A DNA stretch of 64,000 bases from NCBI RefSeq assembly GCF_001625015.1, contig NZ_LVWJ02000014.1, forward strand, positions 3,906,001 through 3,970,000, read 5' to 3'. The notes under the pieces are model-generated. The model made no database searches and was not told where the DNA came from. It worked only from the letters and a program-made list of their open reading frames with translations. Made by a program: the position numbers and the translations under genes. Shown here piece by piece: positions 1 to 64,000 of the stretch (its first letter is position 1; each line of letters opens with the position of its first letter). The DNA comes from Lewinella sp. 4G2. GTDB taxonomy: Bacteria; Bacteroidota; Bacteroidia; Chitinophagales; Saprospiraceae.

Positions 1-1020
1 CCTCACGTTGACGGGGATGAGCTCTAGCAAAGTATCGTTGCGCACTACGTAGACTTCGGATTCGTCAACGAGCTTATCGCGATCGATCTCCACTACGTTT
101 TCGAACACTTTGGCGTCGGCTTCGCCGCGGAGGTACATCCCCTCGCGTAAGTCCCGACCGCTTACGCCTACATAGACATTGACGGTTTGGCTGGCGGGGT
201 CGATCTGATCGCTGACGCGGCGAATGGTGCCCGTCCAGCTGCCCGCGATGTCTTCGCTGTAGAGCTCGACCTTGCCGCCGGGGCGGAGGAAATCCAATTG
301 GCTGAGGGGTACGGTGGCGACCATTTCGTAGTAGCCGGTGGCCATCAATTCACCGAGTTGCTGGCCGGGGCGGACTACCGTTCCCTGATCTACCGTAGCC
401 GTAGTAAGGACACCGCTGAAGGGGGCCGTGAGTACGTATTTACCGAGCCGATCCTCGAGAGATTTGATGGAATAGTACTGAGTGGCCAGGTTACGGCCGG
501 CTACGAAAAGGCGTTCGCGCTGGTTCTGTGCTTCGGGGAGTGCCGGGAGGGGGTCATCCACCGAGAAATTGTTGAGGTACCGGTTCCAAGCCTCGAAGCT
601 CTCTGGGTAGTCGATCTTGAGGTCGGGCATCATGTTGGCGATGCTATTCAACAGGGTAGCCTTCTGGGCCTGGATGTTGTAGCGTGCCTCCGTGTTGTCA
701 ATTCGCAGTAGGGTTTGCCCTTCTTTAAAGTACGTGCCCTCTTTGAACGGCTTACCCGTTTCTCGGACGGCGCCCCCAACTTCGGTGAAGAGCGGGATCT
801 TATTGTAGGCTTGCAACCTCCCCTGCACGCCAAGCTCGGAATTGATGTTGGCGTTAAGCACCGTGATGGTTTCCACCTCCTTGATGCGTTCGGGGATATC
901 TCGTTTGGGTGGGTCCGCCTTCAGATCGCCGAGGGCCTTGTAGCCGAAGTAGCCACCGGCGATGATGGCAATGCCCAGCACGGCTTTGAGGGCAACGGTG
1001 TACCAGGGTTGCTTATTCAT
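1..1020 (-). CDS. RND efflux periplasmic adaptor (HlyD/AcrA family), 3' end cut off by window edge
   Basis: This is the membrane fusion subunit of a tripartite efflux pump: it bridges an inner-membrane RND transporter and an outer-membrane channel. Reading the minus strand from 1020 gives an N-terminal membrane anchor (residues about 8-26), a lipoyl-type half (GRLQAYNKIPLFTEVGG), a helical hairpin, the second lipoyl half (LTAPFSGVLTTATVDQGTVVRPGQ) and beta-barrel region (GKVELYSEDI). About 340 codons are present and the frame is open at position 1, so the C-terminus lies outside. The ATG overlaps the end of the MarR gene by 8 bp (1013-1020), so the two are co-transcribed, and the regulator probably controls the pump. 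The transporter genes should follow beyond position 1. Confidence 0.9.
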   Translation of the reverse strand, partial: MNKQPWYTVALKAVLGIAIIAGGYFGYKALGDLKADPPKRDIPERIKEVETITVLNANINSELGVQGRLQAYNKIPLFTEVGGAVRETGKPFKEGTYFKEGQTLLRIDNTEARYNIQAQKATLLNSIANMMPDLKIDYPESFEAWNRYLNNFSVDDPLPALPEAQNQRERLFVAGRNLATQYYSIKSLEDRLGKYVLTAPFSGVLTTATVDQGTVVRPGQQLGELMATGYYEMVATVPLSQLDFLRPGGKVELYSEDIAGSWTGTIRRVSDQIDPASQTVNVYVGVSGRDLREGMYLRGEADAKVFENVVEIDRDKLVDESEVYVVRNDTLLELIPVNVR

Positions 1021-1483
1021 GGGTGGATTGTTTGGCGTAAAGCGTTACTTCCCGTTGTGCTTCGTAAATGGAAAAGAGTACTTCGTTGCAGATGGCCAGT
1101 TTTTCGGGGTCAATGCTTTCAGTGGCCTTTTCGAGTACGGTTTGCATTTCTTCCTGTGCGTGTTGCCAGAACTTGCGCCCTTGTTTAGTGATGGAGATCA
1201 TCTTCTGGCGGCGGTCAATGGTGTCGGGCACGCGGGTAATCAGGCCAGCGTTCTCCATTTGTTGTACCGCCCGGGTGATGGTCGCTTTATCCTTCACCGT
1301 CGTGATGGCCAGGTCCTGCTGCCGCTGCGGGCTTTGGGCGGATAGATCAGCCAGTAGCCCAATGTGCGGGCCCTGAGCTTCGAACTTATCAAAGGTGATT
1401 CTTTCCATGGCGAGGCGGGCCAGTTGCCGGCCAACGCGGTTCGTTAGAAAGATGAGGTTATCGGAGTGATCGTCTGCGGTCAA
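1013..1483 (-). CDS. MarR-family transcriptional regulator
   Basis: A winged-helix repressor of the MarR family. The region reading VKDKATITRAVQQMENAGLITRVPDTIDRRQKMISITKQG (split here only by its length: recognition helix, then the wing with the DRR motif) is diagnostic. The frame is open to an ATG at 1579, but the extra 30 residues do not look like MarR sequence; a TTG start at 1483 puts the usual short N-terminal helix before FLTNRVGRQL and gives 156 residues. The start is therefore uncertain. Its last codons overlap the efflux adaptor start by 8 bp, which suggests it regulates that pump and itself, responding to a small lipophilic compound as is typical of the family. Confidence 0.88.
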   Translation of the reverse strand: MTADDHSDNLIFLTNRVGRQLARLAMERITFDKFEAQGPHIGLLADLSAQSPQRQQDLAITTVKDKATITRAVQQMENAGLITRVPDTIDRRQKMISITKQGRKFWQHAQEEMQTVLEKATESIDPEKLAICNEVLFSIYEAQREVTLYAKQSTHE

Positions 1484-1597
1484 GGTATTGTTATCGTTGT
1501 GATTGCAACGGCAACGCAGCAATAGCCAATAGGTTTCTTGCCCAACCAATATTGTTAGGTTTAAAGTTGCCTTCATCAAGTTCGAGGCTTGTTATCT

Positions 1598-1614
1598 GGC
1601 GCTGCCGCGGGTGC
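1598..1614 (+). repeat. Dispersed 17-bp repeat, copy 1
   Basis: One change (A12 to G) from the consensus GGCGCTGCCGCAGGTGC. It is followed by GAGGTAATTGGGAG, which fits the purine/GGG tail. It lies between the divergent MarR and GH31 genes and faces copy 2 tail to tail. Confidence 0.85.
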
Positions 1615-1649
1615 GAGGTAATTGGGAGTGGTCCCCTTCCCATTTTTTG

Positions 1650-1666
1650 ACACCTGCGGCAGCGCA
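1650..1666 (-). repeat. Dispersed 17-bp repeat, copy 2
   Basis: Minus-strand copy with changes at the two terminal positions (core of 15 bp exact). Its tail on the minus strand, CAAAAAATGGGAAG, is identical to that of copy 4 at 8879, so similarity between these two copies extends over more than 25 bp. Confidence 0.85.
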
Positions 1667-1779
1667 GAATAAATCCTAACGGTAATTGGCAACCTGCAGT
1701 GAATTCGGACGTTTCGCCTGTTTCCGCAACCAAGGTTATAACCTACCTTGCACCACCCCAAAGCACACCCCGCTCCCAC

Positions 1780-4308
1780 ATGACAAAGCTCAACAAAAAA
1801 GCTCGCCGCCCCTACGCACCGGCCGCCAACGCTACGAACAACACCGACACCGCAAATACCGCTCGCTACGACGACGTGTACTATGTCCACCGGATCGGAA
1901 AAGTGACGGGCGTGGAAGAAGTGGACCGCCAGACCTACCTCGTGCTCAGCGAAGGAGAAGCAAACCTGTACGTGCAGTTTTGGTCCCCCACCCTGTTTCG
2001 CTTTCGGATTGTGGTGAACACCCCCCGCCGCGACTTCAGCTACGGGATCGACCCGGAGGCCAAAATGGAATCGACGAAGGTGACGAAGAAGGAAGGGAAA
2101 TCCGCCTTCGGCCTCAGCACCAGTGCCCTCCGTTTGGAGATCGCCAAAGAAGACGGCCGGCTGAAGATCTCCGACAAGGCGACGCTCACGCTGATCCACG
2201 AATACGCCGAACCCTTCTACGCAAGGACCACCCTGCAAAACGGCCTGGAACAGGTCCGCATCCAACTGAGTACGGACAAAAAGGAGAAGTTCTTCGGCCT
2301 CGGCGACAAGTGCTGGGACACTGACCTGCAGGGCACCCAGTGGATGAACTACTGCGAAGACGCCTTCGCCTTCAACCGTGGCCGCGAAACGAACTACCGG
2401 GCCATCCCCTTCTACTACGGACTAAAGGAAGGCAAGGCTTACGGACTATTTCTGGACAACAGCTACCGCAGCCACTTCGACTTCAACAAGGCCGGCGACA
2501 ACCTGACTACGGTGTGGGCCGACGGCGGGGATATGAACTACTACTTCATTTACGGGCCCGACCTTAATAAGGTCGCCGAGGATTACCACGGCCTCACCGG
2601 CACCCCGGAACTCCCCCCCCTCTGGGCCTTCGGGTTCCACCAGTGCCGCTGGAGTTATTACCCCGAAAAAAGGGTGCGGGAATTGGCGCAGACCTTCCGC
2701 GATAAAAAGATTCCCTGCGATGCCATTTACCTGGACATCGACTACATGGATGGCTACCGTTGCTTTACGTGGAACAAAGAACACTTCCCCGACCCCAAGC
2801 AACTCATCAGTGACCTGAGGGAGGATAATTTCCATACGGTGGTGATGATCGATCCGGGGATCCGGGTGGACCCGGAATACCACGTCTACAAGGATATGGC
2901 GGCTAATGGCTACGCGTGTATGCGCCCCGACGGCACCCCGATGATTGGCCCGGTATGGCCACCGGAGTGTGTTTGGCCGGACTACACCAACCCGGTCGTC
3001 CGCGACTGGTGGGGAACCCTCTACCGGGAACTCTACAACGAGCAGGGCGTCAGCGGATTCTGGAACGATATGAATGAGCCGGCCATGTTCAAGGTCAATA
3101 ACCTGACCTTCCCGGACAACATCCGCCACGACATGGACGGGCAGCCTTCGCACCATAAGGAAGCCCACAACATTTACGGGTTGCAAATGACACGGGCCAG
3201 TTACGACGGACTCAAGGCACTGCAACCAGCTAAGCGGCCCTTCCTGCTGGGTCGGGCCAGCTACTCCGGTGGCCAGCGCTACGCTGCTCTGTGGACGGGT
3301 GACAACATCGCCAGTTGGGAACACCTCGAACTGGCCAACCGCCAGTGTATCCGCATGGCCATTAGCGGTTTTAGTAATATCGGTACGGACATCGGCGGAT
3401 TCGTTGACAACCCTTCACCGGAACTACTCACTCGCTGGCTTCAATTAGCTGTATTCCATCCACTTATGCGCATCCACTCAATGGGCAATAATACGGATGG
3501 CGCTGCGGAAGCGGAGGCGGACGAAGTCAAGAAAGCGGAAGAACTCAACCGCCAGGACCAGGAACCGTGGGTCCACGGCAAGGAGCACACCAAACGCAAC
3601 CGGCGGGCCATCGAGATGCGGTACCAGCTGCTGCCCTACCTCTACACCGCCTTCCAGCACCACGTCCATACGGGCCGCCCAGTCCTACGCAACCTCTTCT
3701 TTTACGACCAGGAAGATCCGATGTGTTTCAAGTTTGCTGACCAGTTCTTCTACGGAGAGGACCTACTCGTTTGTCCCGTACTAAAAGAGGGTGCTAAGTC
3801 CATGCAGGTTTACCTCCCGCAGGGTGAGTGGTACGATTTTTGGACGGGCCAACGCCACGCTGGTAAGCAGAAGATGAAAGTGAAGGTCAAGGCGGACCGC
3901 ATTCCCATCTTCGTTCGTGCCGGCGCCGTCCTACCTACGTTCGATATAGTGCAGAGCACTGCGGAGACCCAATCGCTCAACTCCGTCGAGTTAAGCATTT
4001 TTGCCGCTGACGCAGGTACCAGTGTTTTGTACTGGGACGCGGGCGATGGCTACGGGCACGAGGCCGGGCAGTTCGCTGAACGGACCTACTCCATCACGAA
4101 AAACAAGAACAAACTGACGTTGCAGCAATCCGCAGCGGGTAATTTCAATCCCAGTTTCCAGGTGGCGGAATTACGCTTCATTGGTCTGACTGCCCCACCC
4201 CGGAAAATCACCGTCGATGGCCGCAAGATCACGGCGGGCATTTACTACGGCAAGCGGGCGGTAGTAGTCAACGTACCCTTCAACTTCTCGGAGGTGGTGA
4301 TTGACTGA
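1780..4308 (+). CDS. Alpha-glucosidase, glycoside hydrolase family 31
   Basis: Retaining exo-alpha-glucosidase releasing glucose from alpha-glucosides such as maltooligosaccharides. The order is N-terminal beta-sandwich (galactose-mutarotase-like), (beta/alpha)8 barrel, and C-terminal beta domains. The GH31 signature GFWNDMNEP carries the nucleophile Asp near residue 430, and WTGDN near residue 508 carries the acid/base Asp. The frame is open upstream to a GTG at 1699, but the ATG at 1780 starts a more sensible protein of 842 residues. I see no clear signal peptide, so the enzyme is probably cytoplasmic. It may work with the pullulanase at 43055-45061 on branched alpha-glucans, although the two are far apart. 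Confidence 0.93.
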   Translation: MTKLNKKARRPYAPAANATNNTDTANTARYDDVYYVHRIGKVTGVEEVDRQTYLVLSEGEANLYVQFWSPTLFRFRIVVNTPRRDFSYGIDPEAKMESTKVTKKEGKSAFGLSTSALRLEIAKEDGRLKISDKATLTLIHEYAEPFYARTTLQNGLEQVRIQLSTDKKEKFFGLGDKCWDTDLQGTQWMNYCEDAFAFNRGRETNYRAIPFYYGLKEGKAYGLFLDNSYRSHFDFNKAGDNLTTVWADGGDMNYYFIYGPDLNKVAEDYHGLTGTPELPPLWAFGFHQCRWSYYPEKRVRELAQTFRDKKIPCDAIYLDIDYMDGYRCFTWNKEHFPDPKQLISDLREDNFHTVVMIDPGIRVDPEYHVYKDMAANGYACMRPDGTPMIGPVWPPECVWPDYTNPVVRDWWGTLYRELYNEQGVSGFWNDMNEPAMFKVNNLTFPDNIRHDMDGQPSHHKEAHNIYGLQMTRASYDGLKALQPAKRPFLLGRASYSGGQRYAALWTGDNIASWEHLELANRQCIRMAISGFSNIGTDIGGFVDNPSPELLTRWLQLAVFHPLMRIHSMGNNTDGAAEAEADEVKKAEELNRQDQEPWVHGKEHTKRNRRAIEMRYQLLPYLYTAFQHHVHTGRPVLRNLFFYDQEDPMCFKFADQFFYGEDLLVCPVLKEGAKSMQVYLPQGEWYDFWTGQRHAGKQKMKVKVKADRIPIFVRAGAVLPTFDIVQSTAETQSLNSVELSIFAADAGTSVLYWDAGDGYGHEAGQFAERTYSITKNKNKLTLQQSAAGNFNPSFQVAELRFIGLTAPPRKITVDGRKITAGIYYGKRAVVVNVPFNFSEVVID

Positions 4309-4406
4309 TTCGGATCTACTTTCAGTATCCAATCCCTGATGAGCACAACGATGAGTCAACTTTGTACGATTCGCCAGGTTGATGACTGCCACTAACCCTT
4401 GTTACC

Positions 4407-5003
4407 ATGTTTACCGGAATCATCGAAAGCAGCGGAACGATTACCCAAATCCGCAAGGAGGACGATAACGTGCATTTCACCGTTGCGGCCAGCATCAGCA
4501 GCGAACTCAAGATCGACCAGTCACTGGCCCACGACGGCGTTTGCTTGACGGTCGTTGCGTTGACGGAGGACAGCCATACTGTCACAGCCATCCGCGAAAC
4601 CCTGGACCGCACCCGGCTCGGAGAATGGAAAGAAGGCGATACCGTCAACCTGGAAAGAGCCATGCAGGCCGGCGCCAGGTTGGATGGCCACATCGTGCAG
4701 GGGCACGTCGATACCGTTGGAGAGTGCCTCGACGTGGAAGAAGCCGGTGGCAGTTGGTACTACACCTTTCGCTACGTACCCACGCCCGAACACCTCCTCG
4801 TAGACAAGGGCAGCGTCTGCGTCAATGGCGTCTCATTAACGGTGGTGGAGCCCGTGGGTGATGAATTTAAGGTGGCCATCATCCCGTACACATATGAGCA
4901 TACCAACTTCAAGGACCTACGGCCAGGCTCCAAGGTGAACCTGGAATTCGACATCATCGGAAAGTACATCGCCCGGCAGATGGCGGCTTACAAAGCGCTC
5001 TAG
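4407..5003 (+). CDS. ribE: Riboflavin synthase alpha subunit
   Basis: Catalyses dismutation of two 6,7-dimethyl-8-ribityllumazine molecules to riboflavin and a pyrimidine. The 198-residue protein begins with the family-typical MFTGIIE and contains two homologous lumazine-binding halves, each with the GxxVCLTV/GVSLTV and GHxVxGHVDT type motifs (DGHIVQGHVD near residue 92, SVCVNGVSLTVV near residue 137). Full length for the family. It lies 98 bp downstream of the alpha-glucosidase and 37 bp upstream of rimM on the same strand. RibF, which uses the product, is at the far end of the window. Confidence 0.97.
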   Translation: MFTGIIESSGTITQIRKEDDNVHFTVAASISSELKIDQSLAHDGVCLTVVALTEDSHTVTAIRETLDRTRLGEWKEGDTVNLERAMQAGARLDGHIVQGHVDTVGECLDVEEAGGSWYYTFRYVPTPEHLLVDKGSVCVNGVSLTVVEPVGDEFKVAIIPYTYEHTNFKDLRPGSKVNLEFDIIGKYIARQMAAYKAL

Positions 5004-5040
5004 CTCGAGCGATACGGCAGACAACGAAAAGCGCAGGACT

Positions 5041-5559
5041 ATGAACCTCATCGAAATTGGTTGGCTCGGCAAGGCCCACGGGCTGAAGGGGGAAATCAAA
5101 GCCCACGTCTCCGACTTTTATGAAGACGATCTCTTCCGAGCGACCTCCATCCACGTGGGGGACCCGGCGGTGCCCTATTTCCTTGAGCAGGTCCGGGCCG
5201 GCGGCAGCGTGATCCTGAAAATTGAGGAACTGGACAACCGCGAGCAGGTAGCCCTGCTGTCCAACCGCCCCCTCTTCCTCATGGATTCCCAGGTTGAAGA
5301 AAAGGAAGCGGAAGGAGCGGATACGCCCTTCGACGCGCTGATCGGTTACCGTATTCAGGCGGAGGGTTACCCGCTGCTTGGGCCCATCACCGGCATCATG
5401 GATCTGCCCTCCCACTACCTGGCCGAACTGACGCACGACGGGCGCGAGATCCTGGTCCCGCTTCACGAGGACCTGGTCGTTTCCGTCGATGAAGAAGAAA
5501 AGATCTTGGGGATGGCCTTACCGGAGGGCCTGGTTTCAGCGTCAGATGGCGAGGATTGA
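5041..5559 (+). CDS. rimM: Ribosome maturation factor RimM
   Basis: Assists assembly of the 30S subunit head by binding S19. The N-terminal RimM motif GWLGKAHGLKGEIK is clear (residues 8-21), followed by the N-terminal barrel and a C-terminal PRC-barrel-like half (IGYRIQAEGYPLLGPITGIMDL, then EILVPLHEDLV). The length of 172 residues is normal. In many bacteria rimM follows rpsP; here it follows riboflavin synthase instead and no S16 gene is visible. A 164-bp inverted repeat starts 3 bp after its stop codon. Confidence 0.95.
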   Translation: MNLIEIGWLGKAHGLKGEIKAHVSDFYEDDLFRATSIHVGDPAVPYFLEQVRAGGSVILKIEELDNREQVALLSNRPLFLMDSQVEEKEAEGADTPFDALIGYRIQAEGYPLLGPITGIMDLPSHYLAELTHDGREILVPLHEDLVVSVDEEEKILGMALPEGLVSASDGED

Positions 5560-5561
5560 TT

Positions 5562-5725
5562 TATAGTCTGACAACCCAGGATTTGAGAATGTTAGCTAGC
5601 CCTTTTTCCGTCTAGCTGCGTTAAAAAGCCTCGCCGACGCTATGGCGTCGCCTACGTTTTTTGCCTTGCTAGACGAAAAAATGACGTCGCTACCAAAATC
5701 ACAAATCCTAAGTTGTCAGACTATA
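5562..5725. repeat. 164-bp long inverted repeat (MITE-like or giant hairpin)
   Basis: The ends form a perfect 14-bp inverted repeat (TATAGTCTGACAAC at 5562-5575 and its complement at 5712-5725). Inside, GGATTTG, GTCTAGC and GGCGACGC-type blocks are also mirrored around the centre GACGC-TATG-GCGTC near 5636-5649. It starts 3 bp after the rimM stop. It could be a non-autonomous transposon remnant or act as a terminator; only a TA flank is a possible target duplication. Confidence 0.75.
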
Positions 5726-5817
5726 GCCAAGAAAAATTGAGTCTCCCGCCAACGCCAGGTGCAAGGATGTACGTCTCCCCCGGTAAGCTACCTTAATCCA
5801 AAAGAAAATCGCTTACC

Positions 5818-7101
5818 ATGCGTTACCTGATCCTATTCCTGTTTTCCTGTATTACCCTCACCAGTTGCCTCGAAGAGACTTGTGAGGATACCATTATCCT
5901 GCAAGGGTTCGAACCCCGGATTATTTCCACTGCGGATTTCCGCAGTTCCTCCTTTGGTTGTTTTGCGCCCGCTCCCGTTTGCCAGGCGACTGGTTTCTAC
6001 GTCTACCAGCAGTACCTGTTCATGGTGGAGGACAATAAGGGGCTCCACATCATCGACAATTCCGATACGCACAATCCGGTACCCATCACTTGGATGGAAG
6101 TCCCGGGTGGCCAGGGCCTCGCCGTACGTAACGACATCCTTTACATCAACCAGTACACGGACTTGATCGCCTTTGATCTTTCGGACCCGACCACGCCCGA
6201 GTTCATCAGCCGGACGGAGGATGTATTTGAACCCAATAGCGTGTTCACCAGCGTGCTGAGCGACGGTCGGTTCGTAGCGAACTGGGCGGCTAATGGTGAA
6301 ACGCGCGTCGTCAGTTGCAGCTCCCCTAACGGCGGGAACGAAATCTTCTTTGAAGGCGATGTCGCTTTTGCTACCAACATCAACACCTTTTCCAATACGG
6401 CTGGTGCGAACCGTGCCGGCGGTGATGTCGTCGGCCAGGGCGGAAGTTTGGCGCGCTTTACCATCGCTCAATCCACTCTCTACGCCGTCGACGATAACAC
6501 CCTACGGGCCTTCAGCCTGGCGGATGCGCGTAACCCAAGTTTTGAAGCCACGATTGATCTTGGCTGGGGCATCGAAACGATCTTCCCTACGGAGGATAAA
6601 TTATTCATCGGGGCGGCAAACGGGATGCACATCTACGGCATTGATGATCCGCTCAATCCCGAACACCTTTCGACCTTTGACCACGTTTTAGGTTGTGACC
6701 CGGTGGTCGTTTCCGGAGATCTGGCCTACGTCACCCTTTGGGGTGGCCGCGACTGTGGCAGTATTGGCGACCAATTGGAGATCATCGACATCAGTGCGCC
6801 ACGCAATCCTCGTTCCTTACAAGTTACGCCCATGCAATCCAGCCACGGCCTCGGGGTAGCGGAGGGTAAGTTGTTCCTCTGCGGCCAGTGGGAAGGCATG
6901 ATGGTCTTTGACCTGACCGATGACGGTCTGCTGGGTGAACGCCTGGACCGCAGTACCGACATTTTTGCGCGGGACGTCATTCTGCTGCCGGAGAACAATA
7001 AAGCCATCGTCCTCGGCTACGGGCAAGGTGGTATTCAGCAGTACGACTATTCTGATGGAGGCGAACTTACGGCCACCAGCCACATCGACGTGTGTAAGTA
7101 G
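5818..7101 (+). CDS. LVIVD-repeat lipoprotein (beta-propeller)
   Basis: A secreted lipoprotein of 427 residues. The N-terminus is a lipoprotein signal peptide ending in the lipobox LTSC with Cys17. The body contains repeats of the LVIVD type: stretches such as LFMVEDNKGLHIIDNSDTHNP, DLIAFDLSDPTTPEF, MHIYGIDDPLNPEHL and QLEIIDISAPRNPRSL (each a strand pair ending in D-x-S-x-P-x-x-P), which fold as a beta-propeller. The enzymatic role is unknown for such proteins; anchoring on a cell-surface membrane is likely. It stands alone between the inverted repeat and a barrel protein. Confidence 0.85.
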   Translation: MRYLILFLFSCITLTSCLEETCEDTIILQGFEPRIISTADFRSSSFGCFAPAPVCQATGFYVYQQYLFMVEDNKGLHIIDNSDTHNPVPITWMEVPGGQGLAVRNDILYINQYTDLIAFDLSDPTTPEFISRTEDVFEPNSVFTSVLSDGRFVANWAANGETRVVSCSSPNGGNEIFFEGDVAFATNINTFSNTAGANRAGGDVVGQGGSLARFTIAQSTLYAVDDNTLRAFSLADARNPSFEATIDLGWGIETIFPTEDKLFIGAANGMHIYGIDDPLNPEHLSTFDHVLGCDPVVVSGDLAYVTLWGGRDCGSIGDQLEIIDISAPRNPRSLQVTPMQSSHGLGVAEGKLFLCGQWEGMMVFDLTDDGLLGERLDRSTDIFARDVILLPENNKAIVLGYGQGGIQQYDYSDGGELTATSHIDVCK

Positions 7102-7214
7102 GTCACAACCCGTTTTCCGCTTTCTTCGGTAAATTGGACCATTGTCCTGCATCACTGTCTCTCATTCCCTGATAAGGTGCAGTTCAACTTCCTTGATCAA
7201 TACCAAACTCTTCG

Positions 7215-8039
7215 ATGCGCCATTTCCTACTTGCCTTCTTGCTTTGCACCTGCGGCAGCGCCCTCTTCGGGCAGCAAAATCTACCCGTGGTGCAGGACGT
7301 GCTGCACCTTCGCTCTGGCGGTGAGGTGCGGGGGCAAATCCTTGAATTGAAATTCGGAGACGTTGTATTGATCCTCACGCCAAAAGGAGAGACAAAGACA
7401 TTTAAGTGGAACGAGGTGAAGCGGGTCGGATACCGCGAATTCGTCGGAGCAAGACCCAAGACCCCGACTGCTCCTGAGGAGGACACGGAAGCTACGCCCA
7501 TGCCGTTTCAACGCCCAACGCGGGCGTGGTTTCACCGGGTCCATGCACATGGTTTACTCGGCCGTGAGGCTTTACAGAATGACTTCAGCCCCGAAGAGAA
7601 TATCTATGGGCTGGGGATCAGCGCTTACCACCTACGCGCTCTCGGTAAGCTGAATTTAGGGGTTGGTATTGATTATGCCAATATGCACTTTAGCCGGGAA
7701 GAAAGGACCATCGGATTGCTCGGGACGGCGGAGCTAAACCTGCCGGTTTCGGCTTCCAAAAACTGGGGATTCAACGCCCGCTTGAATGCCGGCCCTACCC
7801 TTCCGCTGATTCGCGCCGCTTCCGGTCAGGTAATTGAATCAAGAAAACTGAGTATGCTAGTGGAGCCTTCGCTTGGCATCAATTTCAGCACCGATGGTAA
7901 CCCGTACAGCACACTCAGTATCAATCTTGGCTATCGTTTCCTGGACGCCGGTTTCACGGTCACTACCGCCACGCTCGACCTCGTCGAAAGAACCATCAAC
8001 TACCGCCGCGTCATGCTCGGGGCGGGTTATACCTTTTAG
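7215..8039 (+). CDS. Predicted outer-membrane beta-barrel protein of unknown function
   Basis: A 274-residue exported protein with an N-terminal signal peptide (residues 1-20, ending SALFGQ). Residues about 25-65 form a small domain with alternating strands (VLHLRSGGEVRGQILELKFGDVVLILTPKG, an SH3-like pattern seen in many Bacteroidota envelope proteins). From about residue 105 the protein has alternating amphipathic strands and ends in the aromatic residue (AGYTF), as in outer-membrane barrels. A copy of the dispersed 17-bp repeat forms part of its signal peptide. It lies 43 bp upstream of the sigma-factor gene. I do not recognise a specific family. Confidence 0.75.
   Translation: MRHFLLAFLLCTCGSALFGQQNLPVVQDVLHLRSGGEVRGQILELKFGDVVLILTPKGETKTFKWNEVKRVGYREFVGARPKTPTAPEEDTEATPMPFQRPTRAWFHRVHAHGLLGREALQNDFSPEENIYGLGISAYHLRALGKLNLGVGIDYANMHFSREERTIGLLGTAELNLPVSASKNWGFNARLNAGPTLPLIRAASGQVIESRKLSMLVEPSLGINFSTDGNPYSTLSINLGYRFLDAGFTVTTATLDLVERTINYRRVMLGAGYTF
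7246..7262 (-). repeat. Dispersed 17-bp repeat, copy 3 (exact, in CDS)
   Basis: Exact match on the minus strand, inside the signal-peptide codons of the barrel protein, where the plus strand reads as Cys-Thr-Cys-Gly-Ser-Ala. Tail on the minus strand is AAAGCAAGAAGGCAAG. Confidence 0.9.
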
Positions 8040-8082
8040 CAGTAGAAACTGCCGGAACCATGCACCAATAGCGAACCTCATT

Positions 8083-8637
8083 TTGTCCATTAGCCAACAC
8101 GAACGGGATTTGGTAAGCGGCGCCCTTCGCGGCGACCGCCGATTGCAGGAGGCCTTCTACCGCCACTTCGCACCGGCAGCCCTTACCGTATGCCGCCGCT
8201 ATACGGCAGACCGTAGTGAAGCGATGGAGCTCCTCAACGTGGGTATGCTAAAAGTCTTCGAAAAGCTAGCGCAGTTCCGCGGGGAGGGAAGTCTGGAAGG
8301 GTGGATCAAACGCGTTGTTTTTAACGCTACCATCGATCACTTCCGCAAACACAAGCAGCGGCCAACGTTGGAAATTGCCGACTGGGACCAAGCCGATGAC
8401 GCCGCAGCCACCCACGCGCTGTACGCCGATGACCTGGGCAAGTTGATCAACCTACTGCCCGAACCGACCCGCGAAGTATTCTGGCTCTTTGCCGTTGAGG
8501 GGTACGACCACGCCGAAATCGCCGCCCGCCTTGCCTTCTCCGTAGGTAACAGCCGCTGGCACCTGAATAAAGCCCGAAAAATTTTGAAAGCTCAACTCTC
8601 CACTAAGCCCTACCAACACAATCGCCATGCAGGATAA
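8083..8637 (+). CDS. ECF-type RNA polymerase sigma factor
   Basis: A small sigma-70 family factor. Region 2 is seen in GALRGDRRLQEAFYRHFAP and in the residues around ELLNVGMLKVFEKLAQFRGEGSLEGWIKRVV, and region 4 in LPEPTREVFWLFAVEGYDHAEIAARL followed by the helix SVGNSRWHLNKARKIL. The frame is open far upstream but that part is the antisense of nothing and overlaps the barrel gene; a TTG at 8083, just before SISQHERDLV, is the best start and gives 184 residues. The stop overlaps the next gene by 11 bp, so that protein is its likely partner or anti-sigma factor. Confidence 0.88.
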   Translation: MSISQHERDLVSGALRGDRRLQEAFYRHFAPAALTVCRRYTADRSEAMELLNVGMLKVFEKLAQFRGEGSLEGWIKRVVFNATIDHFRKHKQRPTLEIADWDQADDAAATHALYADDLGKLINLLPEPTREVFWLFAVEGYDHAEIAARLAFSVGNSRWHLNKARKILKAQLSTKPYQHNRHAG

Positions 8638-10072
8638 CAATTGGACTGACGACGGGCAATTTTACGACGAAGCCTGGGCCAAAATGGCCACCCAACTCGA
8701 CGCGCTACCCCGGCGCAGGAGAAGTAGCCCGTGGTGGTCAATCCTTCCCTTGCTACTGCTAGGTATAGGCTTGGCCTGGTGGATGATCTACTCCACACAG
8801 CCGGTTGAAATGATTGGTTCGCCCATAGGCAAACCTACCGCAAGTAGCGCGGAGGTGCCATTTAATAAGACGGAAGAGGCGCTGCCGCAGGTGCCAAAAA
8901 ATGGGAAGCAACAATTGGCCACCGATCTATCGATGAGTTCAACTCCACAGTTAGTGGAAGCCCAAACCCTCAGGACCAAGACGGGTAACGAAGGGCAACA
9001 AACCGGGCAGGTAAACAGAACACTGAAACGCTTTGGAAAGAGTTCCGACCTAACTCCGGCTTGGGATATTGATTTGGCAAAGTCTGATCTAGAAAGGCCA
9101 ATGGGGGATGGCAACGCCATTGCCCAAAATGAGCATAACCACTCTTTAGGTGGTGAACCAGCAGTACTTGACAGTTCACCTAAAATTAAGGATTTCTCCC
9201 CCGCATCAACCTCCCTTCAGGATATCTCCCCTACTATGCTGACGACGTCGCCCGTGACAACTTCTGTGGCGACACCTCAAACGGGCGCATCAATATTGAT
9301 TGATCCTGCGGCGCCGCTTCCGGTCAAACTGAGATCTAGCCTGACCCTTCCCGTTACCACCCCATTCAAGTCGAAGACAACCACCAATCTGTTTGTCGAA
9401 GCCGGGGTAACCAGCGCCACTTCCTTCGACAACCTTGGGTACACACTGGGTGGCGGGGTTCGCCTTAATACGGCCGGGCGGTGGTCCTTCCCCATTACAC
9501 TGGAGTACCGCTACGATCCGGAACAAATTAAAGACCTTTCCTTCGAAGAAGCAGAAGCGATGGATGTAACCGTTACCTCACCTCCAGTGATAAGCGTGGA
9601 AGCAGTATCACAAAACGTACTGGAAGATCTAGAAGCCAATGAACTTGCGTTACTAAAAACCCAGAGTATCGGTCTTCAGTTGGGTGCCCAGTACCGAGTC
9701 GGCGGGCGCCTATCCATATCCGCTGGTTTAGGGCTGGACTATCGCCTCGTGGCAAGCGGCCCCTTAGTTCAGGACCCGAGTGGCAACGTGCTACTTGATC
9801 TGCGCTACGATGGAAGTGGTGTCGGAGATGTATTCAGTGAGCGAATCACTCAAGGCAGCAACACGAATTTTTCCGCATTGGACCAAGGAATCACTAATCC
9901 GGAAATCAATCGTTTCGCCGTGACCTCCTCCGCTCGCTTACTGTACCGGATTGCTAATCGTTTGGATACTTACCTGGCGGTGCGGCACGCTCCACGTGAT
10001 TTCGCTAAAGACAACTCTTATCAGATTAGTCCCACCAGATTCGGCGTTGGCTTGCGGTACCGGTTGCGTTGA
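8627..10072 (+). CDS. Membrane protein with N-terminal cytosolic segment, one TM helix and C-terminal barrel-like domain; possible anti-sigma partner
   Basis: A 481-residue protein with an acidic N-terminal segment (residues 1-36), basic residues RRRR, one hydrophobic helix (about 38-56, WWSILPLLLLGIGLAWWMI), a long low-complexity Ser/Thr/Pro linker (about 60-230) and a C-terminal region of alternating strands (from about 245, ending FGVGLRYRLR) that looks like an outer-membrane barrel. Overlap of 11 bp with the ECF sigma gene implies translational coupling, and the layout resembles anti-sigma proteins: cytosolic sigma-binding end, single membrane pass, envelope domain. No canonical anti-sigma motif is visible. 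Contains copy 4 of the dispersed repeat, read as ALPQVP. Confidence 0.7.
   Translation: MQDNNWTDDGQFYDEAWAKMATQLDALPRRRRSSPWWSILPLLLLGIGLAWWMIYSTQPVEMIGSPIGKPTASSAEVPFNKTEEALPQVPKNGKQQLATDLSMSSTPQLVEAQTLRTKTGNEGQQTGQVNRTLKRFGKSSDLTPAWDIDLAKSDLERPMGDGNAIAQNEHNHSLGGEPAVLDSSPKIKDFSPASTSLQDISPTMLTTSPVTTSVATPQTGASILIDPAAPLPVKLRSSLTLPVTTPFKSKTTTNLFVEAGVTSATSFDNLGYTLGGGVRLNTAGRWSFPITLEYRYDPEQIKDLSFEEAEAMDVTVTSPPVISVEAVSQNVLEDLEANELALLKTQSIGLQLGAQYRVGGRLSISAGLGLDYRLVASGPLVQDPSGNVLLDLRYDGSGVGDVFSERITQGSNTNFSALDQGITNPEINRFAVTSSARLLYRIANRLDTYLAVRHAPRDFAKDNSYQISPTRFGVGLRYRLR
8879..8895 (+). repeat. Dispersed 17-bp repeat, copy 4 (exact, in CDS)
   Basis: Exact copy in the linker region of the membrane protein. 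The following CAAAAAATGGGAAG matches the tail of copy 2, so the shared sequence is longer than the core. Confidence 0.92.
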
Positions 10073-10155
10073 TAATAGCTACTTTGTTATGCGTCCATTC
10101 AGCCTGAATTGATGTGCCCAAACAAGCTTTACCCATTGGACCCGACGAAGGCAAC

Positions 10156-13100
10156 CTACCGCATAAGCATGATCTCTCCGCCGAAGTTTTTCGTCCCGCC
10201 ACCGAAGAACTCTACGGTAGCGGCGTATATGTAAAGACCGGAGTTGAGCGCCTCGCCGCGGAAAGAACCATCCCAACCTTCTTCAGTTCCATCGACGGGG
10301 AGGTTGCTAGCCTGATAGAGCTGCGTACCCCACCGATCGTAAACAATCAAAGAGCGAACGGCTACGACGCGATCTCCATCCGCCAGGGGAACGAAGTGGT
10401 CGTTGACGCCATCACCATTTGGGGAAAAGCCGGTCGGGAAATAAACGCCGATCCGTTGGTCCACAATGGCCTGCACCTGCGCCAGCGCCTGACATCCATC
10501 AATCGTCCGCACCATAACGGAGTAATTGGTGGTTTTTAACGGGCGCGCCACCGGGGTTAAGCAGTCCGTACAACTCAAACCAAGGGCGGGCGACCAAATC
10601 ACCGTATCGATTTCAGCCGGAGCAAAGTTGGTGGCCAGGGGTAATAGCGTGCTATCGCCAAGATTCAGTGTGACCTTAGTGGGCACCTCAAGGGTAAATT
10701 CCCGTAACTCCGTAATGGTCACCTCCTGATCGGATTCGCAACCCCTGACGTCCTGTACCCGGAGCGTGTAGTTACCGGGATCAAGATTAGTGAACTGGGT
10801 TTCCAAACCGTAGGTCTCCCCGCCATCAAGTGAGTACATAAATGGACCGATACCACCAGCAACCTCCCCAATGGAGATTGTTCCCGCCGGCAGACTACAG
10901 TCGGGGGAGGCAGCCACGACAGCAAAACTGTCCAGCAGGGTTTGTGTAGCCACGAGCGAAGCGACACTGGCGCAGCCGTTAATGGGGTCACTAACCCGAA
11001 GCGTATAGGTAGCCGCACCGGCGATGGTAGCTTCGGGACCAGTCGCACCCGCAAGAATCTCGCCACCGACGGTAGTCCACTCGAAGTCTAAATCGTTCGC
11101 TCCAGTAGCGCTGGCAATGACGTTGAAAGGAACGGGATCACAACCCAGGTCAACTTCAGTGGGGAGGTCGATGGACGGCGCCGTGCGGTCCTGTCCCACC
11201 ACCCAGTTGGCGCGGTCGGCGCAACCGTTGAGTGGGTCCGTAGCCATGAGTTCGTACTTACCCGGCGTAGCCACCATGAGCTCGTTGCCCGTCCCGACAC
11301 CAATGGTTTCGCCATTTGGATCGGTCCACTCGCGCATGAGTTGATTGCGGCCAGCGGTCTGGGTGCTACGCAGCATCACTTCCGGGACGCTGCACGTGAT
11401 CATGCCCGCCGGATCCGCGATGAGGTTAGGACTGAGCGTATCCATCTCTACTTCAAAAGAGAGTACGGAAGCGCAAAAGTTGTTTTCGTCCACGACTGCA
11501 ACGGTATACGGGCCAGGCTTAGTAATTCGTGCACTCAGGCCGTTGGGAGCAGTACTGACCGGCGGGCCACTCCCCCGCCATTCGTACCGGTAGGTGCTCG
11601 TACCAGACTGATTTAGGGTGGCTACCGTTTCGGTCGTCACACAGGTAAGCGTAGCGAGCGGTTCGATAGTGGCAGTAGGGGTAATAGTATCAATTGCTAC
11701 GTTGATCAACGCTGAATCACTACAGCCGTTGCCGGGGTAATCAATGCGTAACTGGTATTCTCCAGCGCTGGTCACTTGCAGTTGATCGGCGGAGAAATCG
11801 TCGAGTGCAGCGCCGCTAGTATTGGTCCAGCGATAGGTGGCAGGTTGGGTCAGAATGGAAGTCTCACTACCAATTGTCAATTCTGTGTCCCGACAATTCA
11901 GTATTCCAGGTGGTGTAAGGTTAACCACCGGTCGCTCATCATCCAAGGCGACGTTTACGGTGGCCGTAGTCACACACCCATTGGCGGGGTTGCTGACGGA
12001 TAACTGGTAGCTACCAGCAGTGGCTACTTCAAGAGTCGGCAGGTTAGGGTTAGCGGGTAATTGGCCATCAGGGGTAGTCCAGGTGTAGGTAAGTCCAGCC
12101 TCCTGAGTAGCCCCCTGGTTTAAGCTGACTTCAAGAATTGCACAACTGAGCGTAGCCGTTGGCGACAGGTCCACGACGGGCCGTTCTCCATCCTCAGTAA
12201 CCACCGTAAAGGCCTCAGTAAAGCACCCGTTGCTTTCGTCCTCCACTCTGAGGGTGTAGGTACCGGCCGCGTCGATCCGTACGTCGCGTTGGTCGGTGGG
12301 GTCAACAAAACGGCCGTCGGGACTCGTCCATGAATAGGTGATGTTCGGACCGGAAGAAGAGGTAGCTGCATCCAGGGTGGTTGCCGGATCCAGACAGGTC
12401 AGTACTGGGGCATCCGTGATCGAGGCTACGGGAGCGATGATGTTTTGATCCACGGTGATTGTAGCGGAGGAGCTACAATTGGAAGTAGGGTTCAGTACCG
12501 TCAGTGTATACGTCCCTGGTTGGTCGATGACGGGAGTGAGCTCATCTTCTCCGGATACGATGTTGCCCGTGGTCGCCCAACTCACGTTAAAGTTGCCCGG
12601 ATCGCCGATGCTACCCGCAAGGTCAAGCGTCGTCACGTCGCAAGTCAGTTCGCCGTCAGCTTCCGCCAGCGAAATGGTGGGTCTATCCTGGTCCGCCGTA
12701 ATCTCCACGGTGTTCGTGGCGATACAACCATTTACGGTGTTCGTTGCCGTGAGGGTATACGTTCCTGGAAGTGTCCCGGAGATTTGGGATTGGTCGAGAT
12801 TGGTCAGGTCTGTCGTTGGCGCGCCACTCCAGGCGTAGGTTACGTTCGCCTCGGTGGCCGCCGTCCCCAGCGTAACGGTTTCTTCGGTGCACGTTAATTG
12901 CAAGAGGGACGCATCGACGTTGGCCACTGGCGCTACGGTGTCGACCGTAATACTGGCGGCTGCGTTGCTGGTGCAACCATTGCGGCTGTTGCTGATGGTG
13001 AGCCGGTATACCCCGCCATTCGCAACGGTGGTCGGGGCGGGCTGACCCAACTCATTAGTCCATGTGTAGACCAAGTCGTCGCCCTCGGATGATCCGGTGG

Positions 13101-15252
13101 ATATCAGGTCCGCCGTACGGTTAGCGCAGTCAATATTATTCGTTGCTCCGACCCGGACGGTTGGTGTCTCGTTATCGGCGACGACTTCAATCATTCCGGA
13201 GACGTCACAGCCATCCGCACGTTGCGTGACGGTCAGGATGTAAGTCCCAGCGGCGTCAACGGTTGGCGAAAGCGTGGTTGCACCGGCCATGATATTCCCA
13301 TCGGTCGTGGTCCACAGGTAGTCCACTTCTTCACTGGTGGGCACGGTAGCGCTGAGATCGATTTGGGCGCGATCGCAGGTGATCAGCAATGGGTCCGCGA
13401 TGCTGACACTCGGGTTGAACCCCTCCTGAATAATGGTGACGCTAACACTATCGCGGCACCCGTTGGCTTCAACGACGAGAAGCTGATAAGTTCCCGGAGC
13501 GGTGGCTTGGGTCACGAGGGCATCCGTAGCTCCCCCAAAACTTCCGACGTCGGTCGTCCACGTATAAGTCGTACCCGGCGTAGCGGTGGATCCGTTCCCG
13601 GATAGCGATACGGGATCACCCTGGCAGTTGATGGCTTCAGGATTAGCAACGCGGGCGGCCGTAGGAACGGTGGATCCACCTACGTTCACCGTAGCGGAAT
13701 TGGAACAACCCGTACGGCTGTTCGTGACCGTCATCAGGTAACGTCCAGGCTCCGTGACGCTGGGCGTGAGGGTAGCCTCGCCACTGGCGATTGTACCGTT
13801 AGTGGTCGTCCACTGCACCGCGTCGTCGGGGCCAAGGGTAGTGCCGGAGCCATCCAAAGTGACGGTAGTGACGTCACAAGTGAATGCATCCGCCGTTGCG
13901 ATCGTGGCGGCGGGGGTGGTGAAGTCCTCCCCAACAATGATCTCATCCTGGGCCGAGCAGCCGGCCGTGGTGATCATCGTTACCAGGTAGGTACCGGCAG
14001 AACCTACCCTGATCTCTTCCTCATCATTATCACCAATGATCGACCCATCAACGGTGGACCAGATATATCGGGTTCCGTTCGGGACGGTGGATTGCTCCGC
14101 GGAAACAATGGTGGTGGTCCGGTCACACGTAAGGTCGCCCTCACTGGTAAGGAGCGGCATTGGTGTGCCGGGGCTCGGTACTACGGTAACGGTGCGGGAA
14201 TTGGTACAGGTATTTTCTCCCAGGGTGTAGACCATATCCAGCGTGTAGGTGCCGGGAGCGTCGACACCGACTCGCAGCTGGTTGGCACCGGATACAATAT
14301 TGCCGTCCGTGGTAGACCAAGTGTATTCGTAGCCGGGGCCGTCCGGGGTGTCCCCGGTATTCAGCACGTACCCACCACTGGGTGGGTTACAGGGGAGGTT
14401 GTACTCGTCCTGCAGGTCCAGGTTGTTCTCCACTACCGTGACGGTTACCTCGTCGAACTGTTCGCAGACGGGGGCGAAGAAGAGGTCATCAATACCAAAG
14501 TTGTAGCCCCGGTAGATCGTAGTCTGATTAACGATACAGATCTCCGCCGTCGTCTCCCCGTCGGTGGACTGCCAGCGTTCATCGAAGAGATCCCAAGTGC
14601 AAACGTTGTTGATATCCGGGAAGAAAATGGGACCAACCACATCACCATTCACGGAGAATTGGAGCTGGGCGGCGCCAACGTCCCAGATCGCGGTGATCCA
14701 GGCACGCAGGACGTAGCTTTCGTTCGGGATGATGGGTACGGTCTGGCACCATACCCGTTCATTCTGCTGAATGGAACCGTTACAGTACATGGCCATACCA
14801 CCGCCCATGTGGTCATCACACTGGGTGAAAACGGGGAGTGTTGGCTGATTGATGTCACCAATCACGTAGCTACTACCTGGAGCAATGGGTTCATCCGCGG
14901 TGCCCGGCGCAAAGGCATAGTCCGTTTCAAAACCGACGTTACCCAATTCAAAGCCGGGATTGTAGACAAGGTTGTCCTCCGGGTCTGCGGTGTATCCCAC
15001 CATGGTGTAGACGGTGGTTTCAGTGGGATAGGCATCCGGGTTTTCGGTTTCCGAATCCACCAGCGTAGGGTCGGCGAGCCACTCAAAGCCGAAGGCATCT
15101 TCCGAAATGCTGCCCTGCAAGCGGATGGGCACCTCCTGGCCGCAAACCAGTAGGTCCGGCCCCGCATCAACGGTGATTCCGCACTGGGCGGAAATGGCGG
15201 ACAAGAAAGTAAAATACAGGGGTGTTACTAATGCTAAACGTCTGAGGTTCAT
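10156..15252 (-). CDS. Giant T9SS-secreted adhesin-like protein with tandem Ig/PKD-like repeats, SprB-type repeat and type B (CHU_C) sorting domain
   Basis: A 1698-residue cell-surface protein. It starts with a signal peptide (MNLRRLALV, cut near AISAQC). Residues about 90-265 form a carbohydrate-binding-like beta domain. Then about 14 tandem repeats of 78-90 residues follow, each with the frame TC-x-TT-x-L ... YTW(T/S)T-x-DG ... PGTYTLTV-x-N-x-x-NGC. After them comes one SprB-like repeat (GTISIGEVAGGIGPFMYSLD) and a C-terminal gliding-motility/type B sorting domain (FPTGFSPNGDGVNDHF, VYDRWGTQLY, SGLYIYAATVEFFGG). Such proteins are exported by the type IX system and act in adhesion or gliding. 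It faces the barrel gene tail to tail with an 83-bp gap. Confidence 0.92.
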   Translation of the reverse strand: MNLRRLALVTPLYFTFLSAISAQCGITVDAGPDLLVCGQEVPIRLQGSISEDAFGFEWLADPTLVDSETENPDAYPTETTVYTMVGYTADPEDNLVYNPGFELGNVGFETDYAFAPGTADEPIAPGSSYVIGDINQPTLPVFTQCDDHMGGGMAMYCNGSIQQNERVWCQTVPIIPNESYVLRAWITAIWDVGAAQLQFSVNGDVVGPIFFPDINNVCTWDLFDERWQSTDGETTAEICIVNQTTIYRGYNFGIDDLFFAPVCEQFDEVTVTVVENNLDLQDEYNLPCNPPSGGYVLNTGDTPDGPGYEYTWSTTDGNIVSGANQLRVGVDAPGTYTLDMVYTLGENTCTNSRTVTVVPSPGTPMPLLTSEGDLTCDRTTTIVSAEQSTVPNGTRYIWSTVDGSIIGDNDEEEIRVGSAGTYLVTMITTAGCSAQDEIIVGEDFTTPAATIATADAFTCDVTTVTLDGSGTTLGPDDAVQWTTTNGTIASGEATLTPSVTEPGRYLMTVTNSRTGCSNSATVNVGGSTVPTAARVANPEAINCQGDPVSLSGNGSTATPGTTYTWTTDVGSFGGATDALVTQATAPGTYQLLVVEANGCRDSVSVTIIQEGFNPSVSIADPLLITCDRAQIDLSATVPTSEEVDYLWTTTDGNIMAGATTLSPTVDAAGTYILTVTQRADGCDVSGMIEVVADNETPTVRVGATNNIDCANRTADLISTGSSEGDDLVYTWTNELGQPAPTTVANGGVYRLTISNSRNGCTSNAAASITVDTVAPVANVDASLLQLTCTEETVTLGTAATEANVTYAWSGAPTTDLTNLDQSQISGTLPGTYTLTATNTVNGCIATNTVEITADQDRPTISLAEADGELTCDVTTLDLAGSIGDPGNFNVSWATTGNIVSGEDELTPVIDQPGTYTLTVLNPTSNCSSSATITVDQNIIAPVASITDAPVLTCLDPATTLDAATSSSGPNITYSWTSPDGRFVDPTDQRDVRIDAAGTYTLRVEDESNGCFTEAFTVVTEDGERPVVDLSPTATLSCAILEVSLNQGATQEAGLTYTWTTPDGQLPANPNLPTLEVATAGSYQLSVSNPANGCVTTATVNVALDDERPVVNLTPPGILNCRDTELTIGSETSILTQPATYRWTNTSGAALDDFSADQLQVTSAGEYQLRIDYPGNGCSDSALINVAIDTITPTATIEPLATLTCVTTETVATLNQSGTSTYRYEWRGSGPPVSTAPNGLSARITKPGPYTVAVVDENNFCASVLSFEVEMDTLSPNLIADPAGMITCSVPEVMLRSTQTAGRNQLMREWTDPNGETIGVGTGNELMVATPGKYELMATDPLNGCADRANWVVGQDRTAPSIDLPTEVDLGCDPVPFNVIASATGANDLDFEWTTVGGEILAGATGPEATIAGAATYTLRVSDPINGCASVASLVATQTLLDSFAVVAASPDCSLPAGTISIGEVAGGIGPFMYSLDGGETYGLETQFTNLDPGNYTLRVQDVRGCESDQEVTITELREFTLEVPTKVTLNLGDSTLLPLATNFAPAEIDTVIWSPALGLSCTDCLTPVARPLKTTNYSVMVRTIDGCQALAQVQAIVDQRIGVYFPTGFSPNGDGVNDHFVPLADGDRVVAVRSLIVYDRWGTQLYQASNLPVDGTEEGWDGSFRGEALNSGLYIYAATVEFFGGGTKNFGGEIMLMR
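10473..10489 (-). repeat. Dispersed 17-bp repeat, copy 5 (one change, in CDS)
   Basis: Minus-strand copy with C8 changed to G, near the 3' end of the adhesin gene and read as ALAQVQ. Its tail fits the purine/GGG pattern poorly, so this copy is less certain. Confidence 0.55.
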
Positions 15253-15605
15253 AGCGTAAATATAGCTAGTGCACGTATAATGGAGAGGGGTATTTCTCCC
15301 GCTCTGATGAGTTGTCGTACCTGGGTAATCAACTGACTCAACAATGGTTGCTGGCTTTCATGATTTACGGTCTCTCCATACCAACCAATCGCTTAATCAT
15401 TGCCGGCCTTTATGTACCCATTGCGGGGCTGTCGTAACTATTTAAGTGGCATCTGCATCTCTTCTCAAGCTAGGCCTTAGCTTAGCGATTATACGTTCGT
15501 CTCAGCTCAGATTCTGGTTGGAGACCAATCCTGATTCACCCAATTCCACTGCACCCGCGGCAGCGCCCAGCTCCGCAGGCAGTTGTGAAGTATACCTTTT
15601 CATGA
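15253..15605. other. 353-bp divergent intergenic region
   Basis: Separates the minus-strand adhesin from plus-strand pepT and should hold both promoters. TATATTTACG, near the adhesin start on the minus strand, resembles a -7 element but I see no matching TTG. Copy 6 of the dispersed repeat lies 39 bp before pepT. No ORF or RNA is recognisable. Confidence 0.6.
15551..15567 (-). repeat. Dispersed 17-bp repeat, copy 6
   Basis: One change (A12 to G). Intergenic, 39 bp before the pepT start. Tail on the minus strand is AGTGGAATTGGGTG, a good fit. Confidence 0.87.
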
Positions 15606-16838
15606 ATGCTGCTAGATCGCTTCTTACGTTACGTTAAAATCGACACCGAGTCGGACCCGCACTCCCCTACCCAACCGAGTACGGAAAAACAAAAAGACCT
15701 CGGCCGGGTACTGGCGGCGGAATTACGCGAGCTCGGATTGGACGACGCACACCTTGATGAACACGGCTACGTTTACGCCACCCTGCCGGCCAGCCCCGGT
15801 GGTGAAGATGCACCGACGATCTGCTTTTGTAGCCACATGGACACTAGCCCAGATGCGAGTGGCAAGAATGTTAAACCCATCGTGCACGAGAACTACCAGG
15901 GTCAGGATCTGATCTTGCCGGATGATCCGAATGTCGTACTGAGAGTTTCGGAGCAAAGAGGACTGGAACGCGCCATCGGTGACACCATCGTCACGGCCAG
16001 TGGCACCACCCTCTTGGGAGCTGACAATAAATCGGGATTAGCCGCCATCATGACCGCGGTAGAAACCCTGGTCAACACCCCCGAAGTCCCTCACGCCAAG
16101 CTCAGAATATTGTTTACGCCCGACGAGGAAATTGGACGCGGCGTCAATGCCGTGGACATGAAAAAATTAGGCGCAGACTTTGGCTACACCATCGACGGTG
16201 AGGAGTACGGCAGCCTACAGGACGAAACCTTCAGCGCGGATGCTGCGCGTATCGACATCACCGGCGTCAGCGCCCATCCCGGCCTCGCGAAGGGCCACTT
16301 GGAAAGCGCCATCAAAATTGCCGCTTCCATCATCGACCGGCTTCCCAAACAGGGGCTCAGCCCGGAAACCACCGAAGGTAAGGAAGGCTTCATCCACCCA
16401 ATTGAGGTAACGGCAAAGGCAGAGAGCGCGACGATTGATCTCATCTTGCGTAGCTTCAAAACAGCAGAGCTCAACGACCATAAGGTACTGTTAGAGAACA
16501 TTATTGATGATGTGAGTACAAACTTCCCGAATAGTAGCATCAAGCTTACCGTCTCGGAACAGTACCGCAACATGAAAGAGGTACTGGATATGCACCCGGA
16601 AGTAATGCAACTGGCCACTCAGGCCATCAGAAACGTAGGCATCACCCCCAAACCGGACAGCATCCGTGGGGGCACCGATGGCTCCCGCCTGAGTTTCATG
16701 GGACTCCCCTGCCCGAATATCTTTGCGGGAGAACACGCCTTCCACGGCAAATACGAATGGGCCAGTGTGGAAGAAATGCAGGCAGCCTCCGACGTCGTCG
16801 TAGAAATTGCCCGCCTGGCAGCAAAAACAAATGCATGA
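15606..16838 (+). CDS. pepT: Peptidase T (tripeptide aminopeptidase)
   Basis: Di-zinc M20B peptidase that removes the N-terminal residue of tripeptides. The start MLLDRFLRYVKIDTESD is typical. Metal and catalytic motifs are present: SHMDTSPDASG (His and Asp, near residue 80), TTLLGADNKSG (bridging Asp), LFTPDEEIGRG (catalytic and metal Glu pair), and IRGGTDGSRLSFMGLPCPNIFAGEHAFHG near the C-terminus (metal His). Length of 410 residues is normal. The last 4 bp (ATGA) overlap the following thioesterase gene, so the two are translated together. No signal peptide; cytoplasmic. Confidence 0.97.
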   Translation: MLLDRFLRYVKIDTESDPHSPTQPSTEKQKDLGRVLAAELRELGLDDAHLDEHGYVYATLPASPGGEDAPTICFCSHMDTSPDASGKNVKPIVHENYQGQDLILPDDPNVVLRVSEQRGLERAIGDTIVTASGTTLLGADNKSGLAAIMTAVETLVNTPEVPHAKLRILFTPDEEIGRGVNAVDMKKLGADFGYTIDGEEYGSLQDETFSADAARIDITGVSAHPGLAKGHLESAIKIAASIIDRLPKQGLSPETTEGKEGFIHPIEVTAKAESATIDLILRSFKTAELNDHKVLLENIIDDVSTNFPNSSIKLTVSEQYRNMKEVLDMHPEVMQLATQAIRNVGITPKPDSIRGGTDGSRLSFMGLPCPNIFAGEHAFHGKYEWASVEEMQAASDVVVEIARLAAKTNA

Positions 16839-17269
16839 TCTGGAAATCAACAATTACCGTTGAAGGCCTCAACCAATTCGGCGTCAATACCGCCGGGGAT
16901 GCGCTCGGTATCCGCTTCACTGAGGTCGGCGACGATTACCTCGTCGCCACTATGCCCGTTGACAAGAACACCGTACAACCAATGCGGATGCTGCACGGCG
17001 GCGTGAGTTGCGTACTCGCTGAGACCCTCGGCAGCGTAGCGGGTATGTTTTGCGTGCCCAACCCCGGTGTGGACTACGTGGTGGGGACGGACATCAACGC
17101 TTCCCACCTCCGCGGCGTGCCCGAAGGTGGAGAGGTGACCGGCAAGGTGACGCCCGTGCGGGTGGGCCGCACCGTCCAGGTCTGGAACATTGACATTACC
17201 GATCAGCGGGGTCGACTGGTTTGCGTTAGCCGCTTGACGTGTGCGGTGGTCAGCGGTAATAAGTCCTAA
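16835..17269 (+). CDS. Hotdog-fold thioesterase, MenI/YdiI-PaaI type
   Basis: A 144-residue acyl-CoA thioesterase. The motif MLHGGVSCVLAETLGSVAG, with the catalytic Glu/Asp position in LAETLGS, and INASHLRGVPEGGEVTGKV closely follow E. coli YdiI (MenI), which hydrolyses 1,4-dihydroxy-2-naphthoyl-CoA in menaquinone synthesis. A role in menaquinone synthesis is plausible for this phylum, but related enzymes act on phenylacetyl-CoA or other aromatic acyl-CoAs. The ATG at 16835 overlaps the pepT stop by 4 bp and fits the family length; a longer in-frame ORF from 16757 is only an antisense-type extension into pepT. Confidence 0.88.
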   Translation: MIWKSTITVEGLNQFGVNTAGDALGIRFTEVGDDYLVATMPVDKNTVQPMRMLHGGVSCVLAETLGSVAGMFCVPNPGVDYVVGTDINASHLRGVPEGGEVTGKVTPVRVGRTVQVWNIDITDQRGRLVCVSRLTCAVVSGNKS

Positions 17270-17280
17270 CCTGGAATTGT

Positions 17281-18867
<1,587 letters not shown>

Positions 18868-19073
18868 GTAGATCGTTATTAAGCGGACGGACAAAATCTG
18901 AAGCTACGTCATTTCCGCAAATTGAGACGTCAAACGATCAGCTTCAGTCCATGTTGGTTGACGGGTAGCCATCACCCAAATTTAAACTATTGAAGGCACC
19001 CATCGTTGATTAGGGGCACGACCGTCCCATACCATTGGTTGACCCTACAGTTTATATAAATTGGGAAGTGATT

Positions 19074-19170
19074 TGGTCTGTCTAGGGCGGGCCTCAACCC
19101 AGACTTGTCGGGTTCGGAAACCTGGTTTGAAGACCAGGCGGAAGACAAGGGGATTACTGAAACCAGACCA
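19074..19170. ncRNA. Candidate structured RNA (three-stem, pseudoknot-capable)
   Basis: Four perfect complementary blocks nest or cross: TGGTCTG 19074-19080 with CAGACCA 19164-19170; AACCC 19096-19100 with GGGTT 19110-19114; CCTGGT 19121-19126 with ACCAGG 19133-19138; and, crossing, CTTGTC 19104-19109 (in the second loop) with GACAAG 19144-19149. This is a pseudoknotted multi-stem layout. The strand and identity are unknown and I do not recognise an RNA family. Confidence 0.3.
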
Positions 19171-19244
19171 GCTATCCCAACCGTGTTTTTATGAGGAGTC
19201 AAACCACTCCTGGGGCGGCGTGCGATTTTAGTTAGATAGTAGCG

Positions 19245-19289
19245 TAGTCGGGTAGTCAGGTAGTAGTGCACTACCCGACTACCCGACTA
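19245..19289. repeat. Palindrome of TAGTCGGG octamers
   Basis: Two octamers (TAGTCGGG, TAGTCAGG) and TAGTAG are followed after TGCA by their inverted complement CTACCCGACTACCCGACTA. The same unit occurs at 62821-62872 and a heptamer relative at 22230-22320. Confidence 0.8.
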
Positions 19290-19302
19290 AAATACTAAAC
19301 CT

Positions 19303-19310
19303 TACCTTTG
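19303..19310 (+). promoter_or_regulatory. Promoter -7 element for the helicase gene
   Basis: TACCTTTG matches the Bacteroidota -7 consensus TAnnTTTG exactly and lies 167 bp before the helicase start, just after the octamer palindrome. No clear TTG at -33. It implies a 5' leader of about 160 nt, long for this phylum. Confidence 0.5.
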
Positions 19311-19476
19311 CGTCAAATTTCGGAGAACGCCCACGGCAAAAATCAGGTCAGCCGACCAAGCCCGGCGTGAATTACTCCCGATCGAGAGCTGCTTTTAGCT
19401 CCAACTTCTACTTTTACCAGAGTTCCCGAGCGTGTTGTAATTCCGCTTCCTTGGGTGCTCACCCCCCAACTAACAA

Positions 19477-20727
19477 ATGGAAAACAAACGTTCTAACGGA
19501 GGCTCCAAGAGCCGACCGAACAATCGCCGTAATAAGTCTAACCGCTCCGGAGGCGGAGGTAACCGCCGTGGAGGTGGTGGAGGCGGCCGTCGCGGTGGCG
19601 GCGGTGGCCGCAGCAACCACGTCTACAAGCCCATCGCCGCTGAACTCATGGTACACGAGGCCGTCCCCATGCAGGAGGTCAAGTACGAAGCCAAGACGAA
19701 GTACGCTGACTGGGATATTCACCCGAAACTAAAAGTAGCCCTCCGCCAGGCCGGTTGGGTTGCCCCTACGGAAATCCAGGAAGCTTCCTTCGCCGACATC
19801 ATCGAGCTGAAGGACATCATGGGCATCGCTACGACCGGTACCGGGAAAACGGGTGCCTTTCTCATCCCCATCATCGACGCCCTGTTGAAGGACGAGCCCT
19901 TCCAATCCCTCGTGCTCGCCCCCACCCGGGAGTTAGCCCTGCAGATTGAGGATGAGTTTAAGCTCCTTACGAAAGGGATGACCTTCACCAGCCTCACCCT
20001 CATCGGTGGGCGGAACATCAACACTGACATCCGTGCCCTCAAGCGCCAGTACGACCTGATCGTGGCCACTCCCGGCCGCCTCAAGGATCTGCACGGGCAG
20101 GGAGAGATCGACCTCCAGGAAGTCTCCGTCCTCATCCTTGATGAGTTTGACCGGATGCTTGATATGGGTTTCCAGAAAGACGTAAAGTTCATCGCCGACC
20201 AGATCGGGGACCGCGACCAAACCATGCTCTTCTCCGCCACACGGGACAAGACCCAGGAAAAGATCATCAGCTACTTCCTGACGGACCCCGCCATCATCGC
20301 CGTGAGCAGCGGTGAGGCCAGCGCAGAGCACATCAATCAGACCGTCAAGTACGTATCCGGCGACGAGCGTTTTGGCACCCTCATCGACATGTTGGAAGAC
20401 CCTAAGCTGAAACGCGTCCTGGTCTTCGCCGAAACGAAGCACCGGGTGAAGAAGATCACCAAGAAGCTCAACCAGGCCGGCATCGCCGCCGATGAGATTC
20501 ACGGTAATAAATCCCAGAACTACCGCCAGAAGGCACTGGGTAAATTTAAGTCCGGTAAGATCAAAGCCCTTTGCGCTACCGACGTGGCCGCCCGTGGCCT
20601 CGACATTGATGATGTCACCCACGTCATCAACTTCGAAGCTCCGACGGATTATGACGTTTACATCCACCGCGTAGGCCGAACGGGGCGGAATGGGAAGACA
20701 GGTGAGGCGATCACTTTTGTTGATTGA
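19477..20727 (+). CDS. DEAD-box family ATP-dependent RNA helicase with RGG-rich N-terminus
   Basis: A 416-residue RNA helicase. Residues 5-45 are a Gly/Arg/Asn-rich tail of the RGG kind that usually binds RNA. The helicase core follows in order: Q motif (VAPTEIQ), motif I ATTGTGKT, Ia PTRELALQ, Ib TPGRL, motif II, motif III SAT, then the second domain with VFAETKH, ATDVAARGLDID (motif V) and HRVGRTGRNGKTG (motif VI). Motif II reads DEFD instead of DEAD. The protein ends right after motif VI (AITFVD), without the usual C-terminal extension. A long leader suggests post-transcriptional or cold-related control, which is inference. Confidence 0.93.
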   Translation: MENKRSNGGSKSRPNNRRNKSNRSGGGGNRRGGGGGGRRGGGGGRSNHVYKPIAAELMVHEAVPMQEVKYEAKTKYADWDIHPKLKVALRQAGWVAPTEIQEASFADIIELKDIMGIATTGTGKTGAFLIPIIDALLKDEPFQSLVLAPTRELALQIEDEFKLLTKGMTFTSLTLIGGRNINTDIRALKRQYDLIVATPGRLKDLHGQGEIDLQEVSVLILDEFDRMLDMGFQKDVKFIADQIGDRDQTMLFSATRDKTQEKIISYFLTDPAIIAVSSGEASAEHINQTVKYVSGDERFGTLIDMLEDPKLKRVLVFAETKHRVKKITKKLNQAGIAADEIHGNKSQNYRQKALGKFKSGKIKALCATDVAARGLDIDDVTHVINFEAPTDYDVYIHRVGRTGRNGKTGEAITFVD

Positions 20728-20753
20728 TTAATCAACTTACCATCAACTAGTGT

Positions 20754-20785
20754 AAGGGCCGGAAGCGTAATTTGCTTTCGGCCCT
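20754..20785 (+). terminator. Hairpin terminator after the helicase gene
   Basis: AAGGGCCGGAAGC and GCTTTCGGCCCTT form a 13-bp stem (one G-T pair) around the loop GTAATTT, 27 bp after the helicase stop. The U-tract is weak, so it may be an intrinsic terminator or a 3'-stabilising hairpin. Confidence 0.7.
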
Positions 20786-20857
20786 TGCTGTTGTCAGGCT
20801 GCTCACCCGGCAACTTTGGGAAGACTATCTTCGTTTTGATCCAAAGCTCTTTCAATC

Positions 20858-21085
20858 ATGAATTACCAAGAGAGAATTACCATCGACCCCACCGTTATGC
20901 ACGGCAAGCCGACAATAAGGAAGATGCGCTTCACGGTCACTCAGATGCTGGAGCTAATTGGAGGTGGCATGACCTTTGAGGAAATTCTTGAAGACTACCC
21001 TTTCCTGGAAATTGAAGATATACTTGCCTGCGTTCAGTTTGCCGCAAAGGCTACGGATAGCCGGTCTGCATTCGCGTTTGTATGA
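20858..21085 (+). CDS. DUF433 antitoxin-like protein
   Basis: A 75-residue protein of the DUF433 family, a small winged-helix-like domain often found as an antitoxin. The typical pattern is visible: ITIDPTVMHGKPTIRKMRFTVTQMLELIGGGMTFEEILEDYPFLEIEDI (opening strand, the H-G-K-P-x-I motif, then helix-turn-helix). It overlaps the following PIN-like gene by 4 bp (ATGA at 21082-21085), the usual arrangement of this toxin-antitoxin type. It would bind the toxin and its own promoter. Confidence 0.88.
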   Translation: MNYQERITIDPTVMHGKPTIRKMRFTVTQMLELIGGGMTFEEILEDYPFLEIEDILACVQFAAKATDSRSAFAFV

Positions 21086-21447
21086 AATTTTTAGTTGACA
21101 CCCAACTTCCGTTCAAGTTGGCCGTGGCTTTGCGCCGGATGGGATTCGAAGCGTCGCATACCACTGATTATAAGAACGGTCATCTTTTGGATGACGAAAA
21201 AATCCGTGAAATAGCCATAGAAAATCAGCAGGTGATCATCACTAAGGATGCTGATTTTTTCAATGCCTACATCCTCTTCGGCGCACCACCCAAAGTACTT
21301 TATCTAACGTTTGGGAACATCTCCAACAAAGCGTTGCTTACCTACTTTCAAGATCACTTTGAAGCCATATACGATCTGTTCGATGCCGATTCGGAGATCA
21401 TTGAATTAAGCAGAGCTGGCTATGCAGATCGGACACTCTCTACTTAA
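21082..21447 (+). CDS. DUF5615 PIN-like toxin/nuclease
   Basis: A 121-residue PIN-like protein (DUF5615, related to the Mut7-C domain). Acidic positions expected for metal binding are present: FLVDTQLP (Asp near residue 6), DDEKIREIA, and VIITKDADFF (Asp pair near residues 55-57). Its start overlaps the DUF433 gene, so the two form a predicted type II toxin-antitoxin pair in which this is the RNA-cleaving toxin. Activity for the family is poorly characterised. Confidence 0.85.
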   Translation: MKFLVDTQLPFKLAVALRRMGFEASHTTDYKNGHLLDDEKIREIAIENQQVIITKDADFFNAYILFGAPPKVLYLTFGNISNKALLTYFQDHFEAIYDLFDADSEIIELSRAGYADRTLST

Positions 21448-21462
21448 GTTGCCAAACAATTA

Positions 21463-22185
21463 ATGGAATTACCTTCACCGACAACCAACGCCGACATCCC
21501 CTTCCAATCCGGCGCCCTCCTCCTAGTAGACAAACCAAAAGGCTGGACCAGCTTCGACGTTGTTAATAAACTCCGCTGGAAGATCCGTAAGAAACTAGGC
21601 CTCAAGAAATTCAAGGTCGGTCACGCCGGCACGCTGGACCCCATGGCAACCGGCATGCTCAATATCTGCGTGGGCAAATGGACCAAGCGTTTGCAGGAAC
21701 TGCAGGGTCTGGACAAAACCTACACCGGCACCATCACCCTCGGCGGCACGACGGCGAGCTACGATGCGGAAGAACCGGTTTCAGAAACCTTCCCGACCGA
21801 ACACATTACAGAAGCAATGATCAAGGAGGCCGCTCAGACGCTCACGGGTGACCTCCAACAGTTGCCCCCCATCTTCTCCGCCATTAAAGTGGATGGGCAG
21901 CCGCTTTACAAAAAGGCACGGAAGGGGATCGCGGTGGAAGTCAAACCGAGACCGGTCACCGTACACGAATTCACCATCACGCGAATAGAAATGCCGGAGG
22001 TGGATTTCCTTATCAGTTGCTCCAAAGGCACCTACATCCGGAGTCTGGCGCACGATCTAGGCAAATCCCTCAACTCCGGCGGTTACCTCACCGCTTTGCG
22101 GAGAACCGTCGTCGGCCCCTACACGGAAGCGAAGATGTGGCAGTTAGAGGATCTGCTGGAAGCTATCGGGGGGCCGGAGGAGTGA
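21463..22185 (+). CDS. truB: tRNA pseudouridine(55) synthase TruB
   Basis: Makes pseudouridine 55 in the T-loop of tRNAs. The catalytic motif GHAGTLDPMATGML places the nucleophile Asp at residue 59. The Tyr-containing KTYTGTITLG motif, QLPPIFSAIKVDGQPLYKKARKG and SCSKGTYIRSLAHDLG follow in the TruB order. 240 residues; the C-terminal PUA domain of some homologues is absent, as in many Bacteroidota. It converges on glpK across a palindromic repeat. Confidence 0.97.
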   Translation: MELPSPTTNADIPFQSGALLLVDKPKGWTSFDVVNKLRWKIRKKLGLKKFKVGHAGTLDPMATGMLNICVGKWTKRLQELQGLDKTYTGTITLGGTTASYDAEEPVSETFPTEHITEAMIKEAAQTLTGDLQQLPPIFSAIKVDGQPLYKKARKGIAVEVKPRPVTVHEFTITRIEMPEVDFLISCSKGTYIRSLAHDLGKSLNSGGYLTALRRTVVGPYTEAKMWQLEDLLEAIGGPEE

Positions 22186-22208
22186 AGATCTCCCCTACCC
22201 TTTACTTG

Positions 22209-22225
22209 GTACCTGCGGCAGCGCC
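22209..22225 (-). repeat. Dispersed 17-bp repeat, copy 8
   Basis: One change (G16 to A). Intergenic, 24 bp after the truB stop. Tail on the minus strand is CAAGTAAAGGGTAGGGGAGA, nearly the same as copy 11. Confidence 0.87.
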
Positions 22226-22229
22226 TTAA

Positions 22230-22320
22230 TAGTCTGTAGTCTATAGTCTTTAGTCTGTAGTTCGCGGACTACAGACTTTAGACTACAGACTTTAGACTAC
22301 AGACTGTTGACTGCAGACTA
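22230..22320. repeat. Palindromic cluster of TAGTCTG heptamers between convergent genes
   Basis: Four heptamers (TAGTCTG, TAGTCTA, TAGTCTT, TAGTCTG) and their inverted complements flank the centre TAGTTCGCGGACTA near 22257-22270, giving a long hairpin. The distal end includes the glpK stop codon. It may serve as a bidirectional terminator. Confidence 0.8.
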
Positions 22321-23808
22321 CTCCTCCTCCCAAGCCATGCTCCGCTTCACCGCCTTCTGCCAGCCCTTGTACAGCTTTTCCCGTCGCTTATCGGCCATCT
22401 CCGGTGTGAAGCGTTTGTCCATTTGCCAGGTGTTGGCGAGGTCTTCTTTGGTCCAAAAGCCAACCGCTAGACCAGCGAACATGGCGGCACCGAGGGCGGT
22501 AGTTTCAACCACTTCGGGGCGTTCCACTTTGGTGTCGAGAATGTCAGATTGGAACTGCATCAGGAAGTCGTTGGCGGAAGCGCCGCCGTCCACGCGGAGG
22601 GTTTGCAGATCGGCACCGGAGTCTTTTTGCATCGCGTCTAAAACATCGCGTACTTGATAAGCCAGACTTTGCAGCGTCGCCCGCACGATGTGTGCCTTAT
22701 TGCTACCGCGCGTCAGGCCAAAAATGGCGCCACGTGCGTACATATCCCAATAGGGTGCGCCAAGGCCGGCAAAGGCGGGCACGACGTAAACGCCACCGGT
22801 ATCATTCACCTTTTTAGCGTAGAATTCTGAATCGGGCGCCTCGTCGATGATCTTCAGGCCATCACGGAGCCACTGGATGGCCGCGCCGGCGATGAACACG
22901 GCACCTTCGAGCGCGTAGGTGATCTCACCATCCACTTCCCAGGCGACGGTCGTGAGCAGACCATTTTTACTTTCGACGGCCTCGGTTCCGGTGTTCATTA
23001 GCATGAAGCAGCCCGTGCCGAAGGTGTTCTTTGCCTGTCCCTTATCGTAGCAGGCCTGGCCGAAAAGTGCACAGTGTTGGTCGCCACCCATTCCGGCAAT
23101 TTTGATGGGGGAACTGAAGAGATCGGCAGCGGTTTCTCCGTAGACCTCACTACTTGATTTCACGGTGGGAAGCATGCTCCGAGGGATGTCCAGCTCAGTT
23201 AGCATCTTCTCGTCCCACGCTCTTTTTTTGATGTCGAAGAGCATCGTCCGGCCGGCGTTGGTAACGTCCGTTACGTGTTCCTTCCCGCCAGTCAATTTGT
23301 AGACCAACCAGGTATCCATCGTGCCGAAAGCCAGTTCGCCGGCTTCCGCGCGGGCGCGGGCGCCTTCTACGTTGTCCAGGATCCACTTGATCTTCGTGCC
23401 GGAGAAGTAGGCATCAATAACCAAGCCGGTAGTTTGCTTGACGTGGTCCTCCAGCCCTTTCGCCTTCAGCTGGTCACAGATGCCGGCCGTCCGGCGGTCC
23501 TGCCACACGATGGCGTTGTGGATCGGGTTGCCCGTTTTACGGTCCCAAACGAGGGTCGTCTCCCGTTGGTTCGTGATGCCGATGGCGGCTACATCACTCG
23601 CCTTCACTTTGGCTTTTGCGAGCACTTCCTGGGTTACGGCGTACTGAGTGCTCCAGATCTCATCGCCGTCGTGCTCCACCCAAGCTGGCTTCGGGTAGAT
23701 CTGGGTAAACTCCTTCTGGGCAACGGCGACAATGTCACCACCCTTATTAAATAAAATGGCGCGGCAGGAGGTCGTCCCCTGGTCGAGGGCAAGAATAAGT
23801 TGTGGCAT
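22318..23808 (-). CDS. glpK: Glycerol kinase
   Basis: Phosphorylates glycerol to sn-glycerol 3-phosphate. FGGY-family signatures are clear: [15 protein letters not shown] at the N-terminus, [11 protein letters not shown] (substrate Arg), [43 protein letters not shown] and the C-terminal ATPase segment [19 protein letters not shown]. The start at 23808 ([11 protein letters not shown]) gives 496 residues, the family norm; the ORF is open for 49 codons further up. No glpF or glpD is adjacent. Upstream it diverges from bshC with 86 bp between them. Confidence 0.97.
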
Positions 23809-23894
23809 GATCGATTTTAAGCGTTGAAGACAAGGGCGGTCAACTTTTGCCGGAGGCTTGGGTTTTCCGCGTGACCCGCAAGATAAACCACCCC

Positions 23895-25493
23895 ATGCAG
23901 ATTGACCGTATTCCCTTTCCCGACGTCCCGCAGTTTTCCGCCAAAGACGTCGCATACGCCACTGCTGATCCCCGCCTAGCCCCTTTTTACAAGTACCCCG
24001 TAACCCTTTCCGCCTTCGGCGATGTCATGCAGGACAAGGCAAAGGATGCTACCGATCGGTCGATGCTGGTGGAAGTTCTTCGGCGCCAGTACGCCAAGCT
24101 GCCGAATAATAAGCGGGCGCTGACGCAGGTGCAAAGGTTGGGGGACGAGGCCACCTTCACCGTAATTACCGCCCACCAACCGAGCCTCTTCACCGGGCCA
24201 TTGTACTTCATCTACAAGATTTGCTCGTGCCTCAACCTCGCGGCGCAACTCAACGAAACCTACCCCGAAAACCACGTCGTACCCGTCTTCGTGATGGGTG
24301 GGGAGGACCATGATTTCGCCGAGATCAACCACGCTCGCGTCAAAGGAAAGCTGGCCGTTTGGGAAGAAACAGAAGGTGGCTCCGTAGCGGCCATGCCGAC
24401 GGAAAACCTGTCCGCCGCCATCCAAAAGCTGAAAGACATTTTGGGAGAAGATGCGCTACGCTACGACCCGGTAAAGTCCCTCGTTGCTACCATCGAAAAA
24501 GCCTACCTGAACAACGACACGTACGGAGCGGCTACGGTAGAGTTGGTCCACACTCTTTTCGCTAATACCGACCTAGTTGTCGCGGACATGGCTCAACTGG
24601 AATTCAAACGAGCCTTCCTCCCCATCATGGAACGGGAACTATTCGAGCAAGTCAGCCAGCCCCTCATCGAGAAGGCGCAGGACGAACTCACCGCAGCGGG
24701 CTTCAGCGGGCAGGTGCACGCGCGGGAAATCAATCTTTTCTACCTCAGCCCGGGCCGTCGCGATCGGATTGTCCTGACGGAAAACGGCTACCAGATCAAC
24801 GATACATCGACCCACTTTTCGGAGGAGGAAATGCGCAAGGAATTACGGGATCACCCCGAGCGCTTCAGCCCTAACGTGGTCATGCGGCCCCTCTTCCAGG
24901 AGACGATCTTCCCCAACCTGGCGTATATCGGCGGTGGCGGAGAACTCGCGTACTGGTTAGAGCGGAAGGAGCAATTTGCGGTCTTCAAGCTCAACTTCCC
25001 AATGCTCATTCGCCGCAACTCCGTACTGTGGATCGACCCGCGCAGTGGCAAGAAAATTAACCAATTGGGAACCGACTTCCGTGCCTTTTTTCAGCCTACG
25101 GATAAGGTCATTAAGGATTACGTTGCCGAACACTCTCGTAATGACCTGAGCCTGGATGAGGCGATGCAGCAAATTGAAACACTTTACGATCAGTTGGCGG
25201 CACGGGCTAAGCAAGTCGACCCTACCCTGGAGAAACACGTCCTCGCCATGGGCGCTCACCAGAACAACAAACTGGAGAACCTCGAGGAACGCCTCCGCCG
25301 GCGGGAGAAGCGAAAGTATACGGAAGCCGTAGAACGCATTCGATTTGTGCGTAGCCATCTATTCCCTGGCGACAGCCTGCAGGAGCGAAAGGACAATTTT
25401 CTGAATCTCTATCTAGACCACGGGCCGGACGTCATTCCCACGCTGATCAGGCACCTCGATCCGCTTACGCCCGGCATGGTGGTGATCCACTAG
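23895..25493 (+). CDS. bshC: Bacillithiol biosynthesis protein BshC (putative cysteine-adding enzyme)
   Basis: The family is associated with the last step of bacillithiol synthesis, addition of cysteine to glucosaminyl-malate. The 532-residue protein has the Rossmann-like core with [39 protein letters not shown] and the C-terminal coiled coil ([22 protein letters not shown] pattern, residues about 440-485). The ATG at 23895 is chosen because [15 protein letters not shown] is the usual BshC beginning. Its presence implies bacillithiol as a low-molecular-weight thiol, common in Bacteroidota. Confidence 0.93.
24116..24132 (+). repeat. Dispersed 17-bp repeat, copy 9 (one change, in CDS)
   Basis: C8 changed to A, in bshC, read as ALTQVQ. 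Tail AAAGGTTGGGGGACG fits moderately. Confidence 0.7.
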
Positions 25494-25513
25494 CTTTCCG
25501 TCCCGTTTACAGT

Positions 25514-25521
25514 TACATTTG
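25514..25521 (+). promoter_or_regulatory. Promoter -7 element for gatC
   Basis: TACATTTG matches TAnnTTTG and lies 16 bp before the gatC ATG at 25537. It overlaps an in-frame TTG at 25519, which argues against that codon as the start. No clear -33 TTG. Confidence 0.5.
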
Positions 25522-25536
25522 TCGAAAACCAATCTG

Positions 25537-25833
25537 ATGCAAGTTGACGATGCTTTAATCTCGCGCTTAGCTAAGCTTTCCCGCCTGGACCCCAGCGCCG
25601 CGCAGAGGGAGAAATTGCAACAAGATCTCCGCAACATCCTCGGCATGGTGGCCAAACTGGATGAACTGGAGCTTGATGCGGTGGAGCCCCTTCGCTACGT
25701 CACTGGCCAGGAAAACGACTTGCGCCCGGACGAAGTCGGTGAACACATCGACCGCGCCGACGCATTGCGCAACGCACCGGATGCGGACCACGAGGGTGGT
25801 TTCTTTCGCGTCCCGCGCGTCATTTCGGAATAG
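25537..25833 (+). CDS. gatC: Aspartyl/glutamyl-tRNA amidotransferase subunit C
   Basis: Small subunit of the GatCAB complex that converts Glu-tRNA(Gln) and Asp-tRNA(Asn) to the correctly charged forms. The 98-residue protein has the family pattern: [16 protein letters not shown], then [30 protein letters not shown] and a Pro/Asp-rich C-terminal strap ([21 protein letters not shown]). gatA and gatB are not adjacent, which is common for this phylum. Start fixed by the promoter-like element just upstream. Confidence 0.95.
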
Positions 25834-25871
25834 CTTGGCCACTTCTCTTCACGCGTACAACCCGCTTAGCC

Positions 25872-26603
25872 ATGCAACCAGTCATCGACATTAAAGACCT
25901 CACCAAGACGTACGTCATGGGGCAAACCAAGGTCCACGCCCTTCGCGGGGTAGACTTGAAGATCAATACCAACGAGTACGTTGCGCTGATGGGGCCATCC
26001 GGTTCCGGAAAGTCAACCCTCATGAATTTGCTGGGGTGCCTCGATACCCCTACCAGGGGCAATTACCTACTCGATGGCAAGGACGTCAGCAAGATGGATG
26101 ATACCGAGCTAGCCAATATCCGTAACGAGAAAATCGGTTTCGTTTTCCAAACCTTCAACCTGCTCCCCCGCCAAACTACGCTGGACAACGTGGCGCTGCC
26201 GCTGGTATACGCCGGGGTGGCAAGAAAAGAAAGGGAAGCGCGCGCAAAGCACGTCCTTGATTCCGTAGGACTGGGCGACCGGACGGATCACCGCCCCAAT
26301 GAATTAAGCGGTGGGCAACGCCAACGCGTAGCGATTGCGCGGGCACTGGTGAATAGCCCCTCCATCATTCTGGCCGATGAGCCGACGGGAAACCTGGATA
26401 CCAAGACCAGTATTGAGATCATGGAGATCTTCGAGCAGATCCAATCAGATGGTAATACGGTCATCCTCGTCACCCACGAACCAGACATTGCGGAACACGC
26501 TCACCGTATCGTCCGCCTGCGGGATGGCCGCGTTGAGGTTGATGAACGGAACACCGAAATCCGCCGCGCCTCCGATCCGGAGCACCGTTACAACCAAGCT
26601 TAA
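25872..26603 (+). CDS. ABC transporter ATP-binding protein, MacB/LolD type
   Basis: ATPase of a lipoprotein-release or macrolide-export type transporter. Walker [11 protein letters not shown]-loop [10 protein letters not shown], signature [15 protein letters not shown], Walker [13 protein letters not shown] and H-loop VTHEPD are all intact. The MacB/LolD hallmark [19 protein letters not shown] is present. 243 residues. No permease gene is adjacent, so its partner lies elsewhere. A stretch at 26191 looks like the first 12 bases of the dispersed repeat but is ordinary family sequence. Confidence 0.93.
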
Positions 26604-26612
26604 TCATAGTAC

Positions 26613-27146
26613 ATGAAAATTTACACCAAGACTGGTGATAAAGGGCAAACCGGACTCTACTCTGGGAAGCGCATTCCAAAATTCCACGCCCGCGTGGAAG
26701 CTTACGGCACCGTTGACGAGCTTAACGCCTTTTTGGGTGCCCTTCGCGACCAGGTCAAACAGGAAAACCTGAAGGCTGAATTACTGGAGCAACAACACCA
26801 CCTCTTCGCCCTGGGGGCAGCATTAGCCGACGACCGGCCGGGAGAAGCCTACCAACTTCCAGCGGATGCCGCCACCAACCTGGAGGTATTCATGGACCGG
26901 ATGGATGACGACCTTCCCAAAATGACGCACTTCATCCTCCCCGGAGGGTCACCCGTGCTCAGTAGTTGCCACGTTTGCCGCACAGTTTGCCGACGGGCGG
27001 AACGAAGAGTCGTCGAATTAGCCGATACGACTTCAGTTGACCAAAGCGTGTTGATCTACCTCAATCGACTTAGTGATTACTTTTTCGTCCTGTCCCGCCA
27101 CCTGGCGCAAGTCAATAAGATCGAGGAGATCAAGTGGATTCCTTAA
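26613..27146 (+). CDS. Cob(I)yrinic acid a,c-diamide adenosyltransferase (PduO type)
   Basis: Transfers the adenosyl group of ATP to cob(I)alamin, giving coenzyme B12. The PduO-type markers are present: KIYTKTGDKGQTGLYSGKRIPK (ATP-binding N-terminus), EAYGTVDELNAFLG, and FILPGGSPVLSSCHVCRTVCRRAERRV (conserved Arg). 177 residues. The product would be used, for example, by methylmalonyl-CoA mutase. It is 9 bp after the ABC ATPase gene and 31 bp before the dehydrogenase gene, so the three may share a transcript. Confidence 0.95.
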   Translation: MKIYTKTGDKGQTGLYSGKRIPKFHARVEAYGTVDELNAFLGALRDQVKQENLKAELLEQQHHLFALGAALADDRPGEAYQLPADAATNLEVFMDRMDDDLPKMTHFILPGGSPVLSSCHVCRTVCRRAERRVVELADTTSVDQSVLIYLNRLSDYFFVLSRHLAQVNKIEEIKWIP

Positions 27147-27177
27147 CTCGAAAGCCTAACCAAGAACCATTACCCTT

Positions 27178-28062
27178 ATGAATATTTCCGTCATCGGAGC
27201 CGGCCAGATGGGTGCCGGAATAGCACAGGTCTTTGCCGTAGCGGGCCACAGGGTCAGCCTGGTTGACATCAGCCAGGACGCGCTCGACCGGGGGCTTGCG
27301 GCCATTCACAAAAGTCTGGGTCGTGTCCTGAAAAAGGAGCGCATCACCCAGGCGGAGATGGATGGTGCCCTGGCTAACGTATCCCTCCACTCCGACCTCG
27401 GCGCCGGGGTAGCCAATGCGGAACTCGTCATCGAAGCTGCTACCGAGAACGTCGACCTCAAGCTTAAGATCTTCTCCGACCTCTCCCGCTTAGCACCTGC
27501 GGCAGCGCCCCTGGCATCGAATACCTCTAGCATCAGTATCACGCGCATTGCCGCCGCTACGGACCGGCCGGAAAAAGTGATTGGCATGCACTTTATGAAC
27601 CCGGTTCCCATAATGAAACTGGTGGAGGTGATCCGCGGCTACGCAACGGATGATGCCACTACGAAGTTGGTAATGGACTTGAGCGAATCGCTCGGTAAAG
27701 TGCCCGTAGAGGTGAAGGATTATCCAGGATTCGTGGCCAATCGCATCCTGATGCCGATGCTAAATGAAGCGATGAATACGTTGTGGGAAGGTGTTGCTGG
27801 CGTTAGCGAAATTGACACCGTCATGAAGCTGGGCATGGCGCACCCGATGGGACCGCTGCAATTGGCGGATTACATTGGGCTTGACACCTGTCTCGCCATC
27901 CTCCGGGTAATGCAAGATGGTTTCGGACGCGGTCACTACCAACCCTGTCCCCTCCTCGTCAACATGGTGATGGCGGGCAAGCTGGGGCGGAAGTCCGGGG
28001 AAGGATTTTACGATTACAGTGGTGGCGGAAAAGAACTCGTCGTCAGCAAAAGCTTCGCTTAA
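27178..28062 (+). CDS. hbd: 3-hydroxyacyl-CoA (3-hydroxybutyryl-CoA) dehydrogenase
   Basis: NAD(P)-dependent oxidation of 3-hydroxyacyl-CoA. The Rossmann motif is VIGAGQMGAGIAQ at the N-terminus; ASNTSSISITRIA, the catalytic region GMHFMNPVPIMKLVEVIRG (His-Asn) and PGFVANRILMPMLNEA follow. 294 residues, standard. The six residues APAAAP just before LASNTSS are encoded by copy 10 of the dispersed repeat and occupy the place where homologues have unrelated residues of the same number. The stop shares one base with the kdsA start (TAATG), indicating coupling. Confidence 0.95.
   Translation: MNISVIGAGQMGAGIAQVFAVAGHRVSLVDISQDALDRGLAAIHKSLGRVLKKERITQAEMDGALANVSLHSDLGAGVANAELVIEAATENVDLKLKIFSDLSRLAPAAAPLASNTSSISITRIAAATDRPEKVIGMHFMNPVPIMKLVEVIRGYATDDATTKLVMDLSESLGKVPVEVKDYPGFVANRILMPMLNEAMNTLWEGVAGVSEIDTVMKLGMAHPMGPLQLADYIGLDTCLAILRVMQDGFGRGHYQPCPLLVNMVMAGKLGRKSGEGFYDYSGGGKELVVSKSFA
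27493..27509 (-). repeat. Dispersed 17-bp repeat, copy 10 (exact, in CDS)
   Basis: Exact copy within the dehydrogenase gene, read on the plus strand as Ala-Pro-Ala-Ala-Ala-Pro. Confidence 0.9.
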
Positions 28063-28877
28063 TGGATTATAGCGCCCTGCCGAATATTGGCCATCAGGAC
28101 AGCACCAACTTCTTTTTGATTGCCGGCCCCTGCGCAATTGAGGACGAGCAAACTGCAATGGAGATTGCCGAACGGGTAGCGACCATTGCCGATAAGATGT
28201 CCATCCCCTACATTTTCAAAGGAAGTTACCGCAAAGCCAACCGTAGCCGGATCGATAGTTTCACGGGGATTGGCGATGAAAAGGCGCTCAATATATTAGC
28301 CAAAGTGGGTCAACGGTTTGGTCTCCCCACCACTACGGATATCCACTCCGACGCCGAGGCTGCCATGGCCGCTCAGTACGTGGACGTGCTACAAATCCCT
28401 GCCTTCCTTTGCCGGCAGACCAACCTCATCGTGGCGGCTGCCAATACCGGGAAGGTCGTGAATATTAAGAAGGGGCAGTTCCTTAGCCCGTCTGGAATGG
28501 CCCACGCACGGCAAAAAGTGTTAGACTCCGGCAACAACCAAGTTTGGCTGACGGAACGAGGTACCACCTTCGGCTACACGGACCTAGTTGTGGATTTTCG
28601 GGGCATCCCGACCATGCGCGATCTCGGAAGCCCCGTGGTAATGGATTGTACGCACTCCCTCCAACAGCCGAACCAGAATAGCGGTGTGACCGGTGGAAAG
28701 CCTCATCTAATCGAAACAATCGCCAAGGCAGCGGTCGTGACCGGAGCTGACGGATTATTCATGGAGACCCACCCAAATCCAGCCGTGGCTAAAAGCGATG
28801 CCGCTAATATGCTACCGCTTGACCAGCTGGAAGGCATTCTTACTAAACTCGTCCGCGTAAGACAGGCCATCCTCTAA
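28062..28877 (+). CDS. kdsA: 3-deoxy-8-phosphooctulonate synthase
   Basis: Condenses phosphoenolpyruvate and arabinose 5-phosphate to Kdo 8-phosphate for lipopolysaccharide. Motifs: FFLIAGPCAIEDEQ, YIFKGSYRKANRSRIDSFTG, TDIHSDAEA, VDVLQIPAFLCRQTNLI, NIKKGQFLSP, LTERGTTFGYTDLVVDFRGI and DCTHSLQQPN. Full length at 271 residues. The first base of its ATG is the last base of the preceding stop codon. Confidence 0.97.
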   Translation: MDYSALPNIGHQDSTNFFLIAGPCAIEDEQTAMEIAERVATIADKMSIPYIFKGSYRKANRSRIDSFTGIGDEKALNILAKVGQRFGLPTTTDIHSDAEAAMAAQYVDVLQIPAFLCRQTNLIVAAANTGKVVNIKKGQFLSPSGMAHARQKVLDSGNNQVWLTERGTTFGYTDLVVDFRGIPTMRDLGSPVVMDCTHSLQQPNQNSGVTGGKPHLIETIAKAAVVTGADGLFMETHPNPAVAKSDAANMLPLDQLEGILTKLVRVRQAIL

Positions 28878-29093
28878 CTGCCGATGATCTTCATTGGCGA
28901 AAGTAAATTAGTCATCCAAGGCCCAACAGTAATTAGTCCGAAATAGCTGATACTTAGTACGACTTCCGGCACCAACGGGGGTTCTGGGGTGATAAGGCCA
29001 AACATTTACCGAATAAGTTGCTTACCTAGTGTGTCAAGCCAAGAGCTCTTCCAGTAAATCAACTGGAGGCCGTCCCTGCGCGACAAGTCACTT

Positions 29094-29729
29094 ATGACGC
29101 AGACTTTCGCCTTATTCCCGTTACAGTTAGTTGTTTTCCCCGGAGAACAACTCAATCTCCATGTTTTCGAGCTTCGCTACCGTCAACTCGTAGAGGACGC
29201 GGAGCGTAATGACATCACCTGGCTGATTCCCACCATGATTGATGGAACCATTCGCCCCACGGCAACGGAGGTCACCCTGAGCGAGGTCGCCAAGCGTTAC
29301 CCTACGGGAGAATTTGATATCCATACGATTGGTGGAAGAGTATTCTTCCTGGAGGACTACTGGAAGAAGCTACCTGGCCGACTGTATCCTGGAGGCGAGG
29401 CTAGTGAATTGGAGGTGGACCAATCGGAGAACCCCGACATCAATGAGGAAATCATTGAACTAGCCAAGGTGATGTACGCGCGGTTGGGGGTCGATAAAGA
29501 GATCAAATCTGTGGAAGAAGGCTTCTCCACCTACGAAATCGGTCACTACGTGGGTTTATCCCTGGAGCAAGAATACCAAATGCTTACCCTCCGTTCAGCC
29601 TATCCCCGTCAGACGTTTCTCCTTAATCACATCAAGAAGATTCTGCCTACGGTGGATAGTAACATGGCCATTAAGGAGCGGGCGCAATTAAACGGCCACT
29701 TTAAAGAGTTGGTGCCCCCCAAGTTTTAG
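29094..29729 (+). CDS. Stand-alone LON substrate-binding domain protein
   Basis: A 211-residue protein with the LON N-terminal (PUA-like) domain only: FALFPLQLVVFPGEQLNLHVFELRYRQLVEDA at the start, then GEFDIHTIGGRVFFLEDYWKK, and a helical C-terminal half. No AAA or protease domain follows. Such proteins occur widely in bacteria and their role is unsettled; substrate or peptide recognition is inferred from the Lon homology. A 153-bp hairpin begins within its stop codon. Confidence 0.88.
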   Translation: MTQTFALFPLQLVVFPGEQLNLHVFELRYRQLVEDAERNDITWLIPTMIDGTIRPTATEVTLSEVAKRYPTGEFDIHTIGGRVFFLEDYWKKLPGRLYPGGEASELEVDQSENPDINEEIIELAKVMYARLGVDKEIKSVEEGFSTYEIGHYVGLSLEQEYQMLTLRSAYPRQTFLLNHIKKILPTVDSNMAIKERAQLNGHFKELVPPKF

Positions 29730-29881
29730 AGCTTGTTCGGATTTTTGCTTCCTGATAACCAAGCATTTCCGAACCTGGCGTCATCAAAATTTACTTACTT
29801 AGCCCGCTAAGCGCGTAAATTTTGATTTAGCCAGAACCGTAAATCATTGATTATCAGTTCTCAAAAATCCCAAACAAGCTC
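29729..29881. repeat. 153-bp imperfect inverted repeat, MITE-like, with TTA flanks
   Basis: Outer arms start GAGCTTGTT and end with the complement AACAAGCTC; GGATTTTTG, CTGATAA, TCAAAATTTAC and GCTTAGC-type blocks are mirrored inward around AGCCCGCTAAGCGCG near 29806-29818. Both flanks read TTA (29726-29728 and 29882-29884), a possible target-site duplication. It starts on the last base of the LON-domain stop codon. The rest of the gap to 30077 shows nothing else. Confidence 0.75.
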
Positions 29882-30077
29882 TTAGAAATTGTCCATCAGA
29901 ATAAGCACAGGACTCAATCCTCGACCGTACTGTAAGATTTACAATCTTTCTTGACACTTCTCAATTAGTGTCTACCGAAATCCACCACTTCCTTGCGTCG
30001 ACGCGGGTGGGACAATTTGTGCTTGCGGTTCGGAATTTAAGTTCCAATTCTCCAGCTGCGGTCGCCTTTGGTCTAGG

Positions 30078-30473
30078 TCAAAGACTCACGGCGGCAGCTA
30101 CTGCATCGGATATTTCAATCATGCGCTCCTGGCTCACCTCTACCGATTTGCCAAAGCGAAAATCATGTTCCGTCGTTACCGGAACCAGGTGAATGTGGGT
30201 GTGGGGTACTTCTAGCCCCAAAACACCGACCGCAATACGTTTACAGGGAACTACTGACTTTAGGGCAGTAGCAACCCGCTTGCTGAAAATCATTAAGCCA
30301 GATAATTCTTCATCCGTAAGGTCGAAGACGTAGTCCTCTTCTCTCTTGATGATGCATAAGGCATGGCCCTCAACCATTGGCCGTACGTCCAGGAAGGCCA
30401 GATAGTCATCTGTCTCCGCTAATTTATAGGCAGGAATTTCGCCGCGGACAATTTTCGTAAAGATGGTGGCCAT
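30078..30473 (-). CDS. HIT family protein (nucleotide hydrolase/transferase)
   Basis: A 131-residue histidine-triad protein that probably hydrolyses nucleoside phosphoramidates or similar adenylated compounds. FTKIVRGEIPAYKLAETDDYLAFLDVRPMVEGHALCIIKR opens it and the HIT motif HTHIHLVPV closes the catalytic site. It starts 3 bp after the greA stop, so the two are one operon. Cytoplasmic. Confidence 0.95.
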   Translation of the reverse strand: MATIFTKIVRGEIPAYKLAETDDYLAFLDVRPMVEGHALCIIKREEDYVFDLTDEELSGLMIFSKRVATALKSVVPCKRIAVGVLGLEVPHTHIHLVPVTTEHDFRFGKSVEVSQERMIEISDAVAAAVSL

Positions 30474-30476
30474 AGG

Positions 30477-30950
30477 TTAGATGGTGATGTTCACGATCTC
30501 GAACTGAATTGCACCGTTGGGAGTCTTTACCTCCGCGAGATCACCTACTTCCTTTCCGAGGAGCCCCTGGCCCATTGGGCTACTAACGGAGATCTTTTTA
30601 GCTTTGAGGTCTGCTTCGGATTCTGCGACTAGTTTGTAAGTCATTTCCGCGTTGTTACGGACGTTCTTTATGGTGACGACGCTCATCACCGTAACCTTAC
30701 TCGTATCGAGTTGACTGGCATCGAGGACGCGGGCGTTGGCCATTACCTTTTCCAGGCCGTGGATCTTCATTTCCAGCATGCCCTGAGCATCCTTGGCGGC
30801 ATCGTACTCGGCGTTTTCAGAAAGGTCTCCCTTTTCGCGAGCTTCCCCAATTGCCTTTGCGGCGGCGGCACGGCCGACGGTCTTCAGTTCTTCCAGTTCG
30901 GCTTTTAGCTTTTCGTAGCCTTCCGGGGATAAGTATTGTGTTTCAGACAT
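30477..30950 (-). CDS. greA: Transcription elongation factor GreA
   Basis: Stimulates transcript cleavage by stalled RNA polymerase. The N-terminal coiled coil has the GreA tip region (EAREKGDLSENAEYDAAKDAQG, Asp and Glu at the tip) and the C-terminal FKBP-like domain follows (ISVSSPMGQGLLGKEVGDLAEVKTP). The ATG at 30950 (MSETQYLSPEGYEKLKAEL) gives 157 residues, the family norm. It leads a two-gene operon with the HIT protein. Confidence 0.97.
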   Translation of the reverse strand: MSETQYLSPEGYEKLKAELEELKTVGRAAAAKAIGEAREKGDLSENAEYDAAKDAQGMLEMKIHGLEKVMANARVLDASQLDTSKVTVMSVVTIKNVRNNAEMTYKLVAESEADLKAKKISVSSPMGQGLLGKEVGDLAEVKTPNGAIQFEIVNITI

Positions 30951-31048
30951 GATGGAACTTTTGCCAAAACCCGCAAATTGTAAGCCTCGTGTGCAGTGTA
31001 CTTGGACACCGGCCACGTGCAACCATAAGCGGATCAGGTTAGTAAAAA

Positions 31049-31085
31049 CGGAGACGTTCCTACCGATTTGGTAGGAACGTCTCCG
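31049..31085 (-). terminator. Intrinsic terminator of the PorV/PorQ-family gene
   Basis: A perfect 16-bp stem (CGGAGACGTTCCTACC and its complement) with a 5-nt loop, followed on the minus strand by TTTTTAC. It lies 72 bp beyond the stop of the minus-strand barrel gene and before greA. Confidence 0.9.
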
Positions 31086-31156
31086 TGGTCTATGGATACA
31101 AATATAAGGTTGAACGGTTTATTCCAACCGGTGCACCTGATAGTGGATCGAATGAT

Positions 31157-32215
31157 CTAGATGGCGAGGCTTATACCGATGTTATGGGTACCATTGTAGA
31201 TGCGGGTTGCCCGCCAAGCGTAGTCGAAGCTGATGTTCTTAGAGCGGTCCGCCTTGCTGAAGGGTACGCGAATGGAAGCACCGGCGCTAAGACCGTTGTA
31301 CAATGGTGATTCAGTCAGTTCATCCGTCTCGAAGTCAGAGCGGTAACCGAGCCGGCCGATGAATTGCTCCCGATAGGCGTACTCTACGCCGGCTCCCAGT
31401 TGGTCACGGCTAAAGCTGTTGGCAGTAAAGTTACCCATGACGGTGACACGGTGATCCGCCAGCGCCTCATTCTTGGTCAGCAGGTCGTAGCTGGCACCAA
31501 TATTCAGGATGGATGGCATCTCGAACGTAGCGGCGCGAATGTCGATCGTCAGATCATCATCACGCCCGGGGTTAGGTGTATCGGTCGCGATAGCCAAGCC
31601 CTGTCCCGCGTAGGACATCCGGCTACCTACGTTGCGAAGGCTGACACCAAACTTGAACTCATCATTCTCGCCGGTCACGTACTGCACACCAGCGTCGATG
31701 GCGAAGCCAAATGCATTCACATCGGAGGTGCCCTCGCTAACACCGCGAAAGGTAACGCCTACCGATACAGCTTCCTCGAAGGTGTAACTATAGGTAAGGC
31801 CAACATTAAGGTAAGAGAGGTTGAGGTCAGCACCGGTTCCGTCGGGAGACGCAGTGGTAGTGATAGGGATATCACCAAAATCGAGGCTATGGATAGAGAA
31901 ACCAATGGCTCCCCCACCCTTCAGTTGAGAACTAACCCCGATGGCTTGCATGGAAATATCCGTACCCTGAAGGTAATTAGCGTAGCCAACCATGACATTG
32001 GTACCCGTTCCACGGCTGACACCGGCGGGGTTGATACGCATTGCCTCAACTCCAAACACATTAGACGTATTGAGGGAGTGCAGACCCGCTGAAGGGGCCC
32101 AGGGGTTCATCAGGAGCTGCGCAGCACCCGCCTCACCCTGGCGATCCGGGTTGCCGGCAAAGAGGGTGGCTGAAGAAACCACACAGATAATAAGTAGGTA
32201 GTAAAGTCTTTTCAT
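31157..32215 (-). CDS. PorV/PorQ-family outer-membrane beta-barrel protein
   Basis: A 352-residue barrel with a signal peptide (cut near TLFAG). Features of the PorV/PorQ (UPF0164) family: GAAQLLMNPWAPSAGLHSLNTSNVFGVEAMRINPAGVSRG near the N-terminus, then GFSIHSLDFGDIPIT, and C-terminal strands ending in HNIGISLAI. PorV is the outer-membrane shuttle of type IX secretion; the paralogues of unknown partner are numerous, so the precise role is inference. It is third in line after a TonB receptor and a T9SS secreted protein, separated from the latter by a hairpin. Confidence 0.85.
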   Translation of the reverse strand: MKRLYYLLIICVVSSATLFAGNPDRQGEAGAAQLLMNPWAPSAGLHSLNTSNVFGVEAMRINPAGVSRGTGTNVMVGYANYLQGTDISMQAIGVSSQLKGGGAIGFSIHSLDFGDIPITTTASPDGTGADLNLSYLNVGLTYSYTFEEAVSVGVTFRGVSEGTSDVNAFGFAIDAGVQYVTGENDEFKFGVSLRNVGSRMSYAGQGLAIATDTPNPGRDDDLTIDIRAATFEMPSILNIGASYDLLTKNEALADHRVTVMGNFTANSFSRDQLGAGVEYAYREQFIGRLGYRSDFETDELTESPLYNGLSAGASIRVPFSKADRSKNISFDYAWRATRIYNGTHNIGISLAI

Positions 32216-32320
32216 TCTACTAGGATTGTCTGCCAGAGCAGTATAAAGAGGGTAAGTCGTCGCTCACCAGAAAAGTAATGTTAGGCCCCATCGCACGATT
32301 GTGGGCAGAGGCAAAAGGAA

Positions 32321-32355
32321 GTTCCGGAGAGCTGGCCGTGCCGGCTCTCCGGAAC
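32321..32355 (-). terminator. Hairpin terminator after the T9SS secreted protein gene
   Basis: GTTCCGGAGAGC pairs with its complement GCTCTCCGGAAC (32344-32355), stem of 12 bp, loop of 11. On the minus strand it is followed by TTCCTTTTGCC, a weak U-tract. It lies 37 bp beyond the stop. Confidence 0.75.
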
Positions 32356-32392
32356 AAAGGGCGCCAGGCAAAAGACCTGACGAAGGCTGCCT

Positions 32393-35300
32393 TTAGAAAC
32401 CAGCAGGGTCAAATTCACGCTGGATTCCGAAGAACTTGAGCGTACGCTCACCCAAGCCCGGAGCCTCTACGTGAATGAGGTAGACACCACTGGCTACCGG
32501 AATTCCACGGTAGTTGTTAAGGTCCCAAGCTAGTGCTGGTGAAACCTGACGCTCACCGAACGGGCGGGCGTCGCCACGGAGGTCCGCAGGGGCTTCGTCA
32601 CGCTCATACTTGCGGATGAATTTACCATCCAAGCTGTAGATCGTGATGGTAGCTCTCGCCGGCAAGTTGGTGATCTTAATGTCGGTTTGGTTAACACCGT
32701 CATCGTAGTTACTGAAGCCGTAGTAGGGGTTCGGCACGACGTTGATCATATCCAGAGCTTGCGATACTTCCTCCTCGTTCAGTTCAGTGCTAGCAGCATT
32801 ATCAATCGTGAACTGGTAAGTTGGGTAATCGTCATCCTCTCCAAGAACACCCTCCGCCTTGTCAAATTCGCTGTTGACACGGAGCTTGATCCGAACATCA
32901 TTAGGGATGATACCATCGGCGTAGCTTAGCAGCTCTGCACCAGGGGAAAGCAGCGGGAAGCCAGCCCACGTAACATTACGCAGAACACGCGCCTTGTCAC
33001 CAAGAGAGTTTCTCGGCTTTAGGCGACCTTCGAGGCGATCACCTCCGTCGTACTCCTGGTCAGTGACGTAGAAGAAATGCTGGGCACCAGCCGGGAAGTT
33101 GTACAATGAGAAACGACCCTCGGTGGCAGCAAATGGAATGAAGATATCATCGGATGGGTTCCAGATCATATCGTCCCCGTTGTCGGGTGCAAAACCAAGT
33201 TCTGGGTTTTCACCCAGTTGCTGGCCGTCGTATAGGCTGTTTTCACCCCAGAATACTTCAAGGCGGGTGCCGGTTTCTACGTCAATGGCGTACCCTGGGA
33301 ACCAACCCATACCATTTTCAATATCGGCGTTTTCATCAACGGCAGGAAGCCCATCAGCACCGGCTTCACGAGAAACGCTGGCGTTTGGCTTAGTATCGAA
33401 ATTACCACGGGTACCGGGGTAAACCAGCTCTCCGTTAACGACAGTACCGTCGTAGAAGTAATTGGCCGTCTCGATGACGGGGCAACGGGACCACATTGAC
33501 TTATCGGAAGTAAGTACAATATCTACGTTGTTCAAATCCTCCAGAGATAAGCGATCCAGGAACGCCGCTCCAGCGGGTGGAGGTGTGATCCACATTGGAG
33601 TAATGAAAGGATCACCACCGATACGCTCCTCAAAGCCCATTAGACGGAAGGGGTAGATACCCTGGAAAACGTTGGAGAGTTCCTGTTCGGGATCCAGCAA
33701 TTCGAATTGAGACTGTGGTTCTGTATTGACGTAGTTAAACAGTCCATTATCCAAAATGGAAATGTTGGACATTGGATCAAAGCCATCAGGCACGAAGGAT
33801 AACCAACGCTCCCCGTCAGGATCAGCGTAGGAGATAGAACCACCGATGGCACCGTTTTCATCTCCCGCGCCTGGCTCAGCACCAGGTTCGAGGACATCAG
33901 CGATGTCAACGGAGAAGCCAAATTCTGCGATCAATTGCTCGTTTGACTCCGCAATGGTCCGTTCTCCGATGATGGTCTCCGTGTTACAACCGTCAAGGCA
34001 GCGTAACATCCAGCGAGCACTACGCTGAAGGGTGCGGCCGGTTGGCGTATCATCAAAGAACTTGATCTCGTACTCACCATTACGGACGCGTAGTGGGTTA
34101 ACGATGGCGACATCGATCGGGCCAGCACCAGGAGTGTAGTCCAGCTCATCAATAGTCTCCCCAGTGAACTCTGCGGCTTGTTGAATGGCAGTTTCGATCT
34201 CATCTTCTGTTTCCTGCGTCAGATTTAGGAAGTTACCGTTGTTGCCCTTACCGGCGAGGCGGGTAATTGGAACAAGATCACCAAACTCAGACATAACATT
34301 CTGATCGAGGATCGGGCGGGGAGTTACGGTGTAGTAAGGAAGGCCAGTCAATTCATCACCGACATTACGGCTGGAAGCTTTGTACTGTTGCGGCTGACCT
34401 GGTTGGTCAGGATCAAGCGGGTCGTACTCTTTGTAGTTATTGTACCCGTAGGCAATTACGGTGAAGTAGTAGCGGCTGTAATTTACCAGTCCGGTCTCAC
34501 CACCACTGGCAAATGCATCGTTTTTGATGCTGAGGCTGTGGCGGATACCGTTGTCACCACCAGCTACTTGGAGTTCCGGTGAAAGGAAGGGAACGTCGAA
34601 GGGGTTATCATTATCGTCAATGGCACGCCAGTTGAAAATATCCGTCACGCCGTTATCAAGGTCAAAGCGGGCAATTTCACGAACGCGGTCTGGATCATCA
34701 ATATCAGCGAGTGAAACCGAAGGGCCAGCAAATTGGAATACACGGTAGCCCTCAAAACGGTAGAGGCTGTCAGCGCGACGCAGGACATTGTTTTCATCGA
34801 GAATGAACTCTGGAATACCAAGTCCTTCCTCCGTGTAGCTCTCCTTAAAGTTGTTGGAGCGACGGTCGTTAGACAGCAATAGCACGACCTCACGATCAAG
34901 TTCCAGTACGTCCACATCTGGAGCATCGGGGCCATCACAAAGGTCGAAACAGTTGTCAAAAAGGCTCTGGGCCAAATCATCCGCAGTTTGGAGACGGCGA
35001 ATGGAAGGGTTAGGGTAAGACTGATTACCCACCCAGACAGCACCAATGATGAGTTCGTTGACGGCACCGGGCTGCAGCGTAAATGGACCAGAAGCCTGAA
35101 TGGTACGGCGGTCACCGAAAGGTAGATCCGCGGTTACCATGGAGAAACCATCCGGGTTATCGGGTGCATCTGGGAAGATGTTACGGGTAACTTCACAAGG
35201 GGTCTGGTCGTAACCATTACCGGAATTACACAGCGGCGTGCCATCGAGCCAGCGGCCTTGAAGGTAATTGTAGTATTCCTGAGCGTTGTTGGGGTCAGTC

Positions 35301-36544
35301 GTCGCAGGTGGGGGGTTACCTATACCACCATTATTAATGTAGATAAAGGAGCTCTGACCCAGTTCCACTTCTCCAATGGGATTACCATCATCGTCAAAAA
35401 TGGGGGCGCGGGGACCACGGAAGTAATCAATACCGAGAAGCGGGATCTCGTCACAATAGGTGGCAACACCGCCATCACAGACACAACCGTCGGCACCGTC
35501 CAGCTCATCCTCGTTGTATACGTAGGCCATGGACCGCAGCGTATCAGTACCTACGAAGTCATCTGATGCACAGCCAAGATCAGGGTCTACCCACATGGCG
35601 AAGTAGGTATCGAGGATGTCTTCTTCCGCCCGGTTGATCAGCTTGTAGCGCTGGAAGGTCATGTTGTTGATATCATCCGAGGTAGCGTAAGCAAAGGCTT
35701 GCACCTGAATCTCCATCCGGATCAGGTTTGTGGTATTGGATTCCCGGTGAATATTACCGGCATCGTTGTAGATCCAGAAGGTCATTTCCTCCGGGAACTG
35801 AGGCGTTTCGTTACAACCACGAATCTCAATAATGGGGTAATCACCCTGCGTTGGGTCGTATACACCATCAAGGTCTTCGTCCCAGAAACCCGCCAGACCC
35901 TGGTTGGTCGTAGGGAGCTCGAAGCCATTCACCTCAAAGAAGAACGGGTTGCCAGTCGCCGGCCATCCGAGAATATCTTCTGGTACCTGACCGGGATCGA
36001 GGTCGCTACCCAGGCTCAGTGCCTCTTCGAAGTCGGCACGGAAATTGCGGATGTTTTCACCGCTAACGGTAAAGAAGCGGTCCCAACGCGCACAGGTATC
36101 ACGGGAAGTAGTACCCTCATCCGTTAGCGGGCCAGGGTAGTAATCAAAAGCACCGTTGTTACGGCCGTAGGACTGAGCGGCAACTTTAAGTCCGCCACCG
36201 GGGTCCGTACCACCGAGCCATACGGCACCGGCGAAAAGGGAACTAACCTCATCCTCACCGGGAGGGGGCTTTGGTACGACGTAACGTCCGTTACGGCCAT
36301 CCCACCAGACGTCACCACCGGTCGTAAGACGGGCGCGAACGTTGTTGATCTCCATATCCGTCTGGCGGATAGCGTTATCACAGTTATTTCTAAAATCGAT
36401 GTCCGGGCGGGCCGACTGAGTCGTGGCGGGCTTGTCAGCCAGCGGCGGATTAATTCTGGCTTCGGCCTGAGAAGGAATGAGCATCCCTCCTACTGCCACC
36501 AGGCATAACACAAACTGCTTGAGTTGCATGTTGCTACTTTTCAT
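32393..36544 (-). CDS. Large T9SS-exported protein with C-terminal sorting domain, paired with TonB receptor
   Basis: A 1383-residue exported protein (signal peptide about residues 6-29, ending SQAEA). No catalytic domain is recognisable. Aspartate-rich surface stretches are frequent. The C-terminus (about residues 1295-1383) contains NVVPNPYYGFSNYDD, ITIYSLDGKFIRKYERDE, and LAWDLNNYRGIPVASGVYLIHVEAPGLG, a type A-like T9SS sorting domain. It begins 20 bp after the TonB receptor stop, so they are co-transcribed; a shared role at the cell surface, perhaps ligand capture, is inference. The start may be at residue 6 (MQLKQF). Confidence 0.85.
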   Translation of the reverse strand: MKSSNMQLKQFVLCLVAVGGMLIPSQAEARINPPLADKPATTQSARPDIDFRNNCDNAIRQTDMEINNVRARLTTGGDVWWDGRNGRYVVPKPPPGEDEVSSLFAGAVWLGGTDPGGGLKVAAQSYGRNNGAFDYYPGPLTDEGTTSRDTCARWDRFFTVSGENIRNFRADFEEALSLGSDLDPGQVPEDILGWPATGNPFFFEVNGFELPTTNQGLAGFWDEDLDGVYDPTQGDYPIIEIRGCNETPQFPEEMTFWIYNDAGNIHRESNTTNLIRMEIQVQAFAYATSDDINNMTFQRYKLINRAEEDILDTYFAMWVDPDLGCASDDFVGTDTLRSMAYVYNEDELDGADGCVCDGGVATYCDEIPLLGIDYFRGPRAPIFDDDGNPIGEVELGQSSFIYINNGGIGNPPPATTDPNNAQEYYNYLQGRWLDGTPLCNSGNGYDQTPCEVTRNIFPDAPDNPDGFSMVTADLPFGDRRTIQASGPFTLQPGAVNELIIGAVWVGNQSYPNPSIRRLQTADDLAQSLFDNCFDLCDGPDAPDVDVLELDREVVLLLSNDRRSNNFKESYTEEGLGIPEFILDENNVLRRADSLYRFEGYRVFQFAGPSVSLADIDDPDRVREIARFDLDNGVTDIFNWRAIDDNDNPFDVPFLSPELQVAGGDNGIRHSLSIKNDAFASGGETGLVNYSRYYFTVIAYGYNNYKEYDPLDPDQPGQPQQYKASSRNVGDELTGLPYYTVTPRPILDQNVMSEFGDLVPITRLAGKGNNGNFLNLTQETEDEIETAIQQAAEFTGETIDELDYTPGAGPIDVAIVNPLRVRNGEYEIKFFDDTPTGRTLQRSARWMLRCLDGCNTETIIGERTIAESNEQLIAEFGFSVDIADVLEPGAEPGAGDENGAIGGSISYADPDGERWLSFVPDGFDPMSNISILDNGLFNYVNTEPQSQFELLDPEQELSNVFQGIYPFRLMGFEERIGGDPFITPMWITPPPAGAAFLDRLSLEDLNNVDIVLTSDKSMWSRCPVIETANYFYDGTVVNGELVYPGTRGNFDTKPNASVSREAGADGLPAVDENADIENGMGWFPGYAIDVETGTRLEVFWGENSLYDGQQLGENPELGFAPDNGDDMIWNPSDDIFIPFAATEGRFSLYNFPAGAQHFFYVTDQEYDGGDRLEGRLKPRNSLGDKARVLRNVTWAGFPLLSPGAELLSYADGIIPNDVRIKLRVNSEFDKAEGVLGEDDDYPTYQFTIDNAASTELNEEEVSQALDMINVVPNPYYGFSNYDDGVNQTDIKITNLPARATITIYSLDGKFIRKYERDEAPADLRGDARPFGERQVSPALAWDLNNYRGIPVASGVYLIHVEAPGLGERTLKFFGIQREFDPAGF

Positions 36545-36564
36545 AATTGGATGGGTAGTTCGGA

Positions 36565-39500
36565 TTAAAGGCTAAAGATGGCACCGACAAAAATGCGGCG
36601 GGGAAGCGTGAAGAAATCAGGGTTGAGGATTCTCCATTGGTAAGAGGCCAGGTAGCCATCGAGGGGACGCGTGCCTTCGGAAACACTACGAATCTGGTCG
36701 CGGCCAAAAGAGGACTGCAGGAAGCCAGGATCGTCGGGTGAACCGGTTACGGAGTACACGTTGAGGACATTACGGCGGTCGAGAATGTTACTTACCCGGA
36801 GGTAGATGTTCATCCGGCTACCGTTATTAAAGTCGATGTCCTTGTTGACCTGACCATTCAGGAAGAAGGTGGCAGGCTTACGTGAACCGTTGATGGCTCC
36901 ACGCGTACCGGATCCACTCAACTCAGCAGGAACGAAAGTGCCGGTGTAGGGGCGGCCACTGACGGCTGAGCCCTGCAGGTTAGCACCCAGGTTCTGAAGC
37001 ACCTTGGGAACGTTTGGTCCACTGCCGAGGCGGTAGTCCAGTACGAGGTTTACGCGGTGGCGTTCATCGTTGTTGAGGGGGAAGAGCGTACGCAGGTTAC
37101 CCCGGTTACCCAGGCCACGCTGGCTGGTAGAATTGGAACCCGTACCGTCAGCAAACTGAAGGGTGTAGTTGGCATTCACCGTGAAGTTGCCGATACGGCG
37201 CAGGTCGTAAGTGAAGCTGAATCCTTTTACCGTACCGAAATCCTGGTTGTCGTACGTCTGGTACTGACCAACAATTGGGACGGGAACGTAAGTCCGCAGC
37301 TGAATCATGTCACGCAGCTCCTTGTAGTAAGCGGAGATGGACAAAGCTGACTTGGGCGTAAGGATGGTTTTAAAACCTACTTCGTAGTCAATCGTCTGCT
37401 CGGAACGCAGGTTGGAGTTGTTGTACGTCTGAGAAAAGGCACGGTCCGTGAAGTAGAAGTAATCCAATGCCGTAGTGATCGTATTGCTCGGTGGGCGCTG
37501 GAACAGCACGTCGTAGTGAGCAAAGAAGTTGGCGTCGTCAGAAATAGGGAAGGAGAAGGACAGACGTGGCATCACGTTAAACTGCGCTTCGTAATCCTCA
37601 AAGGAAGTCTCAACCGTAAAGTCATCATCCTTGATGAAGTTATTGGAGCCCTCTACCAGTGGGTTAGCGTAAGCGGGGAAAACCAATTGGTCACGAATAC
37701 CCTCAATCTCCTGGAAGCCATTGGCAGGGTTACCGTCAGCGAAGAACCAATCCTCACCGTTACGGTAGGCGTTGACGATGTCGCCACCGGCCTCCGTTAC
37801 GTAAACGGCGTAATCGTCACCAATACTACCAGGTCGGGTAGTGCCATTTGCGTCGTGGAAGTCACCAGCACTCTGGATCTCATAAAGGCTGAAGGGGTCC
37901 TTCAGGACCTTTGTATTCGCATCGTAACGATCGATACGTACCCCCAGACGGAAGATCATATCGTTGATGGTAAACTTGTCCTGTAGGTAAGCCGCCGCGT
38001 AGATCGGGCGGTTCGGAGCTACCAGGAAAGTACGCTCACCGGTGTTAGGGTCACGAACGAAGAAGTCGTCAAAAGAACCGTTGAATTCGTTACCCAAGTA
38101 ATCGTAACCGAAGTAGTTCAAGAGGTTGTTACTAGCCAACTCATCGGGGCTGAACAAGTCCAGGCTCAGTTGATCGGGCGTCAGACCATCCGTGTTAACG
38201 AACTCATCATTATCCAGGCCAAGGCGGTCGCGAATGTTATTGAAAAAGCGACCATCACCGTTGCTGATACTAGGTGCGTAGACGGCGCTCATGACACCAC
38301 CAACGTTGATGCTATCGATGACGCGGTTCTCGTCGGAAACGGCATCCAGTGGCTGGTTAGCCAGCTGGCGGGCTACCGTCCAGAGGCGGAAGGGGCTCAA
38401 GCCATAGCCGCGATCGGTACGCTGTTCGTACATGATACCGAGCTGAATGCTGTGGCGGCTTTTCTGAGGATCGTCACCCGGGATGATGTCAAAGTTGGCA
38501 TTTGCCTGGAAGGTAAAGCGATCGTTATCGGTGTTCTGGAAGGTATTGTATATCCGACCTACGTTGCCGTGGAATCCCCAGGTGCTGGAGTAAAGATTCT
38601 GCGTCAAACCATTGATGGCGGGAAAGTCATCCAGGGTTGAAGAAGTGCCGTCTCCCTGGTTCTGAATGGCAAACTCTGCGTCGGTGAAGTTGAGCAGATC
38701 ATTGTCAAACAAGAAGTTATTGAAGTTGGCCAAAATGGGGTTAGCTGAGCCTTCATCGTTGTACCCACGGAGCACCTCCCGGTAATCGACGTGGTTAAAC
38801 TCGACCATTCCTGTTTCCGCATTGAAATTAGGTTCGAATACCGGAATGAAGTCGCGGTCAATGGAACCGACGTAACCGTAGTCAAAGAAGTTACCGCCGT
38901 GGACGGCGTCACTCTGATCTGAAGTCTCATTCTCGTAGGTAAACTGTAGGTCGTAGTTCGCATTCTGGATCAGGCTCTTGTCCTGGCCCTCGGCATCAGC
39001 TACACCTGCACCACCAAGGCGGTGGCGGAATAGCAGGTTTACCCGGTAGTTATCGCTAAAGAAAGTAGGGTTCCGGTTACCGTTAAGCAGTCTCCAACTA
39101 CCATCTTGATTTTCATTCGGCGTGAACTGGTTCTCGCCGTCGCTGTACGCACCGGATAATTGAACGTCGATGGCATCACTAAGGCGAGCGGTGATCTTAC
39201 CGTTCAGGTTAAGCCGGCTATTCGCTTCGAAGGGGCGCGTTTCTACTGCACTTACATCCTCATCGGTTAAGAAGTCGGCTGCAACGAAGGGGCGTTCATC
39301 CACATAACGGATGGGGTTATCTTCCAATCCCTGGCGAATGTCATCACGAGCTACGAAGAGAGGAACTGCGGAAGGGTTGTCATCTTCCCGGTAGGTGTAA
39401 CGGCCGGAGAGGCGGTAACCTAAAACGGCTTTCTGATCCTTATTCCTCAGAATCGGACCACTCAGGGCGACACCTGCCAGGCTATTGCCGTAAGCATCCA

Positions 39501-40218
39501 GGCCTTCGCTGGTTTCCGCTTCGGCGTTTACCGTAAACTTGTCGCTAAAGCCTTTAGTCGTAATGGAGATGATACCACCGGTTACGTCACCGTAACGGGC
39601 CTCAATACCACCGGTTACTACCTGCAGCTGCTCGATCTCCGCATCAGGAATACTGACGGAGCTTACACGCACACCATCCACGTAGTAATCAGTCGCGTTC
39701 TGGCGAGAACCACGGATGTTGATGCCCGCGCCTTCGTCCGTAGACGTAGCACCAGCCACCGTAGAAGCGATGGCGTTAATGTTACGGGTAGGAAGGTTGC
39801 GAATTTGCTCAGCCGTGATAGTTTGACCCTGCGTCGTGTTATCCTGCTCGACGAGTGGGACTTCGTAAGCGGTTACGACGATCGTTTCAATGTCAATACC
39901 ACCGTCATTGGTGACTTCGACGTCGACGTTATTCGTCTTACCCTGCAATACGTTGACGCCCGTCAGTTTCTTGGGGGGGTATCCGGTGTAGTCGATCTGC
40001 AACTCGTAAGTACCGGGGTCGATATTTGCGATGTAATAGTTACCGTCAAAATCGGTTTGGGTGCCCTGATAAAACGCGCCGTTCTTCAATAGTTGAACGG
40101 TGGCGAAGGGGAGCGTTTCTCCGCTGTCCATATCCGTAACCTGGCCTTTGATGGCGGTCTGGGCGAATGCGACGGTGGTGGAGAAGAGCAATAAAAGAAG
40201 GAGTAGATTTCTTTTCAT
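36565..40218 (-). CDS. TonB-dependent receptor with carboxypeptidase-like regulatory domain
   Basis: A 1217-residue outer-membrane active transporter. Signal peptide 1-19 (AFAQ); carboxypeptidase-regulatory-like beta domain about 22-110 (IKGQVTDMDSGETLPFATVQLLKNG, FDGNYYIANIDPGTYEL); plug about 120-230 (IRNLPTRNINAIASTVAGATSTDEGAGINIRGSRQNATDYYVDGVRV, GGIEARYGDVTGGIISITTKG); then the 22-strand barrel ending in IFVGAIFSL. It leads a three-gene set with a large T9SS protein and a PorV/PorQ barrel. No SusD-like gene is next to it, so it is not a standard polysaccharide utilisation pair. Substrate unknown. Confidence 0.93.
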   Translation of the reverse strand: MKRNLLLLLLLFSTTVAFAQTAIKGQVTDMDSGETLPFATVQLLKNGAFYQGTQTDFDGNYYIANIDPGTYELQIDYTGYPPKKLTGVNVLQGKTNNVDVEVTNDGGIDIETIVVTAYEVPLVEQDNTTQGQTITAEQIRNLPTRNINAIASTVAGATSTDEGAGINIRGSRQNATDYYVDGVRVSSVSIPDAEIEQLQVVTGGIEARYGDVTGGIISITTKGFSDKFTVNAEAETSEGLDAYGNSLAGVALSGPILRNKDQKAVLGYRLSGRYTYREDDNPSAVPLFVARDDIRQGLEDNPIRYVDERPFVAADFLTDEDVSAVETRPFEANSRLNLNGKITARLSDAIDVQLSGAYSDGENQFTPNENQDGSWRLLNGNRNPTFFSDNYRVNLLFRHRLGGAGVADAEGQDKSLIQNANYDLQFTYENETSDQSDAVHGGNFFDYGYVGSIDRDFIPVFEPNFNAETGMVEFNHVDYREVLRGYNDEGSANPILANFNNFLFDNDLLNFTDAEFAIQNQGDGTSSTLDDFPAINGLTQNLYSSTWGFHGNVGRIYNTFQNTDNDRFTFQANANFDIIPGDDPQKSRHSIQLGIMYEQRTDRGYGLSPFRLWTVARQLANQPLDAVSDENRVIDSINVGGVMSAVYAPSISNGDGRFFNNIRDRLGLDNDEFVNTDGLTPDQLSLDLFSPDELASNNLLNYFGYDYLGNEFNGSFDDFFVRDPNTGERTFLVAPNRPIYAAAYLQDKFTINDMIFRLGVRIDRYDANTKVLKDPFSLYEIQSAGDFHDANGTTRPGSIGDDYAVYVTEAGGDIVNAYRNGEDWFFADGNPANGFQEIEGIRDQLVFPAYANPLVEGSNNFIKDDDFTVETSFEDYEAQFNVMPRLSFSFPISDDANFFAHYDVLFQRPPSNTITTALDYFYFTDRAFSQTYNNSNLRSEQTIDYEVGFKTILTPKSALSISAYYKELRDMIQLRTYVPVPIVGQYQTYDNQDFGTVKGFSFTYDLRRIGNFTVNANYTLQFADGTGSNSTSQRGLGNRGNLRTLFPLNNDERHRVNLVLDYRLGSGPNVPKVLQNLGANLQGSAVSGRPYTGTFVPAELSGSGTRGAINGSRKPATFFLNGQVNKDIDFNNGSRMNIYLRVSNILDRRNVLNVYSVTGSPDDPGFLQSSFGRDQIRSVSEGTRPLDGYLASYQWRILNPDFFTLPRRIFVGAIFSL

Positions 40219-40676
40219 ACCTGGTGAGTTACTGGGTGGTCCACTACCAAACAGGGTAGCTTCTTACCTACAAAAGTGTAATACAAAGACGACAAAGTCC
40301 GCGCGGTTAAGTCCGCAAGACCGTCGGCCGACAAAAAAGAGGGGCTTGCAACCAACCTTTTTATACGACGACCAAACATCTGGCCCACGGCCGGCAAAAG
40401 TAATCAAATCGTCACGACTTCCACCATCAAATTGCGGGGCCACGGTAACATGCGGTACATTCTCAGGTCATCCGGCTCCCCTACCCTTTGCCTCGCACCT
40501 GCGTCAGCGCCCCCATTTTACTACGACGGCGACTGGCAAATCCCCGCCGGAATGACACGTATCTTGCTGAGTACCAAATAACAGCGTAGGCACCGTGTTA
40601 GCATTTGACTCGAAGTCGTACATTAGCCCGGAGACGCATTATTTACTATCGTAGCAATCTTGATAAATTTAGCTCC
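40219..40676. other. 458-bp divergent intergenic region
   Basis: Separates the TonB receptor operon from the LacI-family regulator. Copy 11 of the dispersed repeat lies at 40495-40511. CACTTTTG on the minus strand near 40276-40283 is close to a -7 element for the receptor operon. No LacI-type palindromic operator is obvious. Confidence 0.5.
40495..40511 (-). repeat. Dispersed 17-bp repeat, copy 11
   Basis: One change (C8 to A). Intergenic. Tail on the minus strand, GAGGCAAAGGGTAGGGGAGC, matches that of copy 8 at most positions. Confidence 0.85.
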
Positions 40677-41699
40677 ATGAAAAAGGATGCCAACCGGATC
40701 ACCATTCACGACATTGCCTCGGAATTGGGCTTGCACGCTTCCACCATCAGCCGGGCGCTGAGCGATAACCCGGCGGTGAGCAAGAAAACGCGGGAGCTGA
40801 TCAAGGCCAAAGCCCGGGAGTTGAACTACCGGCCCAATCAAATGGCAGCGGCCCTGCGCCGCGGCCGCAGTGATATGCTGGGTGTCATCGTACCGGCCAT
40901 CGATCGTAACTTTTTCGCCAGCGTCATCCGTGGCATTGAAGAAGAGGCTAACGTAGCCGGGCTGCACGTAATGGTTTGCCAGAGCTACGATGATTCCGAG
41001 CGCGAACGCGTCCTGGTAGAAGGCCTGCAGGCCATGCGGGTTGATGGTATAATCATTTCAACGGCAAAGGATGGCCTGAACGACGCCGACTTCTTCAAGT
41101 CCATCTCTGGCAGTGGCACACCAGTTCAATTCTTCGATAATATGCCCGCGGGACTAGATGCCGCCGCCGTGGTGATTAACGACCGCCGGGGCGCCTACGC
41201 CGCCACCAAACACCTCATCGATCAGGGTCGCAAACGCATTGCCCACATGCGAGGCCCCCAACACCTGGACATTTACCGGGAACGCTTCGCCGGGTATCAG
41301 GATGCACTTAAAGAGGCCGGATTAGAATGTTCGGATGCGCTCACGGTGGACATCAATTCTCACTTCGACAACGGCCGGAAAGCGTTCGCGCACCTGTGGT
41401 CGCGCGATCTGAAACCGGATGCCGTTTTTAGCGCCAGTGATTACTCCGCCGCCGGCGCCATGCAATCGGCGCAGGAGCACGGGCTATCCATTCCGGCGGA
41501 CGTAGCCTTCGTTGGTTTCGCCAACGAGCCCTTTACGGAGTTGATGACGCCGTCCCTCTCCAGCGTGGATCAGCAACCCCTCAGTATGGGGCGCAAGGCA
41601 GCCCGACGCATCATGCGCCGTATCAAGAATGAAGCCGTTGAAAAAGAGCGGGTAATTCTGGAGCCCAGCGTAATCGTCCGCGGTAGCAGCGCTTCCTAG
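40677..41699 (+). CDS. LacI-family transcriptional regulator
   Basis: A 340-residue sugar-responsive regulator. The N-terminal helix-turn-helix ITIHDIASELGLHASTISRALSDNPAVSKKTRELI and hinge LNYRPNQMAAALRRGRSDMLGVIVP are typical; a periplasmic-binding-like ligand domain follows (FGANEPFTELM-type segment VAFVGFANEPFTELMTPSLSSVDQ near the end). The ATG at 40677 is used, since the upstream 24 codons do not resemble the family. Pullulanase at 43055 and GH31 at 1780 are possible targets; nothing in the sequence proves it. Confidence 0.93.
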   Translation: MKKDANRITIHDIASELGLHASTISRALSDNPAVSKKTRELIKAKARELNYRPNQMAAALRRGRSDMLGVIVPAIDRNFFASVIRGIEEEANVAGLHVMVCQSYDDSERERVLVEGLQAMRVDGIIISTAKDGLNDADFFKSISGSGTPVQFFDNMPAGLDAAAVVINDRRGAYAATKHLIDQGRKRIAHMRGPQHLDIYRERFAGYQDALKEAGLECSDALTVDINSHFDNGRKAFAHLWSRDLKPDAVFSASDYSAAGAMQSAQEHGLSIPADVAFVGFANEPFTELMTPSLSSVDQQPLSMGRKAARRIMRRIKNEAVEKERVILEPSVIVRGSSAS

Positions 41700-41719
41700 C
41701 GGTGCTTTCCGAGTTGGTC

Positions 41720-42895
41720 CTACTCAAAATAATCCTCGACACCGTTGGGAAGGTGCAGCGACACGGTTGGTTTTGCTGCTTCCTCTACCCTACCGACAAT
41801 CTGAGCGTCGATGTTGAAGCGGGCCGCAATATCGAGTACCGCTGCTGCTTCTGCTTCCGGCAAGTAGACTTCGAGCCGGTGGCCCATGTTGAAGACCTGG
41901 TACATCTCCCGCCAATTGGTGCCGCTTTCCTTGCGGATCAGGTCGAACAAGGGCGGTGGGGCGAATAAATTGTCCTTCACTACCCGTACGTCGTCGATAA
42001 ATTTGACCACTTTAGTTTGAGCGCCGCCCGTACAGTGGATCAGACCGCTGATCTTGGGCTGCAATTCATCAAGCAGCACCTTCAGTACCGGCAGGTAAGT
42101 CCGGGTGGGGCTGAGTACCAATTTTCCGGCGGGCATGGTTTGGCCATTTCCGAGGTCCACCTCCTCCGTAAGTGAGCGGGAACCCGTGTAGATCACTTCT
42201 CGGGGGACTTCGGGGTCAAAGCTCTCGGGGTATTTATCTGCGTAATCGTGTTTGAATACGTCGTGGCGGGCACTCGTGAGTCCGTTGGACCCCATGCCGC
42301 CGTTATATTCATCTTCGTAGCTCGCCTGCCCGTAGCTAGCCAGGCCCACGATGACATTTCCCGGCTGAATGTTGTTGACCACCAATTTATCACGGCGTAA
42401 ACGGGCAAAGGTGGTGTAGCCCACGTCGATCGTCCGCACTATGTCCCCTACGTCGGCGGTCTCGCCACCGGTCAAGTGGAGGCCTACTCCCTGGTCGGCC
42501 ATGCGGTCCGCAAATTTTTGGGCACCCTGAATGATGGTCGCCAGTACTTCGCCGGGAATCCGGTTCTTATTGCGGCCGATCGTGGAGCTGATCAGGATGT
42601 TGTCGACCGCGCCGACGCACCCCATATCGTCGAGGTTCATTACGAGGCTGTCCTGCACGATGCCTTCCCAGACACTCAGGTCACCCGTTTCCTTCCAGTA
42701 GAGGTAGGCGAGGCTCGTTTTGGTTCCCGCCGTATCCGCGTGCATGATGTTGCACCACTCAGCGTCGCCGGCGGCAACGTCGGGCAGGACCTTACAAAAA
42801 GCCTTTGGGTACAGGCCCTTATCCAGCCCTTTGATGGCTTCGTGCACTTCGGATTTGGTGGCGGACACGCCCCGCTGCTCGTATTTTGAGGTCAT
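41720..42895 (-). CDS. purM: Phosphoribosylformylglycinamidine cyclo-ligase (AIR synthase)
   Basis: Closes the imidazole ring of purine synthesis. Sequence pattern of the PurM fold: YEQRGVSATKSEVHEAIKG, MNLDDMGCVGAVDNILISSTIGRNKNRIPGEVLATIIQGAQKF and HLTGGETADVGDIVRTIDVG (ATP and metal sites), SNGLTSARHDVF, and C-terminal YQVFNMGHRLEVYLPE. The ATG at 42895 gives 391 residues; the frame remains open for 53 codons, across copy 12 of the dispersed repeat, but those do not belong to the family. It converges with the LacI gene, with 20 bp between stops. Confidence 0.95.
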   Translation of the reverse strand: MTSKYEQRGVSATKSEVHEAIKGLDKGLYPKAFCKVLPDVAAGDAEWCNIMHADTAGTKTSLAYLYWKETGDLSVWEGIVQDSLVMNLDDMGCVGAVDNILISSTIGRNKNRIPGEVLATIIQGAQKFADRMADQGVGLHLTGGETADVGDIVRTIDVGYTTFARLRRDKLVVNNIQPGNVIVGLASYGQASYEDEYNGGMGSNGLTSARHDVFKHDYADKYPESFDPEVPREVIYTGSRSLTEEVDLGNGQTMPAGKLVLSPTRTYLPVLKVLLDELQPKISGLIHCTGGAQTKVVKFIDDVRVVKDNLFAPPPLFDLIRKESGTNWREMYQVFNMGHRLEVYLPEAEAAAVLDIAARFNIDAQIVGRVEEAAKPTVSLHLPNGVEDYFE

Positions 42896-43019
42896 GGCGC
42901 GAAGATAGCAAAAAGAGTAGCCGGGGTGGGCGGAATGCCACTTCATTCGCCTTCTGCAGAATCGGGTTAGACCATTTCTTATCCTTAGGGCGCACCGACT
43001 GAGTGCGGGACTAAATGCG

Positions 43020-43036
43020 GGCGCTGCCGCGGGTGC
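43020..43036 (+). repeat. Dispersed 17-bp repeat, copy 12
   Basis: One change (A12 to G). In the gap between pullulanase and purM, 125 bp before the purM start. Tail CAGGAGATTGGCAAG resembles that of copy 1. Confidence 0.85.
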
Positions 43037-43054
43037 CAGGAGATTGGCAAGCAA

Positions 43055-45061
43055 TCAGGACCGGGCCAAAATCAGCATAGAGGAGCCACTGACGTTCGTC
43101 CGGCGACTAAGATCACGCCCGATGCCATCCGAGTTGACTTTGCCATCCTTACAGATCACTTTCCAGCTACCGGCGGGGAGGGGAAGCCTTTTGCTTTCCG
43201 GCGCCCCGTTGTAAACGACCATGATTTCGGACCAATCTTCCTCCGGCGCGTCCTTGATGGTGTAGGCAACGAGCTGATCATCCTCCGTGTCGACGAAAGC
43301 AAGGTGTTCCTGAATGGCGGCCGTGGACCCAAGGCGGAACGCGGGGTGGGACTTACGCAGCGCGATTAAATCCTTCACGTAGGCCAATGTTTGCGGGTGC
43401 TGCGCCTTCGTCTTCCACTTGATAGCATTGACGGAGTCGGGGCTTTTGTAACTGTTTTCCTCCCCACCTTTAGACCGGCACATCTCCGTACCGGCGTGCA
43501 GAAAGGGGATGCTCTGGCTCGTCAGGACGATACCGAGAGCAAGACGGTGCATCTTTTCCCGCGTGCCCGGTCCATTGCTTTTATTGCTGATGGCGATCCG
43601 ATCCCACAACGTGTGGTTGTCGTGACAGCTTACGTAACCGATCGACTGCGTGGGCTCCGGCGCCCAGGGCGCGTTGCTGTAGTTGACGCTATCGTAAGTG
43701 ATCTGTGGATGTTGGGTGGAACCGACGACGCCGAAGCGGACGCTCTGGTCGACATTACGGGCGCCCGTAGCGAATCCTTTTTCTTCGTGGATAAATACGC
43801 TCCCCTTGATGCCATCCCGGATGTCGTCCGAGAAAGCAGCTACCCGGTCGAGACGGGGGGTATTGGCTTTGAGGGCCAGGAGACTGTCGGGAAGGGGGCT
43901 ATCGCCGGCCTTCCAACCCTCTCCGTAGAGCAGGACGCTGGGGTCCGCCTCGTGCAGTTGCTTGGATATCTCATTCATGGTGGCAATGTCATGGATACCC
44001 ATCAGGTCGAAGCGGAAGCCGTCGACGTGGTATTCCTTCATCCAGTAAGCCACCGATTCACGGATGTACTTACGGACCATCGGCCGTTCACTGGCGATCT
44101 CGTTGCCACAGGCGCTGGCGTTACTCATCGTGCCATCCTCCCGGAAGCGGTAGAAGTAGTCGGGGATCAACTCCTGGAAGTGGCTGTCCTCAGATTTGCC
44201 CGTGTGGTTGTAGACGACGTCCATGACGATACGGATACCAGCTTCGTGGAGTGCCATGACCATTTGCTTGAACTCCCGGATACGCACCTTTCCGTCGGAA
44301 GGGTTGGTGGAGTAGCTGCCTTCCGGTACGTTGTAATTCTGCGGGTCGTAGCCCCAGTTGTACTGGGCCTCGTTTAACCGCGATTCGTCCACGGTAAAAT
44401 AGTCGTAGCTGGGTAGAAGGTGGACGTGGGTAACGCCCATTTCGATGAGGTGGTCTAAACCCGTCGCTACCCCAGCCTTCGTCTTTGTTCCCCGTTCCGT
44501 CAGTCCAAGGAATTTACCCTTGTGCTCGATACCAGAACTGGGGTCGATACTGAGGTCGCGGACGTGCAATTCGTAGAGGATGGCTTCACTCTTATCGGCG
44601 AAGTCGGGTGCCTTATCGTTTTCCCATCCGGTGGGGTTGGTCGCTTTAAGGTCGACGACCTGGCCGCGGAGGCCATTCCTCCCTACGGCTCGTGCGTATG
44701 GGTCCGTCGCTTCGGCTTTCCAATTGCCGTTGACGCGGATCTGGTAAGTATAATAGGTCCCGTCCAGGTCACCGGATTGCACGATCGTCCAGGCGCCGTC
44801 GATCTCCTCCATGTCCAACGTCTCGTCGGGGCTGGCGGAGGGATTATCCGTAGAATACAGCTTCACCCTGGCCTTCTGGGCGGCGGGAGACCACAACTTG
44901 AATATTGTTTTCTCGGGCGAGTAGGTTACGCCAAGGTCATTGTAGCCGTATACGGGATATTCGTCGAGAGAATTGTAGACCGGCCGGTCCGGCTCGCAGG
45001 AACTGAAGAACATACTGAGGAGAACGATAAGAACGGGTAAGAATAATTGGCGAATGGTCAT
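43055..45061 (-). CDS. pulA: Type I pullulanase (GH13_14) lipoprotein
   Basis: Debranching enzyme that cleaves alpha-1,6 links in pullulan and amylopectin-type glucans. Lipoprotein signal ends FFSSC (Cys22), suggesting an outer-membrane anchor. A CBM48-like domain (about 35-150) precedes the GH13 barrel with the pullulanase signature YNWGYDPQNYNVPEGSYST, region I VMDVVYNH, region II GFRFDLMG (nucleophile Asp), region III LLYGEGW (acid/base Glu) and region IV VSCHDNHT. 668 residues. It is transcribed toward purM with copy 12 of the repeat close to its 3' end. Confidence 0.95.
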   Translation of the reverse strand: MTIRQLFLPVLIVLLSMFFSSCEPDRPVYNSLDEYPVYGYNDLGVTYSPEKTIFKLWSPAAQKARVKLYSTDNPSASPDETLDMEEIDGAWTIVQSGDLDGTYYTYQIRVNGNWKAEATDPYARAVGRNGLRGQVVDLKATNPTGWENDKAPDFADKSEAILYELHVRDLSIDPSSGIEHKGKFLGLTERGTKTKAGVATGLDHLIEMGVTHVHLLPSYDYFTVDESRLNEAQYNWGYDPQNYNVPEGSYSTNPSDGKVRIREFKQMVMALHEAGIRIVMDVVYNHTGKSEDSHFQELIPDYFYRFREDGTMSNASACGNEIASERPMVRKYIRESVAYWMKEYHVDGFRFDLMGIHDIATMNEISKQLHEADPSVLLYGEGWKAGDSPLPDSLLALKANTPRLDRVAAFSDDIRDGIKGSVFIHEEKGFATGARNVDQSVRFGVVGSTQHPQITYDSVNYSNAPWAPEPTQSIGYVSCHDNHTLWDRIAISNKSNGPGTREKMHRLALGIVLTSQSIPFLHAGTEMCRSKGGEENSYKSPDSVNAIKWKTKAQHPQTLAYVKDLIALRKSHPAFRLGSTAAIQEHLAFVDTEDDQLVAYTIKDAPEEDWSEIMVVYNGAPESKRLPLPAGSWKVICKDGKVNSDGIGRDLSRRTNVSGSSMLILARS

Positions 45062-45155
45062 TGAGGCAATGTGCTGAAAGGTGATTGGTTCCGCAATCTC
45101 GTAATGGGCTGCAACAAATTTGGGGTCCGGCTAAAGATAAGTACGTCGTTAATCT

Positions 45156-45407
45156 TTACGTGGATACATTGGCCTCTGCCGCCTGCCGCGCTTTCCACTG
45201 CTCCAACTTCCGAGCGGCGCGGTAGGACCGGAACTGATTCCGAGAGAGAAACCCTAAGAACAGCGCGGGCGCTCCCGGCGCAAAGCTTTTGATGGTCATG
45301 TTCTCACCATCCGTGAAGTAGAAGTAGGCAGCTGCAATCAGGAAGCCGGCAAAAACCAGCGCGAAGAGCCCCAAGGCGATGCCGGTGATCAAATGTTTAC
45401 GCGCCAT
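45156..45407 (-). CDS. Small membrane protein of unknown function
   Basis: An 83-residue protein with a hydrophobic helix at about residues 7-30 and a second, weaker one at 42-54, followed by a basic, helical tail (RNQFRSYRAARKLEQWKARQ). No family recognised. It lies 44 bp after the CPBP protease gene on the same strand and may be co-transcribed with it. Confidence 0.65.
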   Translation of the reverse strand: MARKHLITGIALGLFALVFAGFLIAAAYFYFTDGENMTIKSFAPGAPALFLGFLSRNQFRSYRAARKLEQWKARQAAEANVST

Positions 45408-45451
45408 GATTAAGTTCTAGGGTTACGTTTAGTGAGGATTCGGTACTGAGG

Positions 45452-46204
45452 TTAACGACGGCCTAACAAGTACCACGCCATCAAGCCCCCAAAAATATCA
45501 ATTGCCGTATGGAGTAGGATCAATGGCCACAGGGTTTCGGTCCTTAGGTAAAAGAAGCCAAACAGGATGGCCATAACCACAATTTTCAGGACGGCCTTCC
45601 AACCTTGATAAAAATGCCCCAAACCGAAAGCCACCGCCGGTATTAACATCGCACCTGCGACAGCGCCCGTACCATCTCCGAAGAGTTCCAACAGATAAGT
45701 GATCATGAAACCGCGGTAAACGATCTCTTCGCCAATGCCCGCCGCAAAAGCCAGAAATATGAAGTTGAGGAATTGGGTTGCGGAGGATGGCAGAAAACCC
45801 AGTTTGCGGAATCCCTTTCGCGTTTCTTCCCGCCGCTCCGCACTTCCCGCCTCCAGGAGGACATCGAGTAAGTAAAGACCAACGAAAGCGGATAGAACGA
45901 TGACTGCCGTCAGATCATACGGTTGCTTCCCCCACCCAAGACCAATCTCCGTAAGCGGCCGGCCGGCAAACCACCAACCCGCCAGGACTAGGGCAGCCAT
46001 CGTAAATAGCAGACCTCCGTTACTGTAGTAAAGGTGGGTTTTCATCCGCTGCGTCCAGTGAATACGCTTACTGCTCTTTGCGCGGCGGTAGCTCGTCACG
46101 AATAAGATGGCCGGGAAGACGATGCCCAGCAGAACGAAGAGGATGTGCAGATGAAGTTGGATAGGAGTCGGACTAGCGAATGAGCCATGAAAAGGTGCGG
46201 CCAC
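45452..46204 (-). CDS. CPBP family intramembrane glutamic endopeptidase (CAAX protease-like)
   Basis: An integral membrane protease. The three motifs are present: EEIVYRG in GIGEEIVYRGFM (Glu pair and Arg), FGLGHFYQG (His) and LLHTAID. At least six hydrophobic helices can be counted. The frame is open to an ATG at 46315, only 21 bp from the divergent barrel gene, and its first 37 residues look non-native; a GTG at 46204 is the more likely start, but this is uncertain. The segment coding TGAVAGAM contains copy 13 of the dispersed repeat. Confidence 0.85.
   Translation of the reverse strand: MAAPFHGSFASPTPIQLHLHILFVLLGIVFPAILFVTSYRRAKSSKRIHWTQRMKTHLYYSNGGLLFTMAALVLAGWWFAGRPLTEIGLGWGKQPYDLTAVIVLSAFVGLYLLDVLLEAGSAERREETRKGFRKLGFLPSSATQFLNFIFLAFAAGIGEEIVYRGFMITYLLELFGDGTGAVAGAMLIPAVAFGLGHFYQGWKAVLKIVVMAILFGFFYLRTETLWPLILLHTAIDIFGGLMAWYLLGRR
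45651..45667 (-). repeat. Dispersed 17-bp repeat, copy 13 (one change, in CDS)
   Basis: C8 changed to T, in the protease gene, where both the repeat and the gene read along the minus strand (Gly-Ala-Val-Ala-Gly-Ala). The tail does not fit, so this may be a coincidence. Confidence 0.5.
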
Positions 46205-46336
46205 CCACCATTGTTGAACGGCTTGCGGCGGGGAAGTAAAATAACGACATTCTTTTCCGCAAAGTGCGAACGCACCCCACGAACACGCTGAGCGGCGGGC
46301 TGTTTGAGGGGGCATTAACCAATTAATCTACCGGCC

Positions 46337-46978
46337 ATGACCAGATTTTTGCTCAGCTCACTGTTCGTTTTGACCTTCACCACCGCCGCCTTCGCCCAGT
46401 CCTTCGGCTTGCGGGTAGGCGCCAATGCTACTGACGCCAGCTACGAACGGGAAAGCAACACCATCGAAACCGAAGGGGAGACCAACCTCATGCTGGGCAT
46501 CTTCCTCAATATTCCGCTCGGTACTGATTTGATCTCTTTGCAGCCAGAGGTAAACTACCTCAACAAGGGCTACAGTTTTGAAAACGGCGTCTCTATCGGT
46601 GGCAACTCGGTTTCTTTCGACCGGACGCTCAGCTACGTCGACCTCGGCGTACTGGCGCGCCTCAACCTGGGCTCAGATGACGGCCTCGGCTTCTACGTTG
46701 GTGCCGGCCCTCAGTTTTCCTACGCCGTAAGTGGCCAGGTTACCGTGATCGACGTGATGGGCGAGACCGAGCGGGACGTTGACTTTGACGTCGACAACCT
46801 CAACCGGTCCGAACTACAAGTGACTGGCGTAGCAGGGCTCACCTTCAACCTGGGCATCAAATTTTTCGTCGAAGGCCGCTACAATGGGGCACTTACCAAC
46901 CAATCCGACCAGGGACCGGATGAGATCCGCCAGCGTTCCATTGGCATCAATGGAGGCATTATGGTGCCGCTGCGGTAG
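46337..46978 (+). CDS. Outer-membrane beta-barrel protein, PorT-like
   Basis: A 213-residue barrel protein with signal peptide (cut after AFAQ, residue 20). Alternating strands begin FGLRVGANATDASY, include LISLQPEVNYLNKGYSF and FYVGAGPQFSYAVSG, and end GINGGIMVPLR. The arrangement matches the PorT-like outer-membrane family (porin family proteins of Bacteroidota). Function unknown. Divergent from the CPBP protease gene. Confidence 0.85.
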   Translation: MTRFLLSSLFVLTFTTAAFAQSFGLRVGANATDASYERESNTIETEGETNLMLGIFLNIPLGTDLISLQPEVNYLNKGYSFENGVSIGGNSVSFDRTLSYVDLGVLARLNLGSDDGLGFYVGAGPQFSYAVSGQVTVIDVMGETERDVDFDVDNLNRSELQVTGVAGLTFNLGIKFFVEGRYNGALTNQSDQGPDEIRQRSIGINGGIMVPLR

Positions 46979-47002
46979 CTTATTTCCGGGCGGGCTGGCC
47001 GT

Positions 47003-48178
47003 TTAGTGCACGAGGGCAATCTTACCACCCTCGATGCGCATACCCAGGCTTTCGAAGTTGCGGATCCAGTTCACGAAGTCGTCGCCCAGTAACTCACGGC
47101 GCCAGCCGGAGCCAAGGATGGACTTCCTCACTTCCGGGTCCGACTTCATCTTGCGGATAGTATTGCGCGGCATCACCAGCGCGTGGCTGATCTCGACCTC
47201 CCGCGCCCGGTACTTCATGATGAGGTACAGGAGCTCGACGATCATATCATCTTCTTCGTCCTCTTGGCTGAGGCGCTGAATGGACTTTGCGATCGCCAAT
47301 TCTTCGTCGGTAGCGGGCTCGTTGTACATCTCCACGAACATGTCTCCGTAGCGATCAATGGTGCGGCCGGGCAGGCGGCGATTTTGCGACATGGATTCCT
47401 TGCCTCCCTTTACGCCACGGGCAAGTTGGGAAATGATCTTGCTCTGCAGGATCATCTCTTTGCTGTAGTTCTTGTGCTCGGCCGTAGCGCGGCGCCACTC
47501 GTAGAGGCGGAGTAAAAAGACGCGTTCCTTCGTGCGGGCACTGCGGGCTACGTTGCTGTTCAGGAATTCGTGGTTGGGGTCCCGGTAGTAGTAATCGGGG
47601 GAGGCCATTAGGTTGCACTCTTCGAGGGCCCACTCCTTGCGGCCGTTCTCCTCCAGTTTACCCATGATGGTATCGTAGAGTTGGCGCAGGTAGATCACGT
47701 CGTTCAGCGCGTACTTGATCTGCTTGGGCGTCATCGGCCGCTGCGCCCAGTCCGTGACGGCGTAGCCCTTACCCAACTGTTCTCCCACTTCAGCTTCTAC
47801 GAGTTTGGCAAAACTCATTGGGAAGCGGTGGCCGATAAAGCCGGCGGCCACCTGAGTATCAAATAGGTTTCTCGGCACCAGGCCAAAGTTGTTGTACAGC
47901 AAGCGGTAGTCATTATCCCCGGCGTGGGTGATCTTTACGATGGACTCATCCTCGAGCATCTTCAGGAATGGTTCGAGGTCCTTGATGGCAATTGGGTCAA
48001 TCAAGTAGTAACCATTATCCGTGCTGACCTGGATGAGGCATAATAGCGTCCGGTACCGCTTTTCGCCGATGAACTCCGTGTCAAATCCCATCCAATCAAT
48101 ACCGCGGTTAGCTTCGGCAAACCCTTCCAGGGCCTGGGGTGTCTGTATAAAAGTGTAGGGGACCTGAGCTTGCTGCAT
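47003..48178 (-). CDS. rnd: Ribonuclease D
   Basis: 3'-5' exoribonuclease of tRNA maturation. Exo motif I is WMGFDTEFIGE (Asp33, Glu35), motif II THAGDNDYRLL and motif III YALNDVIYLRQLYD in the DEDDy arrangement. An HRDC domain follows in the C-terminal half (DEELAIAKSIQRL region). 391 residues, normal. The start MQQAQVPYTFIQTPQALEGF is conventional. It diverges from the AsmA gene. Confidence 0.95.
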   Translation of the reverse strand: MQQAQVPYTFIQTPQALEGFAEANRGIDWMGFDTEFIGEKRYRTLLCLIQVSTDNGYYLIDPIAIKDLEPFLKMLEDESIVKITHAGDNDYRLLYNNFGLVPRNLFDTQVAAGFIGHRFPMSFAKLVEAEVGEQLGKGYAVTDWAQRPMTPKQIKYALNDVIYLRQLYDTIMGKLEENGRKEWALEECNLMASPDYYYRDPNHEFLNSNVARSARTKERVFLLRLYEWRRATAEHKNYSKEMILQSKIISQLARGVKGGKESMSQNRRLPGRTIDRYGDMFVEMYNEPATDEELAIAKSIQRLSQEDEEDDMIVELLYLIMKYRAREVEISHALVMPRNTIRKMKSDPEVRKSILGSGWRRELLGDDFVNWIRNFESLGMRIEGGKIALVH

Positions 48179-48364
48179 GAAACGGGGGGCTAATGAGCGG
48201 CCAAAGGTACAATACCCACTCTTGCGGTCGTTACCTTTCGAAAGCCTTTGTCTTCCAGCCCTTTCTAACTGTTAAGACTTGTGTTCCGTTACGTCGATTA
48301 TATGCTTGAACTATCAATTTCAACCAGTACCCAAGACCGTTAGTATCCGTCTTATTAACGAATA

Positions 48365-48381
48365 GGCGCTGCCGCAGGTGC
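48365..48381 (+). repeat. Dispersed 17-bp repeat, copy 14 (exact)
   Basis: Exact, 47 bp before the AsmA start at 48429 in a 250-bp intergenic region. The tail CGAATTTAGGGACCAAG is shared with copy 15 at several positions (both then read GGACCAAG). A GTG at 48378 within the repeat opens the AsmA frame but is unlikely to be used. Confidence 0.92.
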
Positions 48382-48428
48382 CGAATTTAGGGACCAAGAA
48401 CAAAGACCACCACCAAACCAACGACCAA

Positions 48429-51400
48429 ATGAAATTCCTGAAACGACTCCTGATTGCACTCGTATTAATCGTCGTCTTAGGCGTGGCGGCGCTACTGGCT
48501 GCCCCCATCCTCTTTAAGGAGCAGATCGTGGATAACGTCCGGAAGAGCACCAACAAGATGGTGGATGCCAAAGTGGACTTTTCCGACATCGACGTAAGCT
48601 TCCTGCGCAGTTTCCCCGATGTCTCCGCGCGGATTTACGACCTCGAAGTGGTGGGCATCGACACGTTCGCGGGCCTCCCCCTCCTCGCCGCCGATGAGGT
48701 GACGGTGGACCTTGGCTTCTGGTCGGTAGTGGGCAACGACGGTAGTTTCAACGTGGACGCCGTTGCGCTCGAGCGACCCTCAGTCAACCTACTGGTCGTA
48801 AACAGCACCCTAGCCAATTACCTGATTACGCCAACGGGAGAAGCCACTTCACCGGAAGAAGAAGCAACATCGGCCACCTTCCTCGTCAACCTCGACCATT
48901 ACGAAATTCACGACGGTACCTTTGTGTATGACGACCGGACGACGGACACTTACATCAAAATTGAAGGCCTGGAAACTACTGGTGACGGTGACTTCACGGC
49001 TTCCATTTTCGACCTGGACACCTATTCCGAAATGGATCATCTCACCCTCAAGCAGGGTGGCGTTACCTATCTAAACCGCGTGGCCGCTACGGCGGACGCC
49101 ATCGTAAACGTTGACCTCGACAACCAACTGTATACCTTCCGCGAAAACACGATCCGCCTCAATGCATTGGACCTCACCTTTGATGGCTCCATCCAACTGG
49201 CGGAGAATGAAGACATCCTTTTCGACCTCAGCTACCAGGCGCCAGCCAATGACTTTCGCCAACTCTGGAGCATGATCCCGACCGCCTACGTGGAAGGCTA
49301 CAGCAGTGTGCAGGCAACCGGCCTCTTCACCCTGAACGGCACGGTAAAAGGGCCATTCAATTCCACTACGGAAAAGTATCCCGCCTTTACCGTTTCGACC
49401 AACATTGAAAACGGAAGTGTGCAGTACCCAGGCCGGCCCGTCGGCATCACCGGTATCGACGCGAAAGTGGACGTCAACAGCCCCTCAAAAGATCTCGATC
49501 GTCTGCGGGTAGACATCCCTCGATTCAACTTCAACTTGGGGGGAGACCCTTTCGCGGGCAGCTTCAAGCTAACGACCCCACTGAGCGACCCTACGGTAGA
49601 TGCCACCGTCAAGGGTAACCTGGACCTCGATAAATGGGCCCAGGCCATCCCACTGGAAGGCATCAGCCAACTAGGTGGGAAAATTATTGCCGACGTGGTG
49701 TTACAAAACGTCAGCCAGTCCCTGATCGATGCCGGCGACTACGCGCAAGTGAACATGGGCGGAGACCTGGAGATCATCGACTTTGTTTACGTCGCGGACG
49801 GAACGCCGGACGTCAAAATCCCTTCCGCGAAGGCGGACTTCACACCACAGGCCATCAACATCCCCTCCTTCGCAGCCACGTTGGGCCGCAGTGACCTGGC
49901 GGGCTCGGCCTCGATCACCACTCCCCTGGCCTACTTTAACCCGGAGGAAACGATGCGCGGTGATGTGAAATTCACTTCCAACTACTTCGACGTTGACGAG
50001 TGGATGGCACCCGAAACTGATCATCTTGCCGCCAGCCCGGCGGAACTGGTGGAGGCAGGTGTTCCGGCTACGGAGGAAGACGTCTTCGACCGTTTTGATT
50101 TTGACGTAGACGCAAGTATTGCCCAACTGAATTACGGCACCTATCGCCCAAAAGGTATTCGCGCAGTCGGGAACGTCAAACCGAACAAAATGACCCTGGC
50201 GACGGCAGAGGCAACGCTTGGCCAGTCCGCCTTCAGCGCCAGCGGTGACGTGACGAATCTTTTCGATTACACTTTCGCTGATGGAGTGCTGGGAGGAGAC
50301 CTGACGGTACAATCAGAATACATCGACCTTGCGGATTTCATGGAGGAGGAAGCCGCTTCGCAAAATGGATCATCATCTTCCGTCTCCGAAGAGGGCGCCG
50401 CTATCCCCATTCCAGACAACATAAACTTAGCGGTAAACCTACGTGCCGACCGGGTGAAGTACGATGATATTGATTTGAGCAATATGGTTGGCCGTCTCGT
50501 AATGGCCGAAGGGCAAGCGGTGATCGAAGATGGCAAAACCGACCTCTTCGGTGGCCGGATGGACTTTGCGGGTGCTTACGATACCTCGGAGCCGGGTGAC
50601 CCCGGATTTCGCTTCCACTACGACATGTCGGCCATCGACTTCAATCAGGCATTTGAGAAACTAAATTCGTTCGCCGCCCTTGCCCCCATCGGAAAATACA
50701 TCCAGGGCAAATTCAACACGGATTTGGTCCTGGAAGGCAAGCTCGGGGAGGACCTCTTCCCAAAACTTTCTTTTCTGGACGCTAAGGGTTTATTCCAAAC
50801 CTTCAACGCCCAACTGGCCGGCATCCAACCACTGGAAAAAGTGGGCAATGCGCTCAACGTAAAAGAGCTGAAGAACAGCACCTTACTGAAGGACGTGATG
50901 ACCGTCTTCAAAATCGAGGATGGGACGGTTGAAGTGGAACCTTTCGACCTGAGCGTAGCCGGCATCCAAATGAATGTAGCTGGCCGCCACGGTCTGGATA
51001 CGGACATGGCCTACAACCTGAAGGCCGCCATCCCCCGCGAAATGATCGAAGGCAACATCGTGACGGGGACTGCCGTCGCCGCGCTCGACCAACTGGCCGG
51101 GCAAGCTTCCAAACTGGGGCTGAATATTGCCCCGGGCGACGTCCTCAACGTCAACATCAACCTCACCGGCACCATGGCGGACCCCAAGGTCAAGTTCCAA
51201 CTGTTAGGTACCGATGGCACGGCCGCCGCAAACCCAGGCGAAGCCATCGTAGACGCAGCTAAAGAACGCCTCAACCAAGAATTGGAGGACCGTAAGCAGC
51301 AAGCACAGGCAGAAGTTGATAAAAAGGTGGAGGAAGTCCGCCAGCAGGCCCAGGAGGAAGCAGATAAGCTCAAGGGCGAAGCTACCGCCCGCGCTCAGGC

Positions 51401-51605
51401 GATGCAGGACAGCATCAAACGCGCCGCCGAAGCCCGCGCCGCGTTGCTCCAGGAGGAAGCCCGCAAGAAATTAGCCGCCCAAATCGACTCCGCCCGCCTG
51501 GATAGCCTACGCAACCTCTTGCCGGAAGACGTGCGCAACCCCGCCGATCGGATTAAGGATGAGCTGGGCAAGTTCAATCCATTCAAAAAGAAAAAGAAGA
51601 ATTAA
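48429..51605 (+). CDS. AsmA-like outer-membrane biogenesis protein
   Basis: A 1058-residue protein with one N-terminal membrane helix (residues 6-27, LLIALVLIVVLGVAALLAA) and long repetitive beta-groove region of the AsmA/TamB bridge-type lipid transport family (VDAKVDFSDIDVSFLRSFPDVSARIYDLEV at the start; repeated strand units throughout). Residues about 945-1040 are a charged coiled coil (Glu/Gln/Lys/Ala-rich) and the end is very basic (KKKKK). That tail is unusual in AsmA proteins. It ends tail to tail with bioA, the stop codons overlapping. Confidence 0.88.
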   Translation: MKFLKRLLIALVLIVVLGVAALLAAPILFKEQIVDNVRKSTNKMVDAKVDFSDIDVSFLRSFPDVSARIYDLEVVGIDTFAGLPLLAADEVTVDLGFWSVVGNDGSFNVDAVALERPSVNLLVVNSTLANYLITPTGEATSPEEEATSATFLVNLDHYEIHDGTFVYDDRTTDTYIKIEGLETTGDGDFTASIFDLDTYSEMDHLTLKQGGVTYLNRVAATADAIVNVDLDNQLYTFRENTIRLNALDLTFDGSIQLAENEDILFDLSYQAPANDFRQLWSMIPTAYVEGYSSVQATGLFTLNGTVKGPFNSTTEKYPAFTVSTNIENGSVQYPGRPVGITGIDAKVDVNSPSKDLDRLRVDIPRFNFNLGGDPFAGSFKLTTPLSDPTVDATVKGNLDLDKWAQAIPLEGISQLGGKIIADVVLQNVSQSLIDAGDYAQVNMGGDLEIIDFVYVADGTPDVKIPSAKADFTPQAINIPSFAATLGRSDLAGSASITTPLAYFNPEETMRGDVKFTSNYFDVDEWMAPETDHLAASPAELVEAGVPATEEDVFDRFDFDVDASIAQLNYGTYRPKGIRAVGNVKPNKMTLATAEATLGQSAFSASGDVTNLFDYTFADGVLGGDLTVQSEYIDLADFMEEEAASQNGSSSSVSEEGAAIPIPDNINLAVNLRADRVKYDDIDLSNMVGRLVMAEGQAVIEDGKTDLFGGRMDFAGAYDTSEPGDPGFRFHYDMSAIDFNQAFEKLNSFAALAPIGKYIQGKFNTDLVLEGKLGEDLFPKLSFLDAKGLFQTFNAQLAGIQPLEKVGNALNVKELKNSTLLKDVMTVFKIEDGTVEVEPFDLSVAGIQMNVAGRHGLDTDMAYNLKAAIPREMIEGNIVTGTAVAALDQLAGQASKLGLNIAPGDVLNVNINLTGTMADPKVKFQLLGTDGTAAANPGEAIVDAAKERLNQELEDRKQQAQAEVDKKVEEVRQQAQEEADKLKGEATARAQAMQDSIKRAAEARAALLQEEARKKLAAQIDSARLDSLRNLLPEDVRNPADRIKDELGKFNPFKKKKKN

Positions 51606-52897
51606 CCGTACAACTTGCCTTGGTTCTCCGGCTGCACGGCTTTCACCAGCACGGTACAGAGCTGTATAAGATCATCCCGCTTGATTACAAACGGTGGCAT
51701 CAAATAAACCAACTTCCCGAAGGGTCTGACCCATACGCCGTGCTCTACGAAGAATGCTTGTATCTCGGCTAGCCGCACCGCTTCGTGCAATTCAATGACG
51801 CCGATTGCGCCCAGGATTCGTACGTCGGCCACCACTGCGAGTGCGCGGGCGGGGCTGAGGAATTCATTCAGGACGGCACGTATGTTTGCTACTTCCTGCT
51901 GCCAATCGCGGGCTTCCAATAACTTCAGACTCGCTACGGCGATGCTACAGGCGAGTGGATTCCCCATGAAGGTCGGCCCGTGCATCAGATTGGGCACCTC
52001 ACTATTACCGATTGTCTCCGCCACGTGGTCCGTACAAAGCGTAGCGGCGAGGGTGAGGTAACCACCAGTTAGCGCTTTCCCCAGGCACATGACATCGGGG
52101 CATGCCGTAGTCTCCGCCGCGAAGAGGTTTCCCGTACGCCCGAAGCCGGTGGCGATTTCGTCGTAGATGAGTAGCAGACCGTATTCATCGCACAATTCTC
52201 GGATGACATTCAGGTAGGCAGTATTGTAAAAGTGCATGCCTCCGGCCCCTTGTACGATGGGTTCACAGATGAAGGCAGCGCACTCACGTGCATGATCGGC
52301 GAAGGCGCGTTTTACCTTAGCCAGGTAATCCTGATCGAGTTCGGCCTCAACGCCAGCGAGTGGTCTATCGATGAAGTGGTGGGTTGGCAAGAAACCAGCA
52401 AAGAGGCCGTGCATCCCCGTTTCGGGGTCGCAAACGGACATCGGCCCGGTCGTATCGCCGTGGTATCCACCCCGGAAAGTGAGGAACTTACTCCGCCCCC
52501 GTTCCCCCTTCGCAAATTGGTACTGGATTGCCATTTTCATCGCCACCTCCACGCTAACGGAACCGCTATCGGCCAGAAAAACCCGCTGTAGCGGTTCGGG
52601 CGTAATTCGGACGAGCAGCCGTCCCAATTCCACCGCGGGTTGGTGGGTGAGGCCGCCAAACATCACGTGGGAAATCTTATCCAGTTGGGCCCGTGCCGCT
52701 TCATTTAGTTCGGGCACGTTGTAGCCGTGGACAGCGCACCACCAGGAGCTCATGCCATCAATCAGCCACCGCCCGTCCGCCAGTTGCAAACGCGCACCTT
52801 CGCCCGCTACGATGGGGTACGTGGGTAGTGGGTCCTTTAGCGACGTATAGGGGTGCCACAGGTGGTGGCGATCAAAGGCGAGGTCCTCCGGCGTCAT
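51602..52897 (-). CDS. bioA: Adenosylmethionine-8-amino-7-oxononanoate aminotransferase
   Basis: PLP enzyme of biotin synthesis: transfers the amino group of S-adenosylmethionine to KAPA, giving DAPA. Class III aminotransferase pattern: HLWHPYTSLKDPLPTYPI opening, GMSSWWCAVHGYNVPELN, DSGSVSVEVAMKMAIQY, LLIYDEIATGFGRTGNLFA, and the Lys region DVMCLGKALTGGYLTLAATL. 431 residues, normal. bioB, bioD and bioF are not adjacent. Its stop codon overlaps that of the AsmA gene. Confidence 0.95.
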   Translation of the reverse strand: MTPEDLAFDRHHLWHPYTSLKDPLPTYPIVAGEGARLQLADGRWLIDGMSSWWCAVHGYNVPELNEAARAQLDKISHVMFGGLTHQPAVELGRLLVRITPEPLQRVFLADSGSVSVEVAMKMAIQYQFAKGERGRSKFLTFRGGYHGDTTGPMSVCDPETGMHGLFAGFLPTHHFIDRPLAGVEAELDQDYLAKVKRAFADHARECAAFICEPIVQGAGGMHFYNTAYLNVIRELCDEYGLLLIYDEIATGFGRTGNLFAAETTACPDVMCLGKALTGGYLTLAATLCTDHVAETIGNSEVPNLMHGPTFMGNPLACSIAVASLKLLEARDWQQEVANIRAVLNEFLSPARALAVVADVRILGAIGVIELHEAVRLAEIQAFFVEHGVWVRPFGKLVYLMPPFVIKRDDLIQLCTVLVKAVQPENQGKLYG

Positions 52898-52902
52898 GGC
52901 AC

Positions 52903-53742
52903 TTATTTGCTGGGGCGGATGATTCCCCGAAACCCGAGGTGGTTCAGCCCGCTGTCGGCCGGAGTAGTTTGCCGTTGCTTCAGATTAAATCCGGTACAGT
53001 AGGAGGTGCTGCAGAGGAAGCTTCCCCCTTTGATGATGTAGGTTCCGTCCGGAGCTTTTGAGGCGGTCCATTCCCACACGTTGCCAGAGATATCGTATAG
53101 GCCGTTTTCCGCGGGCGGAAACGATTTTACCGGAGCGATTCCGGGGAATCCATCGAGCACTTCGTCGTTGAAGGGGAAGGGGCCCTGCCACCAATTGCCC
53201 GGGAATTTACCGTCCGGTACCATCTCCGTCCCCCAGGGGAAATCACCGTATTTGCCCGACTGGCTGGCGGCATGCATCCATTCTTTCTCGGTGGGTAATT
53301 CCTTGCCCGCCCACTTCAGGTAAGCCTGCACATCACGCATACTTACTTGGGTTACGGGCGTATTTGCGGGCGCTGCCGCAGGTGCAGCATTCTGGACCAA
53401 GGAATCAGGACCGGGCACTGGGCCGAGGGGCTGATCCCAAGTAGCACTATCAACCGGTAACCAGTTGAGGGAATCCCTGTTAAAGACACCCGACCAGCCA
53501 AATTCCTCCGCTTCGGTGACGAAATTAGTGGCTTCCACGAAAGCTCGAAATTCGGCTACGGTCGTCTCCGTGGCGTCCATAAAAAAGCCTTCCGATTCTC
53601 CGTTGGGAGCGATCCAGACCATTCCGTCTGGCACTTCGGTTGGAGGCACCGGTCCGGACTGCTTGCACCCGTACCCTGCACCCGCGGCAGCGCACAAAAA
53701 GGCGAGTAATGTGATCAGTCGTAAGGACGGGCGGCGGAACAT
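52903..53742 (-). CDS. Formylglycine-generating enzyme (SUMF1/FGE type), lipoprotein-like export signal
   Basis: Converts the Cys of C-x-P-S-R in sulfatases to formylglycine. The C-terminal motif GGSFLCSTSYCTGF carries the two copper/thiol-active cysteines (Cys244, Cys249) at the spacing of human FGE; AYLKWAGKELPTEKEWMHAA, DFPWGTEM, FPGNWWQGPFPFNDEVLDGFPGIAPVKSFPPAENGLYDISGNVWEW and NHLGFRG also follow FGE closely. 279 residues. The N-terminus is hydrophobic with a Cys after GAGYG (near residue 26), suggesting export. Residues about 117-122 (APAAAP) come from a repeat copy and look like a six-residue insertion relative to FGE. Likely partner: the sulfatase at 17281-18867. Confidence 0.9.
   Translation of the reverse strand: MFRRPSLRLITLLAFLCAAAGAGYGCKQSGPVPPTEVPDGMVWIAPNGESEGFFMDATETTVAEFRAFVEATNFVTEAEEFGWSGVFNRDSLNWLPVDSATWDQPLGPVPGPDSLVQNAAPAAAPANTPVTQVSMRDVQAYLKWAGKELPTEKEWMHAASQSGKYGDFPWGTEMVPDGKFPGNWWQGPFPFNDEVLDGFPGIAPVKSFPPAENGLYDISGNVWEWTASKAPDGTYIIKGGSFLCSTSYCTGFNLKQRQTTPADSGLNHLGFRGIIRPSK
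53369..53385 (+). repeat. Dispersed 17-bp repeat, copy 15 (exact, in CDS)
   Basis: Exact copy inside the FGE gene, where the minus strand reads Ala-Pro-Ala-Ala-Ala-Pro. The flank AGCATTCTGGACCAAGG shares GGACCAAG with copy 14. Confidence 0.92.
53678..53694 (-). repeat. Dispersed 17-bp repeat, copy 16 (two changes, in CDS)
   Basis: Position 1 changed to T, A12 to G. In the signal-peptide codons of the FGE gene, read as CAAAGA. This is the third copy in a signal-peptide region. Confidence 0.65.
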
Positions 53743-53792
53743 ACGGGCAAAGGTAACCGACCCGAATTAAGCCCGCGTGGTAACTTCGCGAC

Positions 53793-54836
53793 ATGAGTAG
53801 AACTGACCTGAGGCTGCCCGCGGAGTGGGAAAAGCAGAGCCTGGTACTTTTCGCGTTTCCACGCTCCGAAGGCGATTGGGGCGAATACCTTGACGCTGCT
53901 TCCACGGCAATGATCAACGCCGCAAATGCCGTCAACAAAGTCTGCCCTACCCTACTGATTGTCAGCGACCTGAAGCACTTTGAGCTCTACCGTGATAGTT
54001 ACCTGGTCGAGGTTGCCCAACTCGCTAACAACGACTCCTGGGTGCGGGATTACGGACCGATCACCTGCTACCAAAATGGCCGCCGGGTAATGAAACACTT
54101 CGATTTTAACGGATGGGGCGGCAAGTTCTCAGCGGATTTAGACACCCTGGTTACCCGCCGTTTGGCGGACGGTAAACTCTCTCACCTCGATTACGAAAAG
54201 GTTCCTTTTGAACTGGAGGGCGGCAGCATTGAAAGTAACGGGGCGGGCACTATCCTGACCACCAAAAAGTGCCTCCTGAATTCGAATCGAAACGGTGGTC
54301 GGTACGATCAATCAGCGGTAGAAAAAGTACTGCGGGAACGCCTGGGCGGGAAACTGATTCACTGGCTAGAACACGGTGATCTCGAGGGAGATGACACCGA
54401 TGCGCACATTGATACCCTGGCACGGTTTTTAGATGCGGAGACCATCGCCTACGTACGTTGTGACGACCCTACGGACATTCATTTTCACGAATTGCAACTG
54501 ATGGAGGATGAGCTTCGCCAGCTACGCACGCAGGAGGGACGCCCTTACCGCCTCATCCCCCTACCCTGGCCACCAGTGGTACATAGCCCTGCGGACGGTC
54601 GCCGCCTACCTGCTACCTACGCTAACTTTTTGATCTCCAATGGAACGGTGTTTGTGCCTACCTACTTCGACAGTGCAGCGGCCGACCACCCAGGTAAACA
54701 AGCGGATCAGCGGGCGCTCGCTACGATTGCGGAAGCGGTCCCTTACGAGGTGACGCCCATTCCAAGCCGTCCATTCCTGGAACAACACGGCTCCCTGCAC
54801 TGCCTGACGATGCAAATGCCGGCGCCGCTACACTAA
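53793..54836 (+). CDS. Agmatine deiminase family protein
   Basis: Converts agmatine to N-carbamoylputrescine in polyamine synthesis (porphyromonas-type peptidylarginine deiminase fold). Guanidine-binding residues: NDSWVRDYGPI (Asp/Trp), LEGGSIESNG, HGDLEGDDTDAHIDTLARF, and the catalytic Cys in GSLHCLTMQMP near residue 338. 347 residues. A few sequence features (Glu/Asp in the same positions) fit agmatine rather than peptide substrates, but the substrate is inferred. It stands alone before the cyclase-channel pair. Confidence 0.92.
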   Translation: MSRTDLRLPAEWEKQSLVLFAFPRSEGDWGEYLDAASTAMINAANAVNKVCPTLLIVSDLKHFELYRDSYLVEVAQLANNDSWVRDYGPITCYQNGRRVMKHFDFNGWGGKFSADLDTLVTRRLADGKLSHLDYEKVPFELEGGSIESNGAGTILTTKKCLLNSNRNGGRYDQSAVEKVLRERLGGKLIHWLEHGDLEGDDTDAHIDTLARFLDAETIAYVRCDDPTDIHFHELQLMEDELRQLRTQEGRPYRLIPLPWPPVVHSPADGRRLPATYANFLISNGTVFVPTYFDSAAADHPGKQADQRALATIAEAVPYEVTPIPSRPFLEQHGSLHCLTMQMPAPLH

Positions 54837-54959
54837 ATCTGGATTATGCTTAAATCTGGACTAACGAATTAGTACTTTTACGTATACCTAGGCAGTCATT
54901 TTTACCAGGTTGGTAGTTGGTGGCCGTTACGCTCATGAAATTGAATCAACAACTCACAC

Positions 54960-57125
54960 ATGTTTAAGAGTTTTAGCTTAAGATCAAAACTGATCTTGAT
55001 CCTACTTGGTGTATCCCTGCTAGCTGCCCTGATTGTGATTGGCGTCGGCTATTTTGTGGGAGTAGAGAGTATCGAAAAAGAAGTGTACGCGCGACTTACT
55101 TCGGCTAGAAATGGCAAAGCTTTTGAGGTCGAGGAATACTTCCACCAAGAAGCGGCCGTCGTAGAAATTCTGGCTAAAAGCGAAAAGGCGGCACAGGCCA
55201 TTCAGGAATTCACGATGGCCTTTCGCCAAATCGAAGCATCCGACACCATCAGTTGTACGCGTGACCTGGAAGCTTACTACGACGATTTTCTGGATTCCCT
55301 GGGTCAAAACTTAACCGTGCGTCGAGAACTTTCCTCCTACTACCCCAATTCGGCGGCGGCGTGTTACTTGCAATACCACTACCTCAGTAAAAGTACGCTC
55401 ACCGATGCCCGCTACGAAGTAGACAATGCTGGGGACGGGAGTGAATACAGTACCGTCCACGAACGCTATCATGATTTCTACCGGGAAGCCCTGCAGAAAT
55501 TTGGCTTCTACGATATTTTCCTGATTGATATTCAGACCAAGACCATCATGTACTCGGTCATGAAGGAGACGGACTACGCCACGAGCCTTTCAAGTGGCCC
55601 TTATCGCAACAGCAATCTGGCGGCGCTAGCGGAGAAGGTGGAGAAGAATGCCGACCTCAACGAAGCCCAGATTGCGGATTTCTCCTTTTACCGCCCTAGC
55701 TACGGCGCCCCGGCCGCCTTCATGGGGAGCCCGGTATTCTACCGCAATGAATTAGTCGGTATACTGGCCGTCCAGCTTTCGGTGGACAAGATCAACCGCA
55801 TCATGAACTACGGTGGCGAGTGGGCCGAGAACGGCCTCGGAGAAACCGGTGAGGTGCTCCTCGTAGGGGAAGACTATCTACTTCGTTCTGACCCCCGCAG
55901 TTTCCTGACTGATAAGGATCGCTTCATCGAAAACATGAAGCAGATCAACATGAACGACGAGAAGATCGACCTAATGGCAAGCATTGGCCCGATCCTGGTC
56001 ACCGAATTGCGTAGTGATAACATCACCCGCGCACTACGTGGTGAGTCCAACATCACCGAAATGATTGGCTACAATAACGATGCTATTCTTTCCGCATTTA
56101 CCCCCGTCGACCTACCCGGCGGCCTCCGTTGGGCGCTGGTGACGGAGATTGACGAGGCAGAAGCCATGTCGCCCGTCCAACGTTTTCAAAACCTGAATCT
56201 GGCTGCCGTAGCCCTGATCATCGCCATCATCACCATCATGGCCATGGCCATCACCCGTTCGCTGATCCGCCCCATCGACCGACTCACCGAAGGCGCCGAG
56301 GCCGTCCGAGCTGGAGATACCAAGGTCCGTGTCGAGAAAATCGCTAACGATGAAATGGGGCGCCTCACCGAGGTATTCAACGGTATGGTGGAGAGCATCG
56401 ACGAACAGAAATCAGAGATTGAAAAACAGGCCCGGGAAAACAATGACCTCCTGTACAATCGCTTCCCCGACGCCATCGCAGAACGCTACCGGAACGGAGA
56501 GGTTAACATTGTTGACAAATTTCAGGGCGTCACCATCCTGAGCGCTGACCTACGCGGCACCTCTTCGCTGGATGAATTTACCCCGGATATGGCTTGGCCC
56601 ATCGTACAGGAAGTGTCCGCCAGATTTAATGATGCAGCTGATGAACTAGGCATGGAGGTCATCATTGCCATCCCCGACGGATTTTTATGCGTCTGTGGTA
56701 TGAATATTCCCCGGTTGGACAATGCCCGCCGTGTAGCCATCATGGCCCTGAAAATGCGCGAGATCATTGAAAATATCAATACCAAGCATAATGTAAGTCT
56801 GGTACTGAACGCAGGGATGTCTACCGGACCAGTACTGGCTGGCATCCTGGAAGACCAGACCAAAAACTACGTGATCTGGGGCCCCGCCGTTGATGCCGCC
56901 CAGCGCTTGGCTTACCTGGCCGCGAGAAATATGACGCTCGGCACGGAGGAGATGATGCGACTAATGGCTGGTAACTTCCATTTCGACAAGGTGCACACCA
57001 TTAAACTTGGGCCTAAGAATATCATTAGGGTCGGTCGTTTGGTAGGCCGTGTAACGGACTTACAAGCAGCTGGGGTTGAATTCACCCCACTGGATCTTGA
57101 TGCCCCCACTACTAAAAAATCTTAA
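54960..57125 (+). CDS. Membrane receptor with Cache-like sensor, HAMP and class III nucleotide cyclase-type domain (atypical active site)
   Basis: A 721-residue receptor: TM helix 1 about residues 9-32, a large extracytoplasmic sensor region about 33-410 (double Cache-like pattern, with RNSNLAALAEKVEKN and FYRNELVGILAVQLSVDKINRIMNYGG), TM helix 2 about 412-432, HAMP about 433-490, cyclase homology domain about 519-690. Metal-binding Asp residues are present in SADLRG (about 527) and AIPDGF (about 573). However, the adenine-specifying Lys of the usual KxxGD is Ile, the adenine-contacting Asp of G-D-x-V-N is Pro, and the Asn is Asp (WGPAVDAAQR). It may use another substrate or be inactive. It lies 2 bp before the channel gene. 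Confidence 0.85.
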   Translation: MFKSFSLRSKLILILLGVSLLAALIVIGVGYFVGVESIEKEVYARLTSARNGKAFEVEEYFHQEAAVVEILAKSEKAAQAIQEFTMAFRQIEASDTISCTRDLEAYYDDFLDSLGQNLTVRRELSSYYPNSAAACYLQYHYLSKSTLTDARYEVDNAGDGSEYSTVHERYHDFYREALQKFGFYDIFLIDIQTKTIMYSVMKETDYATSLSSGPYRNSNLAALAEKVEKNADLNEAQIADFSFYRPSYGAPAAFMGSPVFYRNELVGILAVQLSVDKINRIMNYGGEWAENGLGETGEVLLVGEDYLLRSDPRSFLTDKDRFIENMKQINMNDEKIDLMASIGPILVTELRSDNITRALRGESNITEMIGYNNDAILSAFTPVDLPGGLRWALVTEIDEAEAMSPVQRFQNLNLAAVALIIAIITIMAMAITRSLIRPIDRLTEGAEAVRAGDTKVRVEKIANDEMGRLTEVFNGMVESIDEQKSEIEKQARENNDLLYNRFPDAIAERYRNGEVNIVDKFQGVTILSADLRGTSSLDEFTPDMAWPIVQEVSARFNDAADELGMEVIIAIPDGFLCVCGMNIPRLDNARRVAIMALKMREIIENINTKHNVSLVLNAGMSTGPVLAGILEDQTKNYVIWGPAVDAAQRLAYLAARNMTLGTEEMMRLMAGNFHFDKVHTIKLGPKNIIRVGRLVGRVTDLQAAGVEFTPLDLDAPTTKKS

Positions 57126-57127
57126 CC

Positions 57128-58561
57128 ATGGGTGGATCAGTAGTATCATTAGTTGCCGTCCTTTTACTCTTTCCGGTTGCGGTCGTCGTACTGGGAGAGA
57201 TCATCATCCGCCTGAAGGTAGAAGGCCGCGACTACGCGAAATCAGTTAGCCTGGCGCGCAACGTGGTTGTCCCACTCCTGGCAATCTACTTCCTGGTGAC
57301 AAGGTTGGGTAATTTTGGTGGGGACCACGACCTCTCTAAACTAGTACTGACGGCAGTGATCATCGTCGGCCTGGCAGCCGTGATGGGGATCATCAACGGC
57401 GTCCTGTTCGAGACTAGTAACAGTACCCAAAAAGTCCCTAAATTATTTCTGGATCTGGGCCGTATCCTCGTTATCGTTGTTGGAATTGGCTTCACCCTCA
57501 GCTACGTTTGGGGAAAGGATCTCAGCAGTTTGGCGACTGCCCTTGGCGTCAGTTCGATCGTATTAGGTCTGGCTCTGCAGGATACGCTGGGCAACCTGTT
57601 TAACGGAATTACGCTGATCAACGAACGTCCCTTTCAGGTAGGTGATTTCATTGAAGTGGATGGCCACGCCGGGCGGGTAGTGGAAGTCAACTGGCGGGCC
57701 GTCCGCCTGCTAACGCGGGAGCGTGACCTCATCGTCTTGCCCCACATCAAAGTGAGCCAATCGGCCATCATGAACCACAGCCAACCCGAGGTGCACTGGG
57801 CCCAAAAGTTGATGCTGGGCTTTTCCTACGATCACGCGCCCAACTTCGTCAAACGGGTGATGCTGGAAGTTTGCGAAGCCACCCCGGGCATCATGGCATT
57901 TCCCGAACCGGAAGTGAAAGTGGATGACTTTGCGGACAGCGCCGTCGTGTACGAGATTGAATATTACATTGAAAATTACGGCCTTCACGAAGACGTCAAG
58001 AATGACTTTATGACCCGGGTCTGGTACGCCGCCAAGCGTAACGGGATCGATATTCCTTACCCACAGGTCAACATCCACCAGGAACCACAACTGGAAAAGC
58101 AGGCGGACGAAGACAATGCCCGCAGCCGCCACCTGGATTTCGCCATCAAGATGCTCAATATCCCAGAAGATGTGGAGCACATCGCCGACGAGAAGGGCGT
58201 GGAATTGCTTTCCTACGGTGAGGGCGAAAATATCATCAATTACAACATCAACAATACGGGCTTGTACTTGCTCGTCTCCGGTGAAGTACAGCTCCTGACC
58301 AGGTCCGCCGCCGGCGTCCCCAAGATGATCTCCGAACTGCACCGCGGCGACTTCATCAACCAGATTCTGCAAACCGGGAGCCGAAAGAACATCGTTGCGG
58401 CTAAAGCGACGGAGGACTCGGAAGTCATCTACTTCCCCCAGGAAATTGTGCGCCGCCTCGTCAACCGTTACCCGCAGCTCGCTCACCGGACGGAGGAGAT
58501 CATGGTATCCCGCCGCCAACAGATCAAGAAGATCAAGGCGGTGACGGAGAACCAGAATTAA
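57128..58561 (+). CDS. Mechanosensitive channel family (MscS-type) protein with C-terminal cyclic-nucleotide-binding-like domain
   Basis: A 477-residue channel: three to four N-terminal TM helices (about 5-30, 45-60, 75-95, 112-127), the MscS pore region TALGVSSIVLGLALQDTLGNLFNGITLIN at about 135-165, the beta domain ERPFQVGDFIEVDGHAGRVVEVNW and the MscS C-terminal cage; a CNBD-like domain occupies about 355-460 (GEGENIINYNINNTGLYLLVSGEVQLL, then ELHRGDFINQILQTG). The phosphate-binding cassette lacks the FGE...RSA pattern (FINQ and KNIVAAKA instead). The MscS-CNBD architecture defines bacterial cyclic-nucleotide-gated channels; the upstream cyclase gene suggests a ligand pathway. Confidence 0.88.
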   Translation: MGGSVVSLVAVLLLFPVAVVVLGEIIIRLKVEGRDYAKSVSLARNVVVPLLAIYFLVTRLGNFGGDHDLSKLVLTAVIIVGLAAVMGIINGVLFETSNSTQKVPKLFLDLGRILVIVVGIGFTLSYVWGKDLSSLATALGVSSIVLGLALQDTLGNLFNGITLINERPFQVGDFIEVDGHAGRVVEVNWRAVRLLTRERDLIVLPHIKVSQSAIMNHSQPEVHWAQKLMLGFSYDHAPNFVKRVMLEVCEATPGIMAFPEPEVKVDDFADSAVVYEIEYYIENYGLHEDVKNDFMTRVWYAAKRNGIDIPYPQVNIHQEPQLEKQADEDNARSRHLDFAIKMLNIPEDVEHIADEKGVELLSYGEGENIINYNINNTGLYLLVSGEVQLLTRSAAGVPKMISELHRGDFINQILQTGSRKNIVAAKATEDSEVIYFPQEIVRRLVNRYPQLAHRTEEIMVSRRQQIKKIKAVTENQN

Positions 58562-58596
58562 TGATCTAGCCCCTCATTACCAGGAGTTTCAATAGC

Positions 58597-59577
58597 ATGC
58601 CGAACCGCCGTAAATTTCTCAAAGCAATCCCTCTGGCCGCCGCGGCCCCGGGGCTCCTTGCTTGTGCGCCGGAGGACCAACCCGAGAACCTTCCCGGCAA
58701 GCCCGTCGTCATCTCCACTTGGCAGCACGGCCAGGCGGCCAACGTCGCTGCCTGGAAAATCATCTCCGCCGGCGGGTCCGCCCTCGATGCGGTGGAAGCC
58801 GGCGCGCGGGTTACGGAAGCCGACCCCGAAGTGCACACCGTCGGCCTTGGTTCCTTCCCCGACCGGGACGGTATTGTTTCCCTCGACGCCTGCATTATGG
58901 GGCCCGACGGCGACTGTGGTAGTGTGGCCAACGTCCGGGACATCCTTCACCCAGTCACCGTAGCCCGGATGGTAATGGAGCGAACACCCCACGTCATGAT
59001 TTCCGGGGCTGGAGCTACTGATTTCGCCCTCTCCCAGGGGATGGAACGTACCGAGTTACTCACCGAATTTGGCCGGGAGGCCCTGGCCAAATGGCGGACC
59101 AAGAATCCAGACTACCTCCCAAAGATCAACGTCGAGAACCACGATACCATCGGTATCCTAGCGCTGGATGTAAATGGCGATCTGGCGGGAGCTTGCACCA
59201 CCAGCGGCGCCGCATTCAAGTACGGTGGCCGGGTGGGTGACTCTCCCATTATCGGGGCGGGCCTGTACGTTGACAACACCATCGGCGCCGCTACGGCTAC
59301 CGGTTGGGGCGAAGCCGTCATTCGCGCATGCGGCACTTTTTTGGTCGTAGAATTTATGCGCCAGGGTCATTCGCCCACCGACGCCTGCCGCCTCGCCGTT
59401 GAGCGAGTGATCGAGAAGAATCCGGATTGGAAATCCATCCAGGTAGGCTTCATCGCCATCAACAAGGCTGGAGAAACCGGGGCTTACTGCCTACAATCCG
59501 GCTTCGACTTTGCAGTCCTCAACGCGCAGACGGACAACCAGATGTTCCGGCCTGGCTACAAGATCGAAGCCTCCTGA
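58597..59577 (+). CDS. N4-(beta-N-acetylglucosaminyl)-L-asparaginase (glycosylasparaginase), exported
   Basis: Ntn-hydrolase that cleaves the GlcNAc-Asn bond of glycoasparagines. The 326-residue precursor has a twin-arginine signal (NRRKFLKAIPLAAAAPGLLAC, RR motif and Cys23 lipobox), WQHGQAANVAAWKII, GPDGDCGSVANVRDI, and the autocleavage site ENHDTIGILALD with nucleophile Thr184; TSGAAFKYGGRVGDSPIIGAGLYVDN and ATGWGEAVIR (substrate Arg) follow. The sequence follows the Flavobacterium enzyme. It overlaps the cutC start by one base (TGATG). A role in degrading N-glycoproteins is plausible alongside the sulfatase. Confidence 0.93.
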   Translation: MPNRRKFLKAIPLAAAAPGLLACAPEDQPENLPGKPVVISTWQHGQAANVAAWKIISAGGSALDAVEAGARVTEADPEVHTVGLGSFPDRDGIVSLDACIMGPDGDCGSVANVRDILHPVTVARMVMERTPHVMISGAGATDFALSQGMERTELLTEFGREALAKWRTKNPDYLPKINVENHDTIGILALDVNGDLAGACTTSGAAFKYGGRVGDSPIIGAGLYVDNTIGAATATGWGEAVIRACGTFLVVEFMRQGHSPTDACRLAVERVIEKNPDWKSIQVGFIAINKAGETGAYCLQSGFDFAVLNAQTDNQMFRPGYKIEAS

Positions 59578-60356
59578 TGCGTGCTACGGATTACACCTTC
59601 GAAGTCTGTTTGCAGTCGCCCGAAGACGCGCTAGAAGCCCAGCGGGGCGGCGCCCAGCGCTTGGAACTTTGCGCTGCGCTGGTGGAGGGGGGCATTACGC
59701 CCAGCCTGGCTAGCATACAGCAGTGCCGCGATTTGGTCGACATCGACATCATGGTCATGATCCGCCCGCGCGGAGGGGACTTCCTATATTCTGAGCGGGA
59801 GCTCGAGGTCATGCATCGTGACATCGAGCACTGCGTGCGCATCGGCGTGACGGGCGTAGTCTTCGGCGTACTCGACGAGGTAGGAAATGTGGCGCTGCCG
59901 CAGGTGCAAAGTTTAGTCGCCACGGCCGGCGGATTACAAAAGACCTTCCACCGCGCTTTCGACGTAGCCCGGGACCCATGGGAAGCCCTCGAGCAATTAG
60001 TTGAAGTAGGTATGGACCGCATCCTCACCTCCGGCCAGGCGGGAACTGTCCCGGAAGGGATTGCACTCATCAGGGAGTTGGTCGCCAAGGCGGGCAATCG
60101 GATTGGCATCCTCCCCGGCTGTGGGATCACCCCAGCTAACGTGGTCGATGTCCTCCAAGGAACGGGAGCGACGGAATTTCATGCTACGGCTTTCGAGCAG
60201 CTAATTTCCCCAATGCAGTACCGAAACGAAAGCGTGTACATGGGTATTCCCGGCCTGCCGGAGTATGAAAGGCAGGTAACTTCCGCGCTTGAAGTGCGGC
60301 GGTTTCTTGACGCCATTCGGGGGATGAATCCCTACGGGACCGCAACAAATGCGTAG
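59577..60356 (+). CDS. cutC: Copper homeostasis protein CutC
   Basis: A TIM-barrel protein long linked to copper tolerance, with the true role still debated. Family signature: FEVCLQSPEDALEAQRGGAQRLELCAALVEGGITPS at the N-terminus, MIRPRGGDFLYSERE, TFHRAFDVARDP, RILTSGQ, and GILPGCGITPANV. 259 residues from the ATG at 59577; the frame runs further upstream, but inside the asparaginase gene. Copy 17 of the dispersed repeat is within it, read as ALPQVQ. It is the middle gene of a compact three-gene run. Confidence 0.93.
   Translation: MRATDYTFEVCLQSPEDALEAQRGGAQRLELCAALVEGGITPSLASIQQCRDLVDIDIMVMIRPRGGDFLYSERELEVMHRDIEHCVRIGVTGVVFGVLDEVGNVALPQVQSLVATAGGLQKTFHRAFDVARDPWEALEQLVEVGMDRILTSGQAGTVPEGIALIRELVAKAGNRIGILPGCGITPANVVDVLQGTGATEFHATAFEQLISPMQYRNESVYMGIPGLPEYERQVTSALEVRRFLDAIRGMNPYGTATNA
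59891..59907 (+). repeat. Dispersed 17-bp repeat, copy 17 (exact, in CDS)
   Basis: Exact copy in cutC, read as Ala-Leu-Pro-Gln-Val-Gln. Tail AAAGTTTAGTCGCC fits only at the start. Confidence 0.88.
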
Positions 60357-60385
60357 TTTCACCTTCCGTAAATTAGCAAGTGATC

Positions 60386-61336
60386 ATGACCAATTCTCGC
60401 CGCACCTTCATCCGTAATTCCGTCATCGCCGCCGCCGGCCTGCCCCTTTTGAAATGTGGTAGTGGGGACGGAAAATCCACTACAACACCAATGAATCCCA
60501 GCACTGAAATGGACAACTCTGCCCTCCCCTACCTGGATACCATCGGCCTGCAGTTGTGGTCCGTCCGCGACCAGTGGCAGGAGGATGCACCGACCACCTT
60601 CAAAGCGCTCGCTGAGATTGGATACCAGCAATTAGAATTGATGGATACCCGCCACGCCGAGGAACTCGTCCCCCTGGCCAAAGAGCACGGTATGGCCGTC
60701 AACAGCAGCTTCATCAATTGGAATACGGTAACCGGTGGCTGGCAGTACACGCCGGATGACACCCCCTTCGAATACGCTGAAGTGATTGACCAGGCCGCCG
60801 AACATGGTCTGAGTCACCTCGTCTTTGGCTACCTCCGCCCCGAGGAGCGGGAAACCGCCGACCAGTGGAAGAAATTGGCCGACGACCTCAACGTAGCCGG
60901 CGAAAAAGCGAAGGCCAGTGGACTACAGCTGACCTATCACAACCACAACTTTGAGTGGGATCCGATCGCTGGCACTACCGGCTTCGACATCCTGATCGAT
61001 CGCATGGATGGTGATCTCGTCCCCTTCGAATTGGACGTTTTCTGGGCCCAGATCGCTGGCCAGGACGCCAAGGCTACGATGACGAAAATCAAGGACCGTT
61101 TGGAACTGCTTCACCTCAAACAACTGCACCGTGGCACCCCGGTCGTCACTAGGATTGCGGACGTGCCCGAGAATGCTTTTGAGGAGTTGCCCGACGGCGA
61201 TATGCCCATTAAGGACCTCATGCGTTTCGGGAAGTCCCTTGGCGTCAAGTATTGTATGGTGGAGCAGGACGGCAACTACGATACTTCCAGTTTGAAGAGC
61301 GTCGAAACCAGTTTGGAGTTCCTGCGGAAGGCTTAG
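60386..61336 (+). CDS. Sugar phosphate isomerase/epimerase-like TIM-barrel protein, exported
   Basis: A 316-residue protein with a twin-arginine-like signal (RRTFIRNSVIAAAGLPLLKC, with Cys near residue 24 as possible lipidation site) and a xylose-isomerase-like TIM barrel: LDTIGLQLWSVRDQW, YQQLELMDTRHAEELVPLAKEHG, LTYHNHNFEWDPI (metal His/Asn), VPFELDVFWAQIAG (Glu), LLHLKQLHRGTPV and VKYCMVEQDGNYDTSSLKSVETS. Substrate unknown. A GTG at 60380 is two codons upstream. It lies 29 bp after cutC. Confidence 0.88.
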   Translation: MTNSRRTFIRNSVIAAAGLPLLKCGSGDGKSTTTPMNPSTEMDNSALPYLDTIGLQLWSVRDQWQEDAPTTFKALAEIGYQQLELMDTRHAEELVPLAKEHGMAVNSSFINWNTVTGGWQYTPDDTPFEYAEVIDQAAEHGLSHLVFGYLRPEERETADQWKKLADDLNVAGEKAKASGLQLTYHNHNFEWDPIAGTTGFDILIDRMDGDLVPFELDVFWAQIAGQDAKATMTKIKDRLELLHLKQLHRGTPVVTRIADVPENAFEELPDGDMPIKDLMRFGKSLGVKYCMVEQDGNYDTSSLKSVETSLEFLRKA

Positions 61337-61380
61337 GGTTGGTTTGTAACGTTGAGGCTGATCCCGTACCCATTTCCTCT

Positions 61381-61397
61381 GCACCTGCGGCAGCGCC
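61381..61397 (-). repeat. Dispersed 17-bp repeat, copy 18 (exact)
   Basis: Exact. Intergenic, 120 bp before the rimO start. Tail on the minus strand is AGAGGAAATGGGTACGGG, a close fit to the consensus tail. Confidence 0.92.
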
Positions 61398-61487
61398 ACC
61401 TCGTTAAATTCGCAGTCGAGTGAGGCATGCTTAGTAGGCATTTGGCTTTTATAACAATCTGCAGACCGAAGGCCCACGGAAAAAGGC

Positions 61488-61495
61488 TACTTTTG
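61488..61495 (+). promoter_or_regulatory. Promoter -7 element for rimO
   Basis: TACTTTTG matches TAnnTTTG and is 22 bp before the rimO ATG. No TTG lies at the expected distance, so support is partial. Confidence 0.45.
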
Positions 61496-61517
61496 CGGCC
61501 GTTTAGCGCAGAAGCCT

Positions 61518-62831
61518 ATGAAAACCAAAACGTTACGCCCCGATAAAGTCAACGTGATCACCCTCGGGTGCTCCAAGAACCTCGTGGACTCGGAGAACAT
61601 CATTACCCAGCTTATGGCTAATGATTACGCCGTGGAGCACGACTCCAACGAAGAGGCCAACATCGTGATCGTCAACACCTGTGGTTTCATTGACTTGGCT
61701 AAGGAAGAAAGCGTCAATACTATTCTGGACTACGCCGACCGGAAGACCCGCGGAGAGATTGACAAATTATACGTAACGGGCTGCCTCAGCCAGCGCTATA
61801 AGGATAACCTGGAAGAGCAGATCCCCGAAGTGGATGACTACTTCGGAACGATGGAACTTCCCGGCCTGCTGAATCGCCTCGAAGCGGACTACCAGCACGA
61901 TCTGATCGGCGAACGCTTCATCACGACGCCCGAACACTACGCGTACCTGAAGATCAGCGAGGGCTGTAACCGGACCTGCTCCTTCTGTGCCATCCCCCTG
62001 ATGCGTGGCAAACACGTGAGCCGCCCCATTGAGGAATTGGTGAAACAAGCCACCCATTTCGCCAAGAACGGCGTGAAGGAATTGATGCTGATTGCTCAGG
62101 AACTGACTTATTACGGACTGGACATCTACAAAGGCCGCGCCCTCCCCGAATTGCTGGAAGCCCTGGCCGCCGTGGAAGGAATCGAATGGATCCGCCTGCA
62201 TTACGCCTACCCCAGCAAATTCCCCCGGGAGATATTTGACGTGATGGCCGCCCAACCCAAGGTGTGCAATTACCTGGATATTCCTCTACAGCACGGTAGT
62301 AACGCCGTGCTGCAACGAATGCGCCGACAAATCACCCGCCAGGAAACGGAGGACCTTATTGCCTACGCCCGCGAGGTCGTCCCCGGCATCGCCATCCGTA
62401 CGACCTTCCTGGTTGGCTACCCCGGCGAAACGGAAGAAGAGTTCCAGGAGATGTGCGACTTCGTATCCGAGATGCGGTTTGAACGCTTGGGTGTATTCAT
62501 GTACAGCCACGAAGAAGACACCTCCGCCCACGAAGTGGAAGACGACGTACCGGCCGAAGTAAAAGCCGAGCGCGCCAACCGCCTCATGGAATTACAGAAG
62601 GAGATCAGCCTCGAACTCAACGAAGCCCGCGTCGGCGCGGAACTCCGCGTGCTGATTGACCGTAAGGACGACGAGTTTTACGTCGGCCGCACCGAATTCG
62701 ATAGCCCGGACGTAGACAACGAAGTACTCATCCCCGCCGGCCAGGCTTACCTGCGCACGGGGGATTTCGTGAAGGTGAAGATTACTGAGGCTACTGAGTA
62801 TGATCTTGTAGGAAGTATTATAGTCGGGTAG
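61518..62831 (+). CDS. rimO: Ribosomal protein S12 methylthiotransferase RimO
   Basis: Radical-SAM enzyme that adds a methylthio group to Asp88 of ribosomal protein S12. The N-terminal UPF0004 domain starts VITLGCSKNLVDSEN (Cys18), includes IVNTCGFIDLAKEESVNTIL, the radical-SAM cluster is CNRTCSFC (Cys150, 154, 157), and a C-terminal TRAM domain begins around EARVGAELRVLID. 437 residues, full length. Its last codons (Ile-Val-Gly-stop) are supplied by the first unit of the octamer palindrome at 62821. Confidence 0.97.
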   Translation: MKTKTLRPDKVNVITLGCSKNLVDSENIITQLMANDYAVEHDSNEEANIVIVNTCGFIDLAKEESVNTILDYADRKTRGEIDKLYVTGCLSQRYKDNLEEQIPEVDDYFGTMELPGLLNRLEADYQHDLIGERFITTPEHYAYLKISEGCNRTCSFCAIPLMRGKHVSRPIEELVKQATHFAKNGVKELMLIAQELTYYGLDIYKGRALPELLEALAAVEGIEWIRLHYAYPSKFPREIFDVMAAQPKVCNYLDIPLQHGSNAVLQRMRRQITRQETEDLIAYAREVVPGIAIRTTFLVGYPGETEEEFQEMCDFVSEMRFERLGVFMYSHEEDTSAHEVEDDVPAEVKAERANRLMELQKEISLELNEARVGAELRVLIDRKDDEFYVGRTEFDSPDVDNEVLIPAGQAYLRTGDFVKVKITEATEYDLVGSIIVG

Positions 62832-62872
62832 TCGGGTAGCACGTACTACTCGACTACGCAACTACCCAACTA
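62821..62872. repeat. Palindrome of TAGTCGGG octamers overlapping the rimO stop
   Basis: TAGTCGGG twice, TAGCACGTA, then a complement-like arm CTACTCGACTACGCAACTACCCAACTA. Imperfect hairpin. The TAG stop of rimO falls in the second unit, so the repeat directly shapes the end of the protein. Compare 19245-19289. Confidence 0.75.
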
Positions 62873-62914
62873 ACCCCTTGTCCAAATATTTTACCGTAAT
62901 GATGCCCCATAAGG

Positions 62915-62944
62915 TTGCAAAATCCCCAGGGGCTATTACCTTTG
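62915..62944 (+). promoter_or_regulatory. Promoter of the tRNA-Leu(CAA) gene
   Basis: TTG at 62915-62917 and TACCTTTG at 62937-62944 with a 19-bp spacer, matching the Bacteroidota primary sigma consensus. Predicted start about 62950, 60 nt before the tRNA. Confidence 0.7.
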
Positions 62945-63011
62945 CACCCGCTTCAAAAGAGAAGCCCGCAACTTTTGATTATTCGTAGAAAGTTGTACCG
63001 TAGTAGTACTC

Positions 63012-63093
63012 GCCGGTGTGGCGGAATTGGTAGACGCGCTGGATTCAAAATCCAGTTCTTTCGAGAGTGTGGGTTCGATTCCCACCGCCGGTA
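63012..63093 (+). tRNA. tRNA-Leu (anticodon CAA)
   Basis: Cloverleaf of 82 nt: acceptor GCCGGTG paired with CGCCGGT (G-U pairs at both ends), D-arm GCGGAATTGGTAGACGC, anticodon stem CTGGA/TCCAG around TTCAAAA, variable arm TTCTTTCGAGA, T-arm GTGGG-TTCGATT-CCCAC, discriminator A. CCA is not encoded. Confidence 0.95.
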
Positions 63094-63229
63094 CTCACTA
63101 TTCAGCCAGTCTTCGGGCCGGCGATCATCAGTAAGGGAAATGTCCTTTGCTACGGATAACAAATAGCATGCTCAGCGTAGCGCGCCTCCCCTGATTCAAG
63201 GTGCGCAATTCATACGCAGAACGACTTCA

Positions 63230-63313
63230 GCCGAAGTGGTGGAATTGGTAGACACGCACGTTTCAGGGGCGTGTGCTAGTGATAGCGTGGGGGTTCGACT
63301 CCCCCCTTCGGCA
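63230..63313 (+). tRNA. tRNA-Leu (anticodon CAG)
   Basis: Cloverleaf of 84 nt: acceptor GCCGAAG/CTTCGGC, D-arm GTGGAATTGGTAGACAC, anticodon stem CACGT/GCGTG around TTCAGGG, long variable arm, T-arm GGGGG-TTCGACT-CCCCC, discriminator A. CCA is not encoded. The two leucine tRNAs are 136 bp apart and probably one transcript. Confidence 0.96.
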
Positions 63314-63335
63314 CAACACTTCCTACGTGTTAATT

Positions 63336-63375
63336 GGCCCAACCCTCCCCCGCGAGGTTTGGGCCTTTTTATTTG
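63336..63375 (+). terminator. Intrinsic terminator after the tRNA-Leu pair
   Basis: GGCCCAACCCTC and GAGGTTTGGGCC form a stem of 12 bp with one bulged or mismatched position, loop CCCCGC, then TTTTTATTT. It ends the tRNA transcription unit. Confidence 0.9.
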
Positions 63376-63463
63376 GTGGAAGCACTTTTAAAAGAGCACC
63401 ACCCAAGTCAATTTTTCAGTTTGTTGCTGCCTAAATCTGAAAGTTTCTGGTAAGGGTCGACGG

Positions 63464-63494
63464 TTGGGGAAAGCCCCTTCCCGTCGTACATTTG
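63464..63494 (+). promoter_or_regulatory. Promoter of ribF
   Basis: TTG at 63464-63466 and TACATTTG at 63487-63494, spacer 20 bp. The start codon is only 10 bp further on, so the transcript has a very short leader or none. Confidence 0.7.
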
Positions 63495-63503
63495 CCCCAC
63501 CTA

Positions 63504-64000
63504 ATGCAGACTCATTTTTCACTTGACGCCCTCCCCCGTTTTCGCCGCTCCGTCGTGACGATCGGTAGTTTCGACGGCGTCCACCGCGGCCACCAGCAGC
63601 TGCTGCGGCGCATCGTGAAAATGGCTCAGCACCGGCAGGGGGAATCGATCGTCATCACCTTCGATCCCCACCCCCGCAGCGTCCTCCGGCCCGACGATGA
63701 TTCTTTGCGTTTACTGAGCACCACGGCCGAAAAAGCCAGGTACTGCGCAGAAATGGGCATCGACCACCTAATCGTAGTGCCCTTCACGTTGGACTTCGCC
63801 GGGCAAACCCCGGAAGAGTACATCGATAACTTCCTCGTCCGGTACTGTCAGCCGGAAAGAATCGTGATTGGCTACGACCACCGCTTCGGAAAGGACCGCA
63901 TGGGCGACATCGAATACCTCAGCCACCGGGGCCGCGAAAAGGGCTACGAGGTGATTGAGATTGACGCGCAGGAAGTCAACAACATAACCGTTAGTTCGAC
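63504..64000 (+). CDS. ribF: Bifunctional riboflavin kinase/FAD synthetase RibF, 3' end cut off by window edge
   Basis: Makes FMN from riboflavin and FAD from FMN. The visible 165 codons are the N-terminal FAD-synthetase domain: SVVTIGSFDGVHRGHQQLLRRI (nucleotidyltransferase G-x-FDGVHxGH motif), IVITFDPHPRSVL, PFTLDFAGQTPEEYIDNFLV and IVIGYDHRFGKDRMGDIEYL. The C-terminal riboflavin-kinase domain lies beyond the window. Start ATG at 63504, 10 bp after a good -7 element. Confidence 0.96.
   Translation, partial: MQTHFSLDALPRFRRSVVTIGSFDGVHRGHQQLLRRIVKMAQHRQGESIVITFDPHPRSVLRPDDDSLRLLSTTAEKARYCAEMGIDHLIVVPFTLDFAGQTPEEYIDNFLVRYCQPERIVIGYDHRFGKDRMGDIEYLSHRGREKGYEVIEIDAQEVNNITVSS

What the first reader, a model, noticed from the sequence alone, without database searches (positions are those of the whole stretch)
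1598..61397. A 17-bp motif, GGCGCTGCCGCAGGTGC, repeated at least 18 times in 64 kb on both strands
Seen directly: exact copies at 7246, 8879, 27493, 48365, 53369, 59891 and 61381; one or two changes at 1598, 1650, 10473, 15551, 18811, 22209, 24116, 40495, 43020, 45651 and 53678. Two internal positions vary most (position 8, C to A/G/T; position 12, A to G). A random 17-mer should not recur even once in this window. The motif is not a palindrome and is about evenly split between strands. Eight copies are between genes although genes cover about nine tenths of the window. Inference: a genome-wide signal such as a DNA-uptake sequence (compare USS/DUS of Pasteurellaceae and Neisseria, roughly one per kb or so), a binding site for a nucleoid or segregation protein, or a REP-like element. 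I know of no such motif described for Bacteroidota.
Basis: partly seen in the sequence, partly recalled or inferred. Interest (0 to 1): 0.88.

Follow-up and report, generated by a model that had tools for sequence, protein, structure and literature searches.

The report
Strand-read self-DNA signal in Lewinella
A 17-letter DNA word with a purine-rich tail is scattered about a thousand times through the genome of a Lewinella bacterium and most of its sister species, spaced as if each DNA strand carried its own set, and it most likely labels the bacterium's own DNA for exchange, much as uptake sequences do in Haemophilus and Neisseria.

Summary
Observation confirmed: 21 matches (≤3 mismatches) in the window against 0.38 expected; 934 copies of GGCGCTGNCGCNGGTGC genome-wide, 471/463 by strand. 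The wider form GGCGNNNNCGCRGGTGC has 195-1425 copies in 17 of 20 other genomes of the genus (Lewinella/Neolewinella), 5, 35 and 6 in the other three, and 0-6 in 59 genomes outside it. It does not behave like a mobile repeat: most alignable sites stay in place in orthologous DNA while flanks and spacer diverge. Genic copies use five of six frames without transcription bias. A purine-rich tail of about 20 nt belongs to the signal, inside genes too.

New here: copies on the SAME strand exclude each other within about 2 kb (6 pairs, 75 expected); opposite-strand copies do not (98 against 76). Chance-like matches show no exclusion; sister species repeat the pattern. This suggests a signal read on one strand.

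Best explanation (0.5): a self-DNA signal for natural transformation, working like USS/DUS but read strand-specifically; no type IV pilus ATPase was found. A Chi-like recombination signal is the main rival. Uptake is untested.

The parts
1598..1614 (+). motif copy, 1 change (position 12), intergenic; first arm of inverted pair
1650..1666 (-). motif copy, 2 changes (positions 1 and 17), intergenic; second arm of inverted pair
7246..7262 (-). motif copy, exact, in a called gene near its start
8878..8894 (+). motif copy, exact, in gene
10473..10489 (-). motif copy, 1 change (position 8), in gene
15551..15567 (-). motif copy, 1 change (position 12), intergenic
18811..18827 (+). motif copy, 1 change (position 8), in gene near its start
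22209..22225 (-). motif copy, 1 change (position 16), intergenic
24116..24132 (+). motif copy, 1 change (position 8), inside bshC; same aligned site held by dialect copies in nine relatives
27493..27509 (-). motif copy, exact, in 3-hydroxyacyl-CoA dehydrogenase gene
40495..40511 (-). motif copy, 1 change (position 8), intergenic
43020..43036 (+). motif copy, 1 change (position 12), intergenic
45651..45667 (-). motif copy, 1 change (position 8), intergenic by my gene calls, inside an uncalled open frame
48365..48381 (+). motif copy, exact, intergenic, overlapping a called start codon
53369..53385 (+). motif copy, exact, in gene (FGE-sulfatase domain)
53678..53694 (-). motif copy, 2 changes (positions 1 and 12), intergenic
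59891..59907 (+). motif copy, exact, in cutC; ortholog in G020 carries a variant at the same place, ungapped
61381..61397 (-). motif copy, exact, intergenic

Best explanation
The motif (frame GGGCG-N4-CGC[A/G]GGTGC, here GGCGCTGNCGCRGGTGC, plus a purine-rich 3' tail of about 20 nt) is a self-DNA signal, kept and spread because DNA that carries it is preferentially acquired or recombined. It works like the USS of Pasteurellaceae and the DUS of Neisseriaceae. It differs in being read strand-specifically, probably on single-stranded DNA or by a machine moving in one direction, so each strand carries its own self-spaced set. SHOWN: number, genus-wide spread, dialects, in-place conservation at most alignable sites, tail, same-strand exclusion, no pilus ATPase in the genomes searched, presence of ComEC, DprA and an HHH (ComEA-like) protein. 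INFERRED: that the process is natural transformation, that reading is on single strands, and that the 2-4 kb exclusion length reflects the length of the DNA molecules concerned.
For: Count and spread. Dialects in which the four middle bases shift between species (sites found by their conserved ends); in the own genome 255 of 290 wide-pattern sites have CTG. In-place conservation: the bshC site has a copy at the same aligned place in nine relatives (8 with 0, 1 with 1 mismatch), and the other seven motif-rich genomes have a copy with one mismatch on the opposite strand nearby, while the three motif-poor genomes have at least 4 mismatches on either strand. 11 of 14 distinct site-by-genome comparisons keep the motif at no more than 1 mismatch in alignments 71-86% identical. 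Tail also inside genes. No transcription bias (111 same, 114 opposite). Same-strand exclusion: 6 pairs against 75 expected under 2 kb; of 271 exact copies, 2 have an exact same-strand neighbour within 2 kb and 115 an opposite-strand one (random positions 30% each; 3-mismatch matches 63 and 67 of 195). Sister species: 3 same, 28 opposite. In a toy model only strand-specific redundancy gives same-strand exclusion with no effect on opposite pairs. Competence genes. At least two changes of the motif-poor state on a bshC tree. Four of the five 20-kb stretches under 50% G+C have no copy.
Against: Nothing here shows uptake, and I found no report of transformation in Lewinella (0 papers; none of the 15 listed of 1,301). 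ComEC, DprA and the HHH protein are also present in the motif-poor G001, G007 and G011, so they do not track the motif. No receptor was found. Neisserial DUS is best recognised as double-stranded DNA (passage in PMC12061091), so single-strand reading has little precedent for uptake. The toy model is uncalibrated: its molecule length was chosen by me and its copy densities are two to four times the real one. Convergent pairs are enriched under 2 kb (65 against 37.5) while divergent ones are not (33 against 38), which the simple model does not predict. One of the five AT-rich stretches has three copies. The conservation test covers only alignable sites (7 of the 13 exact sites of the two query stretches, counting), and a conserved motif itself helps an alignment to extend.
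Confidence: 0.5

Rival explanations
1. Chi-like recombination signal: an AddAB/RecBCD-type nuclease running in from a DNA end reads the motif in one orientation only, stops degrading and loads RecA. Copies in the same orientation within a processing tract are redundant, while the two orientations serve opposite ends.
For: Strand-specific redundancy on a scale of a few kb is what orientation-dependent reading predicts. PDDEXK_1 proteins in open frames of 998-1147 aa (AddB-like by length and domain, my label) are found in 20 of 21 genus genomes; the 55%-complete G010 has only a shorter, weaker match.
Against: Known Chi sites are 5-8 nt and change slowly (recalled); this signal is 17 bp plus tail, changes between species of one genus and was not found above a handful of copies in other genera. 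The motif-poor G001, G007 and G011 keep the AddB-like gene. No leading-strand skew, unlike E. coli Chi (recalled).
Confidence: 0.2
2. Ordinary double-stranded uptake sequence, orientation irrelevant, as in Haemophilus and Neisseria.
For: Same hallmarks: count, dialects, in-place upkeep, intergenic preference, close inverted pairs.
Against: A strand-blind signal should make opposite-strand neighbours as redundant as same-strand ones; they are not (toy model). I could not test whether USS or DUS show the same exclusion.
Confidence: 0.15
3. Intracellular site for a chromosome-organising or repair protein that acts with a direction.
For: Self-spacing on each strand; genome-wide spread.
Against: No replication-strand or transcription bias; information of this size at about 1000 sites, with dialect turnover, is hard to maintain by weak per-site selection (inference); at least two changes of state within the genus.
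Confidence: 0.1
4. Close same-strand copies are merely purged because direct repeats recombine and delete the DNA between them, so the spacing carries no functional message.
For: Would affect only same-strand pairs and fade with distance.
Against: Other exact 14-mer repeats in the same DNA are overwhelmingly direct at 100-4000 bp (e.g. 3457 direct, 92 inverted at 1-2 kb; overlapping words of tandem-like duplications inflate these, so the control is rough). 3-mismatch matches show no exclusion.
Confidence: 0.04
5. REP, MITE or other mobile repeat.
For: Copy number; inverted pairs; two gapped site comparisons, one of them a duplicated site in G003; gaps beside 5 of 13 (1-8 residues) and 2 of 8 (1 and 5 residues) genic copies, the five-residue one fitting an insertion.
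Against: The core sits in place without gaps in most orthologous comparisons (8 of 13, 6 of 8, bshC, 12 of 14); conservation fades along the tail rather than ending sharply; Y1 transposase number does not follow motif number.
Confidence: 0.01

Closest known systems
USS of Pasteurellaceae (Haemophilus influenzae)
   Same: Non-palindromic core plus degenerate flank, about a thousand or more copies, both strands, within and between genes, some inverted pairs, related dialects (partly recalled; passages of PMC1939737, PMC7811141 and PMC12616744 seen).
   Different: Purine tail instead of AT tracts; same-strand exclusion of about 2 kb (not tested in USS); no pilus ATPase found; different phylum; lower density (about 1 per 5 kb against about 1 per kb).
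DUS dialects of Neisseriaceae
   Same: Shared core with drifting positions between species; [quoted passage not shown]
   Different: Longer core, purine tail, no pilus ATPase found, strand-specific spacing (not tested in DUS).
Chi sites of RecBCD/AddAB
   Same: G-rich, read in one orientation, about 1 per 5 kb in E. coli (recalled).
   Different: Much longer, no leading-strand skew, quick turnover within a genus.
Riemerella natural transformation (Bacteroidota)
   Same: ComEC, DprA and a protein with a helix-hairpin-helix domain; no recognised pilus part among the eight essential genes named (PMC8459023 abstract and section 19).
   Different: No motif of this kind; the candidate k-mers visible in the passages I saw are A-rich (PMC7965970).

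Membership tests
DUS/USS uptake sequences | Hundreds or more copies, far above chance, balanced between strands | tested here: met
DUS/USS uptake sequences | Kept in place by point change, not insertion | tested here: met
   exceptions: 2 of 14 gapped, 5 of 13, 2 of 8
DUS/USS uptake sequences | Species dialects around a conserved core | tested here: met
DUS/USS uptake sequences | Preference for intergenic DNA | tested here: met
   145 of 370 copies in 18% of the bases
DUS/USS uptake sequences | Type IV pilus machinery with a minor-pilin receptor | tested here: not met
   No full-length T2SSE ATPase in the 13 genus genomes searched; only short weak matches in frames of about 300-1000 aa, six of them at or just over the cut-off, the own one below it. 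Pilins and secretins were not searched.
DUS/USS uptake sequences | Inner-membrane channel ComEC and DprA | tested here: met
   ComEC in 13 of 13 genus genomes searched; DprA in 20 of 21
DUS/USS uptake sequences | Motif raises DNA uptake or transformation | not testable with these tools
   needs an experiment
Chi sites | Orientation-specific reading | tested here: inconclusive
   Same-strand exclusion fits but is indirect
Chi sites | Skew toward the leading strand (as in E. coli, recalled) | tested here: not met
   141 against 144, strand judged by GC skew of each stretch
REP/MITE repeats | Insertion footprint in orthologous DNA | tested here: not met
   exceptions as above
REP/MITE repeats | Association with RAYT (Y1) transposase | tested here: not met
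   six Y1 matches in G000; none detected in G018, which has 825 copies; closeness of single copies to these genes was not measured
FtsK-orienting (KOPS-like) signals | Strong strand polarity toward the terminus (recalled) | tested here: not met

The most novel reading that the evidence does not exclude
A new class of self-DNA signal read on one DNA strand only, serving a pilus-free DNA-exchange machinery in Bacteroidota; each chromosome strand carries its own self-spaced set whose exclusion length records the length of the exchanged single strands.
Probability: 0.35. Interest if true: 0.95.

Novelty: new variant of a known kind. Interest (0 to 1): 0.86.

Why it matters
Long genome-wide uptake sequences are known to me only from Pasteurellaceae and Neisseriaceae, both using type IV pili (recalled, and stated in passages). 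A third, independent case in Bacteroidota without a detectable pilus ATPase would show that such self-marking arises by more than one machinery. The strand-specific spacing offers a purely genomic readout of how the DNA is read and how long the exchanged pieces are, and it can be looked for at once in Haemophilus and Neisseria. The three motif-poor species among the rich ones give a ready comparison for finding the receptor.

Tried and rejected
Coding repeat: rejected, five of six frames used among 173 genic copies; by my reading of the codons the unused one would give Cys residues and a stop at TGA. Transcription terminator: the 1598/1650 pair folds strongly but lies between divergently transcribed genes; of 24 neighbour pairs under 300 bp one sits between convergent genes. 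Clustering of all copies: not seen; counts per 20 kb in 60 stretches have a variance/mean of 0.85. Directional double-strand uptake: would deplete convergent or divergent pairs; neither is depleted like same-strand pairs. HHH protein, AddB-like protein and DprA as markers of motif loss: present in motif-poor genomes as well. Viral contigs: 5 stretches with one match each to the own dialect plus tail in IMG/VR; not followed. Literature: ten searches; several lists were capped (25 of 262, 15 of 75, 15 of 1,301, 10 of 37, 8 of 13 papers shown). The 17-mer itself is in none of the held papers. Apart from candidate k-mers for Riemerella and Flavobacterium (PMC7965970), the listings showed no uptake sequence for Bacteroidota; most subscription journals and all preprints are outside that library. 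Papers seen: PMC8459023 outline, abstract and section 19; PMC7965970, PMC1939737, PMC2397512, PMC5217627, PMC3630211, PMC12061091, PMC7811141 and PMC12616744 passages only; the rest as search listings. A script failed and was rerun corrected; only saved code.
Full report
WHAT WAS CHECKED. The window holds 21 matches with up to three mismatches to GGCGCTGCCGCAGGTGC; 0.38 are expected. The window is part of a 5.21 Mb genome, contig C14. Organism: the nearest named relatives by BshC are Neolewinella aurantiaca, N. agarilytica and Lewinella MAGs at 61% identity, so the genus is Lewinella/Neolewinella (inference).

GENOME AND GENUS. GGCGCTGNCGCNGGTGC occurs 471 times forward and 463 reverse in the own genome, the reversed control 0. 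In relatives that exact form is rarer, because the middle drifts: stretches of nine relatives show a shared frame GGGCG-N4-CGC[AG]GGTGC-(A)-RRG. GGCGNNNNCGCRGGTGC counts 1006 in the own genome; 195-1425 in 17 of 20 other genus members; 5, 35 and 6 in G001, G007 and G011; and 0-6 in 59 genomes of other genera of the family and order; controls in the genus are at most 11. In the own sample 255 of 290 such sites have CTG in the middle, while other species prefer CGG, GGG or mixtures. On a BshC tree the poor genomes fall in two places, G001 with G007 next to G004/G017, and G011 apart, so the signal changed at least twice, most simply by loss; the tree rests on one gene and has four open forks.

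SHAPE. In 1.264 Mb sampled, mismatch classes over the 15 fixed positions were 208, 77 and 27 for 0, 1 and 2, far from decay by free mutation. Conservation extends from about -4 to about +38: often TTTG before the core, then RRG, AA and G-rich steps in which pyrimidines are avoided, fading with distance. The tail is present in genic copies as well (6.1 bits over 25 columns, against 8.9 in intergenic ones). Single-mismatch copies use preferred changes (G1>T 23, T6>G 15, G16>A 14, G7>C 13 of 99), as expected of tolerated variants.

PLACE. 145 of 370 copies (at most 1 mismatch, 1.664 Mb) are intergenic, in 18% of the bases; genic copies lie 111 with and 114 against transcription (gene calls are my own simple model). 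No preference for the G-rich strand (141/144; the skew is weak). Of 83 stretches of 20 kb, five have under 50% G+C; four of these have no copy and one has three. Close inverted pairs occur; 1598/1650 folds to -48 kcal/mol against -25.8 for shuffles.

IN PLACE, NOT INSERTED. bshC was compared in 20 of 21 genus genomes (none found in G003). The copy in the window (24116) has counterparts at the same aligned codons in nine relatives, eight without and one with a mismatch to GGCGNNNNCGCRGGTGC. Of the other ten genomes, the seven that are motif-rich (G004, G009, G012, G013, G016, G017, G020) carry a copy with one mismatch on the opposite strand close by, and the three motif-poor ones (G001, G007, G011) have at least 4 mismatches on either strand; three outgroups have at least 5. 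So at this locus the state follows the genome, 17 of 17 rich and 0 of 3 poor, without gaps in the motif; the protein sequence may also constrain it. For sites in 40 kb of G014 and G002, orthologous DNA (alignments 71-86% identical) from five relatives gave 21 rows, 14 distinct site-by-genome comparisons after removing duplicate loci: 8 conserved with no mismatch, 3 with one, 1 absent (four mismatches), 2 gapped. Only 7 of the 13 exact sites of those stretches could be aligned, and the motif itself helps alignments to extend, so this overstates conservation. For genic copies, 13 of 173 own and 8 of 63 relatives' copies could be aligned, some at only 40-45% identity; 8 and 6 of these had no gap within six residues. 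One of the gapped ones (five residues) would fit an insertion.

STRAND-SPECIFIC EXCLUSION. This is the main new result. Among 370 copies, same-strand pairs closer than 2 kb number 6 against 75 expected; at 2-2.5 kb the ratio is 0.39, at 2.5-4 kb 0.56-0.73, and 1 or above from 4 kb. Opposite-strand pairs under 2 kb number 98 against 76 (convergent 65 against 37.5, divergent 33 against 38). The null places copies uniformly; the real intergenic preference would raise the expectation for all close pairs, so the same-strand deficit is if anything understated and part of the opposite-strand excess may come from it. Built-in control: of 271 exact copies 2 have an exact same-strand copy within 2 kb and 115 an opposite one; for single-mismatch copies 5 and 30 of 99; for two mismatches 5 and 14 of 36; for three-mismatch, mostly chance, matches 63 and 67 of 195; random positions give 30% for both. 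So intact copies exclude each other, and only on their own strand. In relatives (pairs from seven of the nine sampled) pairs under 2 kb are 3 same and 28 opposite, 2-4 kb 16 and 30, 4-8 kb 42 and 38, beyond 8 kb 56 and 53 (a looser site definition gave 5 and 22 under 2 kb).

WHAT IT MEANS. The simplest reading is that a redundant copy is not kept. Redundancy among same-strand copies only means that + and - copies serve separate molecules or separate directions. A toy birth-death model agrees: strand-blind redundancy depletes all close pairs, one-sided coverage depletes convergent pairs most, and only strand-specific redundancy depletes same-strand pairs alone (uncalibrated, copy densities two to four times the real one). 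Reading on single-stranded DNA, as in the later steps of transformation or at a processed break, is the simplest such situation; the purine-rich tail, poor in self-pairing, would suit it (inference).

MACHINERY. ComEC is in all 13 genus genomes searched, DprA in 20 of 21, an HHH (ComEA-like) protein in 20 of 21, the missing one in both being 55% complete. No pilus ATPase: in the 13 genus genomes searched PF00437 gave only short matches, the own one below cut-off, while a genome of another family gave a full-length match at 410 bits. Riemerella, also Bacteroidota, transforms with ComEC, DprA, ComF, RecA and four proteins unlike known competence parts (PMC8459023), so lack of pili does not exclude uptake.

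COMPARISON. In count, dialects, in-place upkeep, flank and intergenic preference it works like USS and DUS. It is not filed as a member: the pilus ATPase that goes with those families was looked for and not found, and uptake is unproven. In Neisseria DUS spacing matches conversion-fragment length (abstract of PMC2397512). For Haemophilus one paper cites an even spacing and itself finds uptake independent of orientation (PMC1939737). In the passages I saw no strand-specific exclusion is described, but I could not test those genomes.

VERDICT. A real, genus-wide DNA signal, very probably functional, with a striking strand-specific spacing; most likely a self-DNA signal for genetic exchange. Chi-like function is the main rival.

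Noticed in passing
L078 (G000:C14:3283001-3303000); L077 (C14:3234001-3254000) also AT-rich: L078: AT-rich (38% G+C) stretch with about ten repeats mostly ending in CGTTGGGCG, looking like a large integron cassette array with long attC sites (my label), with group II intron matches inside; it has no motif copies. L077 is likewise AT-rich (39% G+C) and motif-free; its repeats were not examined.
   Followed up: partly
window about 22226-22265 and genome-wide: ACTACAGACT / ACTATAGACT words are among the most enriched k-mers of the genome sample; one run abuts the motif copy at 22209.
   Followed up: no
L117:11794-12006 (G002) and many contigs of G010: A dispersed element of about 200 bp with over 30 listed matches in G010, most 84-91% identical, and an internal inverted repeat: a mobile-type repeat in the same genus, unlike the motif.
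   Followed up: no
G001, G004, G007, G009, G012 near comEC: An AddB-like PDDEXK_1 gene lies within about 8 kb of comEC in five relatives; in the window's genome the two are some 500 kb apart.
   Followed up: no
L147-L150 (G015): Motif copies in convergent pairs whose tails are complementary, able to form long hairpins (read by eye).
   Followed up: no
own genome, convergent pairs under 2 kb: Convergent pairs are enriched (65 against 37.5 expected) while divergent ones are not; unexplained by the simple strand-reading model.
   Followed up: partly
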